Assembly: GCA_913058395.1 (NCBI GenBank)
Contig: CAJXQI010000004.1
Coordinates: forward strand, 1-64,000
Reading direction: 5' to 3'
From: an uncultured Colwellia sp.
GTDB lineage: Bacteria; Pseudomonadota; Gammaproteobacteria; Enterobacterales; Alteromonadaceae
DNA length: 64,000 nucleotides
In this document: positions 1-64,000 of the stretch, piece by piece
Position numbering within the stretch: position 1 is the stretch's first letter
How the letters are laid out: every line of letters begins with the position of its first letter
Translations under genes and position numbers: made by a program
The notes under the pieces: model-generated
The model's database searches: none
Told to the model about the DNA's origin: nothing
What the model saw: the letters and a program-made list of their open reading frames with translations, nothing else

Positions 1-49
1 CCGATGGTAGTGTGGGAGTTCCCATGTGAGAGTAGGACATTGCTAGGCT
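1..49 (+). rRNA. rrf: 5S ribosomal RNA, 3' end (partial)
   Basis: The first 49 bases match the 3' third of a gammaproteobacterial 5S rRNA, with the GGTAGTGTGGG segment, the CCCATGTGAGAGTAGG segment and a terminal TGCTAGGC. The 5' part lies before the window, so this is the end of an rRNA operon. A rho-independent terminator follows about 10 bases later. The exact 3' end was set by analogy with E. coli 5S rRNA and may be off by one or two bases. Confidence 0.9.
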
Positions 50-58
50 TCTATTCAG

Positions 59-94
59 AAAAGCCCGTTACTGATGTGACGGGCTTTTTGCTGT
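59..94 (+). terminator. rRNA operon terminator
   Basis: AAAAGCCCGT pairs perfectly with ACGGGCTTTT around a nine-base loop and is followed by a T-run. It sits directly after the 5S rRNA end. A mutated copy of this terminator and its flank lies at 358-402. Confidence 0.85.
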
Positions 95-162
95 TTGGCG
101 TTTTAAAAATAGCTCCCTAATAGCTATGCGCAGAAAAGGCGTGGTTGAGTGTGTGTATTAGC

Positions 163-402
163 GCCGCTGGTAGTGTGGGACTTGTTCTCTGCTATGTGAA
201 ATCGCTCTTGTGCACCCTCGGTAATTGCTCCTGCATTACTCTACTAACCTACACCCATGTAGGAAATGCACTGGCGGAATTAGTAATTCCTTTACGTCAG
301 TAGGACACAACTCATTGCCATACTCAGCATCGTTGCATTAGAGCATCCATGCGCGTCAAAAGCTCGTTACTGATGTGACGGACTTTTTGCTGTTTGGCGT
401 TT
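163..402 (+). repeat. Decayed duplicate of 5S end plus terminator, split by a structured repeat
   Basis: Bases 164-180 match bases 1-17 of the 5S tail at 16 of 17 positions. Bases 358-402 match the terminator and its downstream flank (59-104) with few changes, two of which fall in the stem and weaken it. Between these half-copies lie about 175 bases unrelated to rRNA. Within them, 217-271 closely resembles 18323-18379, and there are several short hairpins, at 248-263, 276-290 and 343-352. The simplest reading is a second, degenerate 5S unit that received a repeat element. Confidence 0.7.
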
Positions 403-456
403 AAATAACACTCTTAAGCAAATCAAATATATTTTTACATAGCTAACGAAAATCAA

Positions 457-497
457 CCTCCCACCTTTAATTACTTTAGTAAAGTGGAGTTTTTTTA
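457..497 (+). terminator. Terminator-like hairpin upstream of ylqF
   Basis: An imperfect stem with CTCCCACCTTTA on the left and TAAAGTGGAG on the right contains a perfect inner ACTTTA/TAAAGT hairpin. It is followed by seven T residues. It could end read-through from the rRNA operon or from an unannotated short transcript. Confidence 0.45.
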
Positions 498-637
498 GAA
501 TCAAAGTGTTTAGATAATTAAACAGAACATGCTCTGTATTGAGTTGATATTAATTTAATATTTGTATTCGGCAGCTTTTAACTTTTATCAGTGATAAAAT
601 CTAGCTTATATTATTGAATAGTTATTAAAGACTTATT

Positions 638-1570
638 ATGGCGATTAATTGGTTCCCAGGGCATATGCATAAAGCCCAGAAAGAGATTAAAGAAATTTTA
701 CCGCAAATTGATGTGGTGATTGAAGTTTGTGATGCTCGTTTACCTTTTAGTAGCGAAAACCCGATGATCACGGAAATTCGTGGTGACAAACCTTTAATAA
801 AAATTTTAAATAAGTCAGATTTAGCTGATCCTAAAATTACTGAACTATGGCTTAGCCACTTAGAATCTCAGCACAACGTGAAAGCTATCGCACTAACGAC
901 TGAGACACCATCAGTAGCTAAAACTATTCCTGCTTTAATTCGAAAGTTGGTTCCTAGTAAAGACGAAGCAGGCAAGCAAATTAATGCTGTTATTGTCGGT
1001 ATTCCAAATGTCGGTAAATCTACTCTATTAAACACGCTTGTTGGTAAAGCTAAAGCCAAAGTAGGCAATGAGCCTGCTGTTACCAAAGGCCAACAAAGAA
1101 TACGTTTAGAAGATGGTTTATATTTATATGATACCCCTGGCATGCTTTGGCCTAAAATAGTGAATCAAAATAGTGGTTATCGATTAGCGGTTACTAGTGC
1201 GGTTAAAGATACTGCATTTGATCACGAAGAGATTGCCTGCTTTGCTGCTGAATATTTATTAGAAGCTTACCCTGAACGCTTAAAAGAACGTTACAAGATT
1301 GAAGAGCTGCCTGAACAAGAGGTTGAGCTAATTGAAGCTCTTGGTAAGCGTAGAGGCTGTGTAAGAAGTGGTGGCCATATCGATTTCCATAAAGCCTCAG
1401 AGATTTTAATTAACGAGATCCGGGATAAAACATTAGGCGGCATAACGTTTGAAACACCTGAAATGGTGGCTAAAGAAATAGTTCATTTTGAAAAGGTTGA
1501 AGCAGATAAAGTTGCTGCGCGAGAAGCTAAAAAATTAGCACGTGGTAGAGGGCGCCGTAATAAGCGCTAA
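638..1570 (+). CDS. ylqF: Ribosome biogenesis GTPase YlqF/RbgA family
   Basis: This is a circularly permuted GTPase of the YlqF/RbgA type, which in Bacillus acts late in 50S ribosomal subunit assembly. The permuted motif order is visible. G4 NKSD lies at about residues 58-61, before G1 GIPNVGKST (121-129), then the G2 threonine near 149 and G3 DTPG (165-168). The N-terminal NWFPGHM segment is typical of the family, and the C-terminus is strongly basic (RGRGRRNKR), consistent with rRNA contact. The 310-residue length is normal. The gene is the first after the rRNA operon, and the HIT gene follows 25 bases downstream, probably in the same transcript. Confidence 0.93.
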   Translation: MAINWFPGHMHKAQKEIKEILPQIDVVIEVCDARLPFSSENPMITEIRGDKPLIKILNKSDLADPKITELWLSHLESQHNVKAIALTTETPSVAKTIPALIRKLVPSKDEAGKQINAVIVGIPNVGKSTLLNTLVGKAKAKVGNEPAVTKGQQRIRLEDGLYLYDTPGMLWPKIVNQNSGYRLAVTSAVKDTAFDHEEIACFAAEYLLEAYPERLKERYKIEELPEQEVELIEALGKRRGCVRSGGHIDFHKASEILINEIRDKTLGGITFETPEMVAKEIVHFEKVEADKVAAREAKKLARGRGRRNKR

Positions 1571-1595
1571 TATGTATAACTTACAAGGTATTAAT

Positions 1596-2027
1596 ATGAA
1601 TTCAGAATTTGTTTTACACCCACAATTAGCAAATGATTGTTTTGTTATTACTGACTTTCCGTTGTCGCGTTTACTATTATGCAATGATAGTGCGTATCCT
1701 TGGTTTATATTGGTACCTAAAGTTGACAATGTTCAAGATGTTTACCAATTAGATTGGCAGGACCAACAACAATTATTAAATGAGTCTAGCATGCTTAGTG
1801 AAGTGCTGATGCAAGAGTTTAATGGCGATAAAATGAATGTAGCTGCATTAGGTAATGTTGTACCTCAACTGCATCTTCACCATGTTGTTCGTTATAAAAC
1901 TGATCCTTGTTGGCCTAAGCCCATTTGGGGGCAACAAGCATTGACGCCTTATAGTGATGCAGAGCTTATTGAAGTAAAAGAGCGTTTAATGCCTAAATTG
2001 ACAGCGATACTTGCTAGTAAAAACTAA
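1596..2027 (+). CDS. HIT domain protein
   Basis: A 143-residue histidine-triad family protein, predicted to act as a nucleotide hydrolase or transferase in the cytoplasm. The triad region reads QLHLHH at residues 91-96, so Gln replaces the first His of the HxHxH motif. This variant is common in proteobacterial HIT proteins. The ATG at 1596 was chosen because AAGGT lies just upstream and the protein then starts MNSEFVLHPQL. Longer frames starting at 1542 or 1572 overlap or abut ylqF and add unconserved residues. The substrate is unknown. Confidence 0.85.
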   Translation: MNSEFVLHPQLANDCFVITDFPLSRLLLCNDSAYPWFILVPKVDNVQDVYQLDWQDQQQLLNESSMLSEVLMQEFNGDKMNVAALGNVVPQLHLHHVVRYKTDPCWPKPIWGQQALTPYSDAELIEVKERLMPKLTAILASKN

Positions 2028-2061
2028 ACTAATCGAAACAAAATTAATGCACTAGTATTTT

Positions 2062-2102
2062 CTTATCTCCCATTACTTATTGATTAAGTAGAGGGAGATA
2101 AG
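2062..2102. repeat. Long inverted repeat between convergent genes
   Basis: CTTATCTCCC (2062-2071) pairs with GGGAGATAAG (2093-2102), and an inner TACTTA/TAAGTA pair extends the stem. It sits between the convergent HIT gene and megL. No clear T-run follows on either strand, so it may be an mRNA-end hairpin rather than a canonical terminator. Confidence 0.55.
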
Positions 2103-2142
2103 CCGTCACGGTTATTTGAATAAAAAGCCTAATCTATAGCAA

Positions 2143-3354
2143 CTACGCAACAGCTCTTTTATCTGCAGCAACTTCAATTAATGTTAATGATTGTTCCAAG
2201 TCAGCCAATAGATCTTCTACATTCTCTAAGCCAACAGATATTCTGATCAGACTGTCGCTGATACCAGCAGCTAATCGTTCTTCTTGTGTATAAGGCGAGT
2301 GTGTCATTGATGCGGGGTGCTGAATAAGTGACTCTGCATCACCTAAACTTACTGCAATAGAAAATAGCTTCATTCGGTTAATAAATTCACTGCCACCTGC
2401 TAAATCACTATCAATTTCAAAAGCAATAACACCACCAGCAGCTTTCATTTGTTCACCGATATATTTATTACCTGCATGGCTCTTTAGCCCAGGGTAATAA
2501 ACTTTAGATACTTTAGGATGCTGTTCTAAAAATTCAGCAAGCTTTTGTGCATTATTGCAATGACGTTCCATGCGGATAGGTAAGGTTTTTAGGCCTCGCA
2601 TAATTAACCATGCATCATGTGGGCTAATAGTAGCGCCAATATCTTTTAATACTGTCATTTTGATATTCATGATCATTTCGCTGCTGCCACAAATAATACC
2701 TGCAACCACATCACCATGGCCATTAAGATATTTAGTAGCGCTATGAACAACAATGTCGATGCCGTATTTTTTAGGCTGCTGCAATACAGGCGTTAAAAAA
2801 GTGTTGTCGACAATCGAGATGATTTCATGCTTTTGAGCTATTTTTCCAATAGCAGCTAAATCATATACTTCAAGGTTGGGATTTACCGGGGTTTCTAGGA
2901 AAATAACTTTGGTATTTGGTTTTATTGCCGCTTCAACTTCTTCTGGATTTGCCATATCTACAAAGCTAACTTCAATTCCCCACCGTGTTAGTTGGTGGTT
3001 CATCAAAGCAAAAGAACAACCATAAACTGCTTTTGAAGAAATTAAATGATCACCACAAGATAAATTAGCCAACAAAGCTCCTGAAACTGCGCCCATGCCA
3101 GTTGCAGTCGCGGCTGCGTCTTCCATATCTTCCATTGCAGCAACGCGCATTTCTAATTGCCTGGTTGTTGGGTTACCCAAACGACTATAGATATAACCAT
3201 CTGCTTCACCTGCGAATCTATCTGCGCCTTGTTGTGCGTTTTCAAAAATAAACGTTGAGGTTTGATAAAGCGGTGTAGCTAATGAGCCAAATTGTTCATC
3301 GTTAATACGACCAGAGTGAATCGCTTGAGTTTCGATATGCTTACTGTCAGACAT
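2143..3354 (-). CDS. megL: Methionine gamma-lyase (trans-sulfuration family)
   Basis: A 403-residue PLP enzyme of the Cys/Met metabolism family. It probably splits L-methionine into methanethiol, 2-oxobutyrate and ammonia. The PLP lysine is in SATKYLNG (about K208). The segment YGCSFAL places a cysteine at about residue 113, equivalent to the Cys116 characteristic of methionine gamma-lyases rather than cystathionine lyases. The N-terminal TRQLE and YSRLGNPT substrate and cofactor segments are intact. The gene is divergent from tyrR. The shared intergenic region carries palindromes of TyrR-box type, so TyrR may control it. Cystathionine gamma-lyase is the main alternative. Confidence 0.85.
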   Translation of the reverse strand: MSDSKHIETQAIHSGRINDEQFGSLATPLYQTSTFIFENAQQGADRFAGEADGYIYSRLGNPTTRQLEMRVAAMEDMEDAAATATGMGAVSGALLANLSCGDHLISSKAVYGCSFALMNHQLTRWGIEVSFVDMANPEEVEAAIKPNTKVIFLETPVNPNLEVYDLAAIGKIAQKHEIISIVDNTFLTPVLQQPKKYGIDIVVHSATKYLNGHGDVVAGIICGSSEMIMNIKMTVLKDIGATISPHDAWLIMRGLKTLPIRMERHCNNAQKLAEFLEQHPKVSKVYYPGLKSHAGNKYIGEQMKAAGGVIAFEIDSDLAGGSEFINRMKLFSIAVSLGDAESLIQHPASMTHSPYTQEERLAAGISDSLIRISVGLENVEDLLADLEQSLTLIEVAADKRAVA

Positions 3355-3510
3355 AATTTTCCTTCTCTTTCGATATTATTGTTTTTGTTATAACCGCACT
3401 AATGCGTTATTGAATTTGCTAATAATCAGTATTAGCAAAAAGGCTGCCATTATTTATAACTTATAAAAATCAATCGGTTACGATTTATTGGTTTTAAGTT
3501 TATATATTTT

Positions 3511-3528
3511 TGTAATAAAATAATTACA
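3511..3528. promoter_or_regulatory. TyrR-box-like palindrome (distal)
   Basis: TGTAAT-N6-ATTACA, a perfect palindrome that keeps the invariant G and C of the TyrR consensus TGTAAA-N6-TTTACA. It lies in the megL/tyrR divergent region, about 157 bases upstream of megL and 151 upstream of the tyrR start. Identification rests on motif similarity and on the adjacent tyrR gene. Confidence 0.6.
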
Positions 3529-3622
3529 ACGGCGTGGTTGTAAGGTTAAAGCTATGCGTCTAGATACAACTTTTTAGTGAGTTTTTGCAGAATTTTACGG
3601 TATTTAGGGTGTTTTTGTTTGT

Positions 3623-3659
3623 TGTAATAGTTATGGTACATTGTAATTAATCTATTACA
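3623..3659. promoter_or_regulatory. Tandem TyrR-box-like sites before tyrR
   Basis: Two adjacent sites with the same start-to-start spacing as their width plus one base: a weaker TGTAAT-N6-GGTACA at 3623-3640 and a perfect TGTAAT-N6-ATTACA at 3642-3659. A strong/weak pair next to each other is the arrangement TyrR uses for repression in E. coli. The strong site ends 19 bases before the tyrR start codon, which suggests autoregulation. Confidence 0.65.
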
Positions 3660-3678
3660 TTTGATTAGAAAGTATATT

Positions 3679-5238
3679 ATGCGTATCGAAATAGCGTCAG
3701 AAGATAGAATTGGTATAAGTCAGGAAATTTTAGCTGCACTCACGTTACTTAAGCTTGATATAAGCGCTATGGAAGTCGCTACTCAGCGTATATTCGTGCA
3801 CCTTGCAAGTACTGATATAAGCTTTGCTGATATTGAAAAAGCATTATTAGGTATTTTGGGAGTTAATCATTGTCGAACGATTGATTCATTACCTGCAGAA
3901 AGTCGAGAACGGCATTTAAGAGCATTATTAAATCGCTTACCTGATGCGATTATAGATATTGATGAAAGTGCCCGTGTGATGGCGTTGAATTTGGCAGGTG
4001 AAAAATTGTTAATTGCCCATCAGAAAAGCAAAGGCGTAGATCCTACATCTGTGACTAAGCTAAAAGGCTCTCAAGTTACCAGTTTACTTGATATCGAAAT
4101 AGAACAACCGTTACTTGATAAAGTGAGTTCGCAAAGTATTGATATTGCGGGGCAAAGTTATATCGCTGAAATTAGTCCAATAAGCGAAAATGAAAGTAAC
4201 TCAGGGGCGGTAATATCGCTAAAGTCGATAAGCCGATTAGGTCGACAAATTGCTATTATACAAACCCGTGATGAGCAGGGTATCGACCATATCATCGGCC
4301 ATTCTGCGAGTATTCAACTATTAAAAGAGCAAACAACTCGATTTGCTGAGTTAGACTTACCTGTATTGATTAATGGTGAAACAGGGACCGGTAAAGAACT
4401 TGTTGCTAGAGCACTACATAATGCAAGCTACCGCCATCGTGCGCCGTTTCTTGCGGTCAATTGTGCGGCACTACCTGAGCATTTGTTAGAAAGTGAACTT
4501 TTTGGCTATGCCACGGGCGCATTTACCGGAGCGCAAAAAGGTGGCAAGCCAGGACTTTTTGAATTGGCTGAAGGCGGTACGGTATTCTTAGATGAAATTG
4601 CTGAAATGTCGCCTTATTTACAAGCTAAATTATTACGTTTCTTGCAAGACTTTAAATACCGCCGTTTAGGCGGTACTAAAGAGTTGCATGCAAATGTACG
4701 CATTGTAAGTGCTACCCATCAAAATTTGCTGAGTATGATCGCCAAACAGCAATTTAGGGAAGATTTGTTTTATCGTCTTAATGTCTTAAATTTAAGTTCA
4801 CCACCTTTACGGGAGCGTTCGGAAGATATTACGCTATTAGCTGAACACTTTGTAATATTGGCAGCTAATCAAATGAATTTACAACAGCCAATGATCGACC
4901 GTGCAGCAATGCAATTGTTAGTTTCATTTCCTTGGCCAGGTAATATTCGAGAGTTGCAGAATGTTTTGTTTCGCGCGGTTGCATTAAATGGGGATGGTGA
5001 TATTTCTTCTCAAGATATATCTATTGCGCTTGCACAATTTACCCAAAATGATACTAGCACTGATGCTGTTATTGAAAATGAAGTGAGTAACTGGGCGAGT
5101 GCGCAAGCGCAGTTTGAAAGAAAACTAATTACCGATTTATATCCACACTATCCAACGACACGTAAACTTGCTGAACGACTACAGGTCTCGCACAACAAAA
5201 TTGCTATGAAGTTAAGACAGTTTGATATTAAGTTATAG
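3679..5238 (+). CDS. tyrR: TyrR-type aromatic amino acid regulator (sigma54-type AAA+)
   Basis: A transcription regulator of 519 residues with the TyrR layout: N-terminal ACT domain (about 1-70), PAS-like domain (75-190), AAA+ domain (205-435) and a C-terminal helix-turn-helix. The ending HYPTTRKLAERLQVSHNKIA closely follows E. coli TyrR. Walker A GETGTGKE is at about 233-240. Unlike E. coli TyrR, a full GAFTGA loop (about 280-285) is present, as in sigma54 activators such as PhhR, so this protein may activate sigma54 promoters as well as repress. The ATG at 3679 was chosen because it gives the family N-terminus MRIEI. An in-frame TTG at 3661 is less likely. Confidence 0.88.
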   Translation: MRIEIASEDRIGISQEILAALTLLKLDISAMEVATQRIFVHLASTDISFADIEKALLGILGVNHCRTIDSLPAESRERHLRALLNRLPDAIIDIDESARVMALNLAGEKLLIAHQKSKGVDPTSVTKLKGSQVTSLLDIEIEQPLLDKVSSQSIDIAGQSYIAEISPISENESNSGAVISLKSISRLGRQIAIIQTRDEQGIDHIIGHSASIQLLKEQTTRFAELDLPVLINGETGTGKELVARALHNASYRHRAPFLAVNCAALPEHLLESELFGYATGAFTGAQKGGKPGLFELAEGGTVFLDEIAEMSPYLQAKLLRFLQDFKYRRLGGTKELHANVRIVSATHQNLLSMIAKQQFREDLFYRLNVLNLSSPPLRERSEDITLLAEHFVILAANQMNLQQPMIDRAAMQLLVSFPWPGNIRELQNVLFRAVALNGDGDISSQDISIALAQFTQNDTSTDAVIENEVSNWASAQAQFERKLITDLYPHYPTTRKLAERLQVSHNKIAMKLRQFDIKL

Positions 5239-5272
5239 GTGCTGATACCAAACTGTCTTTAATTATTGTTGT

Positions 5273-6061
5273 TTAATCTTCTAATATTTTGTAAAGAATT
5301 TTTTTAACGTTTTGTGGCTCAAAAGGTTTGTCACACATTGCAGTGACGCCTTCTGTTAGGATATTTGCTAAGTGAGTGTCATTGCTTTCACTTGTGACCA
5401 TTAATATCGGTAAATGTGATTGCTCACTCTCGTTTCTTATATATTTTGTTAGCTCTTTGCCATCGACTTCTGGCATATTGTAATCAGTAACGACTAAATC
5501 ATACATATTGTCTTTTAATAACGTAATAGCCTCGCTACCATCAACAGCTTCAGTAACTTTTAGCAGGCCCAAATTGTTTAATACTCGCTTAATATGGTTT
5601 CGAGCCAAGCGACTATCGTCGACTAATAATACTCTAACTTCATGAACATCAAAATATTCTAGCTCAAGCTCATCTGTAGAAAGCAAATCAATAGTGGTAT
5701 TAATAGCGGTTGCTAAATGGTCGGGAGTGAAAGGCTTTGGTAATAGAGCAATAACCCCTGACTGCTTAAACTCTTCTAAAAGTTCACGGCGATGCTCGCT
5801 AGTTACTAGCATAAAAGGGGTATCAGAAATTGCCGGGTTATTTCTAACTTTCTTCAATAAGTCGATTGCCGTGCCATCATCAAAATACATTGCGCTGGTA
5901 ATGAGATCTCGAGGGTGTGTTTCAACGCTAGCATAAGCTTCGGCTATACTTTTAGCCTCTGAAACGTGGGTGATACCTTGCTGCTTTAGTTGTTTTATAA
6001 TAATTTTTCTTTGTAAATCAGAAGGCTCAACAACCAGTAAGGATAATTCATTTGGATTCAT
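5273..6061 (-). CDS. Double receiver-domain response regulator, first domain degenerate
   Basis: A 262-residue cytoplasmic protein with two CheY-like receiver domains and no output domain. The second (about 143-262) has all key residues: the acidic pair D148/D149, phospho-acceptor D193 in TDYNMPEVDG, and a KPF lysine near 243. The first (about 5-125) has EP instead of the acidic pair and Ser/Ala where the phospho-acceptor Asp should be (ITSAMYFDDG), yet keeps the KPF lysine. It is therefore probably not phosphorylated and may serve protein contacts. The partner kinase is not nearby. A chemotaxis-like or phosphorelay adaptor role is an inference. Confidence 0.85.
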   Translation of the reverse strand: MNPNELSLLVVEPSDLQRKIIIKQLKQQGITHVSEAKSIAEAYASVETHPRDLITSAMYFDDGTAIDLLKKVRNNPAISDTPFMLVTSEHRRELLEEFKQSGVIALLPKPFTPDHLATAINTTIDLLSTDELELEYFDVHEVRVLLVDDSRLARNHIKRVLNNLGLLKVTEAVDGSEAITLLKDNMYDLVVTDYNMPEVDGKELTKYIRNESEQSHLPILMVTSESNDTHLANILTEGVTAMCDKPFEPQNVKKILYKILED

Positions 6062-6098
6062 AATATGACTCAGTATTTTTTATCGGAGAATGTTTTAT

Positions 6099-6497
6099 CT
6101 AGCCGCCAATAAACTTGACTTTAAAACCGTTTTTTTCAAGCACTAATTTTATTTCTTCGCGTTTATCACCCTGAATTTCGATGACTTCACCAACAACGCT
6201 GCCACCAGTGCCACAAGTTTTTTTTAATTTTTTGGCTAGCTCTTTTAGTGCTTTGTCATCAAGGCCAAGACCCGAAATGGTAATAACACCTTTACCTTTT
6301 CGACCTTTAGTTTCACGACGAACTTTTGCAAAACCGTCTGACGCTGTTACCGTTTTCTCGACAGCCTGCTTAATTCTCCCTTGTGAGGTTGAATAAACCA
6401 AAGCTTCGTCATTACTGTTCACTGAGCTGTTGTCGTTATCGATACTTTTGCCAAAGGCGCCTGCTAAATCACTAAGGCTAGAAAATGTTTTTGTCAT
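6099..6497 (-). CDS. yciH: SUI1/YciH family translation factor
   Basis: A 132-residue protein with a C-terminal SUI1 domain (about 60-132). It shows the basic RRETKGRKGKGVITISGL segment and the KKTCGTGGSV and IQGD motifs typical of bacterial YciH, a relative of eukaryotic eIF1 that affects initiation fidelity. The N-terminal 55 residues are low-complexity and Ser/Asn/Asp rich. It lies between the double-receiver gene and etfA on the same strand, with a terminator hairpin separating it from etfA. Confidence 0.9.
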   Translation of the reverse strand: MTKTFSSLSDLAGAFGKSIDNDNSSVNSNDEALVYSTSQGRIKQAVEKTVTASDGFAKVRRETKGRKGKGVITISGLGLDDKALKELAKKLKKTCGTGGSVVGEVIEIQGDKREEIKLVLEKNGFKVKFIGG

Positions 6498-6528
6498 AAT
6501 AGACTCTAATCACCAAATTTTAGATAAA

Positions 6529-6558
6529 ATAAAACCACTACAAGAGTGGTTTTATTAT
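6529..6558 (-). terminator. Terminator after etfA
   Basis: AAAACCACT pairs with AGTGGTTTT around a five-base loop, followed on the minus strand by TTTTATTT. It lies 30 bases after the etfA stop codon and before yciH. Confidence 0.65.
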
Positions 6559-6586
6559 ACATGATTTTTGAGGTGAGAATATTAGC

Positions 6587-7513
6587 TTAAAGCTTACTTT
6601 CTAACTCAGGAAGAGCGTCGAATAAATCAGCAACAATACCGTAGTCAGCTACTTGGAAAATTGGCGCTTCAGCATCTTTGTTGATAGCAACAATGATTTT
6701 TGAATCTTTCATACCGGCTAAATGTTGAATAGCACCTGAAATACCAACGGCGATGTATAAGTCAGGGGCAACAATTTTACCTGTTTGGCCTACTTGCATA
6801 TCGTTAGGTACAAAACCAGCATCAACAGCGGCACGTGATGCACCAATAGCTGCGCCTAGTTTGTCTGCAATACCATCAAGAAGCTTGAAGTTATCGCCAT
6901 TTTGCATACCACGACCACCAGAGATAACAACACTAGCTGCACCTAAGTCAGGTCTTTCAGATACTGAAAGTTCGTCATTTACGTGGCTAGACGTACCCGC
7001 ATCAGTTGCTTTATCTAAAGCAACAACTTCCGCACTACCGTCAGTTGCTACTGCGTCAAAACCGGTAGGGCGAACTGTGATTACTTTTTTGCTATCTAAA
7101 CTTTGAACGGTAGCAATGGCGTTACCTGCGTAAATAGGGCGAACAAATGTGTCGCTGCTTTCTACGGCAATAATATCTGAAATTTGTGCAACATCTAACA
7201 AGGCAGCAACACGTGGCATAAAGTTCTTACCGGTTGTTAATGCTGTTGCAACGATGTGGTCATAGTCAGCTGCTAATTCAGTAACTAACAGTGAAACGTT
7301 TTCAGCTAGTTGATGTTCGTATGCTGCGTTATCAGCAACTAATACTTTAGCTACGCCGTTAACTTTGCTTGCTGCATCGGCAACTGCTTGACAGTTATGG
7401 CCAGCAACTAACAAGTGAATTTCGCCACCCATTGCCTGTGCGGCAGCAACTGTTTTTAAGGTATCAGCTTTTAATTGGTTATTATCGTGTTCGGCAAATA
7501 CTAATACGCTCAT
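6587..7513 (-). CDS. etfA: Electron transfer flavoprotein alpha subunit
   Basis: A 308-residue EtfA/FixB protein, the FAD-carrying half of the EtfAB heterodimer that collects electrons from acyl-CoA dehydrogenases. The C-terminal FAD domain is clear: [18 protein letters not shown], the [10 protein letters not shown] segment, the GQTGKIVAP loop and [12 protein letters not shown]. Its start codon overlaps the etfB stop by 4 bases, so the two subunits are translationally coupled. Membrane partner ETF-ubiquinone oxidoreductase is encoded divergently at 8552. Confidence 0.96.
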
Positions 7514-8262
7514 GAGATCACCTTCGCTTCATTTTTTAATTTTTCTACTAATTCATCAATACTTTCAACAACAATTCCTGCTTGACGTTCAGCAGGTGGC
7601 GTTACTTTTAATAAAGTAGTACGTGCTGTTAAGTCAAGGCCAAAGTCAGCCGCTGGTTTAACTGCTAGTGGCTTACGCTTTGCTTTCATAATGTTAGGTA
7701 ATGAAGCGTAACGAGGCTCATTCAAGCGTAGGTCAGTGGTAACAATAGCAGGCAAGTTCAGGGCAACAGTTTGTAAACCACCGTCAACTTCACGAGTTAC
7801 GTTTACTTTCTCGCCATCAACATTAACTGCTGAAGCAAATGTGCCTTGCGCCATACCGGTAAGTGCTGCAAGCATTTGACCCGTTTGGTTGTTGTCGCTA
7901 TCGATTGATTGCTTACCAAGAATTACCAATTGAGGCTGCTCTTCTTCAACAACTTTTTGTAATAATTTAGCAACATGCAAAGAGTCTAAGTTTTGGTCTG
8001 TGTCGATTTGAATCGCACGATCAGCACCTAGTGCTAATGCTGTACGTAGTTGTTCTTGACATGACTTATCGCCAATTGATACTGCGATAACTTCTGTTGC
8101 TGTTCCTGCTTCTTTTAAACGAACCGCTTCTTCAACTGCGATTTCACAAAATGGGTTAATTGCCATTTTTACATTAGCAAGATCGACATTTGAGTTGTCT
8201 GCTTTAACACGTACTTTTACGTTATAGTCAATAACGCGTTTGATGGGTACTAATACTTTCAT
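7510..8262 (-). CDS. etfB: Electron transfer flavoprotein beta subunit
   Basis: A 250-residue EtfB/FixA protein that binds AMP and docks the dehydrogenases. It begins [20 protein letters not shown] and has the family segments [35 protein letters not shown] and the recognition loop around [12 protein letters not shown]. It is the first gene of the etfBA pair. The 289-base region upstream, shared with the ETF-QO gene, contains tandem PsrA-like palindromes, suggesting joint control with fatty-acid breakdown. Confidence 0.96.
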
Positions 8263-8482
8263 CGTTGCCTCTGATTGTGCTTGTTGTTGGTAATATTGGT
8301 TAAACTAAATAAAATTCAGCTTAACGCTATAATTATGGTTTGAAAGACTACTTGTAGATTACGTTTACGTCAACGTCTTCTGTCGATATCATCAATCAAA
8401 TTGCGCTTAAACAAATATTATCAGTAAATAATGCAATACAGGATAGTATTTACTTCGAAAATATCTATAATGTTGGATGTTA

Positions 8483-8498
8483 TCAAACAGGTGTTTGA
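8483..8498. promoter_or_regulatory. PsrA-like operator 1
   Basis: TCAAAC-AGGT-GTTTGA is a perfect palindrome that fits the proteobacterial PsrA motif (C/G)AAAC-N4-GTTT(G/C). It lies in the divergent region between etfBA and the ETF-QO gene. Confidence 0.7.
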
Positions 8499-8501
8499 AA
8501 A

Positions 8502-8517
8502 TCAAACGTGTGTTTGA
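8502..8517. promoter_or_regulatory. PsrA-like operator 2
   Basis: TCAAAC-GTGT-GTTTGA is a second perfect palindrome of the same type, 19 bases from the first, centre to centre. It lies 34 bases before the chosen ETF-QO start codon. The tandem placement suggests cooperative binding and repression of both directions. Confidence 0.7.
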
Positions 8518-8551
8518 ATTCTTCATAAAAAATTGAAAGATGGGAGATGTT

Positions 8552-10201
8552 ATGGAACGCGAATCAATGGAGTTTGACGTTGTAATTGTTGGAGCTGGTC
8601 CTGCAGGCCTATCGACTGCTTGTCAATTAATGAAACTTGCACAAGAAAAAGAACAAGAATTAATGGTGTGTGTGGTTGAAAAAGGCTCGGAAGTTGGGGC
8701 TCACATACTATCTGGTGCTGTTTTTGAACCGCGAGCGTTAGGTGAATTATTTCCTGATTGGAAAGAAAAGGGCGCACCTTTAAATACCGCCGTAACAGGT
8801 GATGATATTTATTTGTTTAATGGCGAAAATAGCGCTGTTAAATTACCTAGTTTTGGTGTTCCTAAAACTATGCATAATGAAGGCAACTACATTGTTAGTA
8901 TGGGCAATGTTTGTCGTTGGTTAGCAGAACAAGCAGAAGAACTTGGTGTAGAAATTTTCCCTGGTTTTCCTGCACAAGATGTTATTTACAATGAAGATGG
9001 CAGTGTTGGCGGTGTCATTACCGGTGATATGGGCTTAGATGCTGAAGGTAATCAAAAAGATTCATTCATGCCAGGTATGGAGCTAAAAGCGAAATACACT
9101 GTTTTTGCTGAGGGCTGTCGTGGCCATTTAGGTAAAGAATTGATTGCTAAGTTTTCTTTAGATGCTGATAAATCACCGCAGCATTACGGTTTAGGCTTTA
9201 AAGAAATTTGGGATATTGACCCTGCTAAACATCAAGAAGGCTTAGTTGTACATTCTGCCGGTTGGCCTTTGGAAAAAGATACAACGGGTGGTGGTTACTT
9301 ATACCATGCGGAAAACAATCAAGTGTTTGTTGGCCTAATCGTTGATTTAAACTACAGCAACCCGCATTTAAGCCCGTTTGATGAATTTCAACGTTATAAG
9401 CATCATCCAAAAATTGCCCAATACCTTGAAGGTGGTAAGCGTGTTTCATATGGCGCTAGAGCAATGGCAAAAGGTGGTTTTAATTCTCTACCTAAAATGA
9501 CTATGCCGGGTGCTGTATTAGTTGGTTGTGATGCAGGTACGATTAACTTTGCAAAAATCAAAGGTAATCACACGGCAATGAAATCAGGCATGTTAGCCGC
9601 TGAGTCAATATTTGAAGCGTTAGCTTCAGGTGATGAAGGTGGTAAAGAACTGACTAGTTATACGGAAAAATATAAGAATTCGTGGTTATATGATGAGTTA
9701 TACAATACCCGTAACTTTGGACCTGCCATGCATAAATTTGGCACATTCATTGGTGGTGCGTATAACACGCTTGATCAGAACTTCTTCGGTGGAAAATTAC
9801 CGTTTAATTTTAAAGACGACACCTTAGATCATACCCAATTAAAACTGGCTAAAGATGTACCGGTGATTAATTATCCGAAACCTGATAATAAATTGAGTTT
9901 TGATAAACTGTCATCAGTATTTTTATCCAACACTAACCACGAAGAAGAGCAGCCATGTCATCTGAAGTTGGCTGATAGCAGTATTCCAATTAGTGTTAAC
10001 TTAGCTAAATATAATGAGCCAGCTCAGCGATATTGTCCAGCAGGTGTCTATGAAGTTGAAAGTACAGACGAAGGTGATAAGTTTGTGATTAACTCTCAAA
10101 ACTGTGTGCACTGTAAAACTTGTGACATTAAAGACCCTGCGCAGAATATAACTTGGGTAACACCTGAAGGTACCGGCGGACCAAATTATCCAAATATGTA
10201 A
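8552..10201 (+). CDS. Electron transfer flavoprotein-ubiquinone oxidoreductase
   Basis: A 549-residue inner-membrane-associated flavo-iron-sulfur protein that passes electrons from EtfAB to ubiquinone. The N-terminal FAD motif is VVIVGAGPAGLS, and the central region contains the GCRGHLGKEL and VGCDAGTINFAKIKGNHTAM segments typical of ETF-QO. The C-terminal ferredoxin-like domain carries the 4Fe-4S cysteines in NCVHCKTCDIKDP plus an upstream CPAGVYE. The ATG at 8552 was chosen because GGGAG lies five bases upstream. An in-frame ATG at 8540 lacks such a site. It is divergent from etfBA and shares PsrA-like boxes with it. Confidence 0.95.
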   Translation: MERESMEFDVVIVGAGPAGLSTACQLMKLAQEKEQELMVCVVEKGSEVGAHILSGAVFEPRALGELFPDWKEKGAPLNTAVTGDDIYLFNGENSAVKLPSFGVPKTMHNEGNYIVSMGNVCRWLAEQAEELGVEIFPGFPAQDVIYNEDGSVGGVITGDMGLDAEGNQKDSFMPGMELKAKYTVFAEGCRGHLGKELIAKFSLDADKSPQHYGLGFKEIWDIDPAKHQEGLVVHSAGWPLEKDTTGGGYLYHAENNQVFVGLIVDLNYSNPHLSPFDEFQRYKHHPKIAQYLEGGKRVSYGARAMAKGGFNSLPKMTMPGAVLVGCDAGTINFAKIKGNHTAMKSGMLAAESIFEALASGDEGGKELTSYTEKYKNSWLYDELYNTRNFGPAMHKFGTFIGGAYNTLDQNFFGGKLPFNFKDDTLDHTQLKLAKDVPVINYPKPDNKLSFDKLSSVFLSNTNHEEEQPCHLKLADSSIPISVNLAKYNEPAQRYCPAGVYEVESTDEGDKFVINSQNCVHCKTCDIKDPAQNITWVTPEGTGGPNYPNM

Positions 10202-10242
10202 TTGGCTAGTTAGTTAACTGTTTTTAGTACATCGTCACTCTT

Positions 10243-10256
10243 TCGCATCCATGCGA
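10243..10256. repeat. CATCCATG mini-hairpin (repeat family member)
   Basis: TCGCATCCATGCGA is a perfect palindromic hairpin with the core CATCCATG. The same core with different but always self-complementary arms appears near 343 and several times at 18176-18370. It lies between the ETF-QO stop and its terminator. Confidence 0.6.
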
Positions 10257-10283
10257 TCGTGATATACCGTTCATTCTGAACAT

Positions 10284-10311
10284 AAAAAGCCTGCAATTGC
10301 AGGCTTTTTAT
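10284..10311. terminator. Bidirectional terminator between ETF-QO and yggN
   Basis: AAAAAGCCTGC pairs with GCAGGCTTTTT around a very short AATT turn, with T-runs available on both strands. It separates two convergent genes. Confidence 0.85.
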
Positions 10312-10329
10312 CTTTCTACACACATAAGG

Positions 10330-11103
10330 TTAATTGGTTTCTATTAAATTGAACTCAGACAAGGCTGGAATCTCAAGCTGTAATCTATTTTCTATTTCAT
10401 CTAATGCTATTAGTCGGGCACAAATTTTTTCAGCTTTAACTTCTAAAGCATTCGCTTGATTGCTTATTCCTAGCTTAATGTCGTTAGCCATGGTTTCAAT
10501 ACGTTGATCAAACGTTTCAACACGCTGCTCACTACTTTGCTCTTCACGGTGTGTCATTGCTTCACCAACCGCTATTAAAATAGTACCAACTGAGTCTGAA
10601 ACAATAGATTCTATTTCTTTTTCAAACTCACCGGCAAATACTTCATCAAAGTCATCAAAGTCTTGAGGCGCAATATAGTAGCTGTCATCGCTATGATTAA
10701 ATCTGGCACGTAAACGCCATTTCATCTCATCAAACTTTTCTTGAAACTGCTGGTGTGATGCACTGTTTTCACCTGTTAAGCCACTAATCACTTTATTAAC
10801 TGCTTTTAAGCCAAGCTCGACACCTTCAATAGCAATTGAAACAATCGCCGGTACTTGCTCTCTGATACCAGCGGTGTATTCACTTAATTGCGCTTGTTGC
10901 TCTGGACTTAACTTTACTTCACGACCATTTACAAATAGTTGGTGTTCGCCATTAACTTGCACATAGGTCTGTCCTTGATTGACTATACGAATATGAGCAG
11001 GGTCAATAATGACGCCATGAGCAAAGTTGATATCACATTGCTGTGCTTGTACCGCACCGACAAACATACTGCTAATTAATAAGCTGCGGGCAATAAATGC
11101 CAT
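10330..11103 (-). CDS. yggN: YggN-like DUF2884 periplasmic protein
   Basis: A 257-residue exported protein of the DUF2884 (YggN) family, function unknown. A signal peptide is visible, MAFIARSLLISSMFVGAVQAQ, with cleavage probably after AQA or AQ. Family features include a Cys soon after cleavage (QCD), VNGREVKLSPEQQAQL, and a late Cys in EKICARLIALDEIE that could pair with the first. The start at 11103 was chosen because GGAG lies seven bases upstream and it begins exactly at the signal peptide. In-frame ATGs at 11115 and 11136 are weaker. Confidence 0.82.
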   Translation of the reverse strand: MAFIARSLLISSMFVGAVQAQQCDINFAHGVIIDPAHIRIVNQGQTYVQVNGEHQLFVNGREVKLSPEQQAQLSEYTAGIREQVPAIVSIAIEGVELGLKAVNKVISGLTGENSASHQQFQEKFDEMKWRLRARFNHSDDSYYIAPQDFDDFDEVFAGEFEKEIESIVSDSVGTILIAVGEAMTHREEQSSEQRVETFDQRIETMANDIKLGISNQANALEVKAEKICARLIALDEIENRLQLEIPALSEFNLIETN

Positions 11104-11162
11104 GGCAAACTCCATATCTTTAAATAATAGTGACAACTAAAGTAAAAAGTCGAGTTGAAATT

Positions 11163-12848
11163 TTACGTTGTAACAATAGGATCTACATGAATTTTTCGTT
11201 CTTTATAAATCAGGCGGCTCGGGCCATATTCACGACGGGTTCTATCATGAAACTCACCGACGTTAAGTTGAACGCCATGATATACTTTTTCAGTTGCCTC
11301 TACATAGACACTAGCCATATATTCTTGCAACGTTTCTTCAAGTGCTTCTTTTTTGTTTAAGTATTTACCCATACTTTTAGCATGATGTTGGTAAGTAGAA
11401 ATTACTTTACTTAACATCTCTGGCTTAGCTTTATCTTTTGGTAGCTTTTTAAGCTTATTAATCGCTACTTTTAGTTCAGTTGTTTTATCTGATTCTACAG
11501 TTACTAATTCATCAGCGTCAGCAATTTGGTCTAGATATTGATTTACTTTATCTTGAAAAGAGATAATTGTTGTACTACCAGCTGTTGCGCCTACGGTACC
11601 TGCTCTTACTGACTCTCCCGCACGAATATAGCCTGCAATAAGTTTACCGTTTGCTTTTTCTTCAGTGCCTACCCACAAGGTTGTCGCAACTTTGACAATA
11701 TTGTGCATTAATTGATTTTCAATGCGTAAAGAAGCACAATTTATTTCAGCATATTGGCTATACTTGGCAAAAACCTTTCCGCCAGCTCTAATGTTGGCGC
11801 TCATATTAATTTGAGACGCATCAAGATCTTCAACTTCTTGTTTTTTACCTATAATACCGGTACCAATAGTAATATCTCCACCAGCTTCTAAAGTGGCTGA
11901 TTCAACAAAACCGCCAATAGATATATCGCCAGTAGCATGAACTTTCATGCCTTCGCATACATCACCATCAATTATGACGCTGCCCTGGAAATCGACATGG
12001 CCAGTACTAATATCAACATTTTTGATTTGGTATATATTGTCCACTTCCATACCATTTTCAATGATTCTTGGCAGGCCAACTAATGTGGACACTAATATGC
12101 TGTTATTTTTTGGGCTTAATGCTGTGCCATCACCAACATGCATATTTAAATCTTCACCCGGCGTAGGTTCTAATATATCACCAATAACAGTATAACCTTT
12201 GATACCGTTGGTTAGAGGGATTTTTTGCGCTAGTGGGTCCCCAACTTTGACACAAATAATGTCGCCTAGGTCACGCATGTCAACACTACCGTCTTCACGC
12301 TTTTTAGGTTTTAAAATTCTATCTTGAGCGCTCTCTACTAGTAGTTTTATTCGAGAATCTTTGCCATCAATAGGCATTTTTCCTTGGGCAATTTCGCCTT
12401 TAACTAGGGAGCCTGCAGGTTCTTTCGCGGCTTGCTTGGCAAGTACTATCAATTGCTCTTTACTAAAACCTTTAGTAACTCCAGCATCCTGAGCTGCATT
12501 TAAGATTGCTTTGGCGCTCATATGCTTACCACCTAATGCAGTCGATATTTCGGCACTGGCAGACATATTGTCATTTTCTATACGTATTGAGACCGTGGCA
12601 TCGCGGCGTTCAAGTATTTGATAGGTTATTTCGCGGCCAGTTTGATTTTCTTGTAATGGTTTCAATACGCTATTTAATTCGGCAATAGCATTTTTAACGC
12701 TGCCATTATCAACATATAAATTACTAAATTCAGAACTCTGTATTAATTCGTGAATGCTTACTTCAGTTAAAAGTGTTTTTGTTTTAACAGGAGACAATAC
12801 TAGGTCTATGTTATTTTTATTATTCGCTACTAAATTTGCCTTACTCAC
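11163..12848 (-). CDS. FapA-family (DUF342) polymer-forming protein
   Basis: A 561-residue protein of the FapA/DUF342 family. Family landmarks are visible: ILNAAQDAGV, GKDSRIKLLVESA, GDPLAQKIPLTNGIKGYTVIG, and a long central stretch of short glycine-rich turns (DVCEGMKVHATGDISIGG, LEAGGDITIGTGIIG, NIRAGGKVFAKY) predicted to form a right-handed beta-helix. A coiled-coil-like helical region follows (about 440-530). Vibrio FapA influences flagellar and glucose-linked regulation, but the role here is not shown. It follows a 108-residue unknown protein by 40 bases on the same strand and precedes yggN, so the three may be co-transcribed. Confidence 0.85.
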   Translation of the reverse strand: MSKANLVANNKNNIDLVLSPVKTKTLLTEVSIHELIQSSEFSNLYVDNGSVKNAIAELNSVLKPLQENQTGREITYQILERRDATVSIRIENDNMSASAEISTALGGKHMSAKAILNAAQDAGVTKGFSKEQLIVLAKQAAKEPAGSLVKGEIAQGKMPIDGKDSRIKLLVESAQDRILKPKKREDGSVDMRDLGDIICVKVGDPLAQKIPLTNGIKGYTVIGDILEPTPGEDLNMHVGDGTALSPKNNSILVSTLVGLPRIIENGMEVDNIYQIKNVDISTGHVDFQGSVIIDGDVCEGMKVHATGDISIGGFVESATLEAGGDITIGTGIIGKKQEVEDLDASQINMSANIRAGGKVFAKYSQYAEINCASLRIENQLMHNIVKVATTLWVGTEEKANGKLIAGYIRAGESVRAGTVGATAGSTTIISFQDKVNQYLDQIADADELVTVESDKTTELKVAINKLKKLPKDKAKPEMLSKVISTYQHHAKSMGKYLNKKEALEETLQEYMASVYVEATEKVYHGVQLNVGEFHDRTRREYGPSRLIYKERKIHVDPIVTT

Positions 12849-12888
12849 ACTTGTATAACTCCATTACGTTGCAAAATTCAGGTATGCC

Positions 12889-13215
12889 TTAAATATAGTT
12901 TTCCTGATGGACTTTGATAAAGCTTGGGGTACCTACTTTTGAATAATCAATTTTGTATTCTTTATTATCCATTGCTTGCACAAAAATTAAGGTTTTCTCT
13001 TCACCAAAAATCTCAGTCATACTGACATCAACAACCTCTTGATAAGCTTTCTTCGCTTCAGAGCGTTTTTTAGGAACAATACCTTTATATAAACCCATAC
13101 CGACATTACTCACTATAACAATAGGGTGGATGCCATTAACCACGAGTAGATCAATTTTTTTGTTTTTATGGATGATGGTATTTCGACCACTGGTTATATA
13201 ATTTTTATCAATCAA
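12889..13215 (-). CDS. Conserved hypothetical protein upstream of the FapA-like gene
   Basis: A 108-residue protein that I do not recognise. It has no signal peptide or membrane segment. The middle is hydrophobic and beta-like (KKIDLLVVNGIHPIVIVSNVGMG) and the second half is charged. The start is a TTG, supported by a strong AAGGAGA Shine-Dalgarno sequence six bases upstream. An ATG inside that spacer is out of frame and stops at once. It is probably the first gene of a transcript with the FapA-like gene. Confidence 0.65.
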   Translation of the reverse strand: MIDKNYITSGRNTIIHKNKKIDLLVVNGIHPIVIVSNVGMGLYKGIVPKKRSEAKKAYQEVVDVSMTEIFGEEKTLIFVQAMDNKEYKIDYSKVGTPSFIKVHQENYI

Positions 13216-13425
13216 AACATTCTCCTTCTAAGCATCAGCTACTAAGCTGTTTGATAATTATAACGGTTGTCGTAACATTTTTCCTCGTGCACTAATGAAT
13301 TTTCAATTGGTTAGTACATATAAGATGCTGACGACTAAGATTCAATTGAATCAAATATATAAAGATTTGAATTACTAAGCAATATAAAAGCCATCTACTG
13401 CAAGAATAATGGGTTGAAATTAGTT

Positions 13426-14700
13426 TTATTTATCATAATAAGCTGAATTGTTACTATTTATTAACATTCTACGAATTAAATCTAGGCTGCGTGCAGCTAC
13501 AACTTGTTGAAAATATTTTCTTGCGACAGGAATACAGTAATATTTTGCCTGTATTTTATTTTTGTCTCCCCATGCAATCCATACAGAACCAACGGGTTTA
13601 TCTTCTGTACCACCGTCAGGACCAGCGATACCTGAAACCGCAATGGTAAAGTCTGCATCAGAATTTATTAAAGCACCTTGCGCCATTGCTAAAACGGTTG
13701 CTTCACTGACAGCGCCATGTTTAATAAGGGTTGTAACAGGCACACCAAGCATTTTACTTTTCATTTCATTTGAATAAGTAACAAAACCAGCTTCAAATAT
13801 GGCCGACGCTCCCGCTATTGCAGTAATTTGACTGGCAATTAAACCACCCGTACATGATTCCGCCACGGTGATTTTTTGTTTTGATTCTATTAGCAGTGGC
13901 ACAAGGTAGTCGGCAATAGTGGAGTTTTCATTGGCACCTGTGCCTAAAATGTGCGCATCTAATAGTGAGGTTAATTTTTCTAACCATTGTGGTAGTAATA
14001 CTTGGCCTTTTTCACAGCAAGTTATTAGTTTTAATTCGAGAATTGGCATTGCAGCCCGAAAGCCAATAGTTATTTCGTTTGGCCAATCGGGAAAGGTACT
14101 ATTAATTAACGCTTGCAGGTTAGATTCACCAATCCCAAAAAGATGCAGCCGGGCTATCTCATTATGTTTAGGAGCAGAAAAGCTTTTAATTAGCGACGGT
14201 ACTATTTCTTCCTTTAGCATATGAGTTAATTCACTTGGCACGCCAGGTGTACAGATAATAAGGCATTGGTTAAATTCAACACTAAAACCGACTGCACTAC
14301 CTGTTTTATTGGCTATTACAGTGCTATTTTCTGGCAGGTAGGCTTGTTTTAAATTAGGTGCATTTAATACGGTTTTCCTTTTTTCAGCCCATAATTTTAG
14401 GTGTTGATGAGCTTGTTGATGAAGCACTAAGTTAACACTACACGCAGTTGCTAGCACTTGAGCTGTTAAATCGTCTACCGTTGGTCCAAGGCCGCCATTT
14501 ATGATTAACACGTCTGACCCTTGGCTGAGCTGTGCAATTTCTATCGCAAGCAAGTCTTGGTCATCACCAATAGTGACTTTTTTATCAATACTCAAGCCAA
14601 TGTCATTCAAATGCTCAGCAAATATTACTGAATTGGTGTCAGTGACGTCACCATTCATTAATTCACTGCCGGTTAGAAGTAAACTTACTTTTGTCTTCAT
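13426..14700 (-). CDS. cinA: CinA family protein (NMN deamidase / ADP-ribose pyrophosphatase)
   Basis: A 424-residue full-length CinA. The N-terminal COG1058 (MoCF-like) domain shows LTGSELMNGDVTDTNS, IINGGLGPTVDDLT and the CTPGVPSEL motif. The C-terminal PncC domain (about 255-415) shows VAESCTGGLIASQITAIAGAS, FVTYSNEMKSKMLGV and the catalytic-region motif SGIAGPDGG. PncC-type proteins deamidate nicotinamide mononucleotide for NAD recycling. Length and domain order are normal. The gene is divergent from the DUF4097 gene, across a region that holds a hexanucleotide repeat. Confidence 0.93.
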   Translation of the reverse strand: MKTKVSLLLTGSELMNGDVTDTNSVIFAEHLNDIGLSIDKKVTIGDDQDLLAIEIAQLSQGSDVLIINGGLGPTVDDLTAQVLATACSVNLVLHQQAHQHLKLWAEKRKTVLNAPNLKQAYLPENSTVIANKTGSAVGFSVEFNQCLIICTPGVPSELTHMLKEEIVPSLIKSFSAPKHNEIARLHLFGIGESNLQALINSTFPDWPNEITIGFRAAMPILELKLITCCEKGQVLLPQWLEKLTSLLDAHILGTGANENSTIADYLVPLLIESKQKITVAESCTGGLIASQITAIAGASAIFEAGFVTYSNEMKSKMLGVPVTTLIKHGAVSEATVLAMAQGALINSDADFTIAVSGIAGPDGGTEDKPVGSVWIAWGDKNKIQAKYYCIPVARKYFQQVVAARSLDLIRRMLINSNNSAYYDK

Positions 14701-14790
14701 AGTGCAACTAATCTCGATATTATTTAGTCTCGTTATAGTAGCTAAAAACTGTTGGTATTACCTTGAATATAAAATGATATTTTTTAACTG

Positions 14791-14826
14791 TTTTAATTTT
14801 AATTTTAATTTTAATTTTAATTTTAA
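14791..14826. repeat. Hexanucleotide tandem repeat (TTTTAA)x6
   Basis: Six perfect TTTTAA units in a row, flanked by near-copies (TTTTTAACTG before, TTTGTTTTAAAC after). The repeat lies in the divergent region between cinA and the DUF4097 gene, about 90 bases from each start codon. Slippage could change promoter spacing. Confidence 0.85.
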
Positions 14827-14914
14827 TTTGTTTTAAACCTTTTTGATTAATTGAGTTACTAACTAGTTAAACAATAATGATTCGATAGCAATAATCAAAA
14901 TACTAGGAAATATT

Positions 14915-15682
14915 ATGCGAACTTCTTTTATAAAATTAATTTCAACTACCAGCGTTATCACTTTACTAAGCTTATCAGCGTATGCTGATGTGACTGACGA
15001 AATTGAAAAATCGTTTGATGTTAATGAAAACGCTTCGTTTAGACTTGATAACGTTAATGGCTCAGTGCAAATATCTTCTTGGGATAGAGCTGAGATAAGA
15101 GTGGTTGCAAACATTACTGCCGATAACCAAGACGATAGAGAAAATATTGTGGTGGATATGCAGCAAACCTCAGTTGGAGTTGCCGTTAAAACTCGTTATA
15201 AAGAGCGTGAAAAGTGGGGCCAAAACAGTAACTCGGGTAAAGTTGAATACACTGTTACTGTGCCAAGTGGTATCTCATTATCAGCTATTGATTTAGTCAA
15301 CGGTTCACTGAAAATTGATGGCGTAAAAGGTGAGGTTAATGCAGAACTTGTTAATGGTTCAATTAAGGCGCACGGTTTAGCAAGTAACAGTGAATTTAGT
15401 TCAGTTAATGGCAGCATTAAAATTACTTATGATGAGTTTGCAAAAGAGTTAGACCGCATTGATGTTGAAACGGTAAATGGTAGTATTAAAGTGTCAGTGC
15501 CTAAATCACTTAGTGCGACCGTAAATGCTGAAACTATGCATGGTAGTATTAAAACCGATTTTGGCTTAGTAGCTGAGAAAAACATGTTTACCGGAAGGCA
15601 TTTAAGTGGTGATGTTGGTAATGGCGACATAAAAATCACCATGGAAAGTGTAAATGGCAGTGTTAAATTAATGAGCCATTAA
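14915..15682 (+). CDS. DUF4097-type exported beta-repeat protein
   Basis: A 255-residue secreted or periplasmic protein with a signal peptide (MRTSFIKLISTTSVITLLSLSAYA). The mature part is a run of short beta-strand repeats marked by a recurring (V/M)(N/H)GS(I/V/L)(K/Q) motif, present about eight times, as in DUF4097 (adhesin-like, predicted beta-helix) proteins. No catalytic residues stand out. AGGA upstream supports the start. A terminator follows, so the gene appears monocistronic. The function is unknown; related proteins are often linked to envelope regulation. Confidence 0.8.
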   Translation: MRTSFIKLISTTSVITLLSLSAYADVTDEIEKSFDVNENASFRLDNVNGSVQISSWDRAEIRVVANITADNQDDRENIVVDMQQTSVGVAVKTRYKEREKWGQNSNSGKVEYTVTVPSGISLSAIDLVNGSLKIDGVKGEVNAELVNGSIKAHGLASNSEFSSVNGSIKITYDEFAKELDRIDVETVNGSIKVSVPKSLSATVNAETMHGSIKTDFGLVAEKNMFTGRHLSGDVGNGDIKITMESVNGSVKLMSH

Positions 15683-15744
15683 ACTCTGTGTATAGCATTA
15701 TTTTATATGTGCTGAAGCTAAGTGAGTAATTAGTTTGATAACCG

Positions 15745-15773
15745 AAAAAAGCGAGTCATAACTCGCTTTTTTT
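15745..15773 (+). terminator. Terminator after the DUF4097 gene
   Basis: AAAAAAGCGAGT pairs with ACTCGCTTTTTT around a four-base loop, ending in a seven-base T-run. It lies 63 bases after the stop codon. Confidence 0.85.
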
Positions 15774-15848
15774 AATTCCATTATTTGGCTAATATATTTC
15801 GCGATTTAAGCGTATAATGGAGGTAAGTGAGCTTTTCTGGATTTTCAA

Positions 15849-16640
15849 TTGAAACAAGTTATAAATACTAAACGATTGATTGTATTTATTCGATACATAA
15901 TAGCTTGTTGCTACCTTTCAATAAGCACCTCTCAGGCACAGGAATACATAATTGGCGTTGAAGATATTAGTTATTCCCCCTTGTATGATTTCGCGCAAAA
16001 ACCCTATAAAGAAAGTTTTACGAAAGAGTTATTAAGCACTTTTTTCCGGCATAAAGGTTATCAATTTAAGTTTGTAGCATTACCATTAAAACGTTTTGAT
16101 AAATGGTATACCGAAGATGCAATTGATTTTAAGTTTCCTGATAATATCCGCTGGCGTAGTGAGCAATCTAATAACTTAAATATTTCTTATAGTCAGCCTG
16201 TTATTCATTTAGTGGCCGGTTCATATGTCTTAAAGAATAATAATAGTAAACCTGAAAGTATGACTAGCCTAGGCACTATTTTAGGTTTTTTTCCAACACT
16301 TTGGTATGACAAAATTAAGTCAGGGACTGTTGAATTAGTTGAGGTTACTTCGCCTTACAGTCTTATTAAACATTTATTGCGTGGTAATGTAGATGTCACC
16401 AATATTGATAAAAATGTTATTAATTATAATTTGAAATTGTTAGGAAAAAAAAGCAATGACATTGTACTTAATGAAGACATTAAGAATGAGCCATATGCTT
16501 ACCATTTTTCATCGATAAACCATCCCGGAATTATCAAGGAATTTGACGAATTCCTAAATGAAAATCCTAAAGTCATTGCTCGTATTAAAACGAAATACAG
16601 CATAATAGAAGCAGATCCTGCCAAATACCATAATCAATAA
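15849..16640 (+). CDS. Periplasmic solute-binding protein, family 3-like
   Basis: A protein of about 263 residues with an N-terminal export signal (IVFIRYIIACCYLSISTSQAQ) followed by a type-2 periplasmic binding fold typical of SBP_bac_3-like proteins: EYIIGVEDISYSPLYDF, a KELLSTFFRHKGYQFKFVALPLKR segment and a late NEPYAYHFSS. No transporter genes adjoin it, so it may be a stand-alone sensor or binding protein. The start is uncertain. The frame opens after a TGA at 15828, and TTG at 15849 is the only common start that keeps the signal peptide. A TATAAT at 15813-15818 could be its promoter. Confidence 0.7.
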   Translation: MKQVINTKRLIVFIRYIIACCYLSISTSQAQEYIIGVEDISYSPLYDFAQKPYKESFTKELLSTFFRHKGYQFKFVALPLKRFDKWYTEDAIDFKFPDNIRWRSEQSNNLNISYSQPVIHLVAGSYVLKNNNSKPESMTSLGTILGFFPTLWYDKIKSGTVELVEVTSPYSLIKHLLRGNVDVTNIDKNVINYNLKLLGKKSNDIVLNEDIKNEPYAYHFSSINHPGIIKEFDEFLNENPKVIARIKTKYSIIEADPAKYHNQ

Positions 16641-16661
16641 TTTATAGAGAGTTTCATACGT

Positions 16662-17057
16662 ATGACAGATCAAATCGAGTGCTATCATCGATCCTTCTTA
16701 TTTGGCAAATGGTATCGAAGTGAACATGATGAAGCAGGCAATGCTTTTACTGAATATGCACAATTGTCAGACGATGGTCATTACGAGTTCACTTTTATCC
16801 AACATGATGATGTTGGTAACATTAGTGAGCAAACAGTTGAGTCTGGTGATTGGGGACTTGTTGGCGATATTCACTTTACCATCAGTAAAAGTGAATTTAT
16901 TGATAAAGAGCATTATGCCGCAGACTTAACCCATGAAGATAACTATCATGCTTATCGCGTATTAACCTTAAATAGTCAAATATTCGAATATCAGCATATC
17001 TTAACTAATGAAGTGTTTATCCTACGCCGAGTTATTGATAATATCGCACTCAGTTGA
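16662..17057 (+). CDS. Hypothetical protein
   Basis: A 131-residue protein that I do not recognise. It is acidic, lacks a signal peptide or membrane segment, and reads like an all-beta fold with alternating hydrophobic strands (FGKWYRS, YEFTFIQHD, GDWGLVGDIHFTIS, FEYQHILTNEVFILRR). This pattern is reminiscent of a lipocalin-like barrel, but that is only an impression. It follows the solute-binding gene by 21 bases and precedes dapA by about 60 on the same strand, so the three might be co-transcribed. Confidence 0.7.
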   Translation: MTDQIECYHRSFLFGKWYRSEHDEAGNAFTEYAQLSDDGHYEFTFIQHDDVGNISEQTVESGDWGLVGDIHFTISKSEFIDKEHYAADLTHEDNYHAYRVLTLNSQIFEYQHILTNEVFILRRVIDNIALS

Positions 17058-17120
17058 GACCTAAGTTAAAGTCCACATACTTATTACCCGTTTATATTAA
17101 TTATCTTGTTGAGAATTCGA

Positions 17121-18029
17121 ATGAAGCAAATTAAAGCCGCCAGTTTAATTACTGCGATTAAAACACCGTTTAACGCAAAGGGTGACATTGATTTTAATAC
17201 GTATGATCAATTAGTCGCTGAACAAGTAAAAGCTGGTGTTGATGGTATTGTTGTTGGTGGCACGACTGGTGAAGGGCACTTACTAACTTGGGAAGAACAT
17301 TTAATTCTTATTGCCCACAGTGTTCATAAACACGGTAAAGACTTATTAATTATTGGTAATACGGGTAGCAACAATACGCGTGAAGCGATAAAAGCAACAC
17401 AACATGGTTTCGCAACAGGTATGGACGCAGCACTGCAAATTAATCCATATTATGGTCGCAGCTCTTTTGCTGGCGTTAGCGCACACTTTGAAAAAGTGCT
17501 CGATATTGGTCCGGCATTTATCTACAACGTGCCAGGTCGAACTGGACAAGATTTAACGCCAGACTTAATTGAACCGCTTTCAAAACACAAGAATTTTATT
17601 GGTGTTAAAGAATGTGCCGGTAATGATCGTATTGCTTATTATGAAGAGCGTGGCATTGCTTGTTGGTCAGGAAACGATGACCAATGTGCAGTAGGGCGTC
17701 ATCAACATGGCTCACATGGTGTTATTTCAGTAACTTCTAATATAGTGCCTGGCTTAATGCGAAAATTAATGGATACGCCAAACGAAGCATTAGACACGCG
17801 CATGCAACCGTTAATGAGTTGGCTGTTTTGCGAGCCAAATCCAATTGCGATTAACACCACTTTGATGATGACTGCAGCGGTCGCGCCTATTTTTAGAATG
17901 CCTTATAAAGCATTAACTAAAGCGCAACGTGAAGAAGGTTTAGCGTTATTATCTGAACTATCTCAAGATGAACTTGTTGGTGATAAATTAAACTTAATGG
18001 CTGACGAAGATTTTCATTATAGCTATTAA
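17121..18029 (+). CDS. dapA: 4-hydroxy-tetrahydrodipicolinate synthase
   Basis: A 302-residue class I aldolase-fold enzyme that condenses pyruvate with aspartate semialdehyde in lysine and diaminopimelate synthesis. It shows the GGTTGEG pyruvate-binding motif, the tyrosine of YNVPGRTG and the Schiff-base lysine in FIGVKECAG. The N-terminus AASLITAIKTPF and the LTWEEHL segment resemble plant-type DapA rather than E. coli DapA. The ATG at 17121 gives the family N-terminus. The frame also opens at a TTG at 17106, which is less likely. A terminator hairpin follows. Confidence 0.92.
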   Translation: MKQIKAASLITAIKTPFNAKGDIDFNTYDQLVAEQVKAGVDGIVVGGTTGEGHLLTWEEHLILIAHSVHKHGKDLLIIGNTGSNNTREAIKATQHGFATGMDAALQINPYYGRSSFAGVSAHFEKVLDIGPAFIYNVPGRTGQDLTPDLIEPLSKHKNFIGVKECAGNDRIAYYEERGIACWSGNDDQCAVGRHQHGSHGVISVTSNIVPGLMRKLMDTPNEALDTRMQPLMSWLFCEPNPIAINTTLMMTAAVAPIFRMPYKALTKAQREEGLALLSELSQDELVGDKLNLMADEDFHYSY

Positions 18030-18096
18030 TAATCGTTATTAGTGACACTACTAGTAACGGCTGTTAATTAATGAAGATGGCTATTTTTAATATATA

Positions 18097-18125
18097 AACA
18101 GTGAGCTTTGACTCACTGTTTTTTA
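18097..18125 (+). terminator. Terminator after dapA
   Basis: AAACAGTGAG pairs with CTCACTGTTT around a six-base loop, followed by a T-run. It lies 68 bases after the dapA stop. Confidence 0.85.
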
Positions 18126-18132
18126 TGTTCAG

Positions 18133-18282
18133 GATGAACGGTCAGTTTTTTTGTTCCAGACAAAAACTAAGTACCTGCATCCATGCAAGCAATGTCACGG
18201 TGCCATGACCGTTTTTAGGCATCCTGCCTTCACGGCATTAATACATCCGTGTATGTCGAAGGCAAAGAATGACGATGTTCAG
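18133..18282. repeat. 150-bp structured direct repeat, copy 1
   Basis: This 150-base segment recurs exactly 250 bases downstream with only two differences (18260 and 18269). It contains a nested set of hairpins: TTTTTGT/ACAAAAA with a TCCAG loop, TGCATCCATGCA, ACGGT/ACCGT, AGGCA-TCC-TGCCT and ATACATCCGTGTAT. A longer pairing of AACGGTCA (18137-18144) with TGACCGTT (18206-18213) encloses the first three. No coding gene is supported here. Confidence 0.9.
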
Positions 18283-18382
18283 GCCGTTCTTAGCCATCCA
18301 TGGCTTCACGGCATTATTGCATCTCGGTAATTGCTCCATGCATTACTCTAATAACTTACATCCATGTAAGAACATGCACGTT
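18283..18382. repeat. Spacer between the direct repeats, with element shared with the rRNA locus
   Basis: A 100-base spacer with the hairpins AGCCATCCATGGCT (18292-18305) and CTTACATCCATGTAAG (18355-18370). Bases 18323-18379 match 217-271 near the rRNA tail at about 51 of 57 aligned positions. In the hairpin, one base pair is C-G in one copy and T-A in the other, so pairing is preserved. Confidence 0.8.
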
Positions 18383-18532
18383 GATGAACGGTCAGTTTTT
18401 TTGTTCCAGACAAAAACTAAGTACCTGCATCCATGCAAGCAATGTCACGGTGCCATGACCGTTTTTAGGCATCCTGCCTTCACGGCATTAATACATCCGT
18501 GTATGTCGATGGCAAAGAGTGACGATGTTCAG
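18383..18532. repeat. 150-bp structured direct repeat, copy 2
   Basis: Second copy of the repeat at 18133-18282, 148 of 150 bases identical, with the same hairpin set. It ends about 40 bases before the stop codon of the convergent pseudouridine synthase gene. A 100-codon frame crosses this block but is not a credible gene. Confidence 0.9.
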
Positions 18533-18571
18533 CGCTTTTTCAAACATCCTATATATCAAATCTATTTTTAA

Positions 18572-19456
18572 TTAAATTGTTTTCATCAATTTATTAAGTT
18601 GCGGGCGCATTGCTTCAGGTAACGCGAAGTTTTGCTCAATATTGCTGATAGGGCAGTTAAACGTTAGCTCTACCGCACAAAGTTGTAGATCTACTTGTTG
18701 GTCTAATAATTTATTCTCTTGCTCAATCAACGGCTGCTGTTTGCCATGAAGTCTGTCACCCAGCACCGGAAAGCCAATATTTGCAGCATGAATGCGTATT
18801 TGGTGCTTACGTCCCGACTCAATATTAACTTTCAATAACGATAAGTCGCGCTCTTTATCATAATCAAGATGTGTAAAATGACTACAAGCAGGTTTGCCCT
18901 CTATCGCTGATTCAATCGTTTCTGGTTGTGGGCGCTGTTGATGATTGCCGTGAACAATAATGTTATAGGTCTTTTCTAGCTGATGTTGTTCAAACATCTG
19001 ACTTAACGCTCGCGCTGCTTTTTTGCTATGGGCAACCAAAATTAATCCTGTCGCTGCACGGTCAAGTCGATGTACAGAGAAAACGGCTCGTTCAGGTAAT
19101 AAGTTTTTTTGTGCCCAGCGGGTAATAGTGCAATGGTCGCTCCATTTCGAACCCTGAGATAACATGCCATAAGGTTTATACCAGACACTATATTCTGCTA
19201 AATCAGCTATTAACTGTGCTGGAGTAGGAACTTGGGATAAAACGGTAAAGTCGTAATAAAAATGTAGCTTGTCACCAATATGTAGTGGCTTCTTTAGGCG
19301 GCGACAACGTTGTGTTGTTTTACCGCGACTATGCCACAGTGCGCCTTTATCAATAGCCTTTTTTATCTCACCAACACTCAAGTCACATTGAATCTGTAAT
19401 GCTTCAATGATGCTTAAGCTGCGGTCAATATTTATGTGGCATTCAAATTTTTTCAA
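18572..19456 (-). CDS. RluA-family pseudouridine synthase
   Basis: A 294-residue RNA pseudouridine synthase of the RluA family. The catalytic motif HRLDRAATGL contains the essential Asp, preceded by YSVWYKPYGMLSQG and followed by EKTYNIIVHG and the RKHQIRIH motif. An N-terminal S4-like region (about 1-70) is basic. The specific rRNA or tRNA target cannot be told from sequence alone. The start is a TTG with no strong ribosome-binding site. No better in-frame start is visible. It converges on dapA across the repeat block. Confidence 0.88.
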   Translation of the reverse strand: MKKFECHINIDRSLSIIEALQIQCDLSVGEIKKAIDKGALWHSRGKTTQRCRRLKKPLHIGDKLHFYYDFTVLSQVPTPAQLIADLAEYSVWYKPYGMLSQGSKWSDHCTITRWAQKNLLPERAVFSVHRLDRAATGLILVAHSKKAARALSQMFEQHQLEKTYNIIVHGNHQQRPQPETIESAIEGKPACSHFTHLDYDKERDLSLLKVNIESGRKHQIRIHAANIGFPVLGDRLHGKQQPLIEQENKLLDQQVDLQLCAVELTFNCPISNIEQNFALPEAMRPQLNKLMKTI

Positions 19457-19662
19457 AATAGTTCTACTCAGTAAATTACTGTCAGCTAGTTTAACAAATT
19501 TATTGCGGTAATTGGTGTGAAGAAAGTAACTTCTATCGCTTGGGAAACAATATAAAAGAGTGAAAATTTAGTATCACTTTAATTTAGTGAAATTGAACAT
19601 AGTTTTTAGCGTAATAGAACGATAAAATACTAGGTAATAGTAAAACAAAATGAGAACAACTA

Positions 19663-20010
19663 ATGCAACGTAATGAAGAATTATTTCCTTTAGACAATGT
19701 CGGTAATGCTTTGTGGCAAATGTTAGAGGGCGGGGATGATCTAACTATCGAAAGAGAATTTGAATTTTCAGTTATTTTTTCTGATCAAGAGCAAGCGTTA
19801 AAGTTTGGTCAACTGTTGTTAGAAAATAACCAAAAACTTTCATTTTGCCCATACCAAGGTGATGAAGCTTTTCCATGGGAAATTACTGCTTATCCATTTA
19901 TGGCGGCAAGTTATGAAAATATTGCTGCTTATCAAGAACTATTAACCTCAAGCGTAACGCCATTTTCAGGTAAGTACGACGGTTGGTATTGTCTTGACTC
20001 GACAAAGTAA
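19663..20010 (+). CDS. RraB-like protein (ribonuclease E inhibitor family)
   Basis: A 115-residue acidic protein resembling the RraB/DUF1260 family, which in E. coli binds RNase E and modulates its activity. Supporting features are the short length, an N-terminal helix with many acidic residues, and the C-terminal YDGW motif typical of the family. Similarity by eye is moderate, so the RNase E link is tentative. A 70-residue zinc-ribbon protein follows 38 bases downstream, probably in the same transcript. Confidence 0.65.
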   Translation: MQRNEELFPLDNVGNALWQMLEGGDDLTIEREFEFSVIFSDQEQALKFGQLLLENNQKLSFCPYQGDEAFPWEITAYPFMAASYENIAAYQELLTSSVTPFSGKYDGWYCLDSTK

Positions 20011-20048
20011 GTTTATTTTTCGATTTACCAAAAACTCAGGAAAACAAC

Positions 20049-20261
20049 ATGGATGAGCAGCAATTTAGTCGACTAAAAAAAGCCAGCGCTAAATCATTTA
20101 ATGATCAAAAAGCTTTGATAAAAAAAGTGCTAGCGGGGCGAGATATTGCATGTCAGCAATGTGGGACACCTATCAGAGTTGTTCTACCTGAAGACAAAAA
20201 AACAACGGGTTTATATTGCGCTAAAGGCTGTACTAATATTGCTTTAGATTTTGTTCTATAA
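20049..20261 (+). CDS. Small zinc-ribbon-like conserved protein
   Basis: A 70-residue basic protein with a four-cysteine pattern, CQQCGTP and LYCAKGC, which looks like a small zinc ribbon. The N-terminal half is helical and Lys-rich. The function is unknown. A perfect stem-loop terminator begins right at its stop codon, so it closes the transcript that starts with the RraB-like gene. Confidence 0.75.
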   Translation: MDEQQFSRLKKASAKSFNDQKALIKKVLAGRDIACQQCGTPIRVVLPEDKKTTGLYCAKGCTNIALDFVL

Positions 20262-20304
20262 AAACGAAGTAACCTACTATTTGATGAAAGCTACTTCGTT
20301 TTTT
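20261..20304 (+). terminator. Terminator after the zinc-ribbon gene
   Basis: AAAACGAAGTA pairs with TACTTCGTTTT, with a loop of about 20 bases and a final T-run. The stem begins at the last base of the stop codon. Confidence 0.75.
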
Positions 20305-20316
20305 ATCATTCATTTA

Positions 20317-20991
20317 TTATAAGAATGTCGCAATATCTGTAATATTTTTCTTTGTTGTTGCATGGTGCGGCACGGTTGCATCATCACTCGGATAACCAGC
20401 AATTAACAACATGTAAGGTCGGCTATTGTCATCTCGACCACAAACCTTACTTAAAAAAGACATAGGTTTAGGTGTGTGGGTTAAGGTGACTAAACCACTA
20501 GAATGCAAAGCATTTATTAAAAAACCTGTCGCAATGCCTACTGATTCATGAACATAGTAATTAGTATTTTTCTCTTCAACCGAAATACCGCCTTTTTTCT
20601 CACTGAATATCGCGATTAGCCAAGGAGCATGTTCTAAATAAGGTTTGTTGGCATCTGTGCCTAATGGCTTTAACGCATCTAACCATTCTTCGCCCGCACG
20701 GCCTTGATAAAAGTTGCTTTCGTGAATTTCTGCTTGTTCTCGTATCTGCTTTTTAACATCGGCATCGTTGATAGCAACAAAGTGCCAAGGCTGATGGTTA
20801 GCACCACTTGGCGCTGTACCTGCCGCTTTTAAGCAGTTTTCAATCACTTCTTTAGCAACTGGGCGATCACTGAAACTACGAATACTGTGGCGACGTTTAA
20901 TGTTTTGATAAAACTCTGCCGAACGCTCAAGCATTTCTTTACTAGTGTATTCAATATAATCGCTTAATGGCGATGCATCATGGGCTTGCAT
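20317..20991 (-). CDS. Nitroreductase-family flavoprotein, iodotyrosine deiodinase-like
   Basis: A 224-residue FMN-dependent protein of the nitroreductase superfamily. FMN-binding segments are RRHSIRSFSDRPV, TAPSGANHQPWHFV and the late LLIAGYPSDDA. The lid contains HESNFYQGRAGEEWLDALKPLGTDANKPYLE-type spacing. Glu91, Tyr95 and Lys116 have the same spacing (4 and 21 residues) as the substrate-clamping Glu157/Tyr161/Lys182 of human iodotyrosine deiodinase. Reductive dehalogenation of halotyrosines is therefore a specific prediction. General nitroreductase or quinone reductase activity is the alternative. It is convergent with the zinc-ribbon gene and appears to be transcribed alone. Confidence 0.85.
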   Translation of the reverse strand: MQAHDASPLSDYIEYTSKEMLERSAEFYQNIKRRHSIRSFSDRPVAKEVIENCLKAAGTAPSGANHQPWHFVAINDADVKKQIREQAEIHESNFYQGRAGEEWLDALKPLGTDANKPYLEHAPWLIAIFSEKKGGISVEEKNTNYYVHESVGIATGFLINALHSSGLVTLTHTPKPMSFLSKVCGRDDNSRPYMLLIAGYPSDDATVPHHATTKKNITDIATFL

Positions 20992-21170
20992 AAAACTTCC
21001 TATTACTTTTTATAATTTTTATTTATTTCGATTAAATTCATCATAAGGCAAGACATAACTAGGGTAAACAAGTTGTCGGCGAATAAGGTTAAAGATAAAA
21101 CGCTTAAGTGTAGAGAGGTTTTTACTACTAGGGATTTCAGCTAATAAAACTAAATAGTACTAATAATTAC

Positions 21171-21194
21171 TAAAACTAAAACTAAAACTAAAAC
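21171..21194. repeat. Hexanucleotide tandem repeat (TAAAAC)x4 overlapping a stop codon
   Basis: Four perfect TAAAAC units. On the minus strand they cover the stop codon and last residues of the 91-codon membrane-protein gene. Units are six bases, so slippage would move the stop codon without shifting the frame. Confidence 0.8.
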
Positions 21195-21463
21195 TGGCGA
21201 TGTTTGTGCTTTGATAATTTATCTAAATAATTATTGAGTCCCGTGCGATGACGAGTTATTTCCGCTTGATATACACCGATAAAGAGAAATATTGTCATGA
21301 TCACAGAAATAAATAGCAAATGTATCTCTTGAGTATAAGCCGACACTAATGTCGTGATCACGGCGCCAATAACGCAATAGCTTAATGCTATTCTCAACCA
21401 CACATAGATGGCTATCATGGCAATATAAGCAGCTGACTGGCTTAATTGAGGATTTGCTTTCAA
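21188..21463 (-). CDS. Small membrane protein, hypothetical
   Basis: A 91-residue protein with two predicted transmembrane helices (about 12-40 and 47-66) and a basic His/Lys/Arg-rich tail (HRTGLNNYLDKLSKHKHRQF). I do not recognise a family. Its stop codon lies inside a TAAAAC tandem repeat. It is separated from purL by a terminator and from the nitroreductase-like gene by about 200 bases, so it is probably transcribed alone. Confidence 0.6.
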   Translation of the reverse strand: MKANPQLSQSAAYIAMIAIYVWLRIALSYCVIGAVITTLVSAYTQEIHLLFISVIMTIFLFIGVYQAEITRHRTGLNNYLDKLSKHKHRQF

Positions 21464-21656
21464 AGTTTATGGTCTTCTTGTCGTTAAATTATATCTTGCG
21501 CAGAGATCAGTATAATTAACGTTAGAGGAATATATAAGCTATTATCTATTCGAAAAAGACATAAGAAAGAGGTTAAGTTTATATCCTGAATTTAACTAAT
21601 TTGGCTATTCAGTGTTCTGACGCTATGTCGGTGAATAATATCCTTCTTGAGAAAAC

Positions 21657-21684
21657 AAAAAAGCGCCAGAAGGCGCTTTTTAAA
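21657..21684 (-). terminator. Terminator after purL
   Basis: AAAAAGCGCC pairs with GGCGCTTTTT around a three-base loop, with T-runs on both strands. It lies 29 bases beyond the purL stop codon. Confidence 0.85.
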
Positions 21685-21712
21685 TGCTAAATTTTATTGT
21701 CAGTCAATAAAA

Positions 21713-24700
21713 TTAACCGATGAATTTTCGCGCGTTACGGAACATGCGAACCCAAGGTGAATCTTCTTGCCATTCATCTGGGTGCCATGAGTTTGCAACT
21801 GTACGGAATACACGTTCTGGATGAGGCATCATAATAGTGACTCGACCATCAGTTGTTGTTAATGCCGTAATACCGTCAGGTGAACCGTTCGGGTTGGCAG
21901 GGTAGGTTTCTGTTATGTGACCATAGTTATCAACATAACGCATCGCAACTGTACCTGATTCATTGGCAGCATCAATAGCATCATCAGAGCTGAATTCAGT
22001 ACGACCTTCACCGTGAGATACAGCGATAGGCATACGAGAGCCTGCCATACCATCGAAGAAGATAGATGGATTTTCTTGAATTTCAACTAAGCTAAAACGC
22101 GCTTCAAATCGTTCAGACTTGTTTTGAACGAAACGTGGCCAAGCTTGTGAGCCTGGGATAATTTCTTTCAGATTTGACAACATTTGACAGCCGTTACAAA
22201 CACCTAAAGAGAAAGTATCTTCACGTTCGAAGAAAGCTTTAAACATGGCTTTAGCATCTTTGTTGAACAAAATTGATTTTGCCCAACCTTCACCAGCACC
22301 TAATACATCACCGTACGAGAAACCACCACAAGCTACTAAACCGTTAAAATCAGCTAAATCAGTACGACCAGACAATATGTCTGACATGTGTACATCAATT
22401 GCTACAAAACCAGCACGGTCAAATGCCGCGGCCATTTCTACATGAGAGTTAACACCTTGCTCACGTAAAATTGCGATGCGAGGATTTGTGCCGTTCTGCG
22501 CATCTTTCGCGATAAGTTCTGCGACAATGTCTTCATTAATGTCGAAACTTAACTCAGCATTTAAACCTGGATCTTCAGTATCGTATTTTACATCGTGTTC
22601 TTGTTGCGCACATTCAGGATTATCACGCAGTGACTGCATTCTAAATGTGGTTTGTGCCCATAACGTACGGAAGTAAGTTCGAGAATTTTCTAGTACTACC
22701 GCACCGTCACGGCTAAAACGTAGCGTATCTTCGTTATTAATACGGCCAATATCAGTACAACAATCTAAAATATCGTGCTCAGCTAATACCGCGTGGATAG
22801 CATCAACATCGCTTTCACGAATTTGAATGACAGCACCCAACTCTTCATTAAATAGCACGTCAACATCATTACCTGATGCAGAAGTTAACTTAGTTAAGTC
22901 AATATCAACACCGGTATGGCCAGCGAATGCCATTTCAACAACAGAGGCAAATAAACCACCGTCAGATCTATCATGATAAGCAATAAGCTTTTCGTCACGC
23001 ACTAAGGTTTGCATGGCGTTAAAGAAGCCTTTTAACGTTTCAGGGCTATCAACGTCTGGCGTTTCATTACCAAGTTGTTTGTATACTTGCGCTAAACATG
23101 AACCGCCTAAACGGTTTTTCCCTTTTGATAAGTCGATAGCAACAATGCGCGTATCGCCTTGATCTGTTCTTAACTCTGGCGTTACGGTTTTACGAATATC
23201 TTCAACAACACCAAAAGCGGTGATGATTAATGACATAGGTGATGTTACTGATTTTTCTTCACCATTTTCATCCCACTGAGTACGCATCGACATAGAGTCT
23301 TTACCAACAGGAATAGTTAAACCAAGCGCCGGACAAAGTTCTTCACCAATAGCTTTAACCGCTTCGTATAAACCTGCATCTTCACCCGGGTGACCAGCTG
23401 GAGACATCCAGTTTGCAGAAAGCTTAATACGGTTTAAGTCTCCGATATCAGTACCAGCAATGTTGGTTAATGATTCGGCTACGGCTAAACGAGCAGAAGC
23501 ACCAAAGTTAAGTAATGCCACTGGCGTACGCTCACCTAATGACATCGCTTCACCGTGGTAAGAATCAAGCGCTGAAGCGGTAACACCACAGTCAGCTACA
23601 GGTACTTGCCAAGGGCCAACCATTTGGTCGCGATTAACCATACCCGTTACCGAGCGGTCACCAATAGTAATTAGGAAGGTTTTTTCAGCAACCGTAGGTA
23701 AAGATAAAATTCTGTCTGCAGCATCACTTAGAGTGATATCAGCAACGACTAACTCATCACCAGTTGCAGTTTCAGTCGTCACGTCTTTAAATATTTTTGG
23801 CGTTTTACCTAATAATACGTCTAATGGTAAATCAATTGGTGTGTCTAACTTGTCGTTGCCGGCAAAATGTTCATCAGTTACCGTTAAGTGTTCTTCTTCT
23901 GTTGCTCGGCCTACTACGGCATAAGGAGCACGTTCACGAGCACAAATATTTTTAAAGGTTTCAAGGTTTTCATCTGATACCGCAATAACGTAACGCTCTT
24001 GAGATTCGTTACACCAAATCTCATGTGGTGCCATGCTGCGCTCATCGTTTGGTACGTTGCGAAGTTCAAATACACCACCGCGACCACCATCTGAAACTAA
24101 TTCAGGGAAAGCGTTTGATAAACCACCCGCACCAACATCGTGAATAAAGGCGATAGGGTTTTGCTCTCCTAACTGCCAACACTTATCAATAACTTCCTGA
24201 CAACGACGTTCCATTTCTGGGTTTTCACGTTGTACTGAAGCAAAGTCTAAGTTTTCAGCTGATTGACCTGAAGCCATTGAAGAAGCAGCACCACCACCTA
24301 AGCCAATGTTCATTGCTGGGCCGCCAAGGGCAATTAAATGCGCGCCAACAACGATTTCACGTTTTTGTACATGTTCATCACGAATGTTACCTAAACCACC
24401 AGCAAGCATAATAGGTTTATGGTAACCACGAACTTCCGCGCCATTGAATGAGTTAACTTCTTCTTCATAGGTACGGAAGTAACCTAAAATAGCCGGACGG
24501 CCAAATTCGTTGTTAAACGCCGCGCCACCTAATGGACCTTCCATCATAATATCGAAGGCTGAAACGATACGACTTGGCTTACCAAAGTCTGACTCCCAAG
24601 GCTGTTCAAAGTTTGGAATACGTAAATTTGACACTGAAAAACCAACTAAACCGGCTTTCGGTTTAGAGCCAATACCTGTTGCGCCTTCATCACGAATTTC

Positions 24701-25654
24701 ACCACCAGAGCCCGTTGCAGCACCAGGGTATGGTGAAATAGCGGTAGGGTGATTGTGAGTTTCAACTTTCATTAGAATTTGAATGTCTTCATGGTTGTAG
24801 CCATAGACATTGGTTTCAGGGTGTGGGAAGAAACGACCACCTTTATTACCCACCATAACCGCAGCGTTATCTTTGTAGGCACTTAAGACAAAATCAGGGT
24901 TAACTTCATGGGTATTGCGGATCATTTTAAATAATGATTTTGGCTGTTTTACGCCATCAATAGTCCAATCAGCGTTAAATATTTTATGACGACAATGTTC
25001 AGAGTTTGCTTGAGCAAACATATAAAGTTCGATGTCGTGAGGATTACGACCCAGCTTACTGAAGTTTTCGAATAAGTAGTTAACTTCATCTTCAGCTAAT
25101 GCCAAACCTAAATCTATATTGGCTTGAACTAAAGCGTTTTTACCACCATTTTCAATATCAATTGCAGTGAGTTCGCCTGGCTCTGCCGTAGCAAAAAGGC
25201 TAGTTGCGTGAGCCATTTCAGAAAATACCGCTTCCATCATGCGATCTGAAATTAAGTGATTAAGCTGAGTTTGTTGTTGCGCAGATAACTCAGTTGATAA
25301 CGATATGTAATATGCAATGCCGCGTTCTAAGCGAGAAACTTTTGCAAGACCACAATTGTGTGCGATATCGGTAGATTTTGATGACCAAGGTGAAATAGTA
25401 CCTGGACGAGGTGTAACTAATAAAAATTGCCCAACAGGTTCATGTTCTTCAATTGTTGGTCCATACTTAAGAAGTTGCTGTAAAACTTGAGATTCTTCAG
25501 CGTTTAGCTCTTCTGTAACATGTGCAAAGTGGGTAAATTCAGCATAGATATCCGTGACGGGCAGTTGCAGCTCAGAACACTGATTTAGTAGCTTACTTAC
25601 TCTAAAATCAGATAGTGCTGGCGCACCGCGAAGGGTTTTCATCAACATCGACAT
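21713..25654 (-). CDS. purL: Phosphoribosylformylglycinamidine synthase
   Basis: A 1313-residue large-type PurL that converts FGAR, glutamine and ATP to FGAM in step four of purine synthesis. The N-terminal PurS-like part starts [17 protein letters not shown]. The two synthase halves include [33 protein letters not shown] and [15 protein letters not shown], and the glutaminase domain has [10 protein letters not shown] with the catalytic Cys and a C-terminal MPHPERVFR. Length is normal. The start at 25654 has GGTGA upstream. An in-frame ATG at 25642 would begin MKTLRG, closer to E. coli. It is divergent from mltF. Confidence 0.97.
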
Positions 25655-25826
25655 AGTCTATTTCACCGGTTAGATTAATTAAGGATAAAAAACGCGCGTA
25701 TTATAGATGAATCGACCTGATTATAGAAACGATTTGTCTCATTTGAGACTAATTTTTTAAGCTTAAATAATTAAAACTGTAAAAAGAGCTTTTTTAATAA
25801 ATGAATTCACGTGACAATAGGGCACT

Positions 25827-27263
25827 ATGATAAAAAAACAAATAAAATCATTTACTAAGAAATTCAACGTTAATCAGCTCTGGGCAGCGTTTTTACTGCT
25901 ATCTTCGTTGTTTTTGTTGGGTTGTAAATCCGAGCCATCGCCAGCTAATTTACAACGTATTATTGATCGTGGCTACGTTACAGTTGGTACGTTATATGGT
26001 AATACCAGTTATTATCTTGACGCTGAAGGAGCTGCAGGATTTGAATATGAGCTTGCACAAAAATATGCCAATTTTTTAGGTGTAGAATTAAAGATGTTGC
26101 CAAGCTACAACCTCAATGAATTATTCGAACAATTGAATAACGGCGAGGTTGATTTACTTGCGGCTGGATTGTCGGTAACGGATGAGCGTCTGCAACAGTA
26201 TCGTTTTGCGCCAAGTTATGATGATGTTAGTCAAAAGCTGGTATTCAAGCAGGGCAACATTAGGCCAAGAGAATTAAGTGATTTAACTGGCAAGTTAGCA
26301 ATTGTTGCAGAGTCAAGCCATGTTGAAAACCTAGCCCGCTTAAAGCTGTCTAACCCTAAATTAGCTTGGTCAGAAACCAGTGAGTTAGACAGTGATGAAT
26401 TACTGTTAAGTGTACTTTCTGGTGAAATAGATTATACCGTTGTTGACAGTAATACCTTAGCAATCAACCGCCGTTACTATCCGGAAATTAGTATTGGCTT
26501 TACCATACGTAAAGCAGAGCCACTGGCTTGGATGGTAAGTAAGCAAAGCGATGATGCCATTTTAGGTAGTTTAGTAGAGTTCTTTGGCCAAGTTCATCAT
26601 AACGGTGTCTTACTGGCATTAGACGATAAATATTATGGTCATATTGAAGAGTTTAATTATGTTGATACTCGGATGTTTATTAAAGCCATTGAAAATAAAC
26701 TACCAAAATATCAACCATTATTTGAAAAATATGGTCAAGAAATGGATTGGCGCTTATTAGCGGCAATTAGTTATCAAGAATCACATTGGAACCCACATGC
26801 TCGTTCGTTTACCGGTGTGCGAGGCATGATGATGTTAACGTTGCCAACTGCTAAACAAATGGGGATTAAAAGCCGTTTAGATGCTGAGCAAAGCATTCGC
26901 GGTGGCGCCAAGTACTTTAAACAATTAATTGATCGTATGCCTGCTAGAATACCAAACCCCGACCGCTTATGGTTTGCCCTAGCTTCCTACAATATTGGTT
27001 TAGGCCATTTACATGATGCTCGCACGATAACGCAGCAACAAGGTGGAGATCCTGATCGTTGGGTCGAAGTGAAAGAGCGCTTGCCGCTGTTAAAACAAAA
27101 AAAATATTATAAAAAAACTCGTTATGGCTATGCTCGTGGTGATGAACCTGTACATTATGTTGAAAATATTCGCCGTTATTACGATACATTAACTTGGATG
27201 GATAATCAGACCAAAAAGCTTACGCCTAAAACAGAGATAGCTGCAAACGCAACGGATGAATAA
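25827..27263 (+). CDS. mltF: Membrane-bound lytic murein transglycosylase F
   Basis: A 478-residue outer-membrane lipoprotein that cleaves peptidoglycan glycan strands to 1,6-anhydro ends. A lipobox LLGC (about residues 30-33) follows a hydrophobic signal. Residues 45-265 form an SBP_bac_3-like regulatory domain, and 290-450 an SLT domain with catalytic Glu in [14 protein letters not shown] and the GVRGMMMLT and [14 protein letters not shown] motifs. This is the MltF layout. It is divergent from purL, the usual neighbour in gammaproteobacteria. Confidence 0.95.
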
Positions 27264-27463
27264 GCTGAAGCAATATAGTAAATAGTGCAGAAAACTTATG
27301 TGGTTATGTTTATTTTGGCTTAAATTCTAGTATAAATTTAAATAATCATGTTCATTGTCATTAAACGGTCACAATTATTATTGATACTAGTGAAAATTAG
27401 GAATAACATCAGAAAATAAAATAAAAATAAAGTGTGTGATTAGGCATGCTAAAGAGGTTAAAA

Positions 27464-27622
27464 ATGAAAGCTAGAAAATGTTTATCAAGTAACCAAAGAA
27501 AAAGAACGTTACACCGTAATAAAGTAAAGTTAGCTAACCGTCGGCATACGCAATTCAGTGTCGACCAATATAACAATGAAGAATCATCCGTTAATGCCAA
27601 TAACGAGCTAGAAAATAGCTAG
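27464..27622 (+). CDS. Small basic protein, 52 residues
   Basis: A short frame with a good Shine-Dalgarno sequence (AGAGG, six bases before the ATG). The protein MKARKCLSSNQRKRTLHRNK... has a strongly basic N-terminal half (about 12 Lys/Arg/His in 30 residues) and an Asn/Glu/Ser-rich acidic tail. I do not recognise it. A ribosome- or nucleic-acid-associated small protein is possible, but this is only a guess from charge. A 63-codon frame on the opposite strand overlaps it and has no better support. Confidence 0.5.
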   Translation: MKARKCLSSNQRKRTLHRNKVKLANRRHTQFSVDQYNNEESSVNANNELENS

Positions 27623-27704
27623 CTCGTCTACCGCAAAATTATTCTGAAATACTGCCTGAAAATATCACTAAAAATATTAACCGTACTAATAATTAAGTCT
27701 CCAG

Positions 27705-28295
27705 CTAAACGTGTTTGCCACGGCTCCAATCACTTGCTTTAAGTAACCTATTGCCCGCGTCAACAGCGCCACTTTCCATTGTTGTGCCCATAGAGTCATT
27801 CCAACGGTTTAAATAGCCAAATAAAGATATGACGCCGAGTATTTCAACTATTTCTCCTTCATCCCAATAGCGATGAAGAGCCTCACTGATATTTTCATCA
27901 ACGGCGTTAGGTACACTTGACGCAGCTAAGGCAAACTCAAATGCAGATTTTTCAGCATCAGTATATAAATCACTATCACGAAAACCCCAAATGTTATCTA
28001 AGCGTTCATCTGTGCCGCCATACCTTTCAGCAGCTAAAATTGTGTGGGCTTCGCAATACCGACAACCCGTATTAGCACTGGTGATGTAGCCAATTAAACG
28101 TTTTTGCTCTGCGGTTACTCGTCCGTCATTTGCCATTACTGCCATATTTAAATTAATAAATGCTTTAGCAATTGCTGGGCGGCGTTGCATGGTTAAAACA
28201 CTGTTTGGACAAAAGCCTAACGTTTCATTAAAAAAGCGTGCTAGTTCGGCAACATCTTCATTTTCATCGCTAGCTAATGGGGTGACAAGTGGCAT
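27705..28295 (-). CDS. Carboxymuconolactone decarboxylase / AhpD-like peroxidase-related protein
   Basis: A 196-residue protein of the AhpD-like superfamily, peroxidase-related enzyme type. The redox motif is CRYCEAH (Cys78, Cys81, His84), preceded by a conserved helix AEQKRLIGYITSANTG. Such proteins reduce peroxides or act as thiol-disulfide partners. The start at 28295 was chosen because GGAGA lies seven bases upstream. A longer frame to 28325 lacks a site. It is divergent from a MarR-type regulator, and the intergenic region holds a TTGCAAATGCAA palindrome, which suggests local control by that regulator. Confidence 0.85.
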   Translation of the reverse strand: MPLVTPLASDENEDVAELARFFNETLGFCPNSVLTMQRRPAIAKAFINLNMAVMANDGRVTAEQKRLIGYITSANTGCRYCEAHTILAAERYGGTDERLDNIWGFRDSDLYTDAEKSAFEFALAASSVPNAVDENISEALHRYWDEGEIVEILGVISLFGYLNRWNDSMGTTMESGAVDAGNRLLKASDWSRGKHV

Positions 28296-28361
28296 TATAA
28301 ATCTCCAATATGAATAAATAATCAACAGTTTTTTTAAAAGTTAACTTAGCATATTTACACG

Positions 28362-28379
28362 ATGTTGCAAATGCAATAT
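28362..28379. promoter_or_regulatory. Candidate MarR-type operator
   Basis: TTGCA-AA-TGCAA (28365-28376) is a perfect palindrome extended by AT on both sides. It lies between the divergent AhpD-like and MarR-family genes. MarR proteins often bind TTGC-N4-GCAA sites. The assignment is inferred from position and symmetry. Confidence 0.5.
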
Positions 28380-28588
28380 CTTTATTGAAATGTTGTATTG
28401 TTAATTTTCGATCTTGGTAAGCACATGCAAAATAAGAGATTGCTATAACTTTAGGATAATTATTGTGTCAAAAGAAATGACAAGGTAAAGTGAAATTGCT
28501 CATTATTCTATTTTAAGGTGTCACTATTTCTTCTACAGCGAGAGAACAAGCGTTTAAGCTATCAAGCCTGATTGATAGCCCGCTAGAT

Positions 28589-29113
28589 TTGTCTAATCAT
28601 TTACCTTTTCGTGTTGCTGTTGTGAGTAATTTATTAGCGCTTAACCGTGACCTAAGCATTCGCAGTTTATCGAACTTAGCGCCAAGAGAGATGCGCGTTA
28701 TACTCAATATTGGTTCATATATGCCAATAAAGTCTGCTGACATTGCATATCAATCAAGAATAGATTCGACCAATGTTAGTCGGGCAGTGAAAGTACTATT
28801 GGCTAAAGAGTTAATTATTTCTGAGCCCGATCCAAAGAGTAAAAACATTAAGTATTTGTCGTTAACGACATCAGGAACAATTTTATACAAGCAGTTAACT
28901 GAGGCACTTGAACCTCGAGCACAAGCGCTTGAAAGTGTATTGTCTGAAGAAGAAAAGGCGAGCTTTTTTCAGTGTTTAACAAAAATTGAAGCGAAAGCAG
29001 AACAGCTACTTTCACAACAAGCATTATCATTTGTTAATCAAGGGCTAGAGCTTCCTGCTGATCAAAAAGAGTTACTCCGTTGGTATAAAAAGAGTCAGCA
29101 GAAAGAATGCTAA
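28589..29113 (+). CDS. MarR-family transcriptional regulator
   Basis: A winged-helix regulator of about 174 residues. The HTH core runs LAPREMRVILNIGSYMPIKSADIAYQSRIDSTNVSRAVKVLLAKELI and the wing follows (SEPDPKSKNIKYLSLTTSG). This is the MarR pattern, with a dimerising helix at the C-terminus. The start is problematic. TTG at 28589 has no ribosome-binding site, but the frame stays open to 28517 and an ATT at 28526 sits five bases after AAGGTG, adding 21 plausible residues (SSTAREQAFKLSSLIDSPLD...). It is divergent from the AhpD-like gene. A STAS-like gene follows 56 bases downstream. Confidence 0.8.
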   Translation: MSNHLPFRVAVVSNLLALNRDLSIRSLSNLAPREMRVILNIGSYMPIKSADIAYQSRIDSTNVSRAVKVLLAKELIISEPDPKSKNIKYLSLTTSGTILYKQLTEALEPRAQALESVLSEEEKASFFQCLTKIEAKAEQLLSQQALSFVNQGLELPADQKELLRWYKKSQQKEC

Positions 29114-29169
29114 TGCGGGTTTAGCTAGATTTAGTTAGGTTTAGCGGTTACATAGTCAAGGAGGAAGTT

Positions 29170-29553
29170 ATGACGATTGAGCACGGGAGCTACTCCATCA
29201 CGCTTGACGGCAGTGTTTTGAGCATTACCTTATCAGGAATGTTTAATGATATTGCCACACAAAATGTTTGTTATAAAATTCAAAGCGAAGTTGAAAGCCT
29301 TAACGGGCAAAGCTTTGGAGTATTACTTGATTGTACTACCTATGAAGGTAGTACGCGTGAAGCACACCAAATTTCTAATCAATTTTTATTGTGGCTTAAT
29401 AAACAAGCTTGTAGCGCTAGAGCGATTATATATAATCAAAAACTTTATTTTGATATTGTTAAAAATGAACAGCCTGCGCTATTTGAATTACAAAATCGTA
29501 AGGAATTTCATGATTTAGCAGAGGCAAAATCTTGGCTGGCTGTACAGCTTTAA
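29170..29553 (+). CDS. STAS/SpoIIAA-like hypothetical protein
   Basis: A 127-residue cytoplasmic protein with a strong AAGGAGG Shine-Dalgarno sequence. The alternating strands and helices (YSITLDGSVLSITLSGMF, SFGVLLDCTTYEG, CSARAIIYNQKLYFDIV) resemble SpoIIAA-like/STAS folds that act as anti-anti-sigma or binding modules. The match is by pattern only. It may share a transcript with the upstream MarR gene. It overlaps nothing and converges on soxR. Confidence 0.65.
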   Translation: MTIEHGSYSITLDGSVLSITLSGMFNDIATQNVCYKIQSEVESLNGQSFGVLLDCTTYEGSTREAHQISNQFLLWLNKQACSARAIIYNQKLYFDIVKNEQPALFELQNRKEFHDLAEAKSWLAVQL

Positions 29554-29554
29554 G

Positions 29555-30007
29555 CTATTCAGTCGCGCTTCTTTCTAACAATACTGCACCTGAATCGTTG
29601 TCGCCTAATTTATCCTCAGGATTATAAATAGGGCAGTTCTTCATTGATAAACATCCACAACCAATGCAGCCATCGAGTGAGTCTCGCAGCTTTTCTAAAT
29701 AGGCTATTTTTTGGTTTAAGCCCTTTTGCCAATAACGTGATAATTGCTGCCAATCATCTTTAGTTGGTGTTCTGTTATCAGGCAAGTTGGCAAAAGCTGC
29801 TTTGATTTCTTCTAAACTGACCCCCATTTTCTGCGCGGCTTTGATAACAGAAATACGCCTTAGCACTTCGCGCATATAACGACGTTGATTACCTTGGTTT
29901 CGTAAGCTTTTAATCAAACCTAAGCTTTCATAAAAATGTAAGGTTGATACTTTTACACCGCAGCGTTTTGCTACTTTCCCAACACTTAAATTAGCTTCTT
30001 CTAGCAT
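29555..30007 (-). CDS. soxR: Redox-sensitive transcriptional activator SoxR
   Basis: A 150-residue MerR-family regulator with a [2Fe-2S] sensor. The N-terminal HTH reads VGKVAKRCGVKVSTLHFYESLGLI. The C-terminal cluster motif is CX2CXCX5C at Cys114, Cys117, Cys119 and Cys125, diagnostic for SoxR. It senses redox-cycling compounds by oxidation of the cluster. The divergent intergenic region carries a SoxR-type promoter facing the 39-codon ORF and a VOC gene. soxS is not seen here, so SoxR probably regulates these targets directly. Confidence 0.95.
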   Translation of the reverse strand: MLEEANLSVGKVAKRCGVKVSTLHFYESLGLIKSLRNQGNQRRYMREVLRRISVIKAAQKMGVSLEEIKAAFANLPDNRTPTKDDWQQLSRYWQKGLNQKIAYLEKLRDSLDGCIGCGCLSMKNCPIYNPEDKLGDNDSGAVLLERSATE

Positions 30008-30043
30008 TGATTAACCCTTTTTTAATTTTTTTGAAAATAATGC

Positions 30044-30074
30044 TTTACCTCAAGTGCTCTTGAGGTTTTATGCT
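30044..30074 (+). promoter_or_regulatory. SoxR-box promoter
   Basis: The 18-bp palindrome-like CCTCAAGTGCTCTTGAGG (30048-30065) differs from the E. coli soxS box only in the central bases. It sits between -35 TTTACC (30044-30049) and -10 TATGCT (30069-30074) with a 19-bp spacer, the overlong spacing that MerR-type activators correct. The promoter faces the 39-codon ORF at 30107. Confidence 0.85.
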
Positions 30075-30106
30075 TGGTTTCAACATTAACACAAGGGAGT
30101 TAAATA

Positions 30107-30226
30107 ATGAAAAATTTAGCCACTGAACACAATAAAGCTAGAGATAAATTTATTACTAACAAATACAAAAACAAGACATTACGCAGAATCTTCCAAATTT
30201 ATAATGCCACCTTATGTAACAAGTAA
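30107..30226 (+). CDS. SoxR-controlled small protein, 39 residues
   Basis: A 39-codon frame with a strong GGGAG ribosome-binding site, placed about 30 bases after the -10 of the SoxR promoter. The protein is very basic and Asn/Lys-rich (MKNLATEHNKARDKFITNKY...) with one Cys near the end (TLCNK). No family is recognised. It could be a genuine stress-induced small protein or a leader peptide for the VOC gene 66 bases downstream. Confidence 0.55.
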   Translation: MKNLATEHNKARDKFITNKYKNKTLRRIFQIYNATLCNK

Positions 30227-30292
30227 CGCTATCTCATCAAGAACATAACTAAAAAAAATTAATCGAAATAAAATAACTAAAAGGAAAGCATT

Positions 30293-30709
30293 ATGTTGTA
30301 TTTAGAACATTTAAATTTAGTCGTTAAGGATATTCCTCGGGCACTAGCATTTTATCAAGCGGCGTTTCCACATTGGCATATTCGCGGTGAAGGACATTCC
30401 ACTTGGCATGGTAAGCCAAGACGTTGGCTGCATTTTGGTGATGATTATTTATATCTTGCTTTGAGCGACCATGGTGACAGTGATATTCGTGATAACAGCG
30501 GTTATCAAGTGGGGTTAAGTCATTTTGCCTTTGTTACTGATGAATTAGCGAAAGTAACTCAACGTCTAAAAGCGGCAGGGTTTATTGGAGAGCAGGGAGA
30601 TGGCACTTCAGGCATTCGCAATAATACCTACTTCGTTGATGCAGATGGCTATGAAATAGAGTTTGTCGAATATTTAACTGAGGTTGTAGCAAAGCGAAAT
30701 GATTATTAA
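30293..30709 (+). CDS. VOC family protein (glyoxalase/bleomycin-resistance fold)
   Basis: A 138-residue single-domain vicinal-oxygen-chelate protein. Typical elements are the start LEHLNLVVKDIPRALAFYQAAFPHW with a metal-type His, a GLSHFAFVTDELAKVTQRLKAAGF segment, and a late YFVDADGYEIEFVEY with metal-type Glu. AGGA upstream supports the start. It is the second gene after the SoxR promoter, so it is probably induced by redox-cycling drugs. The substrate is unknown; antibiotic binding or glutathione-linked chemistry are possible. Confidence 0.85.
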   Translation: MLYLEHLNLVVKDIPRALAFYQAAFPHWHIRGEGHSTWHGKPRRWLHFGDDYLYLALSDHGDSDIRDNSGYQVGLSHFAFVTDELAKVTQRLKAAGFIGEQGDGTSGIRNNTYFVDADGYEIEFVEYLTEVVAKRNDY

Positions 30710-30799
30710 CTTATTAAGCCTAAAGTAATAACAGCCTTGAACAACACTGCTGATGGCACTATTTATTAGCGGCTACAACTGATTGGCTGTTGTTATTTT

Positions 30800-31363
30800 C
30801 TAAGTTTTTTCTATTACATTAGCTGCAGATTTTTTAGCTTTTTTTTCAGCTTTTTTTTCAGCTCGACGACGTTTAAAAAATGCTGAAAGCATAGCGCTAC
30901 ACTCTGTTGCAAGTAACCCTGATTTTACTGCTATTTGATGGTTATGCTTTTCATGGTTAACCAACGCAAAGGCGCTACCGGCAGCGCCAGTTTTAAAGTC
31001 TTCACTGGCAAATATTAACTGCTTAATTCGGCTATGTATTAGTAAGCCTGCACACATACAACATGGCTCAAGTGTTACATATAAAGTGCAGTCTAATAGC
31101 CGATAATTTGCGATGTTTTTACCGGCATCACGAACTGCCATCATCTCGGCGTGTGCTGACGGGTCGTTGTTCATGATTGATTGATTAAAACCTTCACCAA
31201 TAATTTTTCCATCACAAACTATAACCGCACCAACCGGTATTTCATTGTGGCTTTCGGCAAACATTGCCAATTCAATAGCGCGGCGCATGAATTTTTCATC
31301 TTCAGCTGAAAATTCTGCCGCTAGCGATAAACTTGCATTAAGTGATGGCATATTGTCAGTCAT
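30800..31363 (-). CDS. tadA: tRNA adenosine(34) deaminase
   Basis: A 187-residue zinc deaminase that converts A34 to inosine in tRNA-Arg(ACG). The catalytic HAE motif is at His71-Glu73, the zinc cysteines are in PCCMC (Cys101, Cys104), and the VPVGAVIV-type segment reads IPVGAVIVCDG. The C-terminal extension is unusually Lys/Ala-rich (EKKAEKKAKKSAANVIEKT). It starts 3 bases after the hemW stop on the same strand, so it is probably in the rdgB-hemW-tadA operon. Confidence 0.94.
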   Translation of the reverse strand: MTDNMPSLNASLSLAAEFSAEDEKFMRRAIELAMFAESHNEIPVGAVIVCDGKIIGEGFNQSIMNNDPSAHAEMMAVRDAGKNIANYRLLDCTLYVTLEPCCMCAGLLIHSRIKQLIFASEDFKTGAAGSAFALVNHEKHNHQIAVKSGLLATECSAMLSAFFKRRRAEKKAEKKAKKSAANVIEKT

Positions 31364-31366
31364 AAG

Positions 31367-32512
31367 CTATAAAAACATTTCTAGTAAATCATTAAGGTAT
31401 CTGTGACCCAATTTGCTGACCGACCAAAGCGTGCCATCAAACTCCATCAGCTGTTTTTCTTGCGCATGCAATAGTGTCGGTAAAACAGCTTGCTCACTCA
31501 GGCCTGTGTAGGCTTTAAATTCATCAAGCGAAAAACCAGCATGTAAGCGCAGTCGGTTCATCATGTACTCAAACGGCAATTCTTCGTCTGTCACCGTATG
31601 AATTTTGTCGAGCGCTTTTCTGCTGGTGTCTAGATAACCTTTCGGGTGTTTTACTTTTACCGTGCGATAGACTTGTTGATTATCGACATCAGTAATTTTG
31701 CCATGTGCGCCACAACCAATGCCGAGGTAATCGCCAAATTGCCAATAGTTCAGGTTATGCTGACATTGGTATTCAGGCTTACTGTAGGCTGATATTTCAT
31801 ATTGTTGATATCCTGCTTCATTGAGCAGGGCTATGCCTTGGTCTTGAATATTCCACAGTATTTCATCTTGCGGTAATTTAGGTGGCCTAGAATGAAAGGC
31901 GGTATTTGGCTCAATGGTTAATTGATACCATGAAATATGTGTCGGTTTTAAAGCTATGGCTGTTTTTAAATCATCGAGTGCATGTTCAACGGTTTGCTCA
32001 GGTAAACCATGCATTAAATCTAAATTAAAACTTTTAACACCGCATTCACTAGCTAAGTTTGCTGCTGTTTTCGCTTGTTGACTGTCATGTATACGGCCAA
32101 GCTTTATCAACTTATCTGATTCAAAACTTTGCACACCCACCGATAAACGCGAAACACCGCCGTTAAAAAAGCCGATAAACTTTTCAGCTTCAACCGTGCC
32201 GGGGTTTGCTTCTAAGGTTATTTCAATATCAGCTTTATGTTCAAAACGTTGCAGCACTTTTGTTAATAACTGTTCAATTGCTGGCGCTGAAAATAAGCTT
32301 GGCGTGCCGCCACCAATAAATATTGAATGCAAAGGGCGCTGCTGCAAATTGAAACGCGCTATATCTGTGTCTAAATCTAGTAATAATTGCGCGACATAAT
32401 CTTGCTCAGGAATTGCATGTTTTAAGGCATGAGAATTAAAGTCACAGTATGGACATTTTTCCACACACCAAGGTATGTGAATATATAGCGATAATGGTGG
32501 TGCAATTAACAT
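31367..32512 (-). CDS. hemW: Radical SAM heme chaperone HemW
   Basis: A 381-residue protein related to coproporphyrinogen dehydrogenase that binds heme and a 4Fe-4S cluster and helps load heme into respiratory enzymes. The radical-SAM motif is CVEKCPYC near the N-terminus. IGGGTPSL, NPGT and LMHGLPEQT follow the family. The ATG at 32512 gives the normal N-terminus MLIAPPLSLYIHIPWC and lies one base beyond the rdgB stop. An in-frame TTG at 32533 would overlap rdgB. Confidence 0.92.
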   Translation of the reverse strand: MLIAPPLSLYIHIPWCVEKCPYCDFNSHALKHAIPEQDYVAQLLLDLDTDIARFNLQQRPLHSIFIGGGTPSLFSAPAIEQLLTKVLQRFEHKADIEITLEANPGTVEAEKFIGFFNGGVSRLSVGVQSFESDKLIKLGRIHDSQQAKTAANLASECGVKSFNLDLMHGLPEQTVEHALDDLKTAIALKPTHISWYQLTIEPNTAFHSRPPKLPQDEILWNIQDQGIALLNEAGYQQYEISAYSKPEYQCQHNLNYWQFGDYLGIGCGAHGKITDVDNQQVYRTVKVKHPKGYLDTSRKALDKIHTVTDEELPFEYMMNRLRLHAGFSLDEFKAYTGLSEQAVLPTLLHAQEKQLMEFDGTLWSVSKLGHRYLNDLLEMFL

Positions 32513-32513
32513 A

Positions 32514-33116
32514 TTAAATAATTTCTTTGGCAAGTAGTGGTACTAATTGCTGCAAGGCTTGACCACGATGACTAAGTTGATTTTTTAAATCTCGAGGTAA
32601 TTGTGCTGAAGTCATTTTATGTTGCTCTTGCCAAAATACCGGATCATAACCAAAGCCTTGCTCGCCTTGTTTTTCACGGCAAATTCTACCTTGCCAAACA
32701 CCGTGACAAATTAGTGGTGTTGGATCGTTTTCATGACGCATATAAACCAATACACAATGAAAACGAGCACTACGCTTTTCGTCAGCTACATTTTCCAATG
32801 CAGTTAATAGTTTATTTGTGTTGTCATCATCACTAGCATTTTCACCGGCATATCGAGCAGAATAAACCCCAGGAGCACCATTTAAAGCATCAACTTCTAA
32901 TCCAGAGTCATCAGCAATGGCGGGCATACCGGTAATTTTAGCAGCATGACGAGCTTTGATAATGGCGTTTTCAACAAAGGTGGTGCCAGTTTCAGCAACG
33001 TCAGGCACATTGAATTCACTTTGTGGTTTGATTTCAATATTTTGCTCTGCTAACAAACTGGCGAGCTCTTTAACTTTGCCCTTATTACCTGTTGCTAATA
33101 CGATAGTCGACATCAC
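32514..33116 (-). CDS. rdgB: XTP/dITP pyrophosphatase
   Basis: A 200-residue Ham1/RdgB house-cleaning enzyme that hydrolyses dITP, XTP and ITP to monophosphates, keeping deaminated purines out of nucleic acids. Family signatures are VLATGNKGKVKEL, the ETGTTFVENAIIKARHAA segment, ADDSGLEVDALNGAPGVYSARYAG, and the C-terminal FGYDPVFW and LSHRGQAL. The protein may start at either of two adjacent ATGs. First gene of the rdgB-hemW-tadA group. Confidence 0.95.
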   Translation of the reverse strand: MMSTIVLATGNKGKVKELASLLAEQNIEIKPQSEFNVPDVAETGTTFVENAIIKARHAAKITGMPAIADDSGLEVDALNGAPGVYSARYAGENASDDDNTNKLLTALENVADEKRSARFHCVLVYMRHENDPTPLICHGVWQGRICREKQGEQGFGYDPVFWQEQHKMTSAQLPRDLKNQLSHRGQALQQLVPLLAKEII

Positions 33117-33210
33117 TAAACCCTTTGAATAAATTAATCATAACAATGGCGCGCATAATACCTTAATCTAAAGCAAAGAGGGAGTAGCTTTGTGATAACT
33201 CAGAGGTAAT

Positions 33211-34107
33211 ATGTCGTTAAAAGATACATTGATTGCATTGGTGATTATTTTTATCTGGGGTTTCAACTTCATCATTATTGCGTGGGGTGTTGAGTCGATG
33301 CCGCCATTGTTAATGGGGGGATTAAGGTTTTTACTTGTCGGGCTTTTAGGCAGCTTATTTATTCGTAAGCCTGATATTCCATGGCGTTGGATGGCACTAT
33401 ATGCTTTTACCTTATGTTTTGGACAATTCTCTTTACTGTTTTCTGCGCTCGCTGTAGGTATGCCAGCAGGGTTAGCGTCACTCGTTTTACAATCTCAAGC
33501 GATATTCACCTTACTGTTTTCTGTAATAATTCTAAAAGAACAAATTAAAGCTAACCAAGTGTTGGCAATGCTGATTGCGGGCGCTGGTTTGTATATTATT
33601 GGTAGCTCGGGTCAAACAAGCAATATGACGCTAATTGGCTTTGCCTTTACTATTGCTGCCGCCATTGCATGGGGGGTGGGTAATGTCGTCAATCGAATGA
33701 TTAACCAGCGTGGTTACCGGGCAAATATTGGCTTAGTGGTGTGGTCATCTTGGGTTGCTATGCTGCCTTTTTTCCTCACCAGTTATATTGTTGAAGGAGA
33801 AGATGCCATTAAGCAAAGCTTATTGAATTTAAATTGGCTTAGCTTTGTGGTGTTATTTTACTTGGCGATTGCAGCATCAATTATTGGCTATAGCTTATGG
33901 AGTTATTTACTGACTCATTATCCAGCAGGGCAAGTTGCACCACTGACATTAGCGGTTCCAGTTGTTGGTATGGTATCTGCGGTAATCTTGCTTGATGAAA
34001 GTATGTCGGCGCAACAAATTTGGGGAATTTGTATCGTGATGTTAGGCTTGCTGGTGAACACATTTGGCAGTAAGTTGTATCAATTCCTACGCATTCGATT
34101 TGCATAA
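33211..34107 (+). CDS. eamA: EamA-type DMT exporter
   Basis: A 298-residue inner-membrane protein with about ten transmembrane helices in two EamA repeats. The start MSLKDTLIALVIIFIWGFNFIIIAWG, MPPLLMGGLRFLLVG, GMPAGLASLVLQSQAIFTLLFS and APLTLAVPVVGMVSAVILLDE follow E. coli EamA (YdeD), which exports O-acetylserine and cysteine. The close resemblance supports but does not prove that substrate. It is divergent from rdgB and begins the accessory-looking block. Confidence 0.85.
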   Translation: MSLKDTLIALVIIFIWGFNFIIIAWGVESMPPLLMGGLRFLLVGLLGSLFIRKPDIPWRWMALYAFTLCFGQFSLLFSALAVGMPAGLASLVLQSQAIFTLLFSVIILKEQIKANQVLAMLIAGAGLYIIGSSGQTSNMTLIGFAFTIAAAIAWGVGNVVNRMINQRGYRANIGLVVWSSWVAMLPFFLTSYIVEGEDAIKQSLLNLNWLSFVVLFYLAIAASIIGYSLWSYLLTHYPAGQVAPLTLAVPVVGMVSAVILLDESMSAQQIWGICIVMLGLLVNTFGSKLYQFLRIRFA

Positions 34108-34280
34108 AATATGCTTAATTAACTTATAGCTTCAGTAAATTTTTACTTAAATAGCTCTCAAAAACAGCTCTTATTTACTTAGGTGACTATGCGTAATTAT
34201 TGCAAATTAGATTTAATTTACTATTTTTATATATAGGGGCGGTCGATATGCCCTTGTCAAATAGGGTATGAGGAGATTAT

Positions 34281-34490
34281 ATGGATATAATTTATTGGGG
34301 GAAATATATTGTTATGGTGCTGACCGGCATCTTACTTATTTTACTTTCATTGCCTGAATGTTTAGCCAGTCTTAACTTAGCATTTAAGCCGAGAAACTGG
34401 TTGCTTTCTTTTGTACGTTATTTCGGCGGTCTCATTCTTATCTATAGTGCTTATTGCATTATAATTGATGCAATAATTTTTCGTCACTAG
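34281..34490 (+). CDS. Small membrane protein, hypothetical
   Basis: A 69-residue protein with two hydrophobic helices (about 8-28 and 42-64) separated by a short basic loop (NLAFKPRNW). AGGAGA lies close upstream. No family is recognised. It stands alone between eamA and another small membrane-protein gene. Confidence 0.6.
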   Translation: MDIIYWGKYIVMVLTGILLILLSLPECLASLNLAFKPRNWLLSFVRYFGGLILIYSAYCIIIDAIIFRH

Positions 34491-34751
34491 CACTTATCTA
34501 TAGGGCAATAGATAAAAAAGGCAATAGATAAATTTCTACACCTACCTAATATCCTTCATGTAAGAACACTTTCACGCCACCTTTGATTTAATCGTAATTT
34601 ACTTTTGATTACAGCTAGCTAAATCGGTAAAGTTATATTGAGAGAAACCTTTGAAATAACGGTAATAAAACTAACGTAATGCGATCGTTATTCGACAATA
34701 ACTAATAGGTTAATCTTTTTAAAAGTACTTTTGATTTAAGGGATGTTTTAC

Positions 34752-35102
34752 ATGACATTACGGCAAGTAGCTAATAAATTATTATTTTTAAAGCCGCTAC
34801 TAAATTTTTCTGTTTTACTTTGTTTTTGTGCAGTTATTTACTTATTTCTATTTTCTTCCATTACGCTGCAAGACAAATATGCATTGCCTAGTTTATTGTT
34901 GGCTTTATGGAGTTTATTATTTAGCGCATTACTTGGCTTATCAGTTAACGCACCAAATGAAAAAGTGGTAAGTAAAGGTTGGTTCAGCAAGCTTCGCTAT
35001 AAATTAGCCAAAAGCTTATTTGCATTATCTATAATTATTTTTATTTTGCTGACATTCGCTGTGCTGTATATAACGCTTAGGCTTTTATCTGTATGGCTTT
35101 AG
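34752..35102 (+). CDS. Hypothetical membrane protein
   Basis: A 116-residue protein with about three transmembrane helices (roughly 14-34, 44-62, 86-112) and a basic loop (KGWFSKLRYKLAKS). I do not recognise a family. The ATG at 34752 was chosen because AAGGG lies nine bases upstream. An ATG at 34743 would directly abut that site. No link to neighbours is evident. Confidence 0.6.
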   Translation: MTLRQVANKLLFLKPLLNFSVLLCFCAVIYLFLFSSITLQDKYALPSLLLALWSLLFSALLGLSVNAPNEKVVSKGWFSKLRYKLAKSLFALSIIIFILLTFAVLYITLRLLSVWL

Positions 35103-35264
35103 CAATTGCTTTATAGATGGTGATTTATTTAATTGGAAATGATAAAGCTACTTCCAGTGTTCCGTTTTATAGAGCGTAAATAAGAACACTTAATTATTAT
35201 TTTATAAACAGCTGCAGCATAGCTAGTTCTATTAAGCGATTGTGTCCAAATGTAGAGTGTTAAA

Positions 35265-35567
35265 ATGACCATCAATTATTTAAAAGGTAAAGGTACTGTA
35301 GATAAAATATTTGCTGACGATAATAAAGGCAGTCGTCATCAAAAATTTACCGTTAAGCTAAAAGCTAATAAATCGGTTTTAGTGGTGCATAATATTGATG
35401 TTTGCCAACGAATTCATGGCTTAAAGGTAGGAGATACTATTGAGTTTTATGGCGTCTATCAATGGAATCGATTTGGCGGTTTAGTGCATTGGACACATAG
35501 ACCTAAGTCACCTAAAGAAGAGCATAAAGCTGGTTGGATTAAGCATTGTAATATTATATATCAGTAA
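35265..35567 (+). CDS. DUF3465 domain protein
   Basis: A 100-residue protein of the DUF3465 family. Characteristic segments are GKGTVDKIFADDNKGSRHQKFTVKL, VVHNIDVCQRI, VGDTIEFYGVYQWN and GGLVHWTHRPK. The fold is predicted to be a small OB-like beta barrel. The function is unknown. Unlike many family members it lacks a signal peptide. A bidirectional terminator separates it from the convergent catalase gene. Confidence 0.8.
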   Translation: MTINYLKGKGTVDKIFADDNKGSRHQKFTVKLKANKSVLVVHNIDVCQRIHGLKVGDTIEFYGVYQWNRFGGLVHWTHRPKSPKEEHKAGWIKHCNIIYQ

Positions 35568-35611
35568 TTTGGTGCCAAATTCTCCTTTTATTTATATTTT
35601 GATAAAACTCT

Positions 35612-35639
35612 AAAAGGTGCTCGACTTGAGCACCTTTTT
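35612..35639. terminator. Bidirectional terminator between DUF3465 and catalase genes
   Basis: AAAAGGTGCTC pairs with GAGCACCTTTT around a five-base loop, with T-runs on both strands. It lies between convergent genes. Confidence 0.85.
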
Positions 35640-35669
35640 ATTATTTAAGCCTTTGCTTTATAATACTAA

Positions 35670-37115
35670 TTAAAGCTCTGTTAATGAAATTCCAAGTGCT
35701 TTGGCTATACCTTCACCATATGCTTTTGCTGCTTTTAAACAATGACGAATATGACGTTTTTGAATATCACTAGAAGCACCGCCAATTGATTCGGCAGTGT
35801 TGTCAAACAGTGCTTGTTTCTGCTGTTCATTCATCAAATTGAATAATGCGCCCGGCTGTGAGTAATAATCATCATCTTCACGGTGATCCCAGCGCATGGC
35901 AGCACCTGATAAATTTAGTGGCGGTTCAGAAAAATCAGGTTGTTCTTGCCATTCACCTTGGCTATTAGGTTCATAACCTATAGTTCTGCCAAAATTACTA
36001 TCAACACGCATGGCACCATCACGGTGATAACTATGTACTGGGCATCGTGGGGCATTAACAGGAATAGAGTGATGATTGACACCTAACCGATAACGTTGAG
36101 CATCACCATATGAAAACAATCGTCCTTGCAGCATTTTATCAGGTGAAAAACTAATACCAGGTACCACATTTGCAGGGTTAAATGCGGATTGTTCAACTTC
36201 AGCAAAAAAGTTCTCGGGATTTTTATTTAACTCTAAAGTGCCAACATCTAATAACGGGTAATCTGCATGTGGCCACACTTTTGTTAAGTCGAATGGGTTA
36301 TAGGGCGAGTTTTGCGCTTGTTCATCGCTCATTACTTGAATTTTTAATTGCCAGGAAGGTTTTTCGCCAGCTTCAAGTGCATTAAATAAGTCTGCCTGAT
36401 GACTTTCTCTGTCTTCACCAATGAGCTTATTTGCTTGGGCATTAGTTAAGTTTTTAATGCCTTGGTTTGATTTAAAGTGAAATTTTACCCACGTGCGTTC
36501 ATTGTCATCATTTATTAAACTAAAAGTATGGCTGCCAAAGCCATCCATGTGGCGATAACTTGCTGGAATTCCTCGTTCACTCATGACTATTGTAATTTGA
36601 TGTAAAGCTTCAGGTAATGAGGTCCAAAAATCCCAATTATTCTGTGCGCTGCGCATATTGGTGCGAGGATCACGTTTTACCGCATGGTTTAAGTCAGGAA
36701 ACTTTAAAGGATCACGCAGAAAGAAAACTGGCGTATTGTTGCCTACCAAATCCCAATTCCCTTCTTCCGTATAAAATTTTAAGGCAAAACCTCTAATGTC
36801 ACGTTCGGCATCAGCAGCACCTCGTTCGCCAGCAACAGTGGTAAAGCGGGCAAAAAAGCCTGTTTTCTTACCAATTTCAGAAAATATTTTTGCTCGAGTA
36901 TACTTGCTAATATCATGGGTTACAGTGAATGTTCCGTAAGCTCCTGAGCCTTTTGCATGCATACGTCTTTCGGGGATGACTTCACGGTCAAAGTGAGCTA
37001 ATTTTTCTAAAAACCAGACATCTTGAAGTAATTGAGGGCCATTTTTTCCCGCGGTCATAATGTTTTGATTATCTGAAACAGGACAACCAGCACTGGTGGT
37101 TAGTTTCTTTTTCAT
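35670..37115 (-). CDS. Monofunctional heme catalase
   Basis: A 481-residue small-subunit catalase that dismutates hydrogen peroxide. The distal His is in [15 protein letters not shown], the distal Asn in [12 protein letters not shown], and the heme-ligand Tyr in [14 protein letters not shown]. The N-terminal [11 protein letters not shown] and length place it with clade 3 enzymes. No signal peptide is visible, so it is cytoplasmic. It lies next to fur. The upstream region has several ATAG/CTAT elements that hint at OxyR control, but spacing is not convincing. Confidence 0.95.
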
Positions 37116-37254
37116 TGTTAATTCCTCTCGTTATTAGATAACTATTGTCAGAGTTATAATAGTTGAGATAGTGGTATCTGAAAAATTGATTGATTATATG
37201 ACTACGATAGATTTTATGTATTAAAAGGTGGTTTGCAAAAAGAAATAAATATTA

Positions 37255-37286
37255 AAAAGCCCTAGCTAACTTAATAACTAGGGCTG
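37255..37286 (-). terminator. Terminator after fur
   Basis: AGCCCTAG pairs with CTAGGGCT, loop about 12 bases, followed on the minus strand by TTTTT. It lies about 50 bases beyond the fur stop codon. Confidence 0.75.
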
Positions 37287-37335
37287 AATATTTTGCTACT
37301 TAGCTTATGAAAATTGGCTTCTAAAAGTTAGCTAT

Positions 37336-37779
37336 TTAAAATTGTGATTTACGATACGCTTCACAAGCCACTTCATCTTCACATTCACCGTATAAGTATA
37401 AACTATGGTTAGTCAGTTTAACTTTGTGTGATTTTGCAATATCTTCTTGGCGTTGTTCAATAATATCATCTTCAAATTCAATTACTTTGCCACAGTTTAG
37501 ACAAACTAAATGATCATGGTGTTTCTTATGACTTAATTCAAATACCGACTTGCCGCCTTCAAAGTGGTGACGAGTTACAATACCAGCATCATCAAATTGG
37601 TTTAATACACGGTAAACGGTTGCTAAACCAATTTCTTCTTGTTGCTCAAGTAAAATTTTATAAACATCTTCAGCGCTGATGTGTTGGTTATTTGGGTTTT
37701 GTAAAATAGCCAAAATTTTAATGCGCGGCAGAGTAATTTTTAATCCGGCTCTTTTTAATTCTTCGTTTTGTTCAGGCAT
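37336..37779 (-). CDS. fur: Ferric uptake regulator Fur
   Basis: A 147-residue Fur repressor controlling iron uptake and storage genes. The N-terminal winged helix begins NEELKRAGLKITLPRIKILAIL, and the recognition region is ISAEDVYKILLEQQEEIGLATVYRVLNQFDDAGIV. Metal sites include HHFEGGKSVFELSHKKHHDHLVCLNCG. The CxxC here and the later Cys pair are typical. The ATG at 37779 gives the family N-terminus. An in-frame ATG at 37794 adds MRHKL. It lies upstream of the catalase gene on the same strand, but a terminator separates them. Confidence 0.95.
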   Translation of the reverse strand: MPEQNEELKRAGLKITLPRIKILAILQNPNNQHISAEDVYKILLEQQEEIGLATVYRVLNQFDDAGIVTRHHFEGGKSVFELSHKKHHDHLVCLNCGKVIEFEDDIIEQRQEDIAKSHKVKLTNHSLYLYGECEDEVACEAYRKSQF

Positions 37780-37992
37780 TAACTTATGTCTCATACATCA
37801 GGCTTTCATTTATGGAAAATTATAGGGGGTTATGTGCTTGGTTGAAAGCGTTAGTTGCAATTGATTATTAATTTCACTGGTTTTATTAGTCTAAATGGTC
37901 ATAATACCGCTTCTGGTCTGATGAGTTATACTAAATAGACCTTGTGAAAATTGTGTGTACTCAATGTTTCTTCCTATATTGAAAGAGGTTTT

Positions 37993-38448
37993 ATGTTTAA
38001 AAAAGCTTGGTTATTGAAATTATTACTGAATATTTGGCCGCCACTTCGCTTTGCGGGCATTAAAGTGGATAAGATCTCTGCCGATTTTCGTACCGCGCAA
38101 GTTAGTCTCAAACTAAATATTTTTAATAGAAATGCGGTTGGAGTGCATTTTGGCGGCTCGCTATTCGCTATGACTGACCCATTTTACATGTTGATGATTA
38201 TGGGCTGCCTAGGTGACGATTACATTGTTTGGGATAAGTCTGCTGATATTGATTTTATTAAGCCCGGCAAAGGAAAGGTGACCGCTGAATTTTTAGTTAC
38301 TGATGCGCTTTTAAAAGATATAGTCGCGCACACTGCACACGGTGAAAAATATTTGCCTGAACTACCCGTTTATGTCAAAAATGAAAAAGACGAAGTTGTA
38401 GCGAAATTAAATCGAAAATTATATATTCGTAAGAAAAAATCAGCATAA
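37993..38448 (+). CDS. DUF4442 hotdog-fold protein
   Basis: A 151-residue protein of the DUF4442 family, related to PaaI-type acyl-CoA thioesterases. The hotdog core is visible: NAVGVHFGGSLFAMTDPFYMLMIM, then WDKSADIDFIKPGKGKVTAEFLVTD. No catalytic assignment is possible. The ATG at 37993 follows AGAGG by five bases. The frame extends upstream to 37951 without a ribosome-binding site. It is divergent from fur and followed by the chemoreceptor gene. Confidence 0.8.
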   Translation: MFKKAWLLKLLLNIWPPLRFAGIKVDKISADFRTAQVSLKLNIFNRNAVGVHFGGSLFAMTDPFYMLMIMGCLGDDYIVWDKSADIDFIKPGKGKVTAEFLVTDALLKDIVAHTAHGEKYLPELPVYVKNEKDEVVAKLNRKLYIRKKKSA

Positions 38449-38541
38449 AAGTTGAAGTAAAACAAATATTAGTTTTGTTTTATGCATTAATCGTTCGATT
38501 TTACATATACTCAAACTTATTTTAATCAGGACGATTTCTAT

Positions 38542-40149
38542 ATGTTTGTACAATTATCTTTAGCAAAAAAAATCAACATATTTTTAGTACTGTTCGCAAT
38601 AATTTTTCTTAGCACAACCGTTATCTTTTTTTGGTTTGATGAAAAAGCATTAAGTGAAAAGTTTGTTAAAAATAACCTAGAAAATCTCGCGTTAAACTAT
38701 TTCGATTCAGTTAACACCATGATGTTAACGGGAACTGCCACTAATCGAAAAATTGCCCAGCAAAAAGCCCTTAGCCAAGAAGAAATAGTTGAGGCGCGCA
38801 TTATCAGAGCTCCAGCATTAATAAAAACCTTCGGTAAGGGCTTTGATGATCAAGCGCCAATTGACGAGTTTGAACGTACAGGACTATCTGGCAACAAAGA
38901 ATTCAAACATATAGTGCAAGATGGTAAAAACATGATGACTTTTATCATGCCGATTCATGCAAAAAGTGATTACCGTGGCACTAATTGTTTAACCTGCCAC
39001 CAAGTTGCTGAAAATGAAATTCTGGGAGCGGTTAAAATAACTTATGACTTAACTACTGTAGATAAAGAAATTAATGAGTCGATAATTAAAGCAGGATTAC
39101 TACAGCTGATTATTACGGTGATTTGTTTCAGCTTGCTAAGCTTTATGTTTAGTAAACTAGTTATTTCTCGTTTACGTCGATTAAAGCGCACTATTAATGA
39201 TGTTGAAGAAAATCTAGATTTAAATAAAACCATTAAAGTGAATTACGACGACGAGTTAGGTGCGGTAAGTATTGCACTAAACAGCATGATGGATAAATTT
39301 AAAGATAGTTTTCTTTCTTTCTCTAGCGCTACCGAGCAATTGATTGACTCCGCTAAAAATGTTGATGAAATTTCAACATTGACTCGTGAAGCAGTGCTTA
39401 ATCAAAAAAATGGCACAGACTCTGTTGCCGCTGCAATTAATGAGCTAGATGCGTCTGCTGACGAAGTACAAAGTAACACTGAATTGGCGGCTGAGAAGTC
39501 AGTGCATGCCAGTGAAAGTGCTTCACAAGGTTTAACGCTGGTTGATAGTGCCAAAGTAGGTATTAACCAGTTACGTGATCAAGTGGTTGATAATACTATG
39601 ATGATCACTGAACTAAGCAATAAAACCAATGAAGTGGGTAGTGTACTTGAAGTTATTACGGCTATTGCAGAACAAACTAACTTGCTTGCGCTTAATGCTG
39701 CGATTGAAGCAGCACGAGCAGGGGAGCAAGGCCGAGGTTTTGCCGTTGTTGCTGATGAAGTGAGAAGCTTAGCCACTAGAACACGCGAGTCTATTGATCA
39801 AATTCAAACAACCATTGGCAGTTTGCAAGTCGATGCAAAAAAAGCCGTAACGTCAATGAATGAAGTTAGCGAACAGGCCAGCGAAAAAGCGCAAGACGTT
39901 ACCGATGTTGCCAGTTTATTAGAAGGTATTGCAGGTCAAATACAAGAGCTTGATGAATTGAATTGCCAAATTTCTAATGCGGCTAAACAGCAAAACATTG
40001 CCGCCGACGAAATAAATCAAAATGTTGTTGATATTAGTAATGTGGCTGAGCAGTCAAGTGAAGACGCAATTAAAGGTAAGCAAATTAGTGAGGAGCTTTT
40101 AGAGCTGGCTTATGAGTTAAATAGCCAACTGTCTAAATTTAAGCTTTAG
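38542..40149 (+). CDS. Methyl-accepting chemotaxis protein with periplasmic c-type heme motif
   Basis: A 535-residue inner-membrane chemoreceptor. TM1 is at about 11-31, a periplasmic sensor at 32-182, TM2 at 183-205, HAMP at 206-260, and the signalling domain to the end with the hairpin tip [38 protein letters not shown]. The periplasmic domain holds CLTCH at 149-153, a covalent heme-c motif, in the setting [24 protein letters not shown]. This matches DUF3365/Tll0287-like heme sensor domains. It probably senses oxygen, NO or redox state. No other chemotaxis gene is nearby. Confidence 0.9.
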
Positions 40150-40249
40150 TACTAAGAAGCGCATAGAGAGGGAAGTTAAATTAAGCTTGTAAATTGTCGC
40201 AAATAGTTTGTGGCGAATAGTTTAACTTTACGCCTACGGGAAATCTGTA

Positions 40250-40280
40250 AAGGGTCATGCTAATCACATGGCTCTTTTTT
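40250..40280 (+). terminator. Terminator after the chemoreceptor gene
   Basis: AGGGTCATG pairs with CATGGCTCT with one G-T wobble, loop about seven bases, followed by a T-run. Confidence 0.65.
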
Positions 40281-40433
40281 GTTTGCAGTATCTGAATTTT
40301 CTTTATTTAGTTGTTAACGTTTTTTAGGGAAACACATAGTTAATGATGTTTGTTTAGCTTAGAATTTGGCTTAGAGTTTAGCGTATAATTTAGCCAAGTA
40401 ATTTTTAGTAATATCAACTACAAGGATCGTTTT

Positions 40434-41543
40434 GTGAAGTTAATTAATATCATATTAAGTGTATTCGTTATTGGTTTGGTGATTATGCCAAGTTATGCCA
40501 ACAGCGACAAAGTATCGAGCGAAGTTAACGGCACCAATAAACTAAAAGCATTAGAGCAATGGATAGATGAAAAGGGCAAAAGTGGTCAACTAAGTGGCAC
40601 ATTCTTATTTGCGAGAAAAGGCAAAGTACTGCTTAAAAAGGCCGTTGGTAATGTTCACCCTGACCATGATAGACCTATCGTTTTAGACTCTTCGTTTAAC
40701 TTGGCTTCAGTATCTAAGCAATTTACCGCAATGGCGGTAATGCTATTAAGTTATCAAGGTAAATTGGATTATGACGCCAAAGTAAAAAGTTATTTAGCAG
40801 AATTTCCATACCCTAACATCACTGTTCGACATTTGTTAAACCATACTTCAGGTCTTGCAGATTATATGGAGTTGGCGGAAGAACATTGGAATAACGAGAC
40901 CCTTACCAATCAAGATATGCTTAATTTATTCAACAAACATAAACCTGCTTTAGCGTTTGTGCCGGGTAGTAAGTTTGAATACAGCAATACTGGCTATGTG
41001 ACACTTTCAGCCATAGTAGAGCGAGTGTCAAAAATGTCATTTGCCCATTATTTAAAGAAACATGTATTTCAGCCATTGAGTATGGATCATACTCGGGTAG
41101 TGAATTTGTTGTCTGAGCCGAATTTATTGCCGTCTAGAGTGTATGGGCAAAACAGTGAGGGTTTGGATGATTTAGTTTATCTAGACGGTGTTTCAGGCGA
41201 TGGAGCTGTATATTCGTCAGTTGATGATTTATTAAAGTGGCATTATGGATTAGTGGACAATAAATTGTTGCCGAAAAAACTACAGGAAGCAGCCTATACT
41301 CCTGCAACGTTAAATGATGGCTCGCTATTTCACTATGGTTTTGGTTGGTTTATCGACAGAAAATCACCACATATTGTCGCGCATTCTGGTGGCTGGGTAG
41401 GTTTCATTTCTTATATTGCTCGTAATACCCAAAGTGATGAAGTTATTATATTACTGACCAATAAAGTCGACGGCATTGAGTTTGAAGAACTACAAAAAAG
41501 AGTATTTTCGTCATTAGATGCCGATTTTGGTGAATTCCAATAG
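40434..41543 (+). CDS. Serine hydrolase, beta-lactamase class C / EstB-like
   Basis: A 369-residue exported hydrolase. A signal peptide MKLINIILSVFVIGLVIMPSYA is followed by the penicillin-binding-protein fold. The SxxK motif is Ser92-Val-Ser-Lys95 in NLASVSKQFTAMAVMLL, the YxN motif is YSN in KFEYSNTGYVTLSAIVE, and the third motif is HSGGW near the end. Such proteins are usually esterases, D-aminopeptidases or peptidoglycan-related enzymes rather than true beta-lactamases. The start is GTG with AAGGA seven bases upstream. A GNAT gene follows 39 bases downstream, possibly co-transcribed. Confidence 0.87.
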   Translation: MKLINIILSVFVIGLVIMPSYANSDKVSSEVNGTNKLKALEQWIDEKGKSGQLSGTFLFARKGKVLLKKAVGNVHPDHDRPIVLDSSFNLASVSKQFTAMAVMLLSYQGKLDYDAKVKSYLAEFPYPNITVRHLLNHTSGLADYMELAEEHWNNETLTNQDMLNLFNKHKPALAFVPGSKFEYSNTGYVTLSAIVERVSKMSFAHYLKKHVFQPLSMDHTRVVNLLSEPNLLPSRVYGQNSEGLDDLVYLDGVSGDGAVYSSVDDLLKWHYGLVDNKLLPKKLQEAAYTPATLNDGSLFHYGFGWFIDRKSPHIVAHSGGWVGFISYIARNTQSDEVIILLTNKVDGIEFEELQKRVFSSLDADFGEFQ

Positions 41544-41582
41544 CACTGATTTTCTAATGTGAAATCGAGCAAGGTTCATAAT

Positions 41583-42020
41583 ATGTCGTTAAAAAATATT
41601 ATTAAGCACGATAGCCCAACAACGCAGGAGTTTATTGCGTTAAGGGCTGCAATTGGTTGGGAAGAAGCAGATGCTGCTATGGTTCAAACTAGCTTAGCCA
41701 ATTCGTTGTTCCACGTGACTATTTATCAGCACAGCAAAAGCAAAACACCCGACAAACTTATTGGGATGGGGCGTGTTGTTGGTGATGGCGCCATGTATTT
41801 TTATCTACAAGATGTTGTAGTTGACCCAAGTTATCAAGGCCAAGGTATTGGCGATAATTTAATGCATGAAATTGAAACTTACTTGGCTAAAACAGCAAGG
41901 AAGGGCGCGACTATCGGATTACTGGCAGCCAAAGGTAAAGAAAATTTTTACCGTCGCTTTGGCTATCAGAAAAGGCCAAATGATACGCTCGGAAATGGAA
42001 TGTGTAAGTTTGTCATGTAA
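41583..42020 (+). CDS. GNAT-family N-acetyltransferase
   Basis: A 145-residue acetyl-CoA-dependent acetyltransferase. The acetyl-CoA-binding motif A is DVVVDPSYQGQGIGDNLMHEIETYL, and the C-terminal FYRRFGYQKRP is typical of motif B. The substrate is unknown. The ATG at 41583 was chosen because AAGG lies eight bases upstream. The frame also opens at a GTG at 41559. It follows the serine hydrolase gene closely on the same strand. Confidence 0.87.
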   Translation: MSLKNIIKHDSPTTQEFIALRAAIGWEEADAAMVQTSLANSLFHVTIYQHSKSKTPDKLIGMGRVVGDGAMYFYLQDVVVDPSYQGQGIGDNLMHEIETYLAKTARKGATIGLLAAKGKENFYRRFGYQKRPNDTLGNGMCKFVM

Positions 42021-42118
42021 AATAAGGTCTTACATCAGATCATTGAGATAATTTTTTCATCGTTATATGCGAATCTTTAACTCTACGGTGAAGTAGCAAA
42101 TTCATCGAATAACTTAAT

Positions 42119-43003
42119 TTATAAAGCATCTAGTTGATGGCGTAAAAGCTCTCTAATAACCTTGAAAATACTTAAATTACTGTGCCGCTGATGTTGCAGT
42201 ACATCGACATTAGCTTGCCAGCCCATTTCTTCAAACTCTAGCGGAAGCTTAACTAGCTCTTGGCTTTGTACTGACTCATGAGCAACATGACTAGGTAATA
42301 AGCACCAACCATGCGCTTGTAATGCAAGTTCTAATAATAGAAAGTAATTGTCGGCATACCAGGTATCTGGACTTATTTTCAATTGAAAACTACTCGTTTG
42401 GGTATTGCGGGATCGGATCAGTAATTGACGGTGTAGTCTTAAGGCATCTATGTTTCGACATGTTTGGTGTGCCAGGGGATGGGATTTAGCGACATATAAG
42501 TCAAACTTAACAGAGCCAATACATTCAAAATCTAAATCACTCGGAATATTTAACTCACTAAAGATGATTCCTGTTAGAGCTTGCTTACCTCTTAGCATAT
42601 CGATGATGTCGAGGCTTGAAGCACTTAAAAACTCGAGTGTTACATGCGGATACTTCATTTGTAACTCGGCAATAATACTTGTAACCGCTTTAAAGGGAAT
42701 CCCTTCATCAAGTGCAATTGTTACTTCTGTTGGTGCGCTGTCTGTTAATGCTAAGGCTGAATTTTTTAAACGCTGGTGTTGGCTAAGCAATGCATGTGCT
42801 TGTGGCAATAGTTTATTGCCAGCCTCGGTTAGTGTTGGGTAGCGACCAGAGCGTTCAAACAAAGCAGTGTCACAATCAACCTCCAAGTTAATAATGTGCT
42901 GGCTAACCACTGATTGAGCCTTGCCTAAACGCCTTGCTGCTGCGGAAAAAGACCCCACCTCTACTGTTGCTACAAATGCTTGAAGTTGTTCAATACTAAA
43001 CAT
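42119..43003 (-). CDS. LysR-family transcriptional regulator
   Basis: A 294-residue LysR protein. The N-terminal HTH reads MFSIEQLQAFVATVEVGSFSAAARRLGKAQSVVSQHIINLE, followed by the effector-binding domain. It is divergent, 87 bases apart, from a PACE efflux gene, the same arrangement as the Acinetobacter AceR/AceI pair. It probably activates that gene in response to a cationic compound, which is an inference from synteny. Confidence 0.92.
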   Translation of the reverse strand: MFSIEQLQAFVATVEVGSFSAAARRLGKAQSVVSQHIINLEVDCDTALFERSGRYPTLTEAGNKLLPQAHALLSQHQRLKNSALALTDSAPTEVTIALDEGIPFKAVTSIIAELQMKYPHVTLEFLSASSLDIIDMLRGKQALTGIIFSELNIPSDLDFECIGSVKFDLYVAKSHPLAHQTCRNIDALRLHRQLLIRSRNTQTSSFQLKISPDTWYADNYFLLLELALQAHGWCLLPSHVAHESVQSQELVKLPLEFEEMGWQANVDVLQHQRHSNLSIFKVIRELLRHQLDAL

Positions 43004-43090
43004 ATCGCTTTTCTCGATGGTAAGTAACTATCTTGTATCTCTATATTGGATGAAAATAGTGTCATGGTCACTTAAAATAGAAATTAAATT

Positions 43091-43528
43091 ATGGAAACAG
43101 TCGAAAGAATTTTTCAAGCTGTAGTTTTTGAAGTTACTACATTAGCGATAGTTGTACCAACTAGCGCTTTCATTACAGGATTTGAGTCAGATAAAATGCT
43201 TGTAGTCAGTATTGCGTCAACTGTATTTGCTATGCTTTGGAATTATATTTTCAATATAGGTTTTGATAAAATCGCGGGTAAAAATCGTGCAGAAAGAGGA
43301 GTGATTGTACGTGTTGTCCACGCTATTAGTTTTGAACTGGGGATGCTTATTGTTACTTTGCCGCTACTGGCTTGGTATTTAAATATTACGTGGTTAGCTG
43401 CTATTTTTTTAGAAGCAGGGTTCTTAATATTTATCCTTATTTTCACTTTTATTTTCAATTGGCTATATGATAAATATCAGCCTTATAAAAGTTTTTTTGG
43501 TAAAGAACAATATTTGCAAGGGCATTAG
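43091..43528 (+). CDS. PACE-family efflux transporter
   Basis: A 145-residue inner-membrane protein with four helices in two bacterial-transmembrane-pair repeats. The repeats start RIFQAVVFEVTTLAIVVP and RVVHAISFELGMLIVTLP, each carrying the FE signature. A basic loop KIAGKNRAERG links them and DKYQP-type ends close each half. Related AceI exports chlorhexidine and short diamines using proton motive force. Divergent LysR gene is the likely regulator. A strong terminator follows. Confidence 0.9.
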   Translation: METVERIFQAVVFEVTTLAIVVPTSAFITGFESDKMLVVSIASTVFAMLWNYIFNIGFDKIAGKNRAERGVIVRVVHAISFELGMLIVTLPLLAWYLNITWLAAIFLEAGFLIFILIFTFIFNWLYDKYQPYKSFFGKEQYLQGH

Positions 43529-43643
43529 TTTTTCGTGTATACACGCAGCCTTTTAGTCATGAATTTTAAAAACTAAACTTGGTGCAATGCCTAAAGTAAT
43601 GCTGCCCTAGCAGATTGCATTAAGCTACTTATATTTTGCATGT

Positions 43644-43670
43644 AAAAAAGCCAGCGCTTGCTGGCTTTTA
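43644..43670 (+). terminator. Terminator after the PACE gene
   Basis: AAAAGCCAGC pairs with GCTGGCTTTT around a short loop. It lies about 115 bases after the PACE stop codon. Confidence 0.8.
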
Positions 43671-43788
43671 AATTATTCTAAGGCTTGTATAGGTCACCTA
43701 TTAACGCAATATAATTGAAGGCTTCCTCATATGTTATTTAACATGACTCTCAATTATTATCTAAATAAATTTGATGAAATACGCTGTT

Positions 43789-44589
43789 TCAGTGTTCTTT
43801 CTGAAGTCGGCGTAGCGTTAGCCCTAGAATTCCCAGTCCAAAAATAGCAAGTGAAGTTGGCTCCGGTACACTACAAATGGGTTGTCCCTGTGCTCCACAT
43901 GTAGGAGGAATAACATCCTCTTCTATTCCCGCGTAGCGTACTCGTGGTTGAGAAAAATTGTAGAAACCAAAAGAACCGTCTTCAAAAGTACCATTTATGT
44001 CGAATTGCTCAACCCCATTAACTTCAACTTTTATATTACTCGACGTAAAGCTTATATTAAATAGGTATTCGGTATTGTTACTCCAGCCCGTAAGCCCCAG
44101 TGTTGATGCCCTCTGAAGTAATTCCACATTACCGTTATGGTCCCATGCGTTTGCATTAGTATCTGTGCCACTTGCGTCAATTGAGCCAGTTACGCGAGAA
44201 ATTGCCATCCCAGCATCCCAGCCACCTTGTGATCCTTGTTTCCAGTCAATTAATATATAATCGGTTGTAGAATTTGTTCCAAATAAATCATTATCATCAT
44301 AGCCTAGAACAAAACCAACGAAATCATCATCACCACCAGACTCCTCCACTGTAATAGAGCCAGATAAAGACAAACCTTGGCTATTCATGTCATTAAAAAA
44401 CATGGTCGGTCTGCTGTTTAATGTTTGTAAAACCGAATTGTTATCCCCGCCTGGTAATACCCAATTTCCTGAACCGTCAATTGTCCAAGTTGATAAGTCT
44501 ATAAGGCCTGCGTGCACTGGACCAGACAATATCAACACAAAAATCACTCCAAAGATTTTTGATAACATTGTTTTTTCTTTATAAAACAT
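43789..44589 (-). CDS. PEP-CTERM secreted protein with thrombospondin C-terminal-like domain
   Basis: A 266-residue exported protein. The N-terminal signal is KIFGVIFVLILSGPVHA. The middle (about 45-215) resembles the thrombospondin C-terminal lectin-like beta-sandwich: DDFVGFVLGYDDNDLF, DYILIDWKQGSQGG, AISRVTG. The C-terminus is a complete PEP-CTERM sorting tag, VPEPTSLAIFGLGILGLTLRR, recognised by exosortase and linked to exopolysaccharide-producing bacteria. No exosortase lies in this window. ATG 44589 follows AGGGTGG. ATG 44568 is an alternative start. Confidence 0.85.
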   Translation of the reverse strand: MFYKEKTMLSKIFGVIFVLILSGPVHAGLIDLSTWTIDGSGNWVLPGGDNNSVLQTLNSRPTMFFNDMNSQGLSLSGSITVEESGGDDDFVGFVLGYDDNDLFGTNSTTDYILIDWKQGSQGGWDAGMAISRVTGSIDASGTDTNANAWDHNGNVELLQRASTLGLTGWSNNTEYLFNISFTSSNIKVEVNGVEQFDINGTFEDGSFGFYNFSQPRVRYAGIEEDVIPPTCGAQGQPICSVPEPTSLAIFGLGILGLTLRRLQKEH

Positions 44590-45089
44590 TGTGACCACCC
44601 TCGTTCGATATTTGCTTTATTTGACTGCGTTTGGAAAACAACTGGGCTGGCTTCAAACCAAATAATTATATGTTTGTGACAATCGTTAAATGCAATTCCC
44701 ATACCCAGTGATCAATACTTATATTTATCAATAGAGTAGAAAAACCTTGCCACAACTTATAATTACACCTGTAAATAACTTCGACAATTGAAAGGATAAA
44801 GCATAAATTCGCTACAACATTAATATTTTAGACTTATCCCATAGACAAGCATTAAAACAATAGAACACCCCATACTTAGAATGATGAATGTAGAGCTTCA
44901 GAGCTTATGTTAAGTCGTTATTTTGAAATAAGGCTTAGCCAGAATATTACTGGTGTTTGAATTACTACTATCTCAATATTCCCCCTCAAAATGAGGTAAA
45001 CTAACGACATTGTGCAATGAATAGAACCTGATCAGCACTTTACCCCTTTTTAATTGAATAACTGGCAAAATAAACGGTAGATTTAAAAA
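44590..45089. other. 500-bp intergenic region, no gene seen
   Basis: This AT-rich stretch lies between the divergent PEP-CTERM and FAD-monooxygenase genes. I find no credible frame, no tRNA, and no strong inverted repeat. It presumably holds both promoters. Confidence 0.6.
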
Positions 45090-46535
45090 ATGAAAGATGA
45101 AGCAGAAAACTGGACTATTTGTTTGGTATGTCAGGGACGCGGTAAAAAAAGTAAAGGGTTAAGAAAAAAAGTTAAACTTCGCTATCAGAGGGAGTTAGAA
45201 CAATTTAATAAGATGAATAATGGCGGTGTAGCACCTGTTCGGCCTAAGGGGCACCTTCATACATGTACAAACTGTGAAGGTATAGGCTTATTATCTTCTG
45301 TTATTCCGCCATTAGCCGATAAAGAAAATTACCCACATGTTGCTATTATTGGTGGCGGAATAGGTGGGGTTGCGCTGGCCGTAGCTTGTTTACATCGAGG
45401 TATTCCTTTTACTCTTTTTGAACGTGATAGCGGTTTTGAGGCTCGCTCTCAAGGATACGGACTTACTTTGCAACAAGCGAGTAGAGCAATTGAAGGGCTT
45501 GGCATTTTTTCGCTAACAGATGGCGTGGTTTCAACTAAGCATGTCGTTCATTCCACTGAAGGAAAAGTGATTGGTGAATGGGGCATCAGGAAATGGGGAG
45601 CGTCAGAATCAAAAACTTCACCAAAACGTACGAACATTCACATTGCTAGACAGTCTCTACGTCAAGAATTGCTAGAGAAACTTGGTGGTCATAATTCCGT
45701 AAAGTGGGGACATAAATTAGTTGGTTTTAATGAATGTGATGAAGGAGTAGATATAAGTTTTCAAGTAGATGGTGAAATGAAACATACCAAAGCCGATTTA
45801 ATTGTCGGCGCCGACGGAATTCGAAGTTCGGTTCGAAAATTACTTATTGGTGATGATGCTTCGCCATTAAATTACTTAGGTTGCATTGTCATTTTAGGAA
45901 TATGTCCTTTAGAAAACATTAAAAATGTTGATAGTGCCTTACTAGATTCTGCCACGGTATTTCAAACTGCCAACGGTAATGAACGCATTTACATGATGCC
46001 TTATACCGCAAACTCTGTAATGTGGCAGCTTAGCTTTCCAATGTCAGAACCAGACGCTAAAGCATTGAGCGCTAAAGGACCGCAAGCCCTTAAAGAAGAA
46101 GCACTTAAGCGCTGCCAGTGGCATGAACCAATCCCACAAATATTAGCGGCAACGCAAGCCGCTCAAGTTTCTGGTTACCCGGTATATGACCGTGCACTCC
46201 TTGACGCTAATTTATTAGCTTCTAATAAAAAGGTTACCTTGATTGGCGATGCCGCTCACCCTATGAGTCCTTTTAAAGGGCAAGGAGCGAATCAAGCGCT
46301 ATTGGACGCTTTAGCATTGGCAAGGGGAATTACCAAAGGATGTCGACCTTTATCTCAATGGAGAACGCTTGGAATTAGAAAAAATGTGTTAACCGAATTT
46401 GAAGCTGAAATGTTAGAACGCAGTGCAAGTAAAGTGAAAGATTCTGCCGATGCTGCACTATTTTTGCACTCTGAAACTGTGCTGCATGAGGGTAACGAAC
46501 CGAGAGGCCGGTGCCTAAAGAGGGCAGTAAAGTAA
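45090..46535 (+). CDS. FAD-dependent monooxygenase with N-terminal DnaJ-type zinc-binding motifs
   Basis: A 481-residue protein. Residues 85-460 form a PHBH-type flavin monooxygenase: dinucleotide motif IIGGGIGGVALAVAC, the DG motif VGADGIRSSVRKLL, and FAD-ribityl motif GDAAHPMSPFKGQGANQALLDAL. In front lies an unusual 80-residue module with two CxxCxGxG repeats, CLVCQGRG (11-18) and CTNCEGIG (59-66), separated by a basic stretch. DnaJ uses four such repeats to bind two zincs. Two would bind one zinc. The substrate is unknown. The gene stands alone between long intergenic regions. Confidence 0.85.
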   Translation: MKDEAENWTICLVCQGRGKKSKGLRKKVKLRYQRELEQFNKMNNGGVAPVRPKGHLHTCTNCEGIGLLSSVIPPLADKENYPHVAIIGGGIGGVALAVACLHRGIPFTLFERDSGFEARSQGYGLTLQQASRAIEGLGIFSLTDGVVSTKHVVHSTEGKVIGEWGIRKWGASESKTSPKRTNIHIARQSLRQELLEKLGGHNSVKWGHKLVGFNECDEGVDISFQVDGEMKHTKADLIVGADGIRSSVRKLLIGDDASPLNYLGCIVILGICPLENIKNVDSALLDSATVFQTANGNERIYMMPYTANSVMWQLSFPMSEPDAKALSAKGPQALKEEALKRCQWHEPIPQILAATQAAQVSGYPVYDRALLDANLLASNKKVTLIGDAAHPMSPFKGQGANQALLDALALARGITKGCRPLSQWRTLGIRKNVLTEFEAEMLERSASKVKDSADAALFLHSETVLHEGNEPRGRCLKRAVK

Positions 46536-46560
46536 CAATGCATTATGAAAAACAATAAAA

Positions 46561-46587
46561 AAAACGGCAATTTAATTGCCGTTTTTT
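46561..46587 (+). terminator. Terminator between FAD monooxygenase and DUF4426 genes
   Basis: AAAACGGCAAT pairs with ATTGCCGTTTT around a short loop, with T-run. It can serve both convergent genes. Confidence 0.85.
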
Positions 46588-46637
46588 ATGTAAAAGGTAC
46601 AGCTATTTAAGTAAGGCAGTGCTTAATCAATAGTTAT

Positions 46638-47078
46638 CTAATCAACATAAAATTTTTGTGAAAACTTCAAATTATGCTGCTTGCCTTTATCACTAATGTT
46701 GATGTCAAAATGAATGGTTTCTTCATTGGTATAACTAACTTGTGCTAAATAATAAACTGCAGCACCTTCTTTTACTTCAGTAAAATCAAGCGACTTTATT
46801 TGGCCAACATCATTACGTGCTTTACCGTTAATAAAAACCGTTTTAGCAGGGTTACCTTTTTGGGTGTTATCTAAAACTGAAATATTGATAAGGCCTTTGT
46901 AGCGACTACGCTCAATACCATAAGCTTTAGCAATTTCAGGTGTTAAAAATGTTGAACCAATAGCGATATAATGAACATTAATATTGTCCATTTTTTTCAT
47001 GTTTTCAGCATTAACTGAGCCAATAAGCGACAGGGTAATGAAACCAATCAGCACAAGTTTATTTATGACATTTTTCAT
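46638..47078 (-). CDS. DUF4426 periplasmic protein
   Basis: A 146-residue exported protein of the DUF4426 family, function unknown. The signal peptide is MKNVINKLVLIGFITLSLIGSVNA. The family pattern NVHYIAIGSTFLTPEIAKAYGIERSRYKGLINISVLD is clear. It lies downstream of yggT, the usual neighbour in gammaproteobacteria, in the order yggS-proC-yggT-DUF4426. In relatives rdgB and hemW come next, but here they are about 13 kb away. Confidence 0.88.
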   Translation of the reverse strand: MKNVINKLVLIGFITLSLIGSVNAENMKKMDNINVHYIAIGSTFLTPEIAKAYGIERSRYKGLINISVLDNTQKGNPAKTVFINGKARNDVGQIKSLDFTEVKEGAAVYYLAQVSYTNEETIHFDINISDKGKQHNLKFSQKFYVD

Positions 47079-47149
47079 GATTATGACCTTAATGTTTAAG
47101 TCGTATAGCTTAAGTATATACGACTAATTCAGGTAGAATAAAATAACTA

Positions 47150-47698
47150 CTAAATCATTGCCCAATACGGTACCCAGCCACGTAATAAAATATTGATGAC
47201 ATTGAGCAATAAAAAGGCAATAAGCACTGATAAATCAAGTCCACCAATACTAGGGATAATACGTCTAATTGGTGCTAACACTGGAGCCGTTAATTGATGG
47301 AAAATCATTTGTGTCGGGTTGTAGCCTTGTACCACCCAACTCATTAACGCCATAACCAACATAATGATAAACAACAGCATACCTGTTTGTTTAATAAGAT
47401 AAATAAGCCCTTTATATAGAGCAAGTAAAATATCGATTGGAAATATATTTGGTAAAGGAATGATTATGACTGTTAATGTTGCAATAACGTAAGCTAAAAT
47501 AATTGTTGATAAGTCGATGCCACCTAGGCCAGGAATTATACGGCGTAATGGGATGACTAATGGGTTACTTACTTTAACAATAAACTGACTTAATGGGTTA
47601 TAAAAATCAGCTCTTACTAGCTGTAACCAGACACGTAACACTAAAATCATTAGCAACGCATCAAAGGCAAATTTAAGCAAATAGTTAATTGCTTCCAT
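47150..47698 (-). CDS. yggT: YggT-family membrane protein
   Basis: A 182-residue inner-membrane protein with two YGGT repeats. Each ends in an (I/V)P(L/I)RR(I/V)IPxxGGxDLS motif: NPLVIPLRRIIPGLGGIDLS and APVLAPIRRIIPSIGGLDLS. About four to five helices are predicted. The family has been linked to osmotic tolerance and cell division in other bacteria, without a known mechanism. It follows proC on the same strand. Confidence 0.92.
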   Translation of the reverse strand: MEAINYLLKFAFDALLMILVLRVWLQLVRADFYNPLSQFIVKVSNPLVIPLRRIIPGLGGIDLSTIILAYVIATLTVIIIPLPNIFPIDILLALYKGLIYLIKQTGMLLFIIMLVMALMSWVVQGYNPTQMIFHQLTAPVLAPIRRIIPSIGGLDLSVLIAFLLLNVINILLRGWVPYWAMI

Positions 47699-47867
47699 CT
47701 AAAACTCCAAAATTATGAAAAGGGATTGCACTATCATTAATACTCAAGGGCATTATATTTACCCACGTAAAATAGATAAAAATTAAGAGCTAGCAAATAT
47801 TAGTGAAGTCAGGGTTTTACTGACTTCTCAAGTATTTAATGCCTTAAGTAAGGCGATAATAATACGA

Positions 47868-48680
47868 TTAGCTATTTTGCGCCATTTCTTTAGCGCGATC
47901 CAATGCGGTATTCATTGCTTTTGTTACAAGTTGTTCCAAACCACCTTCACTAAAAGCACTTATTGCCGCTTGAGTTGTGCCGCCTTTAGAGGTGACATTT
48001 TCGCGCAGTTTGCTAATAGGTTGTTGATTCTCAATAACCATTTTAGCTGCGCCTAAGGCAGTTTGTTGCACTAATTCTCTGCTGTCTTTTTCGTTAAAAC
48101 CATATGCACGTGCTTGCTTTTCCATTGCTTCCATAAAAAGGAAGAAATAGGCTGGTGCCGAGCCAGACACCGCGATGATGTGATCAATTTGTTCTTCGGT
48201 TTCAAGCCACTTAACAATACCAACCGATGTCATTAATGTTTCAGTAAAGGCTTTTTCATCGTCAGTCGCTTTAGTATTAGCAAAAATACCAGTCACACCT
48301 TCACCAATTTGTGATGGCGTATTAGGCATGGTTCTAAAAACTGAACATGGCTGAGCCAATGCTTGTTCAATTTGAGCAAGTGTAGTTCCCGCGGCAACCG
48401 ATATAAATGACTTACCCGTTAGATCAATATTTTCACTTAAATGTTGGCAAACATCGCTAATTAAGTAAGGTTTAACACCTAGCACAATAACATCCGCAAA
48501 TTGTACCGCTTCAATGTTGCTCTGGGTTTGTTTAATTCCCAAGCTTTCTTGCAATGCTAAACGTTTTTCAGCAGAAGGGTTAGAAACAATAATATTCTCG
48601 GCCGGGTAGCCGTTTTGTACTAAACCGGAAATAATTGCACCGTTCATATTTCCTGCACCAATAAATGCGACGTTTTTCAT
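47868..48680 (-). CDS. proC: Pyrroline-5-carboxylate reductase
   Basis: A 270-residue NAD(P)H-dependent enzyme that makes proline from pyrroline-5-carboxylate. The nucleotide-binding start is MKNVAFIGAGNMNGAIISGL, followed by VFRTMPNTPSQIGEGVTGIFA and the C-terminal VSGSAPAYFFLFMEA and LRENVTSKGGTTQAAI motifs. The ATG at 48680 follows AGGAAAATT. The frame extends upstream to 48770 without conserved residues. It sits between yggS and yggT, as in many gammaproteobacteria. Confidence 0.95.
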   Translation of the reverse strand: MKNVAFIGAGNMNGAIISGLVQNGYPAENIIVSNPSAEKRLALQESLGIKQTQSNIEAVQFADVIVLGVKPYLISDVCQHLSENIDLTGKSFISVAAGTTLAQIEQALAQPCSVFRTMPNTPSQIGEGVTGIFANTKATDDEKAFTETLMTSVGIVKWLETEEQIDHIIAVSGSAPAYFFLFMEAMEKQARAYGFNEKDSRELVQQTALGAAKMVIENQQPISKLRENVTSKGGTTQAAISAFSEGGLEQLVTKAMNTALDRAKEMAQNS

Positions 48681-48816
48681 AATTTTCCTATCAATGATTA
48701 TTACTCGCTTTTTTTGCAATGTGATTACGTTAGCGATAATTTTAAATTTGTTTGATTGTAACGAACACACTTTTTTGTGAGTAGGCGACTTTCGTATTAG
48801 AGTTTATACTTTATTT

Positions 48817-49491
48817 TTACTCGCGGGCACCAAATATTGCTGAGCCAATACGTACCATGGTTGAACCTGCATTAATGGCAAGCTGCATATCTGCTGACAT
48901 GCCCATAGAAAGAGTATCAATGCTTGGGTATTTTTTTTGCAAGCTAATAAATAAGTTTTGCATGGTCGTAAAGCTTGCTTGTGAAGCATTTTTCTCTGGA
49001 ATGGCCATTAAGCCACGCAAGCATAAATTATCACAGTCGGCGATGGTATTAAGCAGTTCAGGAAGTTCATCAACTAAAACACCTGATTTACTTTCTTCAC
49101 CACTAATATTCACTTGTAAACAAATGTTTAGCGGGGTATCTTGACCTGACCTATGCTCATTAAGGCGTTTTGCGACTTTAGCTCTGTCTATGCTATGTAC
49201 CCATGAAAAGTGGCTAGCAATAAGCTTGGTTTTATTGGTTTGAATAGGACCAATAAAATGCCACGAAATATCAGATTTATTTTGCAAAGCGGTAATTTTT
49301 TCGACCGCTTCTTGTACATAGCTTTCGCCAAAAGCTCGTTGACCGGCATCGTAAGCTTGCTCAATCATGGCTGTCGGCTTAGTTTTACTTACTGCAAGCA
49401 AAGTTACTTCTGCGGCATTTCGATGAGCTTGTTGGCAGGCAGAAGAAATTTGCAGTTCAACGTCAGCAATATTATCTTTAATAGCAATCAT
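48817..49491 (-). CDS. yggS: Pyridoxal phosphate homeostasis protein YggS (PLPBP)
   Basis: A 224-residue PLP-binding TIM-barrel protein of the COG0325 family that buffers PLP and affects amino-acid metabolism. The PLP lysine is in VTLLAVSKTKP, with FGESYVQEAVEK, WHFIGPIQTNK, VNISGEESKSGV and MGMSADMQLAINAGSTMVRIGSAIFG as family segments. The ATG at 49491 is the first ATG of the frame. An upstream TTG at 49536 adds no conserved residues. It is divergent from pilT. Confidence 0.95.
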   Translation of the reverse strand: MIAIKDNIADVELQISSACQQAHRNAAEVTLLAVSKTKPTAMIEQAYDAGQRAFGESYVQEAVEKITALQNKSDISWHFIGPIQTNKTKLIASHFSWVHSIDRAKVAKRLNEHRSGQDTPLNICLQVNISGEESKSGVLVDELPELLNTIADCDNLCLRGLMAIPEKNASQASFTTMQNLFISLQKKYPSIDTLSMGMSADMQLAINAGSTMVRIGSAIFGARE

Positions 49492-49561
49492 ATTGTTTAT
49501 TTCAGTTCTCAATGACTTATTCAGTTGTTGATTCAATTATTAATTCGATTTAGAGGTTTGT

Positions 49562-50605
49562 ATGGATATTACCGAATTACTAGCATTTAGTGTGGAAAAC
49601 AATGCTTCCGATTTACATTTATCGTCGGGCACGCCCCCGTCTATTCGCGTTGATGGTGATGTACGTAAGTTAAATATACCAGCATTTGATGAAACAGACG
49701 TTAACGCTTTGGTCTATGATATTATGAATGACCGTCAGCGCAAAGAGTATGAAGAAAATTTAGAGGTCGATTTTTCTTTCGAAGTGCCAAACTTAGCTCG
49801 TTTCAGGGTAAATGCCTTTAATCAAAACCGCGGTCCTGCCGCTGTATTTCGTACCATTCCAAGTAAAATTTTATCATTAGATGACTTAGGTTGTCCTGAT
49901 ATTTTCCGTGATATATCTGAATTCCCACGTGGTTTAGTATTGGTGACAGGCCCAACAGGCTCGGGTAAATCAACGACATTAGCGGCCATGGTTGACTATA
50001 TTAATAAAAATAAGCATGACCATATTCTAACTATCGAAGATCCTATTGAATTCGTGCACGACAATCACTCATGTTTAATTAACCAACGTGAAGTGCATCG
50101 AGATACTCTAAGTTTTAGTGCGGCACTACGTTCAGCATTGCGTGAAGATCCAGATGTAATTCTTGTTGGTGAGATGCGTGATTTAGAAACGATTCGCTTA
50201 GCAATGACTGCGGCTGAAACAGGTCACCTAGTATTTGGCACCTTGCATACCACTTCAGCCCCAAAAACCATTGACCGTATTATCGATGTATTTCCTGGTG
50301 AAGAAAAAGCCATGGTGCGCTCAATGCTTTCTGAATCATTACGTGCGGTTATTTCGCAAACATTAGTGAAAAAAGTGGGCGGCGGACGAGTTGCTGCACA
50401 TGAAATTATGATGGGTGTTCCTGCTATTCGTAACCTAATTCGTGAAGATAAAATTGCGCAAATGTATTCTGCTATTCAAACCGGTATGTCCCATGGCATG
50501 CAAACGATGGATCAATGTTTACAGAACTTGATTAATCGCGGCATGATCACCAAGCAAGACGCGATGGAAAAAGCACAAGATAAAAACCAATTTATGGGTT
50601 ACTAG
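49562..50605 (+). CDS. pilT: Type IV pilus retraction ATPase PilT
   Basis: A 347-residue hexameric ATPase that powers pilus retraction and twitching motility. It begins MDITELLAFSVENNASDLHLSSG. The N-terminal PAS-like domain precedes the RecA-like core with Walker A GPTGSGKST, an Asp box around TIEDPIEFVH, Walker B region DPDVILVGEMRD and a His box GHLVFGTLHTT. The AIRNLIRE motif, needed for retraction in PilT, is present. pilU follows 37 bases downstream. Confidence 0.97.
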   Translation: MDITELLAFSVENNASDLHLSSGTPPSIRVDGDVRKLNIPAFDETDVNALVYDIMNDRQRKEYEENLEVDFSFEVPNLARFRVNAFNQNRGPAAVFRTIPSKILSLDDLGCPDIFRDISEFPRGLVLVTGPTGSGKSTTLAAMVDYINKNKHDHILTIEDPIEFVHDNHSCLINQREVHRDTLSFSAALRSALREDPDVILVGEMRDLETIRLAMTAAETGHLVFGTLHTTSAPKTIDRIIDVFPGEEKAMVRSMLSESLRAVISQTLVKKVGGGRVAAHEIMMGVPAIRNLIREDKIAQMYSAIQTGMSHGMQTMDQCLQNLINRGMITKQDAMEKAQDKNQFMGY

Positions 50606-50642
50606 ACACTTAGCTAGTGCTGATAATGAGAAAGAGTAATTT

Positions 50643-51770
50643 ATGAATTTTAATGACTTATTACAAAAAATGGTGCGAGAAGATGCATCAGATATGTTTG
50701 TTACCGCTAAGCTCGCCGTTAGTGCAAAAATTAATGGTGAACTTAGAGGGATTGATGAGCAAATTTTAACACCAGAGCAAGCGCTTGGCTTAGTTCACGA
50801 TGCTATGTCTGATAAGCAAAAGCTTGAATTTGAAGAAAGCAAAGAATGTAACTTTGCCATTTCTATTGACGGTATTGGTCGTTTCCGTATTTCAGCATTC
50901 TGGCAGCGTGACATGGCGGGTATGGTTATTCGTCGTATTGTTACTGAAATACCTGAAGCTGATGATCTTGGTTTACCGTCGGTATTAAAAGATGTAGTAA
51001 TGTCAAAACGTGGCTTAGTGCTTTTTGTGGGTGGTACAGGTACAGGTAAATCGACCTCAATGGCGGCATTAATTGGCTATCGAAATAAAAACTCTCGTGG
51101 TCATATTTTAACGATTGAAGATCCGGTTGAATTTGTTCACGAACACGGTAAGTGTATGGTTACACAGCGTGAAGTTGGTCTAGATACTGAAAGTTTTGAC
51201 TCTGCATTAAAAAGCTCGCTACGCCAAGCGCCAGACGTAATTTTGATTGGTGAAATACGAAGTCAAGAAACCATGGAACATGCGTTAAGTTTTGCTGAAA
51301 CAGGGCATTTATGTATTGCTACTTTACATGCGAACAATGCTAACCAAGCGATTGACCGTATCATGCATTTAGTACCTGCTGACCAACATGGCAAGTTGCT
51401 ATTTGATTTAGCGCTAAACCTACGCGGTATTATTGCTCAACAATTGGTGCCAACGCGTGATGGTAATGGTCGAGTTGCTGCTATTGAAATATTGCTTAAC
51501 TCTCCATATGTTGCTGAGCTGATCAAAAAAGGTGATATAGGCAGTATTAAAGAGGTTATGGAGAAGTCAGGTGATCAGGGAATGCAAACGTTTGATAGAG
51601 CTTTGTTTAACTTATATCAACAAGGTTTAATTAACTATGCTGACGCCTTGCACCATGCTGATTCACCAAATGATTTACGCTTAATGATTAAATTACGTAG
51701 TAATGACCAAGGTGGTACTGGTTCACTTTCCGGTGTGACCATTGATGGTTTAGAGCCAAGCGAAAGCTAA
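50643..51770 (+). CDS. pilU: PilT-dependent retraction ATPase PilU
   Basis: A 375-residue PilT paralogue that assists retraction. Walker A reads GGTGTGKST, the Asp box TIEDPVEFVHEHG, Walker B APDVILIGEIRS and His box GHLCIATLHANN. The N-terminus MNFNDLLQKMVREDASDMFVTAK and the longer Ser/Gly-rich C-terminal tail distinguish it from PilT. It is co-transcribed with pilT, judged by 37-base spacing. A strong terminator follows. Confidence 0.96.
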   Translation: MNFNDLLQKMVREDASDMFVTAKLAVSAKINGELRGIDEQILTPEQALGLVHDAMSDKQKLEFEESKECNFAISIDGIGRFRISAFWQRDMAGMVIRRIVTEIPEADDLGLPSVLKDVVMSKRGLVLFVGGTGTGKSTSMAALIGYRNKNSRGHILTIEDPVEFVHEHGKCMVTQREVGLDTESFDSALKSSLRQAPDVILIGEIRSQETMEHALSFAETGHLCIATLHANNANQAIDRIMHLVPADQHGKLLFDLALNLRGIIAQQLVPTRDGNGRVAAIEILLNSPYVAELIKKGDIGSIKEVMEKSGDQGMQTFDRALFNLYQQGLINYADALHHADSPNDLRLMIKLRSNDQGGTGSLSGVTIDGLEPSES

Positions 51771-51794
51771 TAATGCTTTAAGATGCAAACGATT

Positions 51795-51823
51795 AAAGCA
51801 TGCCAATTACGGCATGCTTTTTT
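51795..51823 (+). terminator. Terminator after pilTU
   Basis: AAAGCATGCC pairs with GGCATGCTTT around a six-base loop, followed by a T-run. It lies 25 bases after the pilU stop. Confidence 0.85.
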
Positions 51824-51904
51824 ATTTTTGTATGATTTTTAAGTCTTAAAACCTAAGGCTGTAAGCAACTTAGAATACCAATATAAAGAAAAAGGAAGAG
51901 CGTG

Positions 51905-52450
51905 ATGTTACTAACAATACGATGGTTAGTTATTACTTTAATATTTACTACGGCCAATAGTGCGATGGCAGGTGCTGATAAATTTACTGCCGGACCCGTA
52001 ATTAAAGGTTATGGCAAGCATGCCAATGTACAGCAGGATTTAGTGCTTAATAAAAAGGCTACATTTAAGGTTGCTTTTGACATTAGTGCGCAGGGTGAAG
52101 CTGGCGCAATTAACCGCAAAATAGAAACCTTAGCACGATTTATTAATATGCATGTTGCCAACGGTATTGCTGCAGAAAATATTGAACTTGCCTTGGTTGT
52201 GCATGGTAAAGCGGGTTTTGATTTGATCAATAAAAAGCGGTATCACGAAAAGTTTCAGCAAAATAACGTCAACGCAGATTTGCTTCAGCAACTGATGAAA
52301 AACCAAGTAGAGGTTTATTTATGTGGTCAATCAGCCGCATATTACGATATCACAAGCGATATGTTGCAGCCGGGAATAAAAATGGCGCTTTCTGCGATGA
52401 CCGCCCATGCAGTTTTACAAAATGAAGGTTACAGCCTTAATCCATTTTAA
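51905..52450 (+). CDS. Periplasmic DsrE/DsrF-like protein
   Basis: A 181-residue exported protein. A signal peptide (MLLTIRWLVITLIFTTANSAMA) precedes a DsrE-like fold: TFKVAFDISAQGEAG, KIETLARFINMHVANGI, IELALVVHGKAG. The lone Cys in VEVYLCGQSAAYYDI occupies the usual active position. The family moves or binds reduced sulfur or thiols, but no sulfur genes adjoin. The ATG at 51905 follows AGGAAGAG. A GTG lies one codon upstream. Function unknown. Confidence 0.8.
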   Translation: MLLTIRWLVITLIFTTANSAMAGADKFTAGPVIKGYGKHANVQQDLVLNKKATFKVAFDISAQGEAGAINRKIETLARFINMHVANGIAAENIELALVVHGKAGFDLINKKRYHEKFQQNNVNADLLQQLMKNQVEVYLCGQSAAYYDITSDMLQPGIKMALSAMTAHAVLQNEGYSLNPF

Positions 52451-52475
52451 TTATTATTTTACTAGAGGCTTTGTA

Positions 52476-53405
52476 TTATAAAAGGTAGCTAGTTAGCCCC
52501 CAAAGAAACAAAGGTAATGTCGCAATTGATAGCAAGGTGGTAACGACCACAACACCAGCAACGGTGTCTTGGTGTTTGTCTTGCTGTTTAGCGATTAAAT
52601 AGGCATTTACGCCTGTAGGGCTTGCACTTAAAATAACTAAAGTAGCAGTTATAATTGGTGGGAATTGCCAGATTAAGTGACAGCTAGTAAAGACTAATGA
52701 TGGTAGTAGCAATAACTTTAAAATACTGGCAGAAAGTATAAACCTAATTTCACTACGGATATGATAAAACGCCAATGAAGCACCCAGTAAAAAAAGTGCT
52801 AAGGTAATTGCAGGGCGGCCTAATAATAATAAACTGTCGTTGATGAGGTTTGGTAATTTTATTGCCAGTAAATTAACGATAAAACCACCTGTTATTGCAA
52901 TCAACAATGGGTTATAAAATGTTTGTTTTAAAAATAACCGCCAATTAAATTGTTTATCGTTTGCAGCTAAAATACTGGTTAGTCCAAACAATAAAGCACT
53001 ATGCAAACTCACCACAAGAAATATCGTTGGTAAAACTTGTTCGCCAAGTACCATTAGCGCTACAGGCATGCCGACAATAACATTATTTGAATAACTGGTT
53101 GCTAAGGCATAAACGGCAGAGGCTGGCATGCTAGTTTTTAGTTTTTGATGAAAATAGAAATTGAAAATCCAGCCTAATCCATAGACCATCAATACTGGCA
53201 GATAAAATGCACCATAAATTGATAAATCAACCGTACTTAAATCAGCATTGGCAAGTTGTTGAAACAAAAATGCGGGTATAGCTAAGTGAAAGGTAAATTT
53301 ACTTAATGCATCAATTTGCGCTTTGTTGAACCAATTTTTTTTGGCTGCTAAAAAACCAATCAAGCCAACTATTACTAATGGGCTAATAATTGAAATGATA
53401 TTCAT
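52476..53405 (-). CDS. AEC-family transporter
   Basis: A 309-residue inner-membrane protein of the auxin efflux carrier family with about ten helices. It begins MNIISIISPLVIVGLIGFLAAKKNWFNKAQIDALSKFTFHLAIPAFLF, and the conserved SPTGVNAYLIA segment lies near the end. Bacterial members export malate, malonate or other small carboxylates. The substrate here is unknown. The ATG at 53405 gives the normal N-terminus. The longer frame to 53465 has no ribosome-binding site. Confidence 0.87.
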   Translation of the reverse strand: MNIISIISPLVIVGLIGFLAAKKNWFNKAQIDALSKFTFHLAIPAFLFQQLANADLSTVDLSIYGAFYLPVLMVYGLGWIFNFYFHQKLKTSMPASAVYALATSYSNNVIVGMPVALMVLGEQVLPTIFLVVSLHSALLFGLTSILAANDKQFNWRLFLKQTFYNPLLIAITGGFIVNLLAIKLPNLINDSLLLLGRPAITLALFLLGASLAFYHIRSEIRFILSASILKLLLLPSLVFTSCHLIWQFPPIITATLVILSASPTGVNAYLIAKQQDKHQDTVAGVVVVTTLLSIATLPLFLWGLTSYLL

Positions 53406-53495
53406 AGGTCTTTCTAATTCGCTTATTAATGGCAGTGAAAAGTTGGGAGTAACGCTGTATTTCACCGCAGCGTTTAGTCATTTAAAGGTGGTTTG

Positions 53496-53936
53496 TTACG
53501 AATACTGACTTTCAAAAAAGCTTTCAATAATCAACTTTGCTGACTCAGCATCAATATTATCTTTTTTAAGGTTACGATAGCCGCCTTGTGCAAATAGTGC
53601 TTCTTTAGCGGTAGCTGTTGTTAATCGTTCGTCTTGAAACTCTACTTTAATACCAAAACGTCCAGCAACACGATTACCAAACTTTTTCGCATCAAGGGTG
53701 AGCTGTTGTTCGCTGCCATCCATATTTAACGGCAAACCGACTACAATAAAGTCGGGCTGCCATTCATTAATGAACTTAGTCATACTGTCCCAATGAGGAA
53801 TGCCATCATTGGCTTTAACTGAACCTAAAGGCGAAGCTAAACCGGTTAATTCTTGACCGACAGCAACACCAATATATTTTTTACCAAAGTCAAAACCGAG
53901 TATAGTTCTTTCTCCAATGGGAGCTTTACTTGCCAT
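53496..53936 (-). CDS. ruvX: Holliday junction resolvase-like RuvX/YqgF
   Basis: A 146-residue RNase H-fold nuclease involved in pre-16S rRNA end processing. Conserved segments include [17 protein letters not shown] with the catalytic Asp, a central [23 protein letters not shown] and the final [13 protein letters not shown]. It overlaps the yqgE stop by one base, so the two are co-translated in the order gshB-yqgE-ruvX. Confidence 0.95.
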
Positions 53937-54490
53937 TACGCATGTCCAATTTCGTTAGATAAATGTGCTAGGTCGATACCTAGCATAGTAGTGGCTTTTT
54001 TCCAGCGCTGCTCAATGGGTGTGTTGAATATAATGTCACCGTCGGCAGGCGTAATTAACCAAGAATTTTCTTTAATTTCTTCTTCTAATTGACCAGGGCC
54101 CCAGCCAGCATAGCCGAGTGTTACCATGTATTTTTCAGGTGCTTCTTCAGTGCCTAAAGCCAATAAAATATCTTTTGATGTGGTGATCATCACCTCATCA
54201 TTCAGCGCTAATGAGCTATTCCAGCCTGATTGCGTACTGTGTAATACAAAACCACGGTCTTGAGAAACAGGGCCTCCAGTTAATACCTGCTGGTCTAATT
54301 CTGGTGATTCAGCTTTGTCTTCATCAATTTGTGTTAACAACTCATTCAATGAAACGTCAATGGGCAGGTTTATGATCAACCCCATCGCACCTTCAGCATT
54401 GTGTTCACAAATATAAGTTACAGTTTTATTAAAAAAGGAGTCGTCTAAGCTGGGCATAGCAATTAGTAATTGATTTTCTAAACTGTCCAT
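53936..54490 (-). CDS. yqgE: YqgE/AlgH family protein (UPF0301)
   Basis: A 184-residue protein of the AlgH/UPF0301 family, role uncertain. Typical features are [55 protein letters not shown] and the C-terminal [20 protein letters not shown]. The ATG at 54490 follows GGGGAATTATT. The longer frame to 54535 runs into the gshB-yqgE spacer. It is part of the conserved rsmE-gshB-yqgE-ruvX order. Confidence 0.94.
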
Positions 54491-54526
54491 AATAATTCCC
54501 CTGTCGCTAATAAAATAAGGTTGAAG

Positions 54527-54546
54527 AACGCCCAATAAAGGGCGTT
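54527..54546 (-). terminator. Weak hairpin between gshB and yqgE
   Basis: AACGCCC pairs with GGGCGTT around a six-base loop. No long T-run follows, so it may attenuate rather than stop transcription between the two genes. Confidence 0.35.
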
Positions 54547-54566
54547 GAAAGATACGCTAAATTAGT

Positions 54567-55523
54567 CTAACTTTTTCGGGTAATATTTTGTTCAATAGCA
54601 TCCATCAGTTTGCCACTAATGTTTATTGGATATGCAGCTTCTATTTCACGAATACACGTTGGGCTAGTGACATTGATCTCGGTAACTTTATCGCCAATAA
54701 CATCTAAGCCAACAAAATATAAGCCACGTTTTTTCAGTTCTGGAGCAATTGTTTCAGCAATGAGTTTGTCGCTAGCACTTAGTGGTCGGGCAACACCGCG
54801 ACCACCAGCAGCTAAATTACCGCGCGTTTCACCTTGTGCTGGTATACGCGCTAAGCAATATGGCATAGGTTCGCCATTAACGATTAATATACGTTTATCA
54901 CCGTCAACAATTTCAGGCATGTACTCTTGAACCATAGCATATTGTGTTGAATGTGCAGTTAAAGTTTCGAGAATTACGCCAACATTTGGATCATTTTCAC
55001 CAATGCGGAAAATTGAAGAACCACCCATACCATCAAGTGGCTTGATAATTATGTCTTTGTTTTCGTTGTGGAATTCTCTTATTTTTTGATTGTTGCGTGT
55101 CACTAATGTTTTTGGTGTTAACTCAGGAAACCAAGCGGTAAATAGTTTTTCGTTACAATCACGTAAACTTTGTGGCTTGTTAACAATCAAGGTGCCGGCT
55201 ATTTCTGCGCGCTCTAACATGTAGGTGGCGTAAATAAATTCAGTATCAAATGGTGGATCTTTGCGCATCAAAACTGCGTCTAAGTCGGCAACATTAATAT
55301 CTTCTTGCTCGTCTAACTCATACCAGTGTTCAGGGTCATTAAATACTTTTACTTTTGCCGTAGTTGCACGACAAACGCCTTGTTCTAAATAGAGATCTTG
55401 CATCTCCATGTAGTAAATTTCATAACCACGGGCTTGTGCCTCAAGCATCATTGCCATTGAAGAATCTTTTTTTACATTGACCTGAGAAATAGGGTCCATA
55501 ACAACGCCAATTTTTATGCTCAT
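54567..55523 (-). CDS. gshB: Glutathione synthetase
   Basis: A 318-residue ATP-grasp enzyme that adds glycine to gamma-glutamylcysteine. Family segments are IKIGVVMDPISQVNVKKDSSMAMMLEAQ, VLMRKDPPFDTEFIYATYMLE, the ATP-grasp core IIKPLDGMGGSSIFRI, and GDKRILIVNGEPM, ending with EINVTSPTCIREIE. The ATG at 55523 follows AGGAAAAAAC. The frame extends to 55583 without conserved residues. It lies between rsmE and yqgE. Confidence 0.96.
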   Translation of the reverse strand: MSIKIGVVMDPISQVNVKKDSSMAMMLEAQARGYEIYYMEMQDLYLEQGVCRATTAKVKVFNDPEHWYELDEQEDINVADLDAVLMRKDPPFDTEFIYATYMLERAEIAGTLIVNKPQSLRDCNEKLFTAWFPELTPKTLVTRNNQKIREFHNENKDIIIKPLDGMGGSSIFRIGENDPNVGVILETLTAHSTQYAMVQEYMPEIVDGDKRILIVNGEPMPYCLARIPAQGETRGNLAAGGRGVARPLSASDKLIAETIAPELKKRGLYFVGLDVIGDKVTEINVTSPTCIREIEAAYPINISGKLMDAIEQNITRKS

Positions 55524-55627
55524 GTTTTTTCCTACTGTTTTTTGATAAATACTAAGGTACGTAGAATGTTTATACGTTGCCAAAGCTTTAGAAATTCTTG
55601 TTGCCTAATCTAAGTAAGCGAAACAAA

Positions 55628-56386
55628 TTACGCTAAATCACCGTAACGACATTGAAGTGCGGTTATTGCTGTTAATGCCGCTGTTTCAGTTCTTAGTACT
55701 CGTGGGCCTAGTAAAACATCTTTAAAGTCAGCGTCATTTGCGCGGGCAATTTCATCATCACTTAAACCACCTTCGGGACCAATAAGTAAACGTACTCGTT
55801 GGTTCTCTATCGGTAAGCCCATAATAGAGTGTTGTGCTTTAGGATGTAAATTTAACTTTAACGCTTTACTTTCTTGTTCTAACCATTGGTCTAAATAAAT
55901 GGCTTGCTCTACAACAGGGACCGTACATCGGCCACTTTGTTCACAGGCACTAATAACTATTTTTTGCCATTGTTCACGTTTTTTTTCTAAACGCTCGCCA
56001 TTTAGTTTTACGCCACAGCGTTCAGTAAATATTGGTGTAATAGTATTTACGCCTAATTCGACTGACTTTTGTAAAGTAAAATCCATGCGTTCGCCGCGTG
56101 ATATACCTTGCCCTAAATGAATATTTAATGGTGACTCATTATCAACATGATCTTTGGTCAATATTTCGATATCAGCACGTTTTTTACTAACGTTGCAAAG
56201 TTTTGCCTGATATTCAAAATAACCATCTTGTTCGTCATTTTTTTCTGCAAAACCATTAAAGAGCGTGATTAAATCACCTTCTTTCAGTCTAAGCACTCTT
56301 ACTGTGTGGCCAAAAGCATCGTCACTCAATGGTTGTACTTGACCAACAGTAAAGTGTTGATCTTGATAAATTCTAGGGTTACGCAT
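55628..56386 (-). CDS. rsmE: 16S rRNA (uracil-1498-N3)-methyltransferase
   Basis: A 252-residue SPOUT methyltransferase that methylates U1498 of 16S rRNA. The N-terminal PUA-like part begins MRNPRIYQDQHFTVGQ, and the SAM-binding knot is LLIGPEGGLSDDEI and LLGPRVLRTETAALTAI. KSVELGVNTITPIFTERC is also conserved. It is the first gene of the rsmE-gshB-yqgE-ruvX group. Confidence 0.95.
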   Translation of the reverse strand: MRNPRIYQDQHFTVGQVQPLSDDAFGHTVRVLRLKEGDLITLFNGFAEKNDEQDGYFEYQAKLCNVSKKRADIEILTKDHVDNESPLNIHLGQGISRGERMDFTLQKSVELGVNTITPIFTERCGVKLNGERLEKKREQWQKIVISACEQSGRCTVPVVEQAIYLDQWLEQESKALKLNLHPKAQHSIMGLPIENQRVRLLIGPEGGLSDDEIARANDADFKDVLLGPRVLRTETAALTAITALQCRYGDLA

Positions 56387-56836
56387 AAATATTATCCATG
56401 GTTATACTGGTTGCATATCGTGAAAATGTTATTGCAACCCTGTGCGCTAATGCTGCAAGTCAATGTTCATTTATATCCGCCTTGTTTAGCAAGGGAGTTG
56501 GATGCTGATTAACTTCGCTAATATAGCCTGTAAATAAGGGCAACTTATCGAAAATTCAATTGTCTATAGAAAAATAGTTCATTATGTTTTGATACTTACG
56601 CAATAGATTGTTAATGCTGACGCAAAAAAAATAACAAGCGATTGATGTTTGTACTGGTGAGGCTTGTCGCCTACTAACACGCTACTGCTTGATAATAATA
56701 AGCTTAATTTACTTAAAATGTTGCTTAAGTTACAAATGTTTACGATATTTAATATCAACTAATGTACTATATTTTTAATTATAAAAATAAAGCCATATTC
56801 CGGTTTGTCTAACTATGTGTTTAAAGGAGTTAGTTG
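56387..56836. other. 450-bp intergenic region with one inverted repeat
   Basis: Between divergent rsmE and the RND operon. GGTTGCA (56409-56415) pairs with TGCAACC (56433-56439) close to the rsmE start, loop 17 bases, no T-run. It could be an operator or a leader hairpin. Otherwise the DNA is AT-rich with no credible gene. A proper ribosome-binding site for the RND adaptor is at its right end. Confidence 0.5.
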
Positions 56837-58030
56837 ATGTTCATTCAACTGAATAAATTGTCAAAATTTTCGTCACTGCGTTTTGTGAAAAGTGCTGTCA
56901 TTATTACTGCCATGCTAACCATATCTGCATGTGGGCAAAAAGATCAAACTGCGCAAAAAGCACCACCTCCGGCAGTATCCACTTATGTGGTTTCAATGGA
57001 TAAAATTGGTGATTATCGTGAATTTGTTGCTCGAACAGTTGCCTCGAAAGAAGTTGAATTAACTGCGCGTGTTGAAGGCGAACTCATTGAACGACTCTTT
57101 AAAGAAGGCGCTATTGTTGAAAAGGGACAAGTTTTATTAAAAATTGATCCAACAACATATATTACAGCGTTGGAATCAGCCAAAGCAGACCTAGCAAGTA
57201 AAATTGCTGGCGCTGAAGGTGCGGCGCGTGACTTAAAACGTGGTAAAGAGGTAGCAGGGCAAGGTTATATTTCGCAATCAGATTTAGATAAATTAATTAC
57301 TAATGATTCACAATCTAAAGCAGGGGTTAACGTTGCAAAAGCGGCGTTAGAACAAGCCGAATTAAACTTAAGCTATACCACTATTAGTGCGCCATTTGCC
57401 GGCCATGTTGGCAAGGTAAACTTTAACGTTGGTAATATTGTTGGCTCAACGTCAGGTTCACTAGCAACTTTAACCGCAACAAATCCTATGTATGTAAGTT
57501 TTGGCGTTGAAGAAAGCGAATTTGTTTCCTATTTGCAAAATAAACAAACTAATCAAGAACAAGACAAAGACGATTTAGATATTAGTTTACGTTTACCAAA
57601 TAACACCACATATGCTGAAAAAGGCAAAATAATCTTCGCTGATACGAAAATTGAGCAAGGTATGGGCACAGTTGAATTAAGAGCTGTTTTTCAAAATCCG
57701 AACGATATTATTTTACCTGGCTTATTCGTCACTTTAGTCGCGGAAAGTAAAGACAAGCAAAATATGGCATTAATTCCACAAGCATCAGTACAAGAAAACC
57801 AGCAAGGTAAGTTTGTTTTAGTGGTTACTGAAGAAAATAAAGTAGCACAACGTATCGTTAAATTAGGCCGTCGTATTAATGCGATGTGGTTAGTCGAGTC
57901 AGGCTTAAAAGAAAATGAACGAGTTATTATTGAAGGTTTGCAAAAAGTTAAAAATGGTATTGAAGTGGGGCCTGTAGATAAACGCGTTGACCCTATCACC
58001 GGTGTTATTTCTGATTACTTAACACAGTAA
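56837..58030 (+). CDS. RND efflux periplasmic adaptor (lipoprotein)
   Basis: A 397-residue membrane-fusion protein of the AcrA/MexA type. A lipobox ISAC (about residues 30-33) predicts lipid anchoring to the inner membrane. Then come the barrel-sandwich start [33 protein letters not shown], a coiled-coil hairpin (about 115-165) and the closing [23 protein letters not shown]. It links the RND pump to an outer-membrane channel, not encoded here. AGGAG precedes the ATG. The pump gene follows 10 bases downstream. Confidence 0.95.
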
Positions 58031-58040
58031 GGGGCAAATA

Positions 58041-61000
58041 ATGATAAGCAAAACCTTTATCAATAGACCAAAGTTTGCCTTTGTTATTTCAATACTGATC
58101 ACGTTAGCGGGCTTAATTGCTTTGATGTTATTGCCGGTAAATATGTATCCGCAAATTACACCACCGCAAGTTGAAATTACTGCTGTATACCCAGGCGCAA
58201 GCGCGCAAGTGGTAGAGGAATCAGTGATAAGGCCGATTGAAGAACAAATCAACGGTGTTGAAGATATGCTTTATATCGAATCAACAGCATCAAATAACGG
58301 CACAGCGACAATTACCGTATTTTTCAAAGTCGGTATTGATGGTGATATTGCACAAGTTAATGTGCAAAACCGTGTTGCACTAGCAACGAGTTCATTACCG
58401 AGTGAAGTGACTCAGCAAGGAGTGAGTGTTAAGAAAAAATCTAGTTCAATGTTGATGGCGATAACGCTATATTCAGAACAAGAAAATATTGATCAATTGT
58501 TTCTAAGTAACTATGCAACCAATTACTTAACAGAGCCTTTAGGGCGAATCAAAGGCGTTGCTGCAGCTTCCGTAATGGGGGAAATGAGCTACAGTATGCG
58601 AGCTTGGTTAAACCCAGACCGTATGGCGTCATTAGGCATAACGGTTACAGAAGTTCAACAAGCATTAAAAGAGCAAAACTTAATAGTTGCTGCTGGTAAG
58701 TTAGGTGGCAGCCCAACATTACCAAATCAACAATTTGAATATTCAATTCAAGCAAAAGGGCGCTTGAAAAGCCCTGAAGAGTTTTCTCAAACTATTATTC
58801 GCGCCAATTCTGACGGTAAATTTATTCGCTTAGGCGATATTGCTCGACTTGAATTAGGCTCGGAAAACTACGGTGTACAAGCACGCTTAAATGGCAGTGA
58901 AACCGCTTTTCTTGTTATTTATCAATTACCCGATGCTAACGCGACTGAAGTTGCCAGTTTAGTTAAGCTGGAAATGGAAAAATTAGGCCAAAGGTTCCCT
59001 GATGGTTTGGAGTATGCCATTCCATATGACACCACTGAGTTTATTGTCCGTTCGATTGAAGAAGTGCAAATAACACTATACCAAGCCATAGGTTTAGTAG
59101 TTTTAGTGGTATTTTTATTCCTACAAAACTGGCGTGCAACCATTATTCCGTCCATCGCAATTCCAGTGTCTTTAATTGGTACTTTTGCCTTCATGCAATT
59201 AATGGGCTATTCAATTAATACCATTACTTTATTTGGTTTGGTGTTAGCGATAGGTATTGTGGTTGATGATGCCATTATCGTTATTGAGAATGTTGAACGT
59301 ATTCTTAAAGAAGAAAGCTTACCAATCAAAGAAGCGGTTACTAAAGCGATGGAGCAAGTTTCTGGTCCTATCATTGCTACAACATTAGTGCTGTTGGCCG
59401 TGTTTGTTCCTGTTGCCTTTATGCCCGGTATTACCGGCGAACTCTATAAACAGTTTTCTGTCACTATTTCTTTTGCGGTATTAATTTCTTCAGTCAATGC
59501 TTTAACTTTAAGTCCGGCATTATGTACTGTGTTATTAAGTGCTGAAAAAATGAAACCTGTGCGTTGGCTAATTCCTTTTGAGCGACTAATTGGTCGTGCG
59601 ACAATATCATATACGGGGGGCGTTAATTTCTTATTAAAACGCGCTGCGCGTGTTGGTGTCTTAGTGCTAATCATGTTTGGTGCAACGGCATGGGTAACCA
59701 GTGAAGTACCTACTGCCTTTATTCCTGCTGAAGACCAAGGTTACTTATTCTTAGATGTACAATTACCTGATGCTGCATCTTCTAATCGTACTGAAGCATT
59801 ATTAGCGAAAATCACCCCTATTATTAAGCAAGACCCTGCCGTAACTGACGTTATTATGGTGTCTGGTTCGTCGTTATTAGGTGGCGCTGGTTCAAATAAT
59901 GCCCTAGGTATTATTATGCTGAAAGATTGGGAAGAGCGCACGAGTCCAGAGTTGAAATTAAGGTCTGTTATTGGCCGTTTAATGGGGCAACTTTGGGCCA
60001 TGCCTGATGCGCAGATCATGATTTTTAATCCGCCACCAATTCCTGGCTTAGGAACAAGCTCAGGTTTTGAATTTAAGCTACAAGATAGCGAAAATCGCAG
60101 TCCTGCTGACTTAGCACGAGTGATGAATGGTTTAATTTATGAAGCTAATCATCGCCCTGAATTGAGCCGTGTATTTAGTACTTACCGCGCTAACGTTCCG
60201 CAATACTTTTTAGAAGTTGATCGAAATAAAGCTAAAGCACAAGGTGTTGCGTTATCTGATATTTTCGTGACTTTACAAGCTCAATTAGGCTCTATGTATG
60301 TTAATGATTTCAGCCAATTTGGCCGTACTTACAAAGTAACCTTACAAGCTGAGTCAGAATTTCGTAAAGACCCGTCTGATCTACGTCATTACTACGTGCG
60401 TAATAGCGATGGAGAAATGGTGGCATTAACCACGTTAGCGAAACTTGAGCCTATTTTAGGGCCAACAAGTATTAGCCATTTTAACTTATACCGTAGTGCT
60501 GCTATTAGTGGTCAAGCTGCTCCTGGCTATTCTTCTGGCCAAGCAATTGCTGCCATGCAAGAACTAGCTGAGAATTTACCACAAGGTTACGTTTACGAGT
60601 GGTCTGGTCAATCTAAGCAAGAAATAGAAGCAGGTGATTTAGCGCCAATTCTATTTGGATTAGCGATTATTTTCGTTTACTTGTTCTTAGTGGCGCAATA
60701 TGAAAGTTGGACGATTCCATTTTCGGTTATTGCCGCGGTACCGCTGGCTATTTTGGGGGCAATGTTGGCTCTTTATAGCTTAGGCATGTCAAATAATATC
60801 TATGCGCAAGTCGGATTGGTATTACTGATTGGTCTATCAACCAAAACAGCAATATTAATTGTTGAGTTTGCGATGGAGCAACGCGCCGCAGGACATAGTA
60901 TTTTTGATGCTGCTTTAAATGCTGCCCGTTTACGTTTTCGTGCGGTGTTAATGACGGCACTATCATTTATTCTTGGTGTGCTGCCATTAGTGTTTGCCTC

Positions 61001-61163
61001 TGGAGCGGGTGCAGGAAGCCGTGTTTCATTGGGTATAACTGTATTAGCAGGTATGGTTGCTGCAACAATCTTTGGGACTTTATTTGTACCTTACTTTTAT
61101 ATGGTTATTCAACGTATGCGCGAAAAATTTAAAGGTGAGCAGCCGATTGAGGCTAAAGACTAA
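58041..61163 (+). CDS. RND multidrug efflux permease (HAE1 family)
   Basis: A 1040-residue inner-membrane proton-driven pump of the AcrB/MexF type with 12 helices and two large periplasmic loops. The N-terminus [32 protein letters not shown] is typical. The proton-relay Asp pair is in [18 protein letters not shown] (helix 4), and the partner Lys in [20 protein letters not shown] (helix 10). PNMYPQ-type motifs and NxPP loops are intact. It forms an operon with the adaptor and ends in a strong terminator. The substrates are unknown. Confidence 0.96.
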
Positions 61164-61177
61164 GCTATAACATAGAT

Positions 61178-61209
61178 AAAAAGGGTCACGGTTACCGTGA
61201 CCCTTTTTT
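61178..61209 (+). terminator. Terminator after the RND operon
   Basis: AAAAAGGGTCACGG pairs with CCGTGACCCTTTTT around a short loop, followed by T residues. It lies 15 bases after the permease stop and can also face the convergent kinase gene. Confidence 0.85.
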
Positions 61210-61325
61210 ATAACTAATATAGACACGAATTCATTATTTTAAGTCGATAGGTAATTACTATTTCTCTCGCTTTACCTAGCTTATACCTTGCCGATTATTT
61301 TTAGCTGCAGCGATAAAACGGCTCA

Positions 61326-62705
61326 CTAAAAAATAAGTCGAATACTTGTTCCTTTATTAATTTTACTGTCCAATGTTACATGACCACCGTGGGCGAGCAT
61401 TATTTGCCTAGTCAGTGCTAAACCTACACCTGAGCCATCTCTTTTTGTGGTATAAAAAGGCACAAAGGCATTATCAGCAATTTCTTTACTCATACCACAA
61501 CCATTATCATTTACTTCAATAACAGGATGGCCACGTTTATTGATAAAAGCATTTAATTCTACCTTTCTGATTTCACAGCCCTCAGTTGCCTGCTCCGCGT
61601 TTTTTAGCAGGTTAATTAATATTTGTGACAGCATGTCTTGGTCAACATTTATGTCTAAACTTTCGGGTGAAATATTGCAGCTAATGGCAAGGTTTTGTGC
61701 TGACCAATGCTGGCAAGAAATATCAATAACTTGCTGAGCTAAAAACCTTACTGAAGTCGTATTTTTATTTGGCGTCGGCAAGCGAGTTAAGCGCCGATAG
61801 CTATCGACAAATGTCATTAACCCTTTACTACGCCTCGCGACGGTAGTGACTGCATCGGTTACGTCACGGAGATCCGCGCTGAGTTCTTGGCTGCTAATAT
61901 CTTTTTTATCTGCGGGTTGTTGTGCAATATCTTTAATAATATCATCAACTAAATCTACGGCAGTACTGGCCAAAGAGGCAACGGGTGTGATGCTATTCAT
62001 TATCTCATGGGTTAAAACACTGACTAGGTCTTGCCATGCTTGCAATTGCGCTGATACGAGTTCGTTTTGAATATCTTGTAAACTAAATAATAGCTCTTGC
62101 TGCTGTGCAAGTCTTATTTCCGTGGCGGCAACAGTTAATTGATGTTCAATACCGTCTATATTTAATTTTATTAGTTGGCGTTCTCCAGCCTGCATAGTTT
62201 TTATTTGCTCTGGAAAGTGCGATCCAAATTGTGCCAAGTCATTCAGTCTAATTACGGGGGTTGTGCCAAATAGTCTTCTGGCACTATTGTTCCATAACGT
62301 GATTTGGTTTTCTTGATTGAGGCTTATTAGTGGCACAGGAACATGTTCGACAACCGCTTTTAAATGCTTTAACTCTGTAACTTGTGCCGTTCTTGCTTTT
62401 TGTAGGCGAGTTAAAATATCGGTAAAAGCGTGACCTAGTTCTTCAAAGCCTGCACCTACATTAGATAAGTCGAAACGTTGTGAGAAGTCAGCATAACGAG
62501 CAGCATCAAAAAAACGCACTAACTCATTATTGGTTTTAGAAACAAAGTTTACCAATTCAATAAATTGGCAAATTAATAGCACTACTAGCAATATTGTTGC
62601 CGCGTGATAACCCGAAGTTGTTACAGCTATTGTTAGTAATACTAAGGTCACCATTGCAGCGATTGTGCGAGCGATAATACGTAGAGAGAATTGTTTAAAG
62701 CCCAT
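61326..62705 (-). CDS. Sensor histidine kinase, NtrY/NtrB-like
   Basis: A 459-residue inner-membrane kinase. Two helices (about 12-32 and 35-55) are followed by a HAMP-like linker, a PAS domain (about 110-200), the phospho-acceptor region VSVLTHEIMNSITPVASL with His, and an ATP-binding domain with N-box ILINLLKNAEQAT, NDNGCGM, FVPFYTTKRDGSGVGLALTRQIM. The ATG at 62705 overlaps the regulator gene by 11 bases. Its AAGGATGG site lies inside that gene. The pair is thus translationally coupled. Confidence 0.92.
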   Translation of the reverse strand: MGFKQFSLRIIARTIAAMVTLVLLTIAVTTSGYHAATILLVVLLICQFIELVNFVSKTNNELVRFFDAARYADFSQRFDLSNVGAGFEELGHAFTDILTRLQKARTAQVTELKHLKAVVEHVPVPLISLNQENQITLWNNSARRLFGTTPVIRLNDLAQFGSHFPEQIKTMQAGERQLIKLNIDGIEHQLTVAATEIRLAQQQELLFSLQDIQNELVSAQLQAWQDLVSVLTHEIMNSITPVASLASTAVDLVDDIIKDIAQQPADKKDISSQELSADLRDVTDAVTTVARRSKGLMTFVDSYRRLTRLPTPNKNTTSVRFLAQQVIDISCQHWSAQNLAISCNISPESLDINVDQDMLSQILINLLKNAEQATEGCEIRKVELNAFINKRGHPVIEVNDNGCGMSKEIADNAFVPFYTTKRDGSGVGLALTRQIMLAHGGHVTLDSKINKGTSIRLIF

Positions 62706-64000
62706 ACTTTTCCATCCTTCTGTATAAAGCTGCACGTGTTAAACCAAGTGCTTTAGCACAATGGCTGATATTGTAGCGATGTTTTTTTAGTGCCGCAGTT
62801 ATCGCTTGTTTTTCCATTTCTTCTAAGGTTAACTCTTCAGTTAAATCGTTTTCCATATGAGCATTGGCAGGCAAAAATGCATTTGGGGCTTTATCTGTCA
62901 TTTGATTAAAATTTTGCTGTGCTTTTTGCTCTAATTGAAAGTCACTAATTTGTAAGTCAGCATGCTCGGTTAGAATAACTGCACGCTCAATGGCATGGCG
63001 TAAAGCTCTAATGTTTCCTTGCCATGCCTCTTGCAGTAAAACTTGCTTGGTATCGCGTGTTAAGCTGTTAACTGACTTGTTATATTTTTTACTGTATAAA
63101 GCGATAAAATGCTCAGCAATTGGCACAATATCTTCTTTTCGTTCTCTCAGTGGCGGTAAATTAAGGGTCACAGTGTTTAATCGAAATAATAAATCTTGCC
63201 TAAATTTACTCTCATTATTTAGCACTTCCGGAGGAATGTTGGTAGCCGCGATCACTCTGACATTGAAAGGCTGCGCTTTATTACTGCCTAATGGTGTTAC
63301 TTGGCGTTGTTCAAGCACAGTTAATAATTTTGCTTGTAAGTAAAGCGGTAAGTTACCAATTTCATCTAAAAATAAAGTACCGCCATCAGCAGCTTTTAAT
63401 TTGCCAATACGGTCTTGCTGAGCACCGGTAAATGCCCCTTTTTTATGACCAAATAATTCACTTTCAAATAAGCTTTCTGAAATCGCACCTAAGTCAATCG
63501 ACATAAAAATATTGCGCGCACGCTGGCTTTGAGAGTGAATGTCGCGCGCTATTAGTTCTTTTCCGGTACCATTTTCACCTAAAATAAGGACATTGGCATC
63601 AGTTGGTGCTGCTTTATGGATTAGTGCGTGAACATCTTGCATTGGCTTAGATTGGCCAATGATCATTTGCTGCGTATGCTGATTACTAGCTTGTCCTGAG
63701 GTTTCCGCTAAGGTTTGTACCAAGGCTTGGTTAGTTACCTTTAATTGCGCCGCTTCAAACCGTGACTTTCCTAGTTGTACTGCCGTTGATAATGTCGCGA
63801 CAACTTTTTCGTTTTGCCATGGCTTGGCGATAAAGTCAGTAGCACCTTGTTTCATGGCATCGACAGCAATATCGACACCGCCATGTGCTGTGATCATCAC
63901 AACAATACTATTGGGTTTAATGACTAGAATCTCTTTTAGCCAATAAAAACCTTGTTCACCAGAGCTCTCACCTGGGCCAAAATTCATATCTAATAAAATA
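62695..64000 (-). CDS. Sigma54-dependent response regulator (5' partial)
   Basis: An NtrC-type regulator truncated by the window edge. The visible frame includes the phospho-acceptor Asp at its beginning (ILLDMNFGPGE), so about 50 residues are missing. After the receiver come an AAA+ domain with Walker A GENGTGKE, GAFTGA in FGHKKGAFTGAQQD, Walker B GGTLFLDEIGN, arginine-finger region FRQDLLFRLN, and a Fis-type HTH in YNISHCAKALGLTRAALYRRMEKYGL. It works with the overlapping kinase. The first ATG in the window, at 63987, is not the true start. Confidence 0.92.
   Translation of the reverse strand, partial: ILLDMNFGPGESSGEQGFYWLKEILVIKPNSIVVMITAHGGVDIAVDAMKQGATDFIAKPWQNEKVVATLSTAVQLGKSRFEAAQLKVTNQALVQTLAETSGQASNQHTQQMIIGQSKPMQDVHALIHKAAPTDANVLILGENGTGKELIARDIHSQSQRARNIFMSIDLGAISESLFESELFGHKKGAFTGAQQDRIGKLKAADGGTLFLDEIGNLPLYLQAKLLTVLEQRQVTPLGSNKAQPFNVRVIAATNIPPEVLNNESKFRQDLLFRLNTVTLNLPPLRERKEDIVPIAEHFIALYSKKYNKSVNSLTRDTKQVLLQEAWQGNIRALRHAIERAVILTEHADLQISDFQLEQKAQQNFNQMTDKAPNAFLPANAHMENDLTEELTLEEMEKQAITAALKKHRYNISHCAKALGLTRAALYRRMEKYGL

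What the first reader, a model, noticed from the sequence alone, without database searches (positions are those of the whole stretch)
163..18532. Intergenic family of mini-hairpins with a constant CA-TCC-(A)TG core and variable but self-complementary arms
I found these in the intergenic DNA: GCATCCATGC (343-352), TCGCATCCATGCGA (10243-10256), TGCATCCATGCA (18176-18187 and 18426-18437), AGCCATCCATGGCT (18292-18305), CTTACATCCATGTAAG (18355-18370), CCTACACCCATGTAGG (248-263), ATACATCCGTGTAT (18241-18254 and its copy) and AGGCATCCTGCCT (18217-18229 and its copy). The loop is near-constant while the arms differ, yet each arm pairs with its partner. Random decay of one ancestor would destroy pairing, so either pairing is selected or arms are copied during spread. 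This could be a non-autonomous repeat, a protein-binding hairpin code, or an RNA-end structure.
Basis: partly seen in the sequence, partly recalled or inferred. Interest (0 to 1): 0.72.

Follow-up and report, generated by a model that had tools for sequence, protein, structure and literature searches.

The report
CsrA-like hairpin repeats behind transcription terminators
Many marine bacteria carry dozens of tiny DNA repeats placed just after the stop signals of genes, each shaped like a pair of hairpins that resemble the docking sites of a global RNA-binding regulator; how they spread and whether they act on that regulator remains to be tested.

Summary
The hairpins are real and far beyond chance, but they are parts of something larger. 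In the genome stretches read, 25 of 56 CATCCATG cores have 3 or more extra paired bases, against 2.5% of other CANNNNTG cores. Many belong to a ~52-nt unit or to composite arrays containing it. On the complementary strand the unit reads AT-GTWC-AGGAU-GWAC-GGTA-[stem]-GR-[4 bp]-ANGGAU-[4 bp]-ARGA-[stem]. First units follow the T-run and stem of a terminator in 21 of 22, 44 of 50 and 6 of 9 cases in three sets, against 2-4% of intergenic control positions. The own genome has 47 unit hits at E<=1e-3; 48 of 321 sampled genomes of the class have some. Ten of 13 stem pairs show compensatory change. Most loops are GGA loops of the CsrA/RsmE type. Orthologous sites show terminators with and without the unit, changes of unit number, block replacement and decay. 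Y1 transposase, reverse transcriptase and integron integrase (over cut-off) are missing from the own genome. Most likely a terminator-targeted dispersed repeat with dual CsrA-type hairpins; CsrA binding and the mover are inferred.

The parts
10228..10283 (-). single S unit (hp1 + composite hp2), GGA strand is minus
   Evidence: R1 hit E 1.1e-17 (G000:C4:10228-10283:-; the unit is one of the 11 used to build R1, so it matches by construction); alignment A1
10269..10281 (-). hp1 palindrome; its loop here has lost GGA (CAGAATG)
   Evidence: sequence
10243..10256 (-). hp2 inner hairpin, loop CATGGATG on the minus strand
10284..10309 (.). two-way terminator-like stem next to the S unit, present also in relatives that lack the unit
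   Evidence: by eye
18097..18124 (+). terminator-like stem and T-tract after the ORF 17106-18029 (+)
   Evidence: sequence, by eye
18127..18139 (+). hp1 directly after that T-tract, GGA on plus
   Evidence: weak R1 hit 18125-18173, E 0.006
18133..18549 (.). composite array: two 167-nt direct copies 250 nt apart (95% identical) with inverted L-type hairpins, GGA on minus
   Evidence: hairpins
18176..18187 (-). L-type hairpin TGCATCCATGCA (second copy 18426-18437)
18217..18229 (-). hairpin AGGCATCCTGCCT (copy 18467-18479)
18241..18254 (-). hairpin ATACATCCGTGTAT (copy 18491-18504)
18292..18305 (-). hairpin AGCCATCCATGGCT inside an outer stem GCCGT/ACGGC
18355..18370 (-). hairpin CTTACATCCATGTAAG
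216..263 (.). partial L-type array incl. CCTACACCCATGTAGG (248-263); GGA is lost in that loop
343..352 (.). GCATCCATGC, one extra pair only; possibly chance

Best explanation
The hairpins are pieces of a dispersed, non-coding repeat family. Its basic unit (about 52 nt, here called S) carries two GGA-loop hairpins of the kind that CsrA/RsmA proteins bind, and becomes established directly behind the T-tract of intrinsic terminators, in the sense of the terminated gene; further inverted hairpins (here called L) are added in composite arrays, and most of the window's named hairpins are of this second sort. Shown, for the S unit: anatomy, covariation, position after terminators, sites with and without the unit, changes of copy number, patchy distribution. 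Inferred: (1) the unit is inserted at T-tracts by a mobility system that is not resident now or not recognised, and then grows and shrinks as tandem arrays; (2) when RNA polymerase reads through the terminator, the unit is transcribed as a dual-site CsrA ligand (GGAs 26 nt apart start to start, hairpin stems of about 4 bp), so arrays can act as weak, scattered CsrA decoys; (3) pairing and GGA loops are kept in the spreading lineage, while individual copies drift.
For: Position: of units that fitted an hp1 expression in loci found by covariance model (no T-tract asked), first units follow a T-run plus hairpin in 21 of 22 (30 own loci), 44 of 50 (68 loci of relatives, some orthologous) and 6 of 9 (28 class loci; most did not fit the expression); controls: random windows 14 of 600, 15 of 1360, 7 of 560, random intergenic positions 32 of 1500, positions 30-110 nt after stop codons 30 of 771. 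The upstream gene is on the same strand in 29 of 30 own loci (a few loci share an array) and in 62 of 71 loci with a called upstream gene among 80 of the 118 loci from named genomes (that pattern asked for TTTAT before hp1). Gain: at the ETF-QO 3' end (family by Pfam) in 17 genus genomes the terminator-like stem is shared; by eye 3 have the unit, 1 a remnant, 2 a related hairpin on the other side, 11 nothing recognisable. Structure: in 70 units 95.1% of 910 cells pair, 194 two-sided changes, covariation score 0.530 against 0.156 in shuffles and at most 0.091 when slid. Loops: in hp2, without a loop filter, GGA in 86 of 95 and 40 of 46 units with a stem of 4 bp or more (34 of 129 and 11 of 57 units had no such stem). 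Of 29 hairpins before TAAGTA, 14 have loop GTTCCNG with N = A 8, C 4, T 1, G 1, i.e. NGGA on the other strand, and 4 more keep TCC. CsrA consensus (RUACARGGAUGU; CAGGA(U/A/C)G; ANGGAN hexaloop; mostly four or fewer bp; optimal distance >18 nt) from passages of PMC7652899. One CsrA gene in the genome. The Rfam CsrB model hits one array with 23.9 bits, E 1.9e-4, below its cut-off 71. Spread: 47 own unit hits at E<=1e-3, 17 of 17 genus genomes with 2-47, 28 of 60 genomes (own included), up to 85; 48 of 321 in the class.
Against: Transcription and CsrA binding are untested. G-T pairs are not clearly commoner than A-C on the GGA strand: 15 vs 9 of 910 (p 0.31), 29 vs 16 of 1456 in all 112 regular-register units, 14 vs 14 of 897 in the 69 from named genomes, 28 vs 18 of 819 and 3 vs 4 of 180; an RNA-selected stem would predict more G-T. 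In composite arrays the L hairpins mostly have GGA on the strand opposite to the S unit (by eye), so one transcript cannot use both. Single copies lose the loop without compensation (window 10269-10281 CAGAATG; L213 vs L281). In the window the CC strand folds better than the GGA strand against shuffles in 3 of 3 stretches (z -3.35 vs -0.70, -2.90 vs -2.19, -3.06 vs -1.46). Covariation and placement tests were made on S units, not on L hairpins. No mover identified; no target duplication seen at the 10228 site.
Confidence: 0.55

Rival explanations
1. Pure DNA parasite: a REP/MITE-like element whose hairpins are recognised as single-stranded DNA by a transposase; the GGA loop is that protein's mark and the CsrA resemblance is coincidence.
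For: Dispersed and patchy, 0-85 hits per genome; decay of single copies and block replacement; opposite orientations in arrays as in BIMEs (PMC2817692 passages); no clear G-T excess over A-C. Y1 transposase count has a weak positive rank correlation with unit hits over 60 genomes (rho 0.23, p 0.075).
Against: No Y1 transposase, no RVT_1 and no integron integrase over cut-off in the own genome; G028 (85 hits), G000, G004 and G007 lack Y1, though G006 (47) and G014 (45) have it, and within the genus rho is -0.01. ORF clusters shared between 182 loci: of the 40 largest looked at, the first two coincide with the arrays by position, and 16 of 18 others or neighbours sent to Pfam (two had no family) are ordinary host proteins, none a transposase. 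Different hairpin types share NGGA loops with variable N, which coincidence does not explain well.
Confidence: 0.3
2. Functional 3' structure: the unit backs up the terminator or protects transcript ends, and is kept at each site by selection.
For: Strict position after terminators on the gene's strand; some sites are occupied in several genus genomes, e.g. beside BON- and SIS-domain genes in L231, L233, L234, L238, L250.
Against: Eleven of 17 genomes have the ETF-QO terminator with nothing recognisable beside it; occupied sites decay or are replaced; the downstream gene has either orientation.
Confidence: 0.1
3. Palindrome-perfecting replication errors (template switching) generate matching arms without selection on structure.
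For: Stems are almost all Watson-Crick (850 of 910 cells; 1321 of 1456) with few wobble intermediates.
Against: Does not explain constant loops, the constant internal loop (GR / ARGA) or the terminator placement; orthologous copies read show one-sided changes, not perfecting.
Confidence: 0.05

Closest known systems
TwoAYGGAY RNA (Rfam RF01731, clan CL00106 with CsrB)
   Same: paired hairpins with AYGGAY loops; a tandem GA in one stem and a proposed role as CsrA-binding RNA are reported (PMC4333381 passages); at E<=0.01 in 21 of 36 genomes incl. own, 16 over cut-off
   Different: only 2 own loci reach the Rfam cut-off, and neither is an S unit hit; S hairpin 1 has a 5-nt AGGAU loop; the place behind terminators and dozens of copies are not mentioned in the passages read
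CsrB/RsmZ family sponge RNAs
   Same: many GGA-loop hairpins (CAGGANG, ANGGAN)
   Different: a separate CsrB-like candidate exists at C2:263359-263649 (44.8 bits, below cut-off 71); arrays have GGA hairpins on both strands and no promoter was looked for
REP/BIME palindromes with RAYT
   Same: dispersed intergenic hairpins, composite arrays with opposite orientations, palindromes preserved while sequence varies (PMC2817692 passages)
   Different: no Y1 transposase in the own genome; consensus does not begin with GTAG plus hairpin as the listed REPs mostly do; placed behind terminators
Group IIC (bacterial-C) introns
   Same: insertion immediately after rho-independent terminators (PMC8919778 passages)
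   Different: units of ~52 nt without a recognised intron core; RVT_1 absent from own genome

Membership tests
TwoAYGGAY (RF01731) | covariance model score at or above 43 bits | tested here: not met
   window scan at gathering: 0 hits; own genome hits only C2:163765-163875 and 164150-164267, which are not R1 hits
TwoAYGGAY (RF01731) | two hairpins with AYGGAY loops | tested here: not met
   hp2 loop AUGGAU fits, hp1 loop AGGAU does not
CsrB (RF00018) | score at or above 71 bits | tested here: not met
   best array 23.9 bits
CsrA/RsmE binding site | GGA in a 5-6 nt loop closed by C-G on a short stem (ANGGAN, CAGGANG) | tested here: met
   most S units; consensus
CsrA/RsmE binding site | measured CsrA binding | not testable with these tools
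   no binding or expression data
REP/BIME with RAYT | cognate Y1 transposase in the genome | tested here: not met
   0 in own genome, 5 of 14 control genomes positive; rank correlation with unit hits 0.23 (p 0.075) over 60 genomes, -0.01 within the genus
REP/BIME with RAYT | units in opposite orientations | tested here: inconclusive
   S against L hairpins mostly opposite (by eye); S units among themselves are direct tandems
MITE | terminal inverted repeats and target-site duplication | tested here: inconclusive
   none seen at window 10228-10283 against sites without the unit; flanks differ too much for a clean junction
Group IIC intron | insertion just after an intrinsic terminator | tested here: met
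Group IIC intron | resident reverse transcriptase or intron core | tested here: not met
   RVT_1 0 in own genome; Rfam gathering scan of the window empty
Integron attC | integron integrase in the genome | tested here: not met
   own genome: 3 weak matches, best E 1.7e-6, none over cut-off

The most novel reading that the evidence does not exclude
A mobile RNA-decoy system: terminator-targeted units scatter dual CsrA-binding hairpins behind dozens of genes, so that the pool of CsrA decoy RNA is set by genome-wide terminator read-through, coupling global transcription state to the Csr regulon, with copy number evolving by an unknown insertion mechanism.
Probability: 0.18. Interest if true: 0.88.

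Novelty: new variant of a known kind. Interest (0 to 1): 0.62.

Why it matters
If the units bind CsrA, the Csr network of many Gammaproteobacteria includes a hidden, evolvable set of decoys. If they do not, they are a widespread short repeat that finds terminators without any mover recognised here, which asks for a new insertion mechanism. Either way the family is easy to test: it has a covariance model, sites with and without the unit, and a natural copy-number series from 2 to 47 hits within one genus.

Tried and rejected
Chance: rejected by loop controls and covariation; the cruder loop count did not show it. RAYT/Y1, reverse transcriptase and integron integrase as resident movers: absent from the own genome. 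Autonomous copy with an ORF: all-against-all comparison of ORFs from 182 loci (the 40 largest clusters printed, 16 of their members and two neighbours or window genes sent to Pfam) gave no transposase; smaller clusters and singletons were not examined. Phage or plasmid carriage: 6 viral contigs, none in plasmids or phages with one 68-nt query at E 0.001. Strand test (G-T against A-C) gave no clear answer. In print: searches (listings of the best hits only) showed no paper that describes this unit, and the sequence strings occurred only in papers whose titles and abstracts concern other things; supplements, preprints and most subscription papers are not held. Passages, not whole papers, were read of PMC7652899, PMC4333381, PMC2864571, PMC11701678, PMC8919778 and PMC2817692.

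Limits. The class survey scored 17 candidates per genome, so its counts are lower bounds. A2 holds 70 of 112 units (one per locus, GGA in register): 37 same-genus-survey units and 5 units without a regular hp2 (L119, L122, L152, L164, L191) were left out by eye, which favours its pairing; over all 112 units 1321 of 1456 cells are Watson-Crick and 29 are G-T (92.7% standard pairs), over the 69 from named genomes 806 and 14 of 897. Column pair 21-50 fails in 17 of 70. R1 and R2 hits of units used to build them match by construction. Gene calls are longest-ORF approximations. For 7 of 16 G014 loci no own counterpart was held, so absence there is unknown. The rRNA end at window 1-50 is recalled, not called: Rfam gave no hit.
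Full report
Observation. CATCCATG occurs 8 times in the window, 1.43 expected, and 144 times in the 4.39-Mb genome against 70 for the reversed pattern. The proposed refutation, that arms pair no more than chance, does not hold: 7 of 13 cores in C1:1-300000 and 25 of 56 in all stretches held have at least 3 further pairs, against 2.4-2.5% for other CANNNNTG cores. All 13 hairpin-forming cores of that 300 kb lie outside ORFs of 120 aa or more. A cruder count of 4-nt loops alone in the same 300 kb did not put TCCA among the top 12. GCATCCATGC at 343-352 is the weak member.

Anatomy. S units often repeat in tandem about every 51 nt. Composite arrays add hairpins, here called L, mostly in the opposite orientation: CATCCATG types, a GTTCCNGAC type with long arms followed by TAAGTA, and a GCTCC type. 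The tests below concern S units.

Covariation. In 11 own units 8 of 13 pairs have two-sided changes. In 70 units, most from named genomes of many genera, 10 of 13 do; 194 of 910 cells differ on both sides, 95.1% of cells pair, and the covariation score is 0.530 against 0.156 for shuffles and at most 0.091 for slid registers. The 70 were picked from 112; over all 112 standard pairs make up 92.7% of 1456 cells. Inner arms come in six forms with four or more members, each matched. G-T pairs do not clearly exceed A-C: 15 against 9 in the 70, 29 against 16 in the 112, 14 against 14 in the 69 named-genome units. So the data do not say whether RNA or DNA, or which strand, is under selection.

Place. 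Units in loci found with covariance models, without asking for a T-tract, follow a T-run and a hairpin in 21 of 22, 44 of 50 and 6 of 9 first units. Random windows do so in 14 of 600, 15 of 1360 and 7 of 560, random intergenic positions in 32 of 1500 and positions 30-110 nt after stop codons in 30 of 771. The gene before the terminator is on the same strand in 29 of 30 own loci and in 62 of 71 named loci with a called upstream gene, from 80 of 118 loci examined; the next gene has either orientation. The ETF-QO 3' end (Pfam) in 17 genus genomes shows a shared terminator-like stem with the unit in 3, a remnant in 1, a related hairpin on the other side in 2 and nothing recognisable in 11 (by eye). 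So the terminator is older than the unit there, and the unit comes and goes.

Turnover. Nine of 16 G014 elements lie at the place of an own element (for the other 7 the own region may not be held). Alignments read by eye show unit loss or gain (L194/L282, L198/L289, L212/L283), replacement of both arms in a block (L212/L283, L196/L308), an insertion of about 150 nt inside an array (L192/L279), and one-sided change of stems or loss of GGA (window/L280, L213/L281). Copies seem to drift at their sites while the family as a whole keeps its shape.

Distribution. 47 own unit hits at E<=1e-3 (48 with the laxer search); all 17 genus genomes (2-47); 28 of 60 genomes, own included; one family relative with 85. 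In the class 48 of 321 genomes, a lower bound. Record titles of loci that match the 21-nt end pattern include Colwellia, Cognaticolwellia, Thalassomonas, Rheinheimera, Nitrincola, Marinobacterium, Neptunomonas, Solemya symbionts, Sedimenticola, Pseudohalioglobus and Stenotrophobium; not each of these has a regular hp2. Only 6 viral contigs matched.

What it resembles. The loops are those that CsrA/RsmE proteins bind: the review PMC7652899 (passages) gives RUACARGGAUGU, CAGGA(U/A/C)G in CsrB, ANGGAN hexaloops, mostly four or fewer base pairs, and an optimal distance of more than 18 nt. Here hairpin 1 has CAGGA(T/A/C)G, hairpin 2 has ANGGAN on a 4-bp stem, with the GGAs 26 nt apart. Without filtering on the loop, GGA is in 86 of 95 and 40 of 46 hp2 loops that have a stem, and 14 of 29 hairpins before TAAGTA have GTTCCNG with all four letters at N. 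Rfam's TwoAYGGAY, in one clan with CsrB, has such loops and was proposed to bind CsrA (PMC4333381 passages); the own genome has two copies elsewhere. The S unit does not reach that model's cut-off. The genome has one csrA and a CsrB-like candidate below cut-off. Against an RNA reading, the window's stretches fold better on the CC strand than on the GGA strand relative to shuffles (3 of 3), though two units of other genomes fold well on the GGA strand (z -3.45 and -2.67).

Mover. Y1 transposase, RVT_1 and integron integrase over cut-off are all absent from the own genome. Y1 counts correlate weakly with unit hits over 60 genomes (rho 0.23, p 0.075) and not within the genus (-0.01); RVT_1 does not (0.02; -0.44 within the genus, p 0.078). 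ORFs shared between loci and sent to Pfam are host proteins. Insertion right after terminators is known for group IIC introns (PMC8919778 passages), so the target choice has a precedent but the machinery here is unknown.

Verdict. A real, structured, widespread repeat family, not found described as a unit in the searches made, that looks like a cross between terminator-targeted mobile repeats and CsrA-binding RNA. Family and placement are shown; CsrA binding and the mobility mechanism are inferences.

Noticed in passing
L050:3765-4267 (G000:C2:163765-163875 and 164150-164267): Two TwoAYGGAY RNA copies over the Rfam cut-off in the window's genome, 385 nt apart start to start.
   Followed up: partly
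L072:1501-1791 (G000:C2:263359-263649, minus): Probable CsrB-like sRNA, 44.8 bits (cut-off 71), with 15 GGA on the RNA strand in 291 nt and a terminator-like stem at its end by eye.
   Followed up: partly
window 52-117 and 356-403: A terminator-like stem (recalled as the end of an rRNA operon; no Rfam hit) is repeated about 300 nt further on, with a partial hairpin array between the copies.
   Followed up: no
L332, L346, L347 (G145): A genome of another family has long composite arrays of GGA-loop hairpins, R2 hits in outward pairs 0.6 and 1.5 kb apart; one scores 42.7 bits with TwoAYGGAY, cut-off 43.
   Followed up: partly
L231, L233, L234, L238, L250: One locus beside BON- and SIS-domain genes carries different arrays in five genus genomes, with differing unit numbers and arms.
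   Followed up: partly
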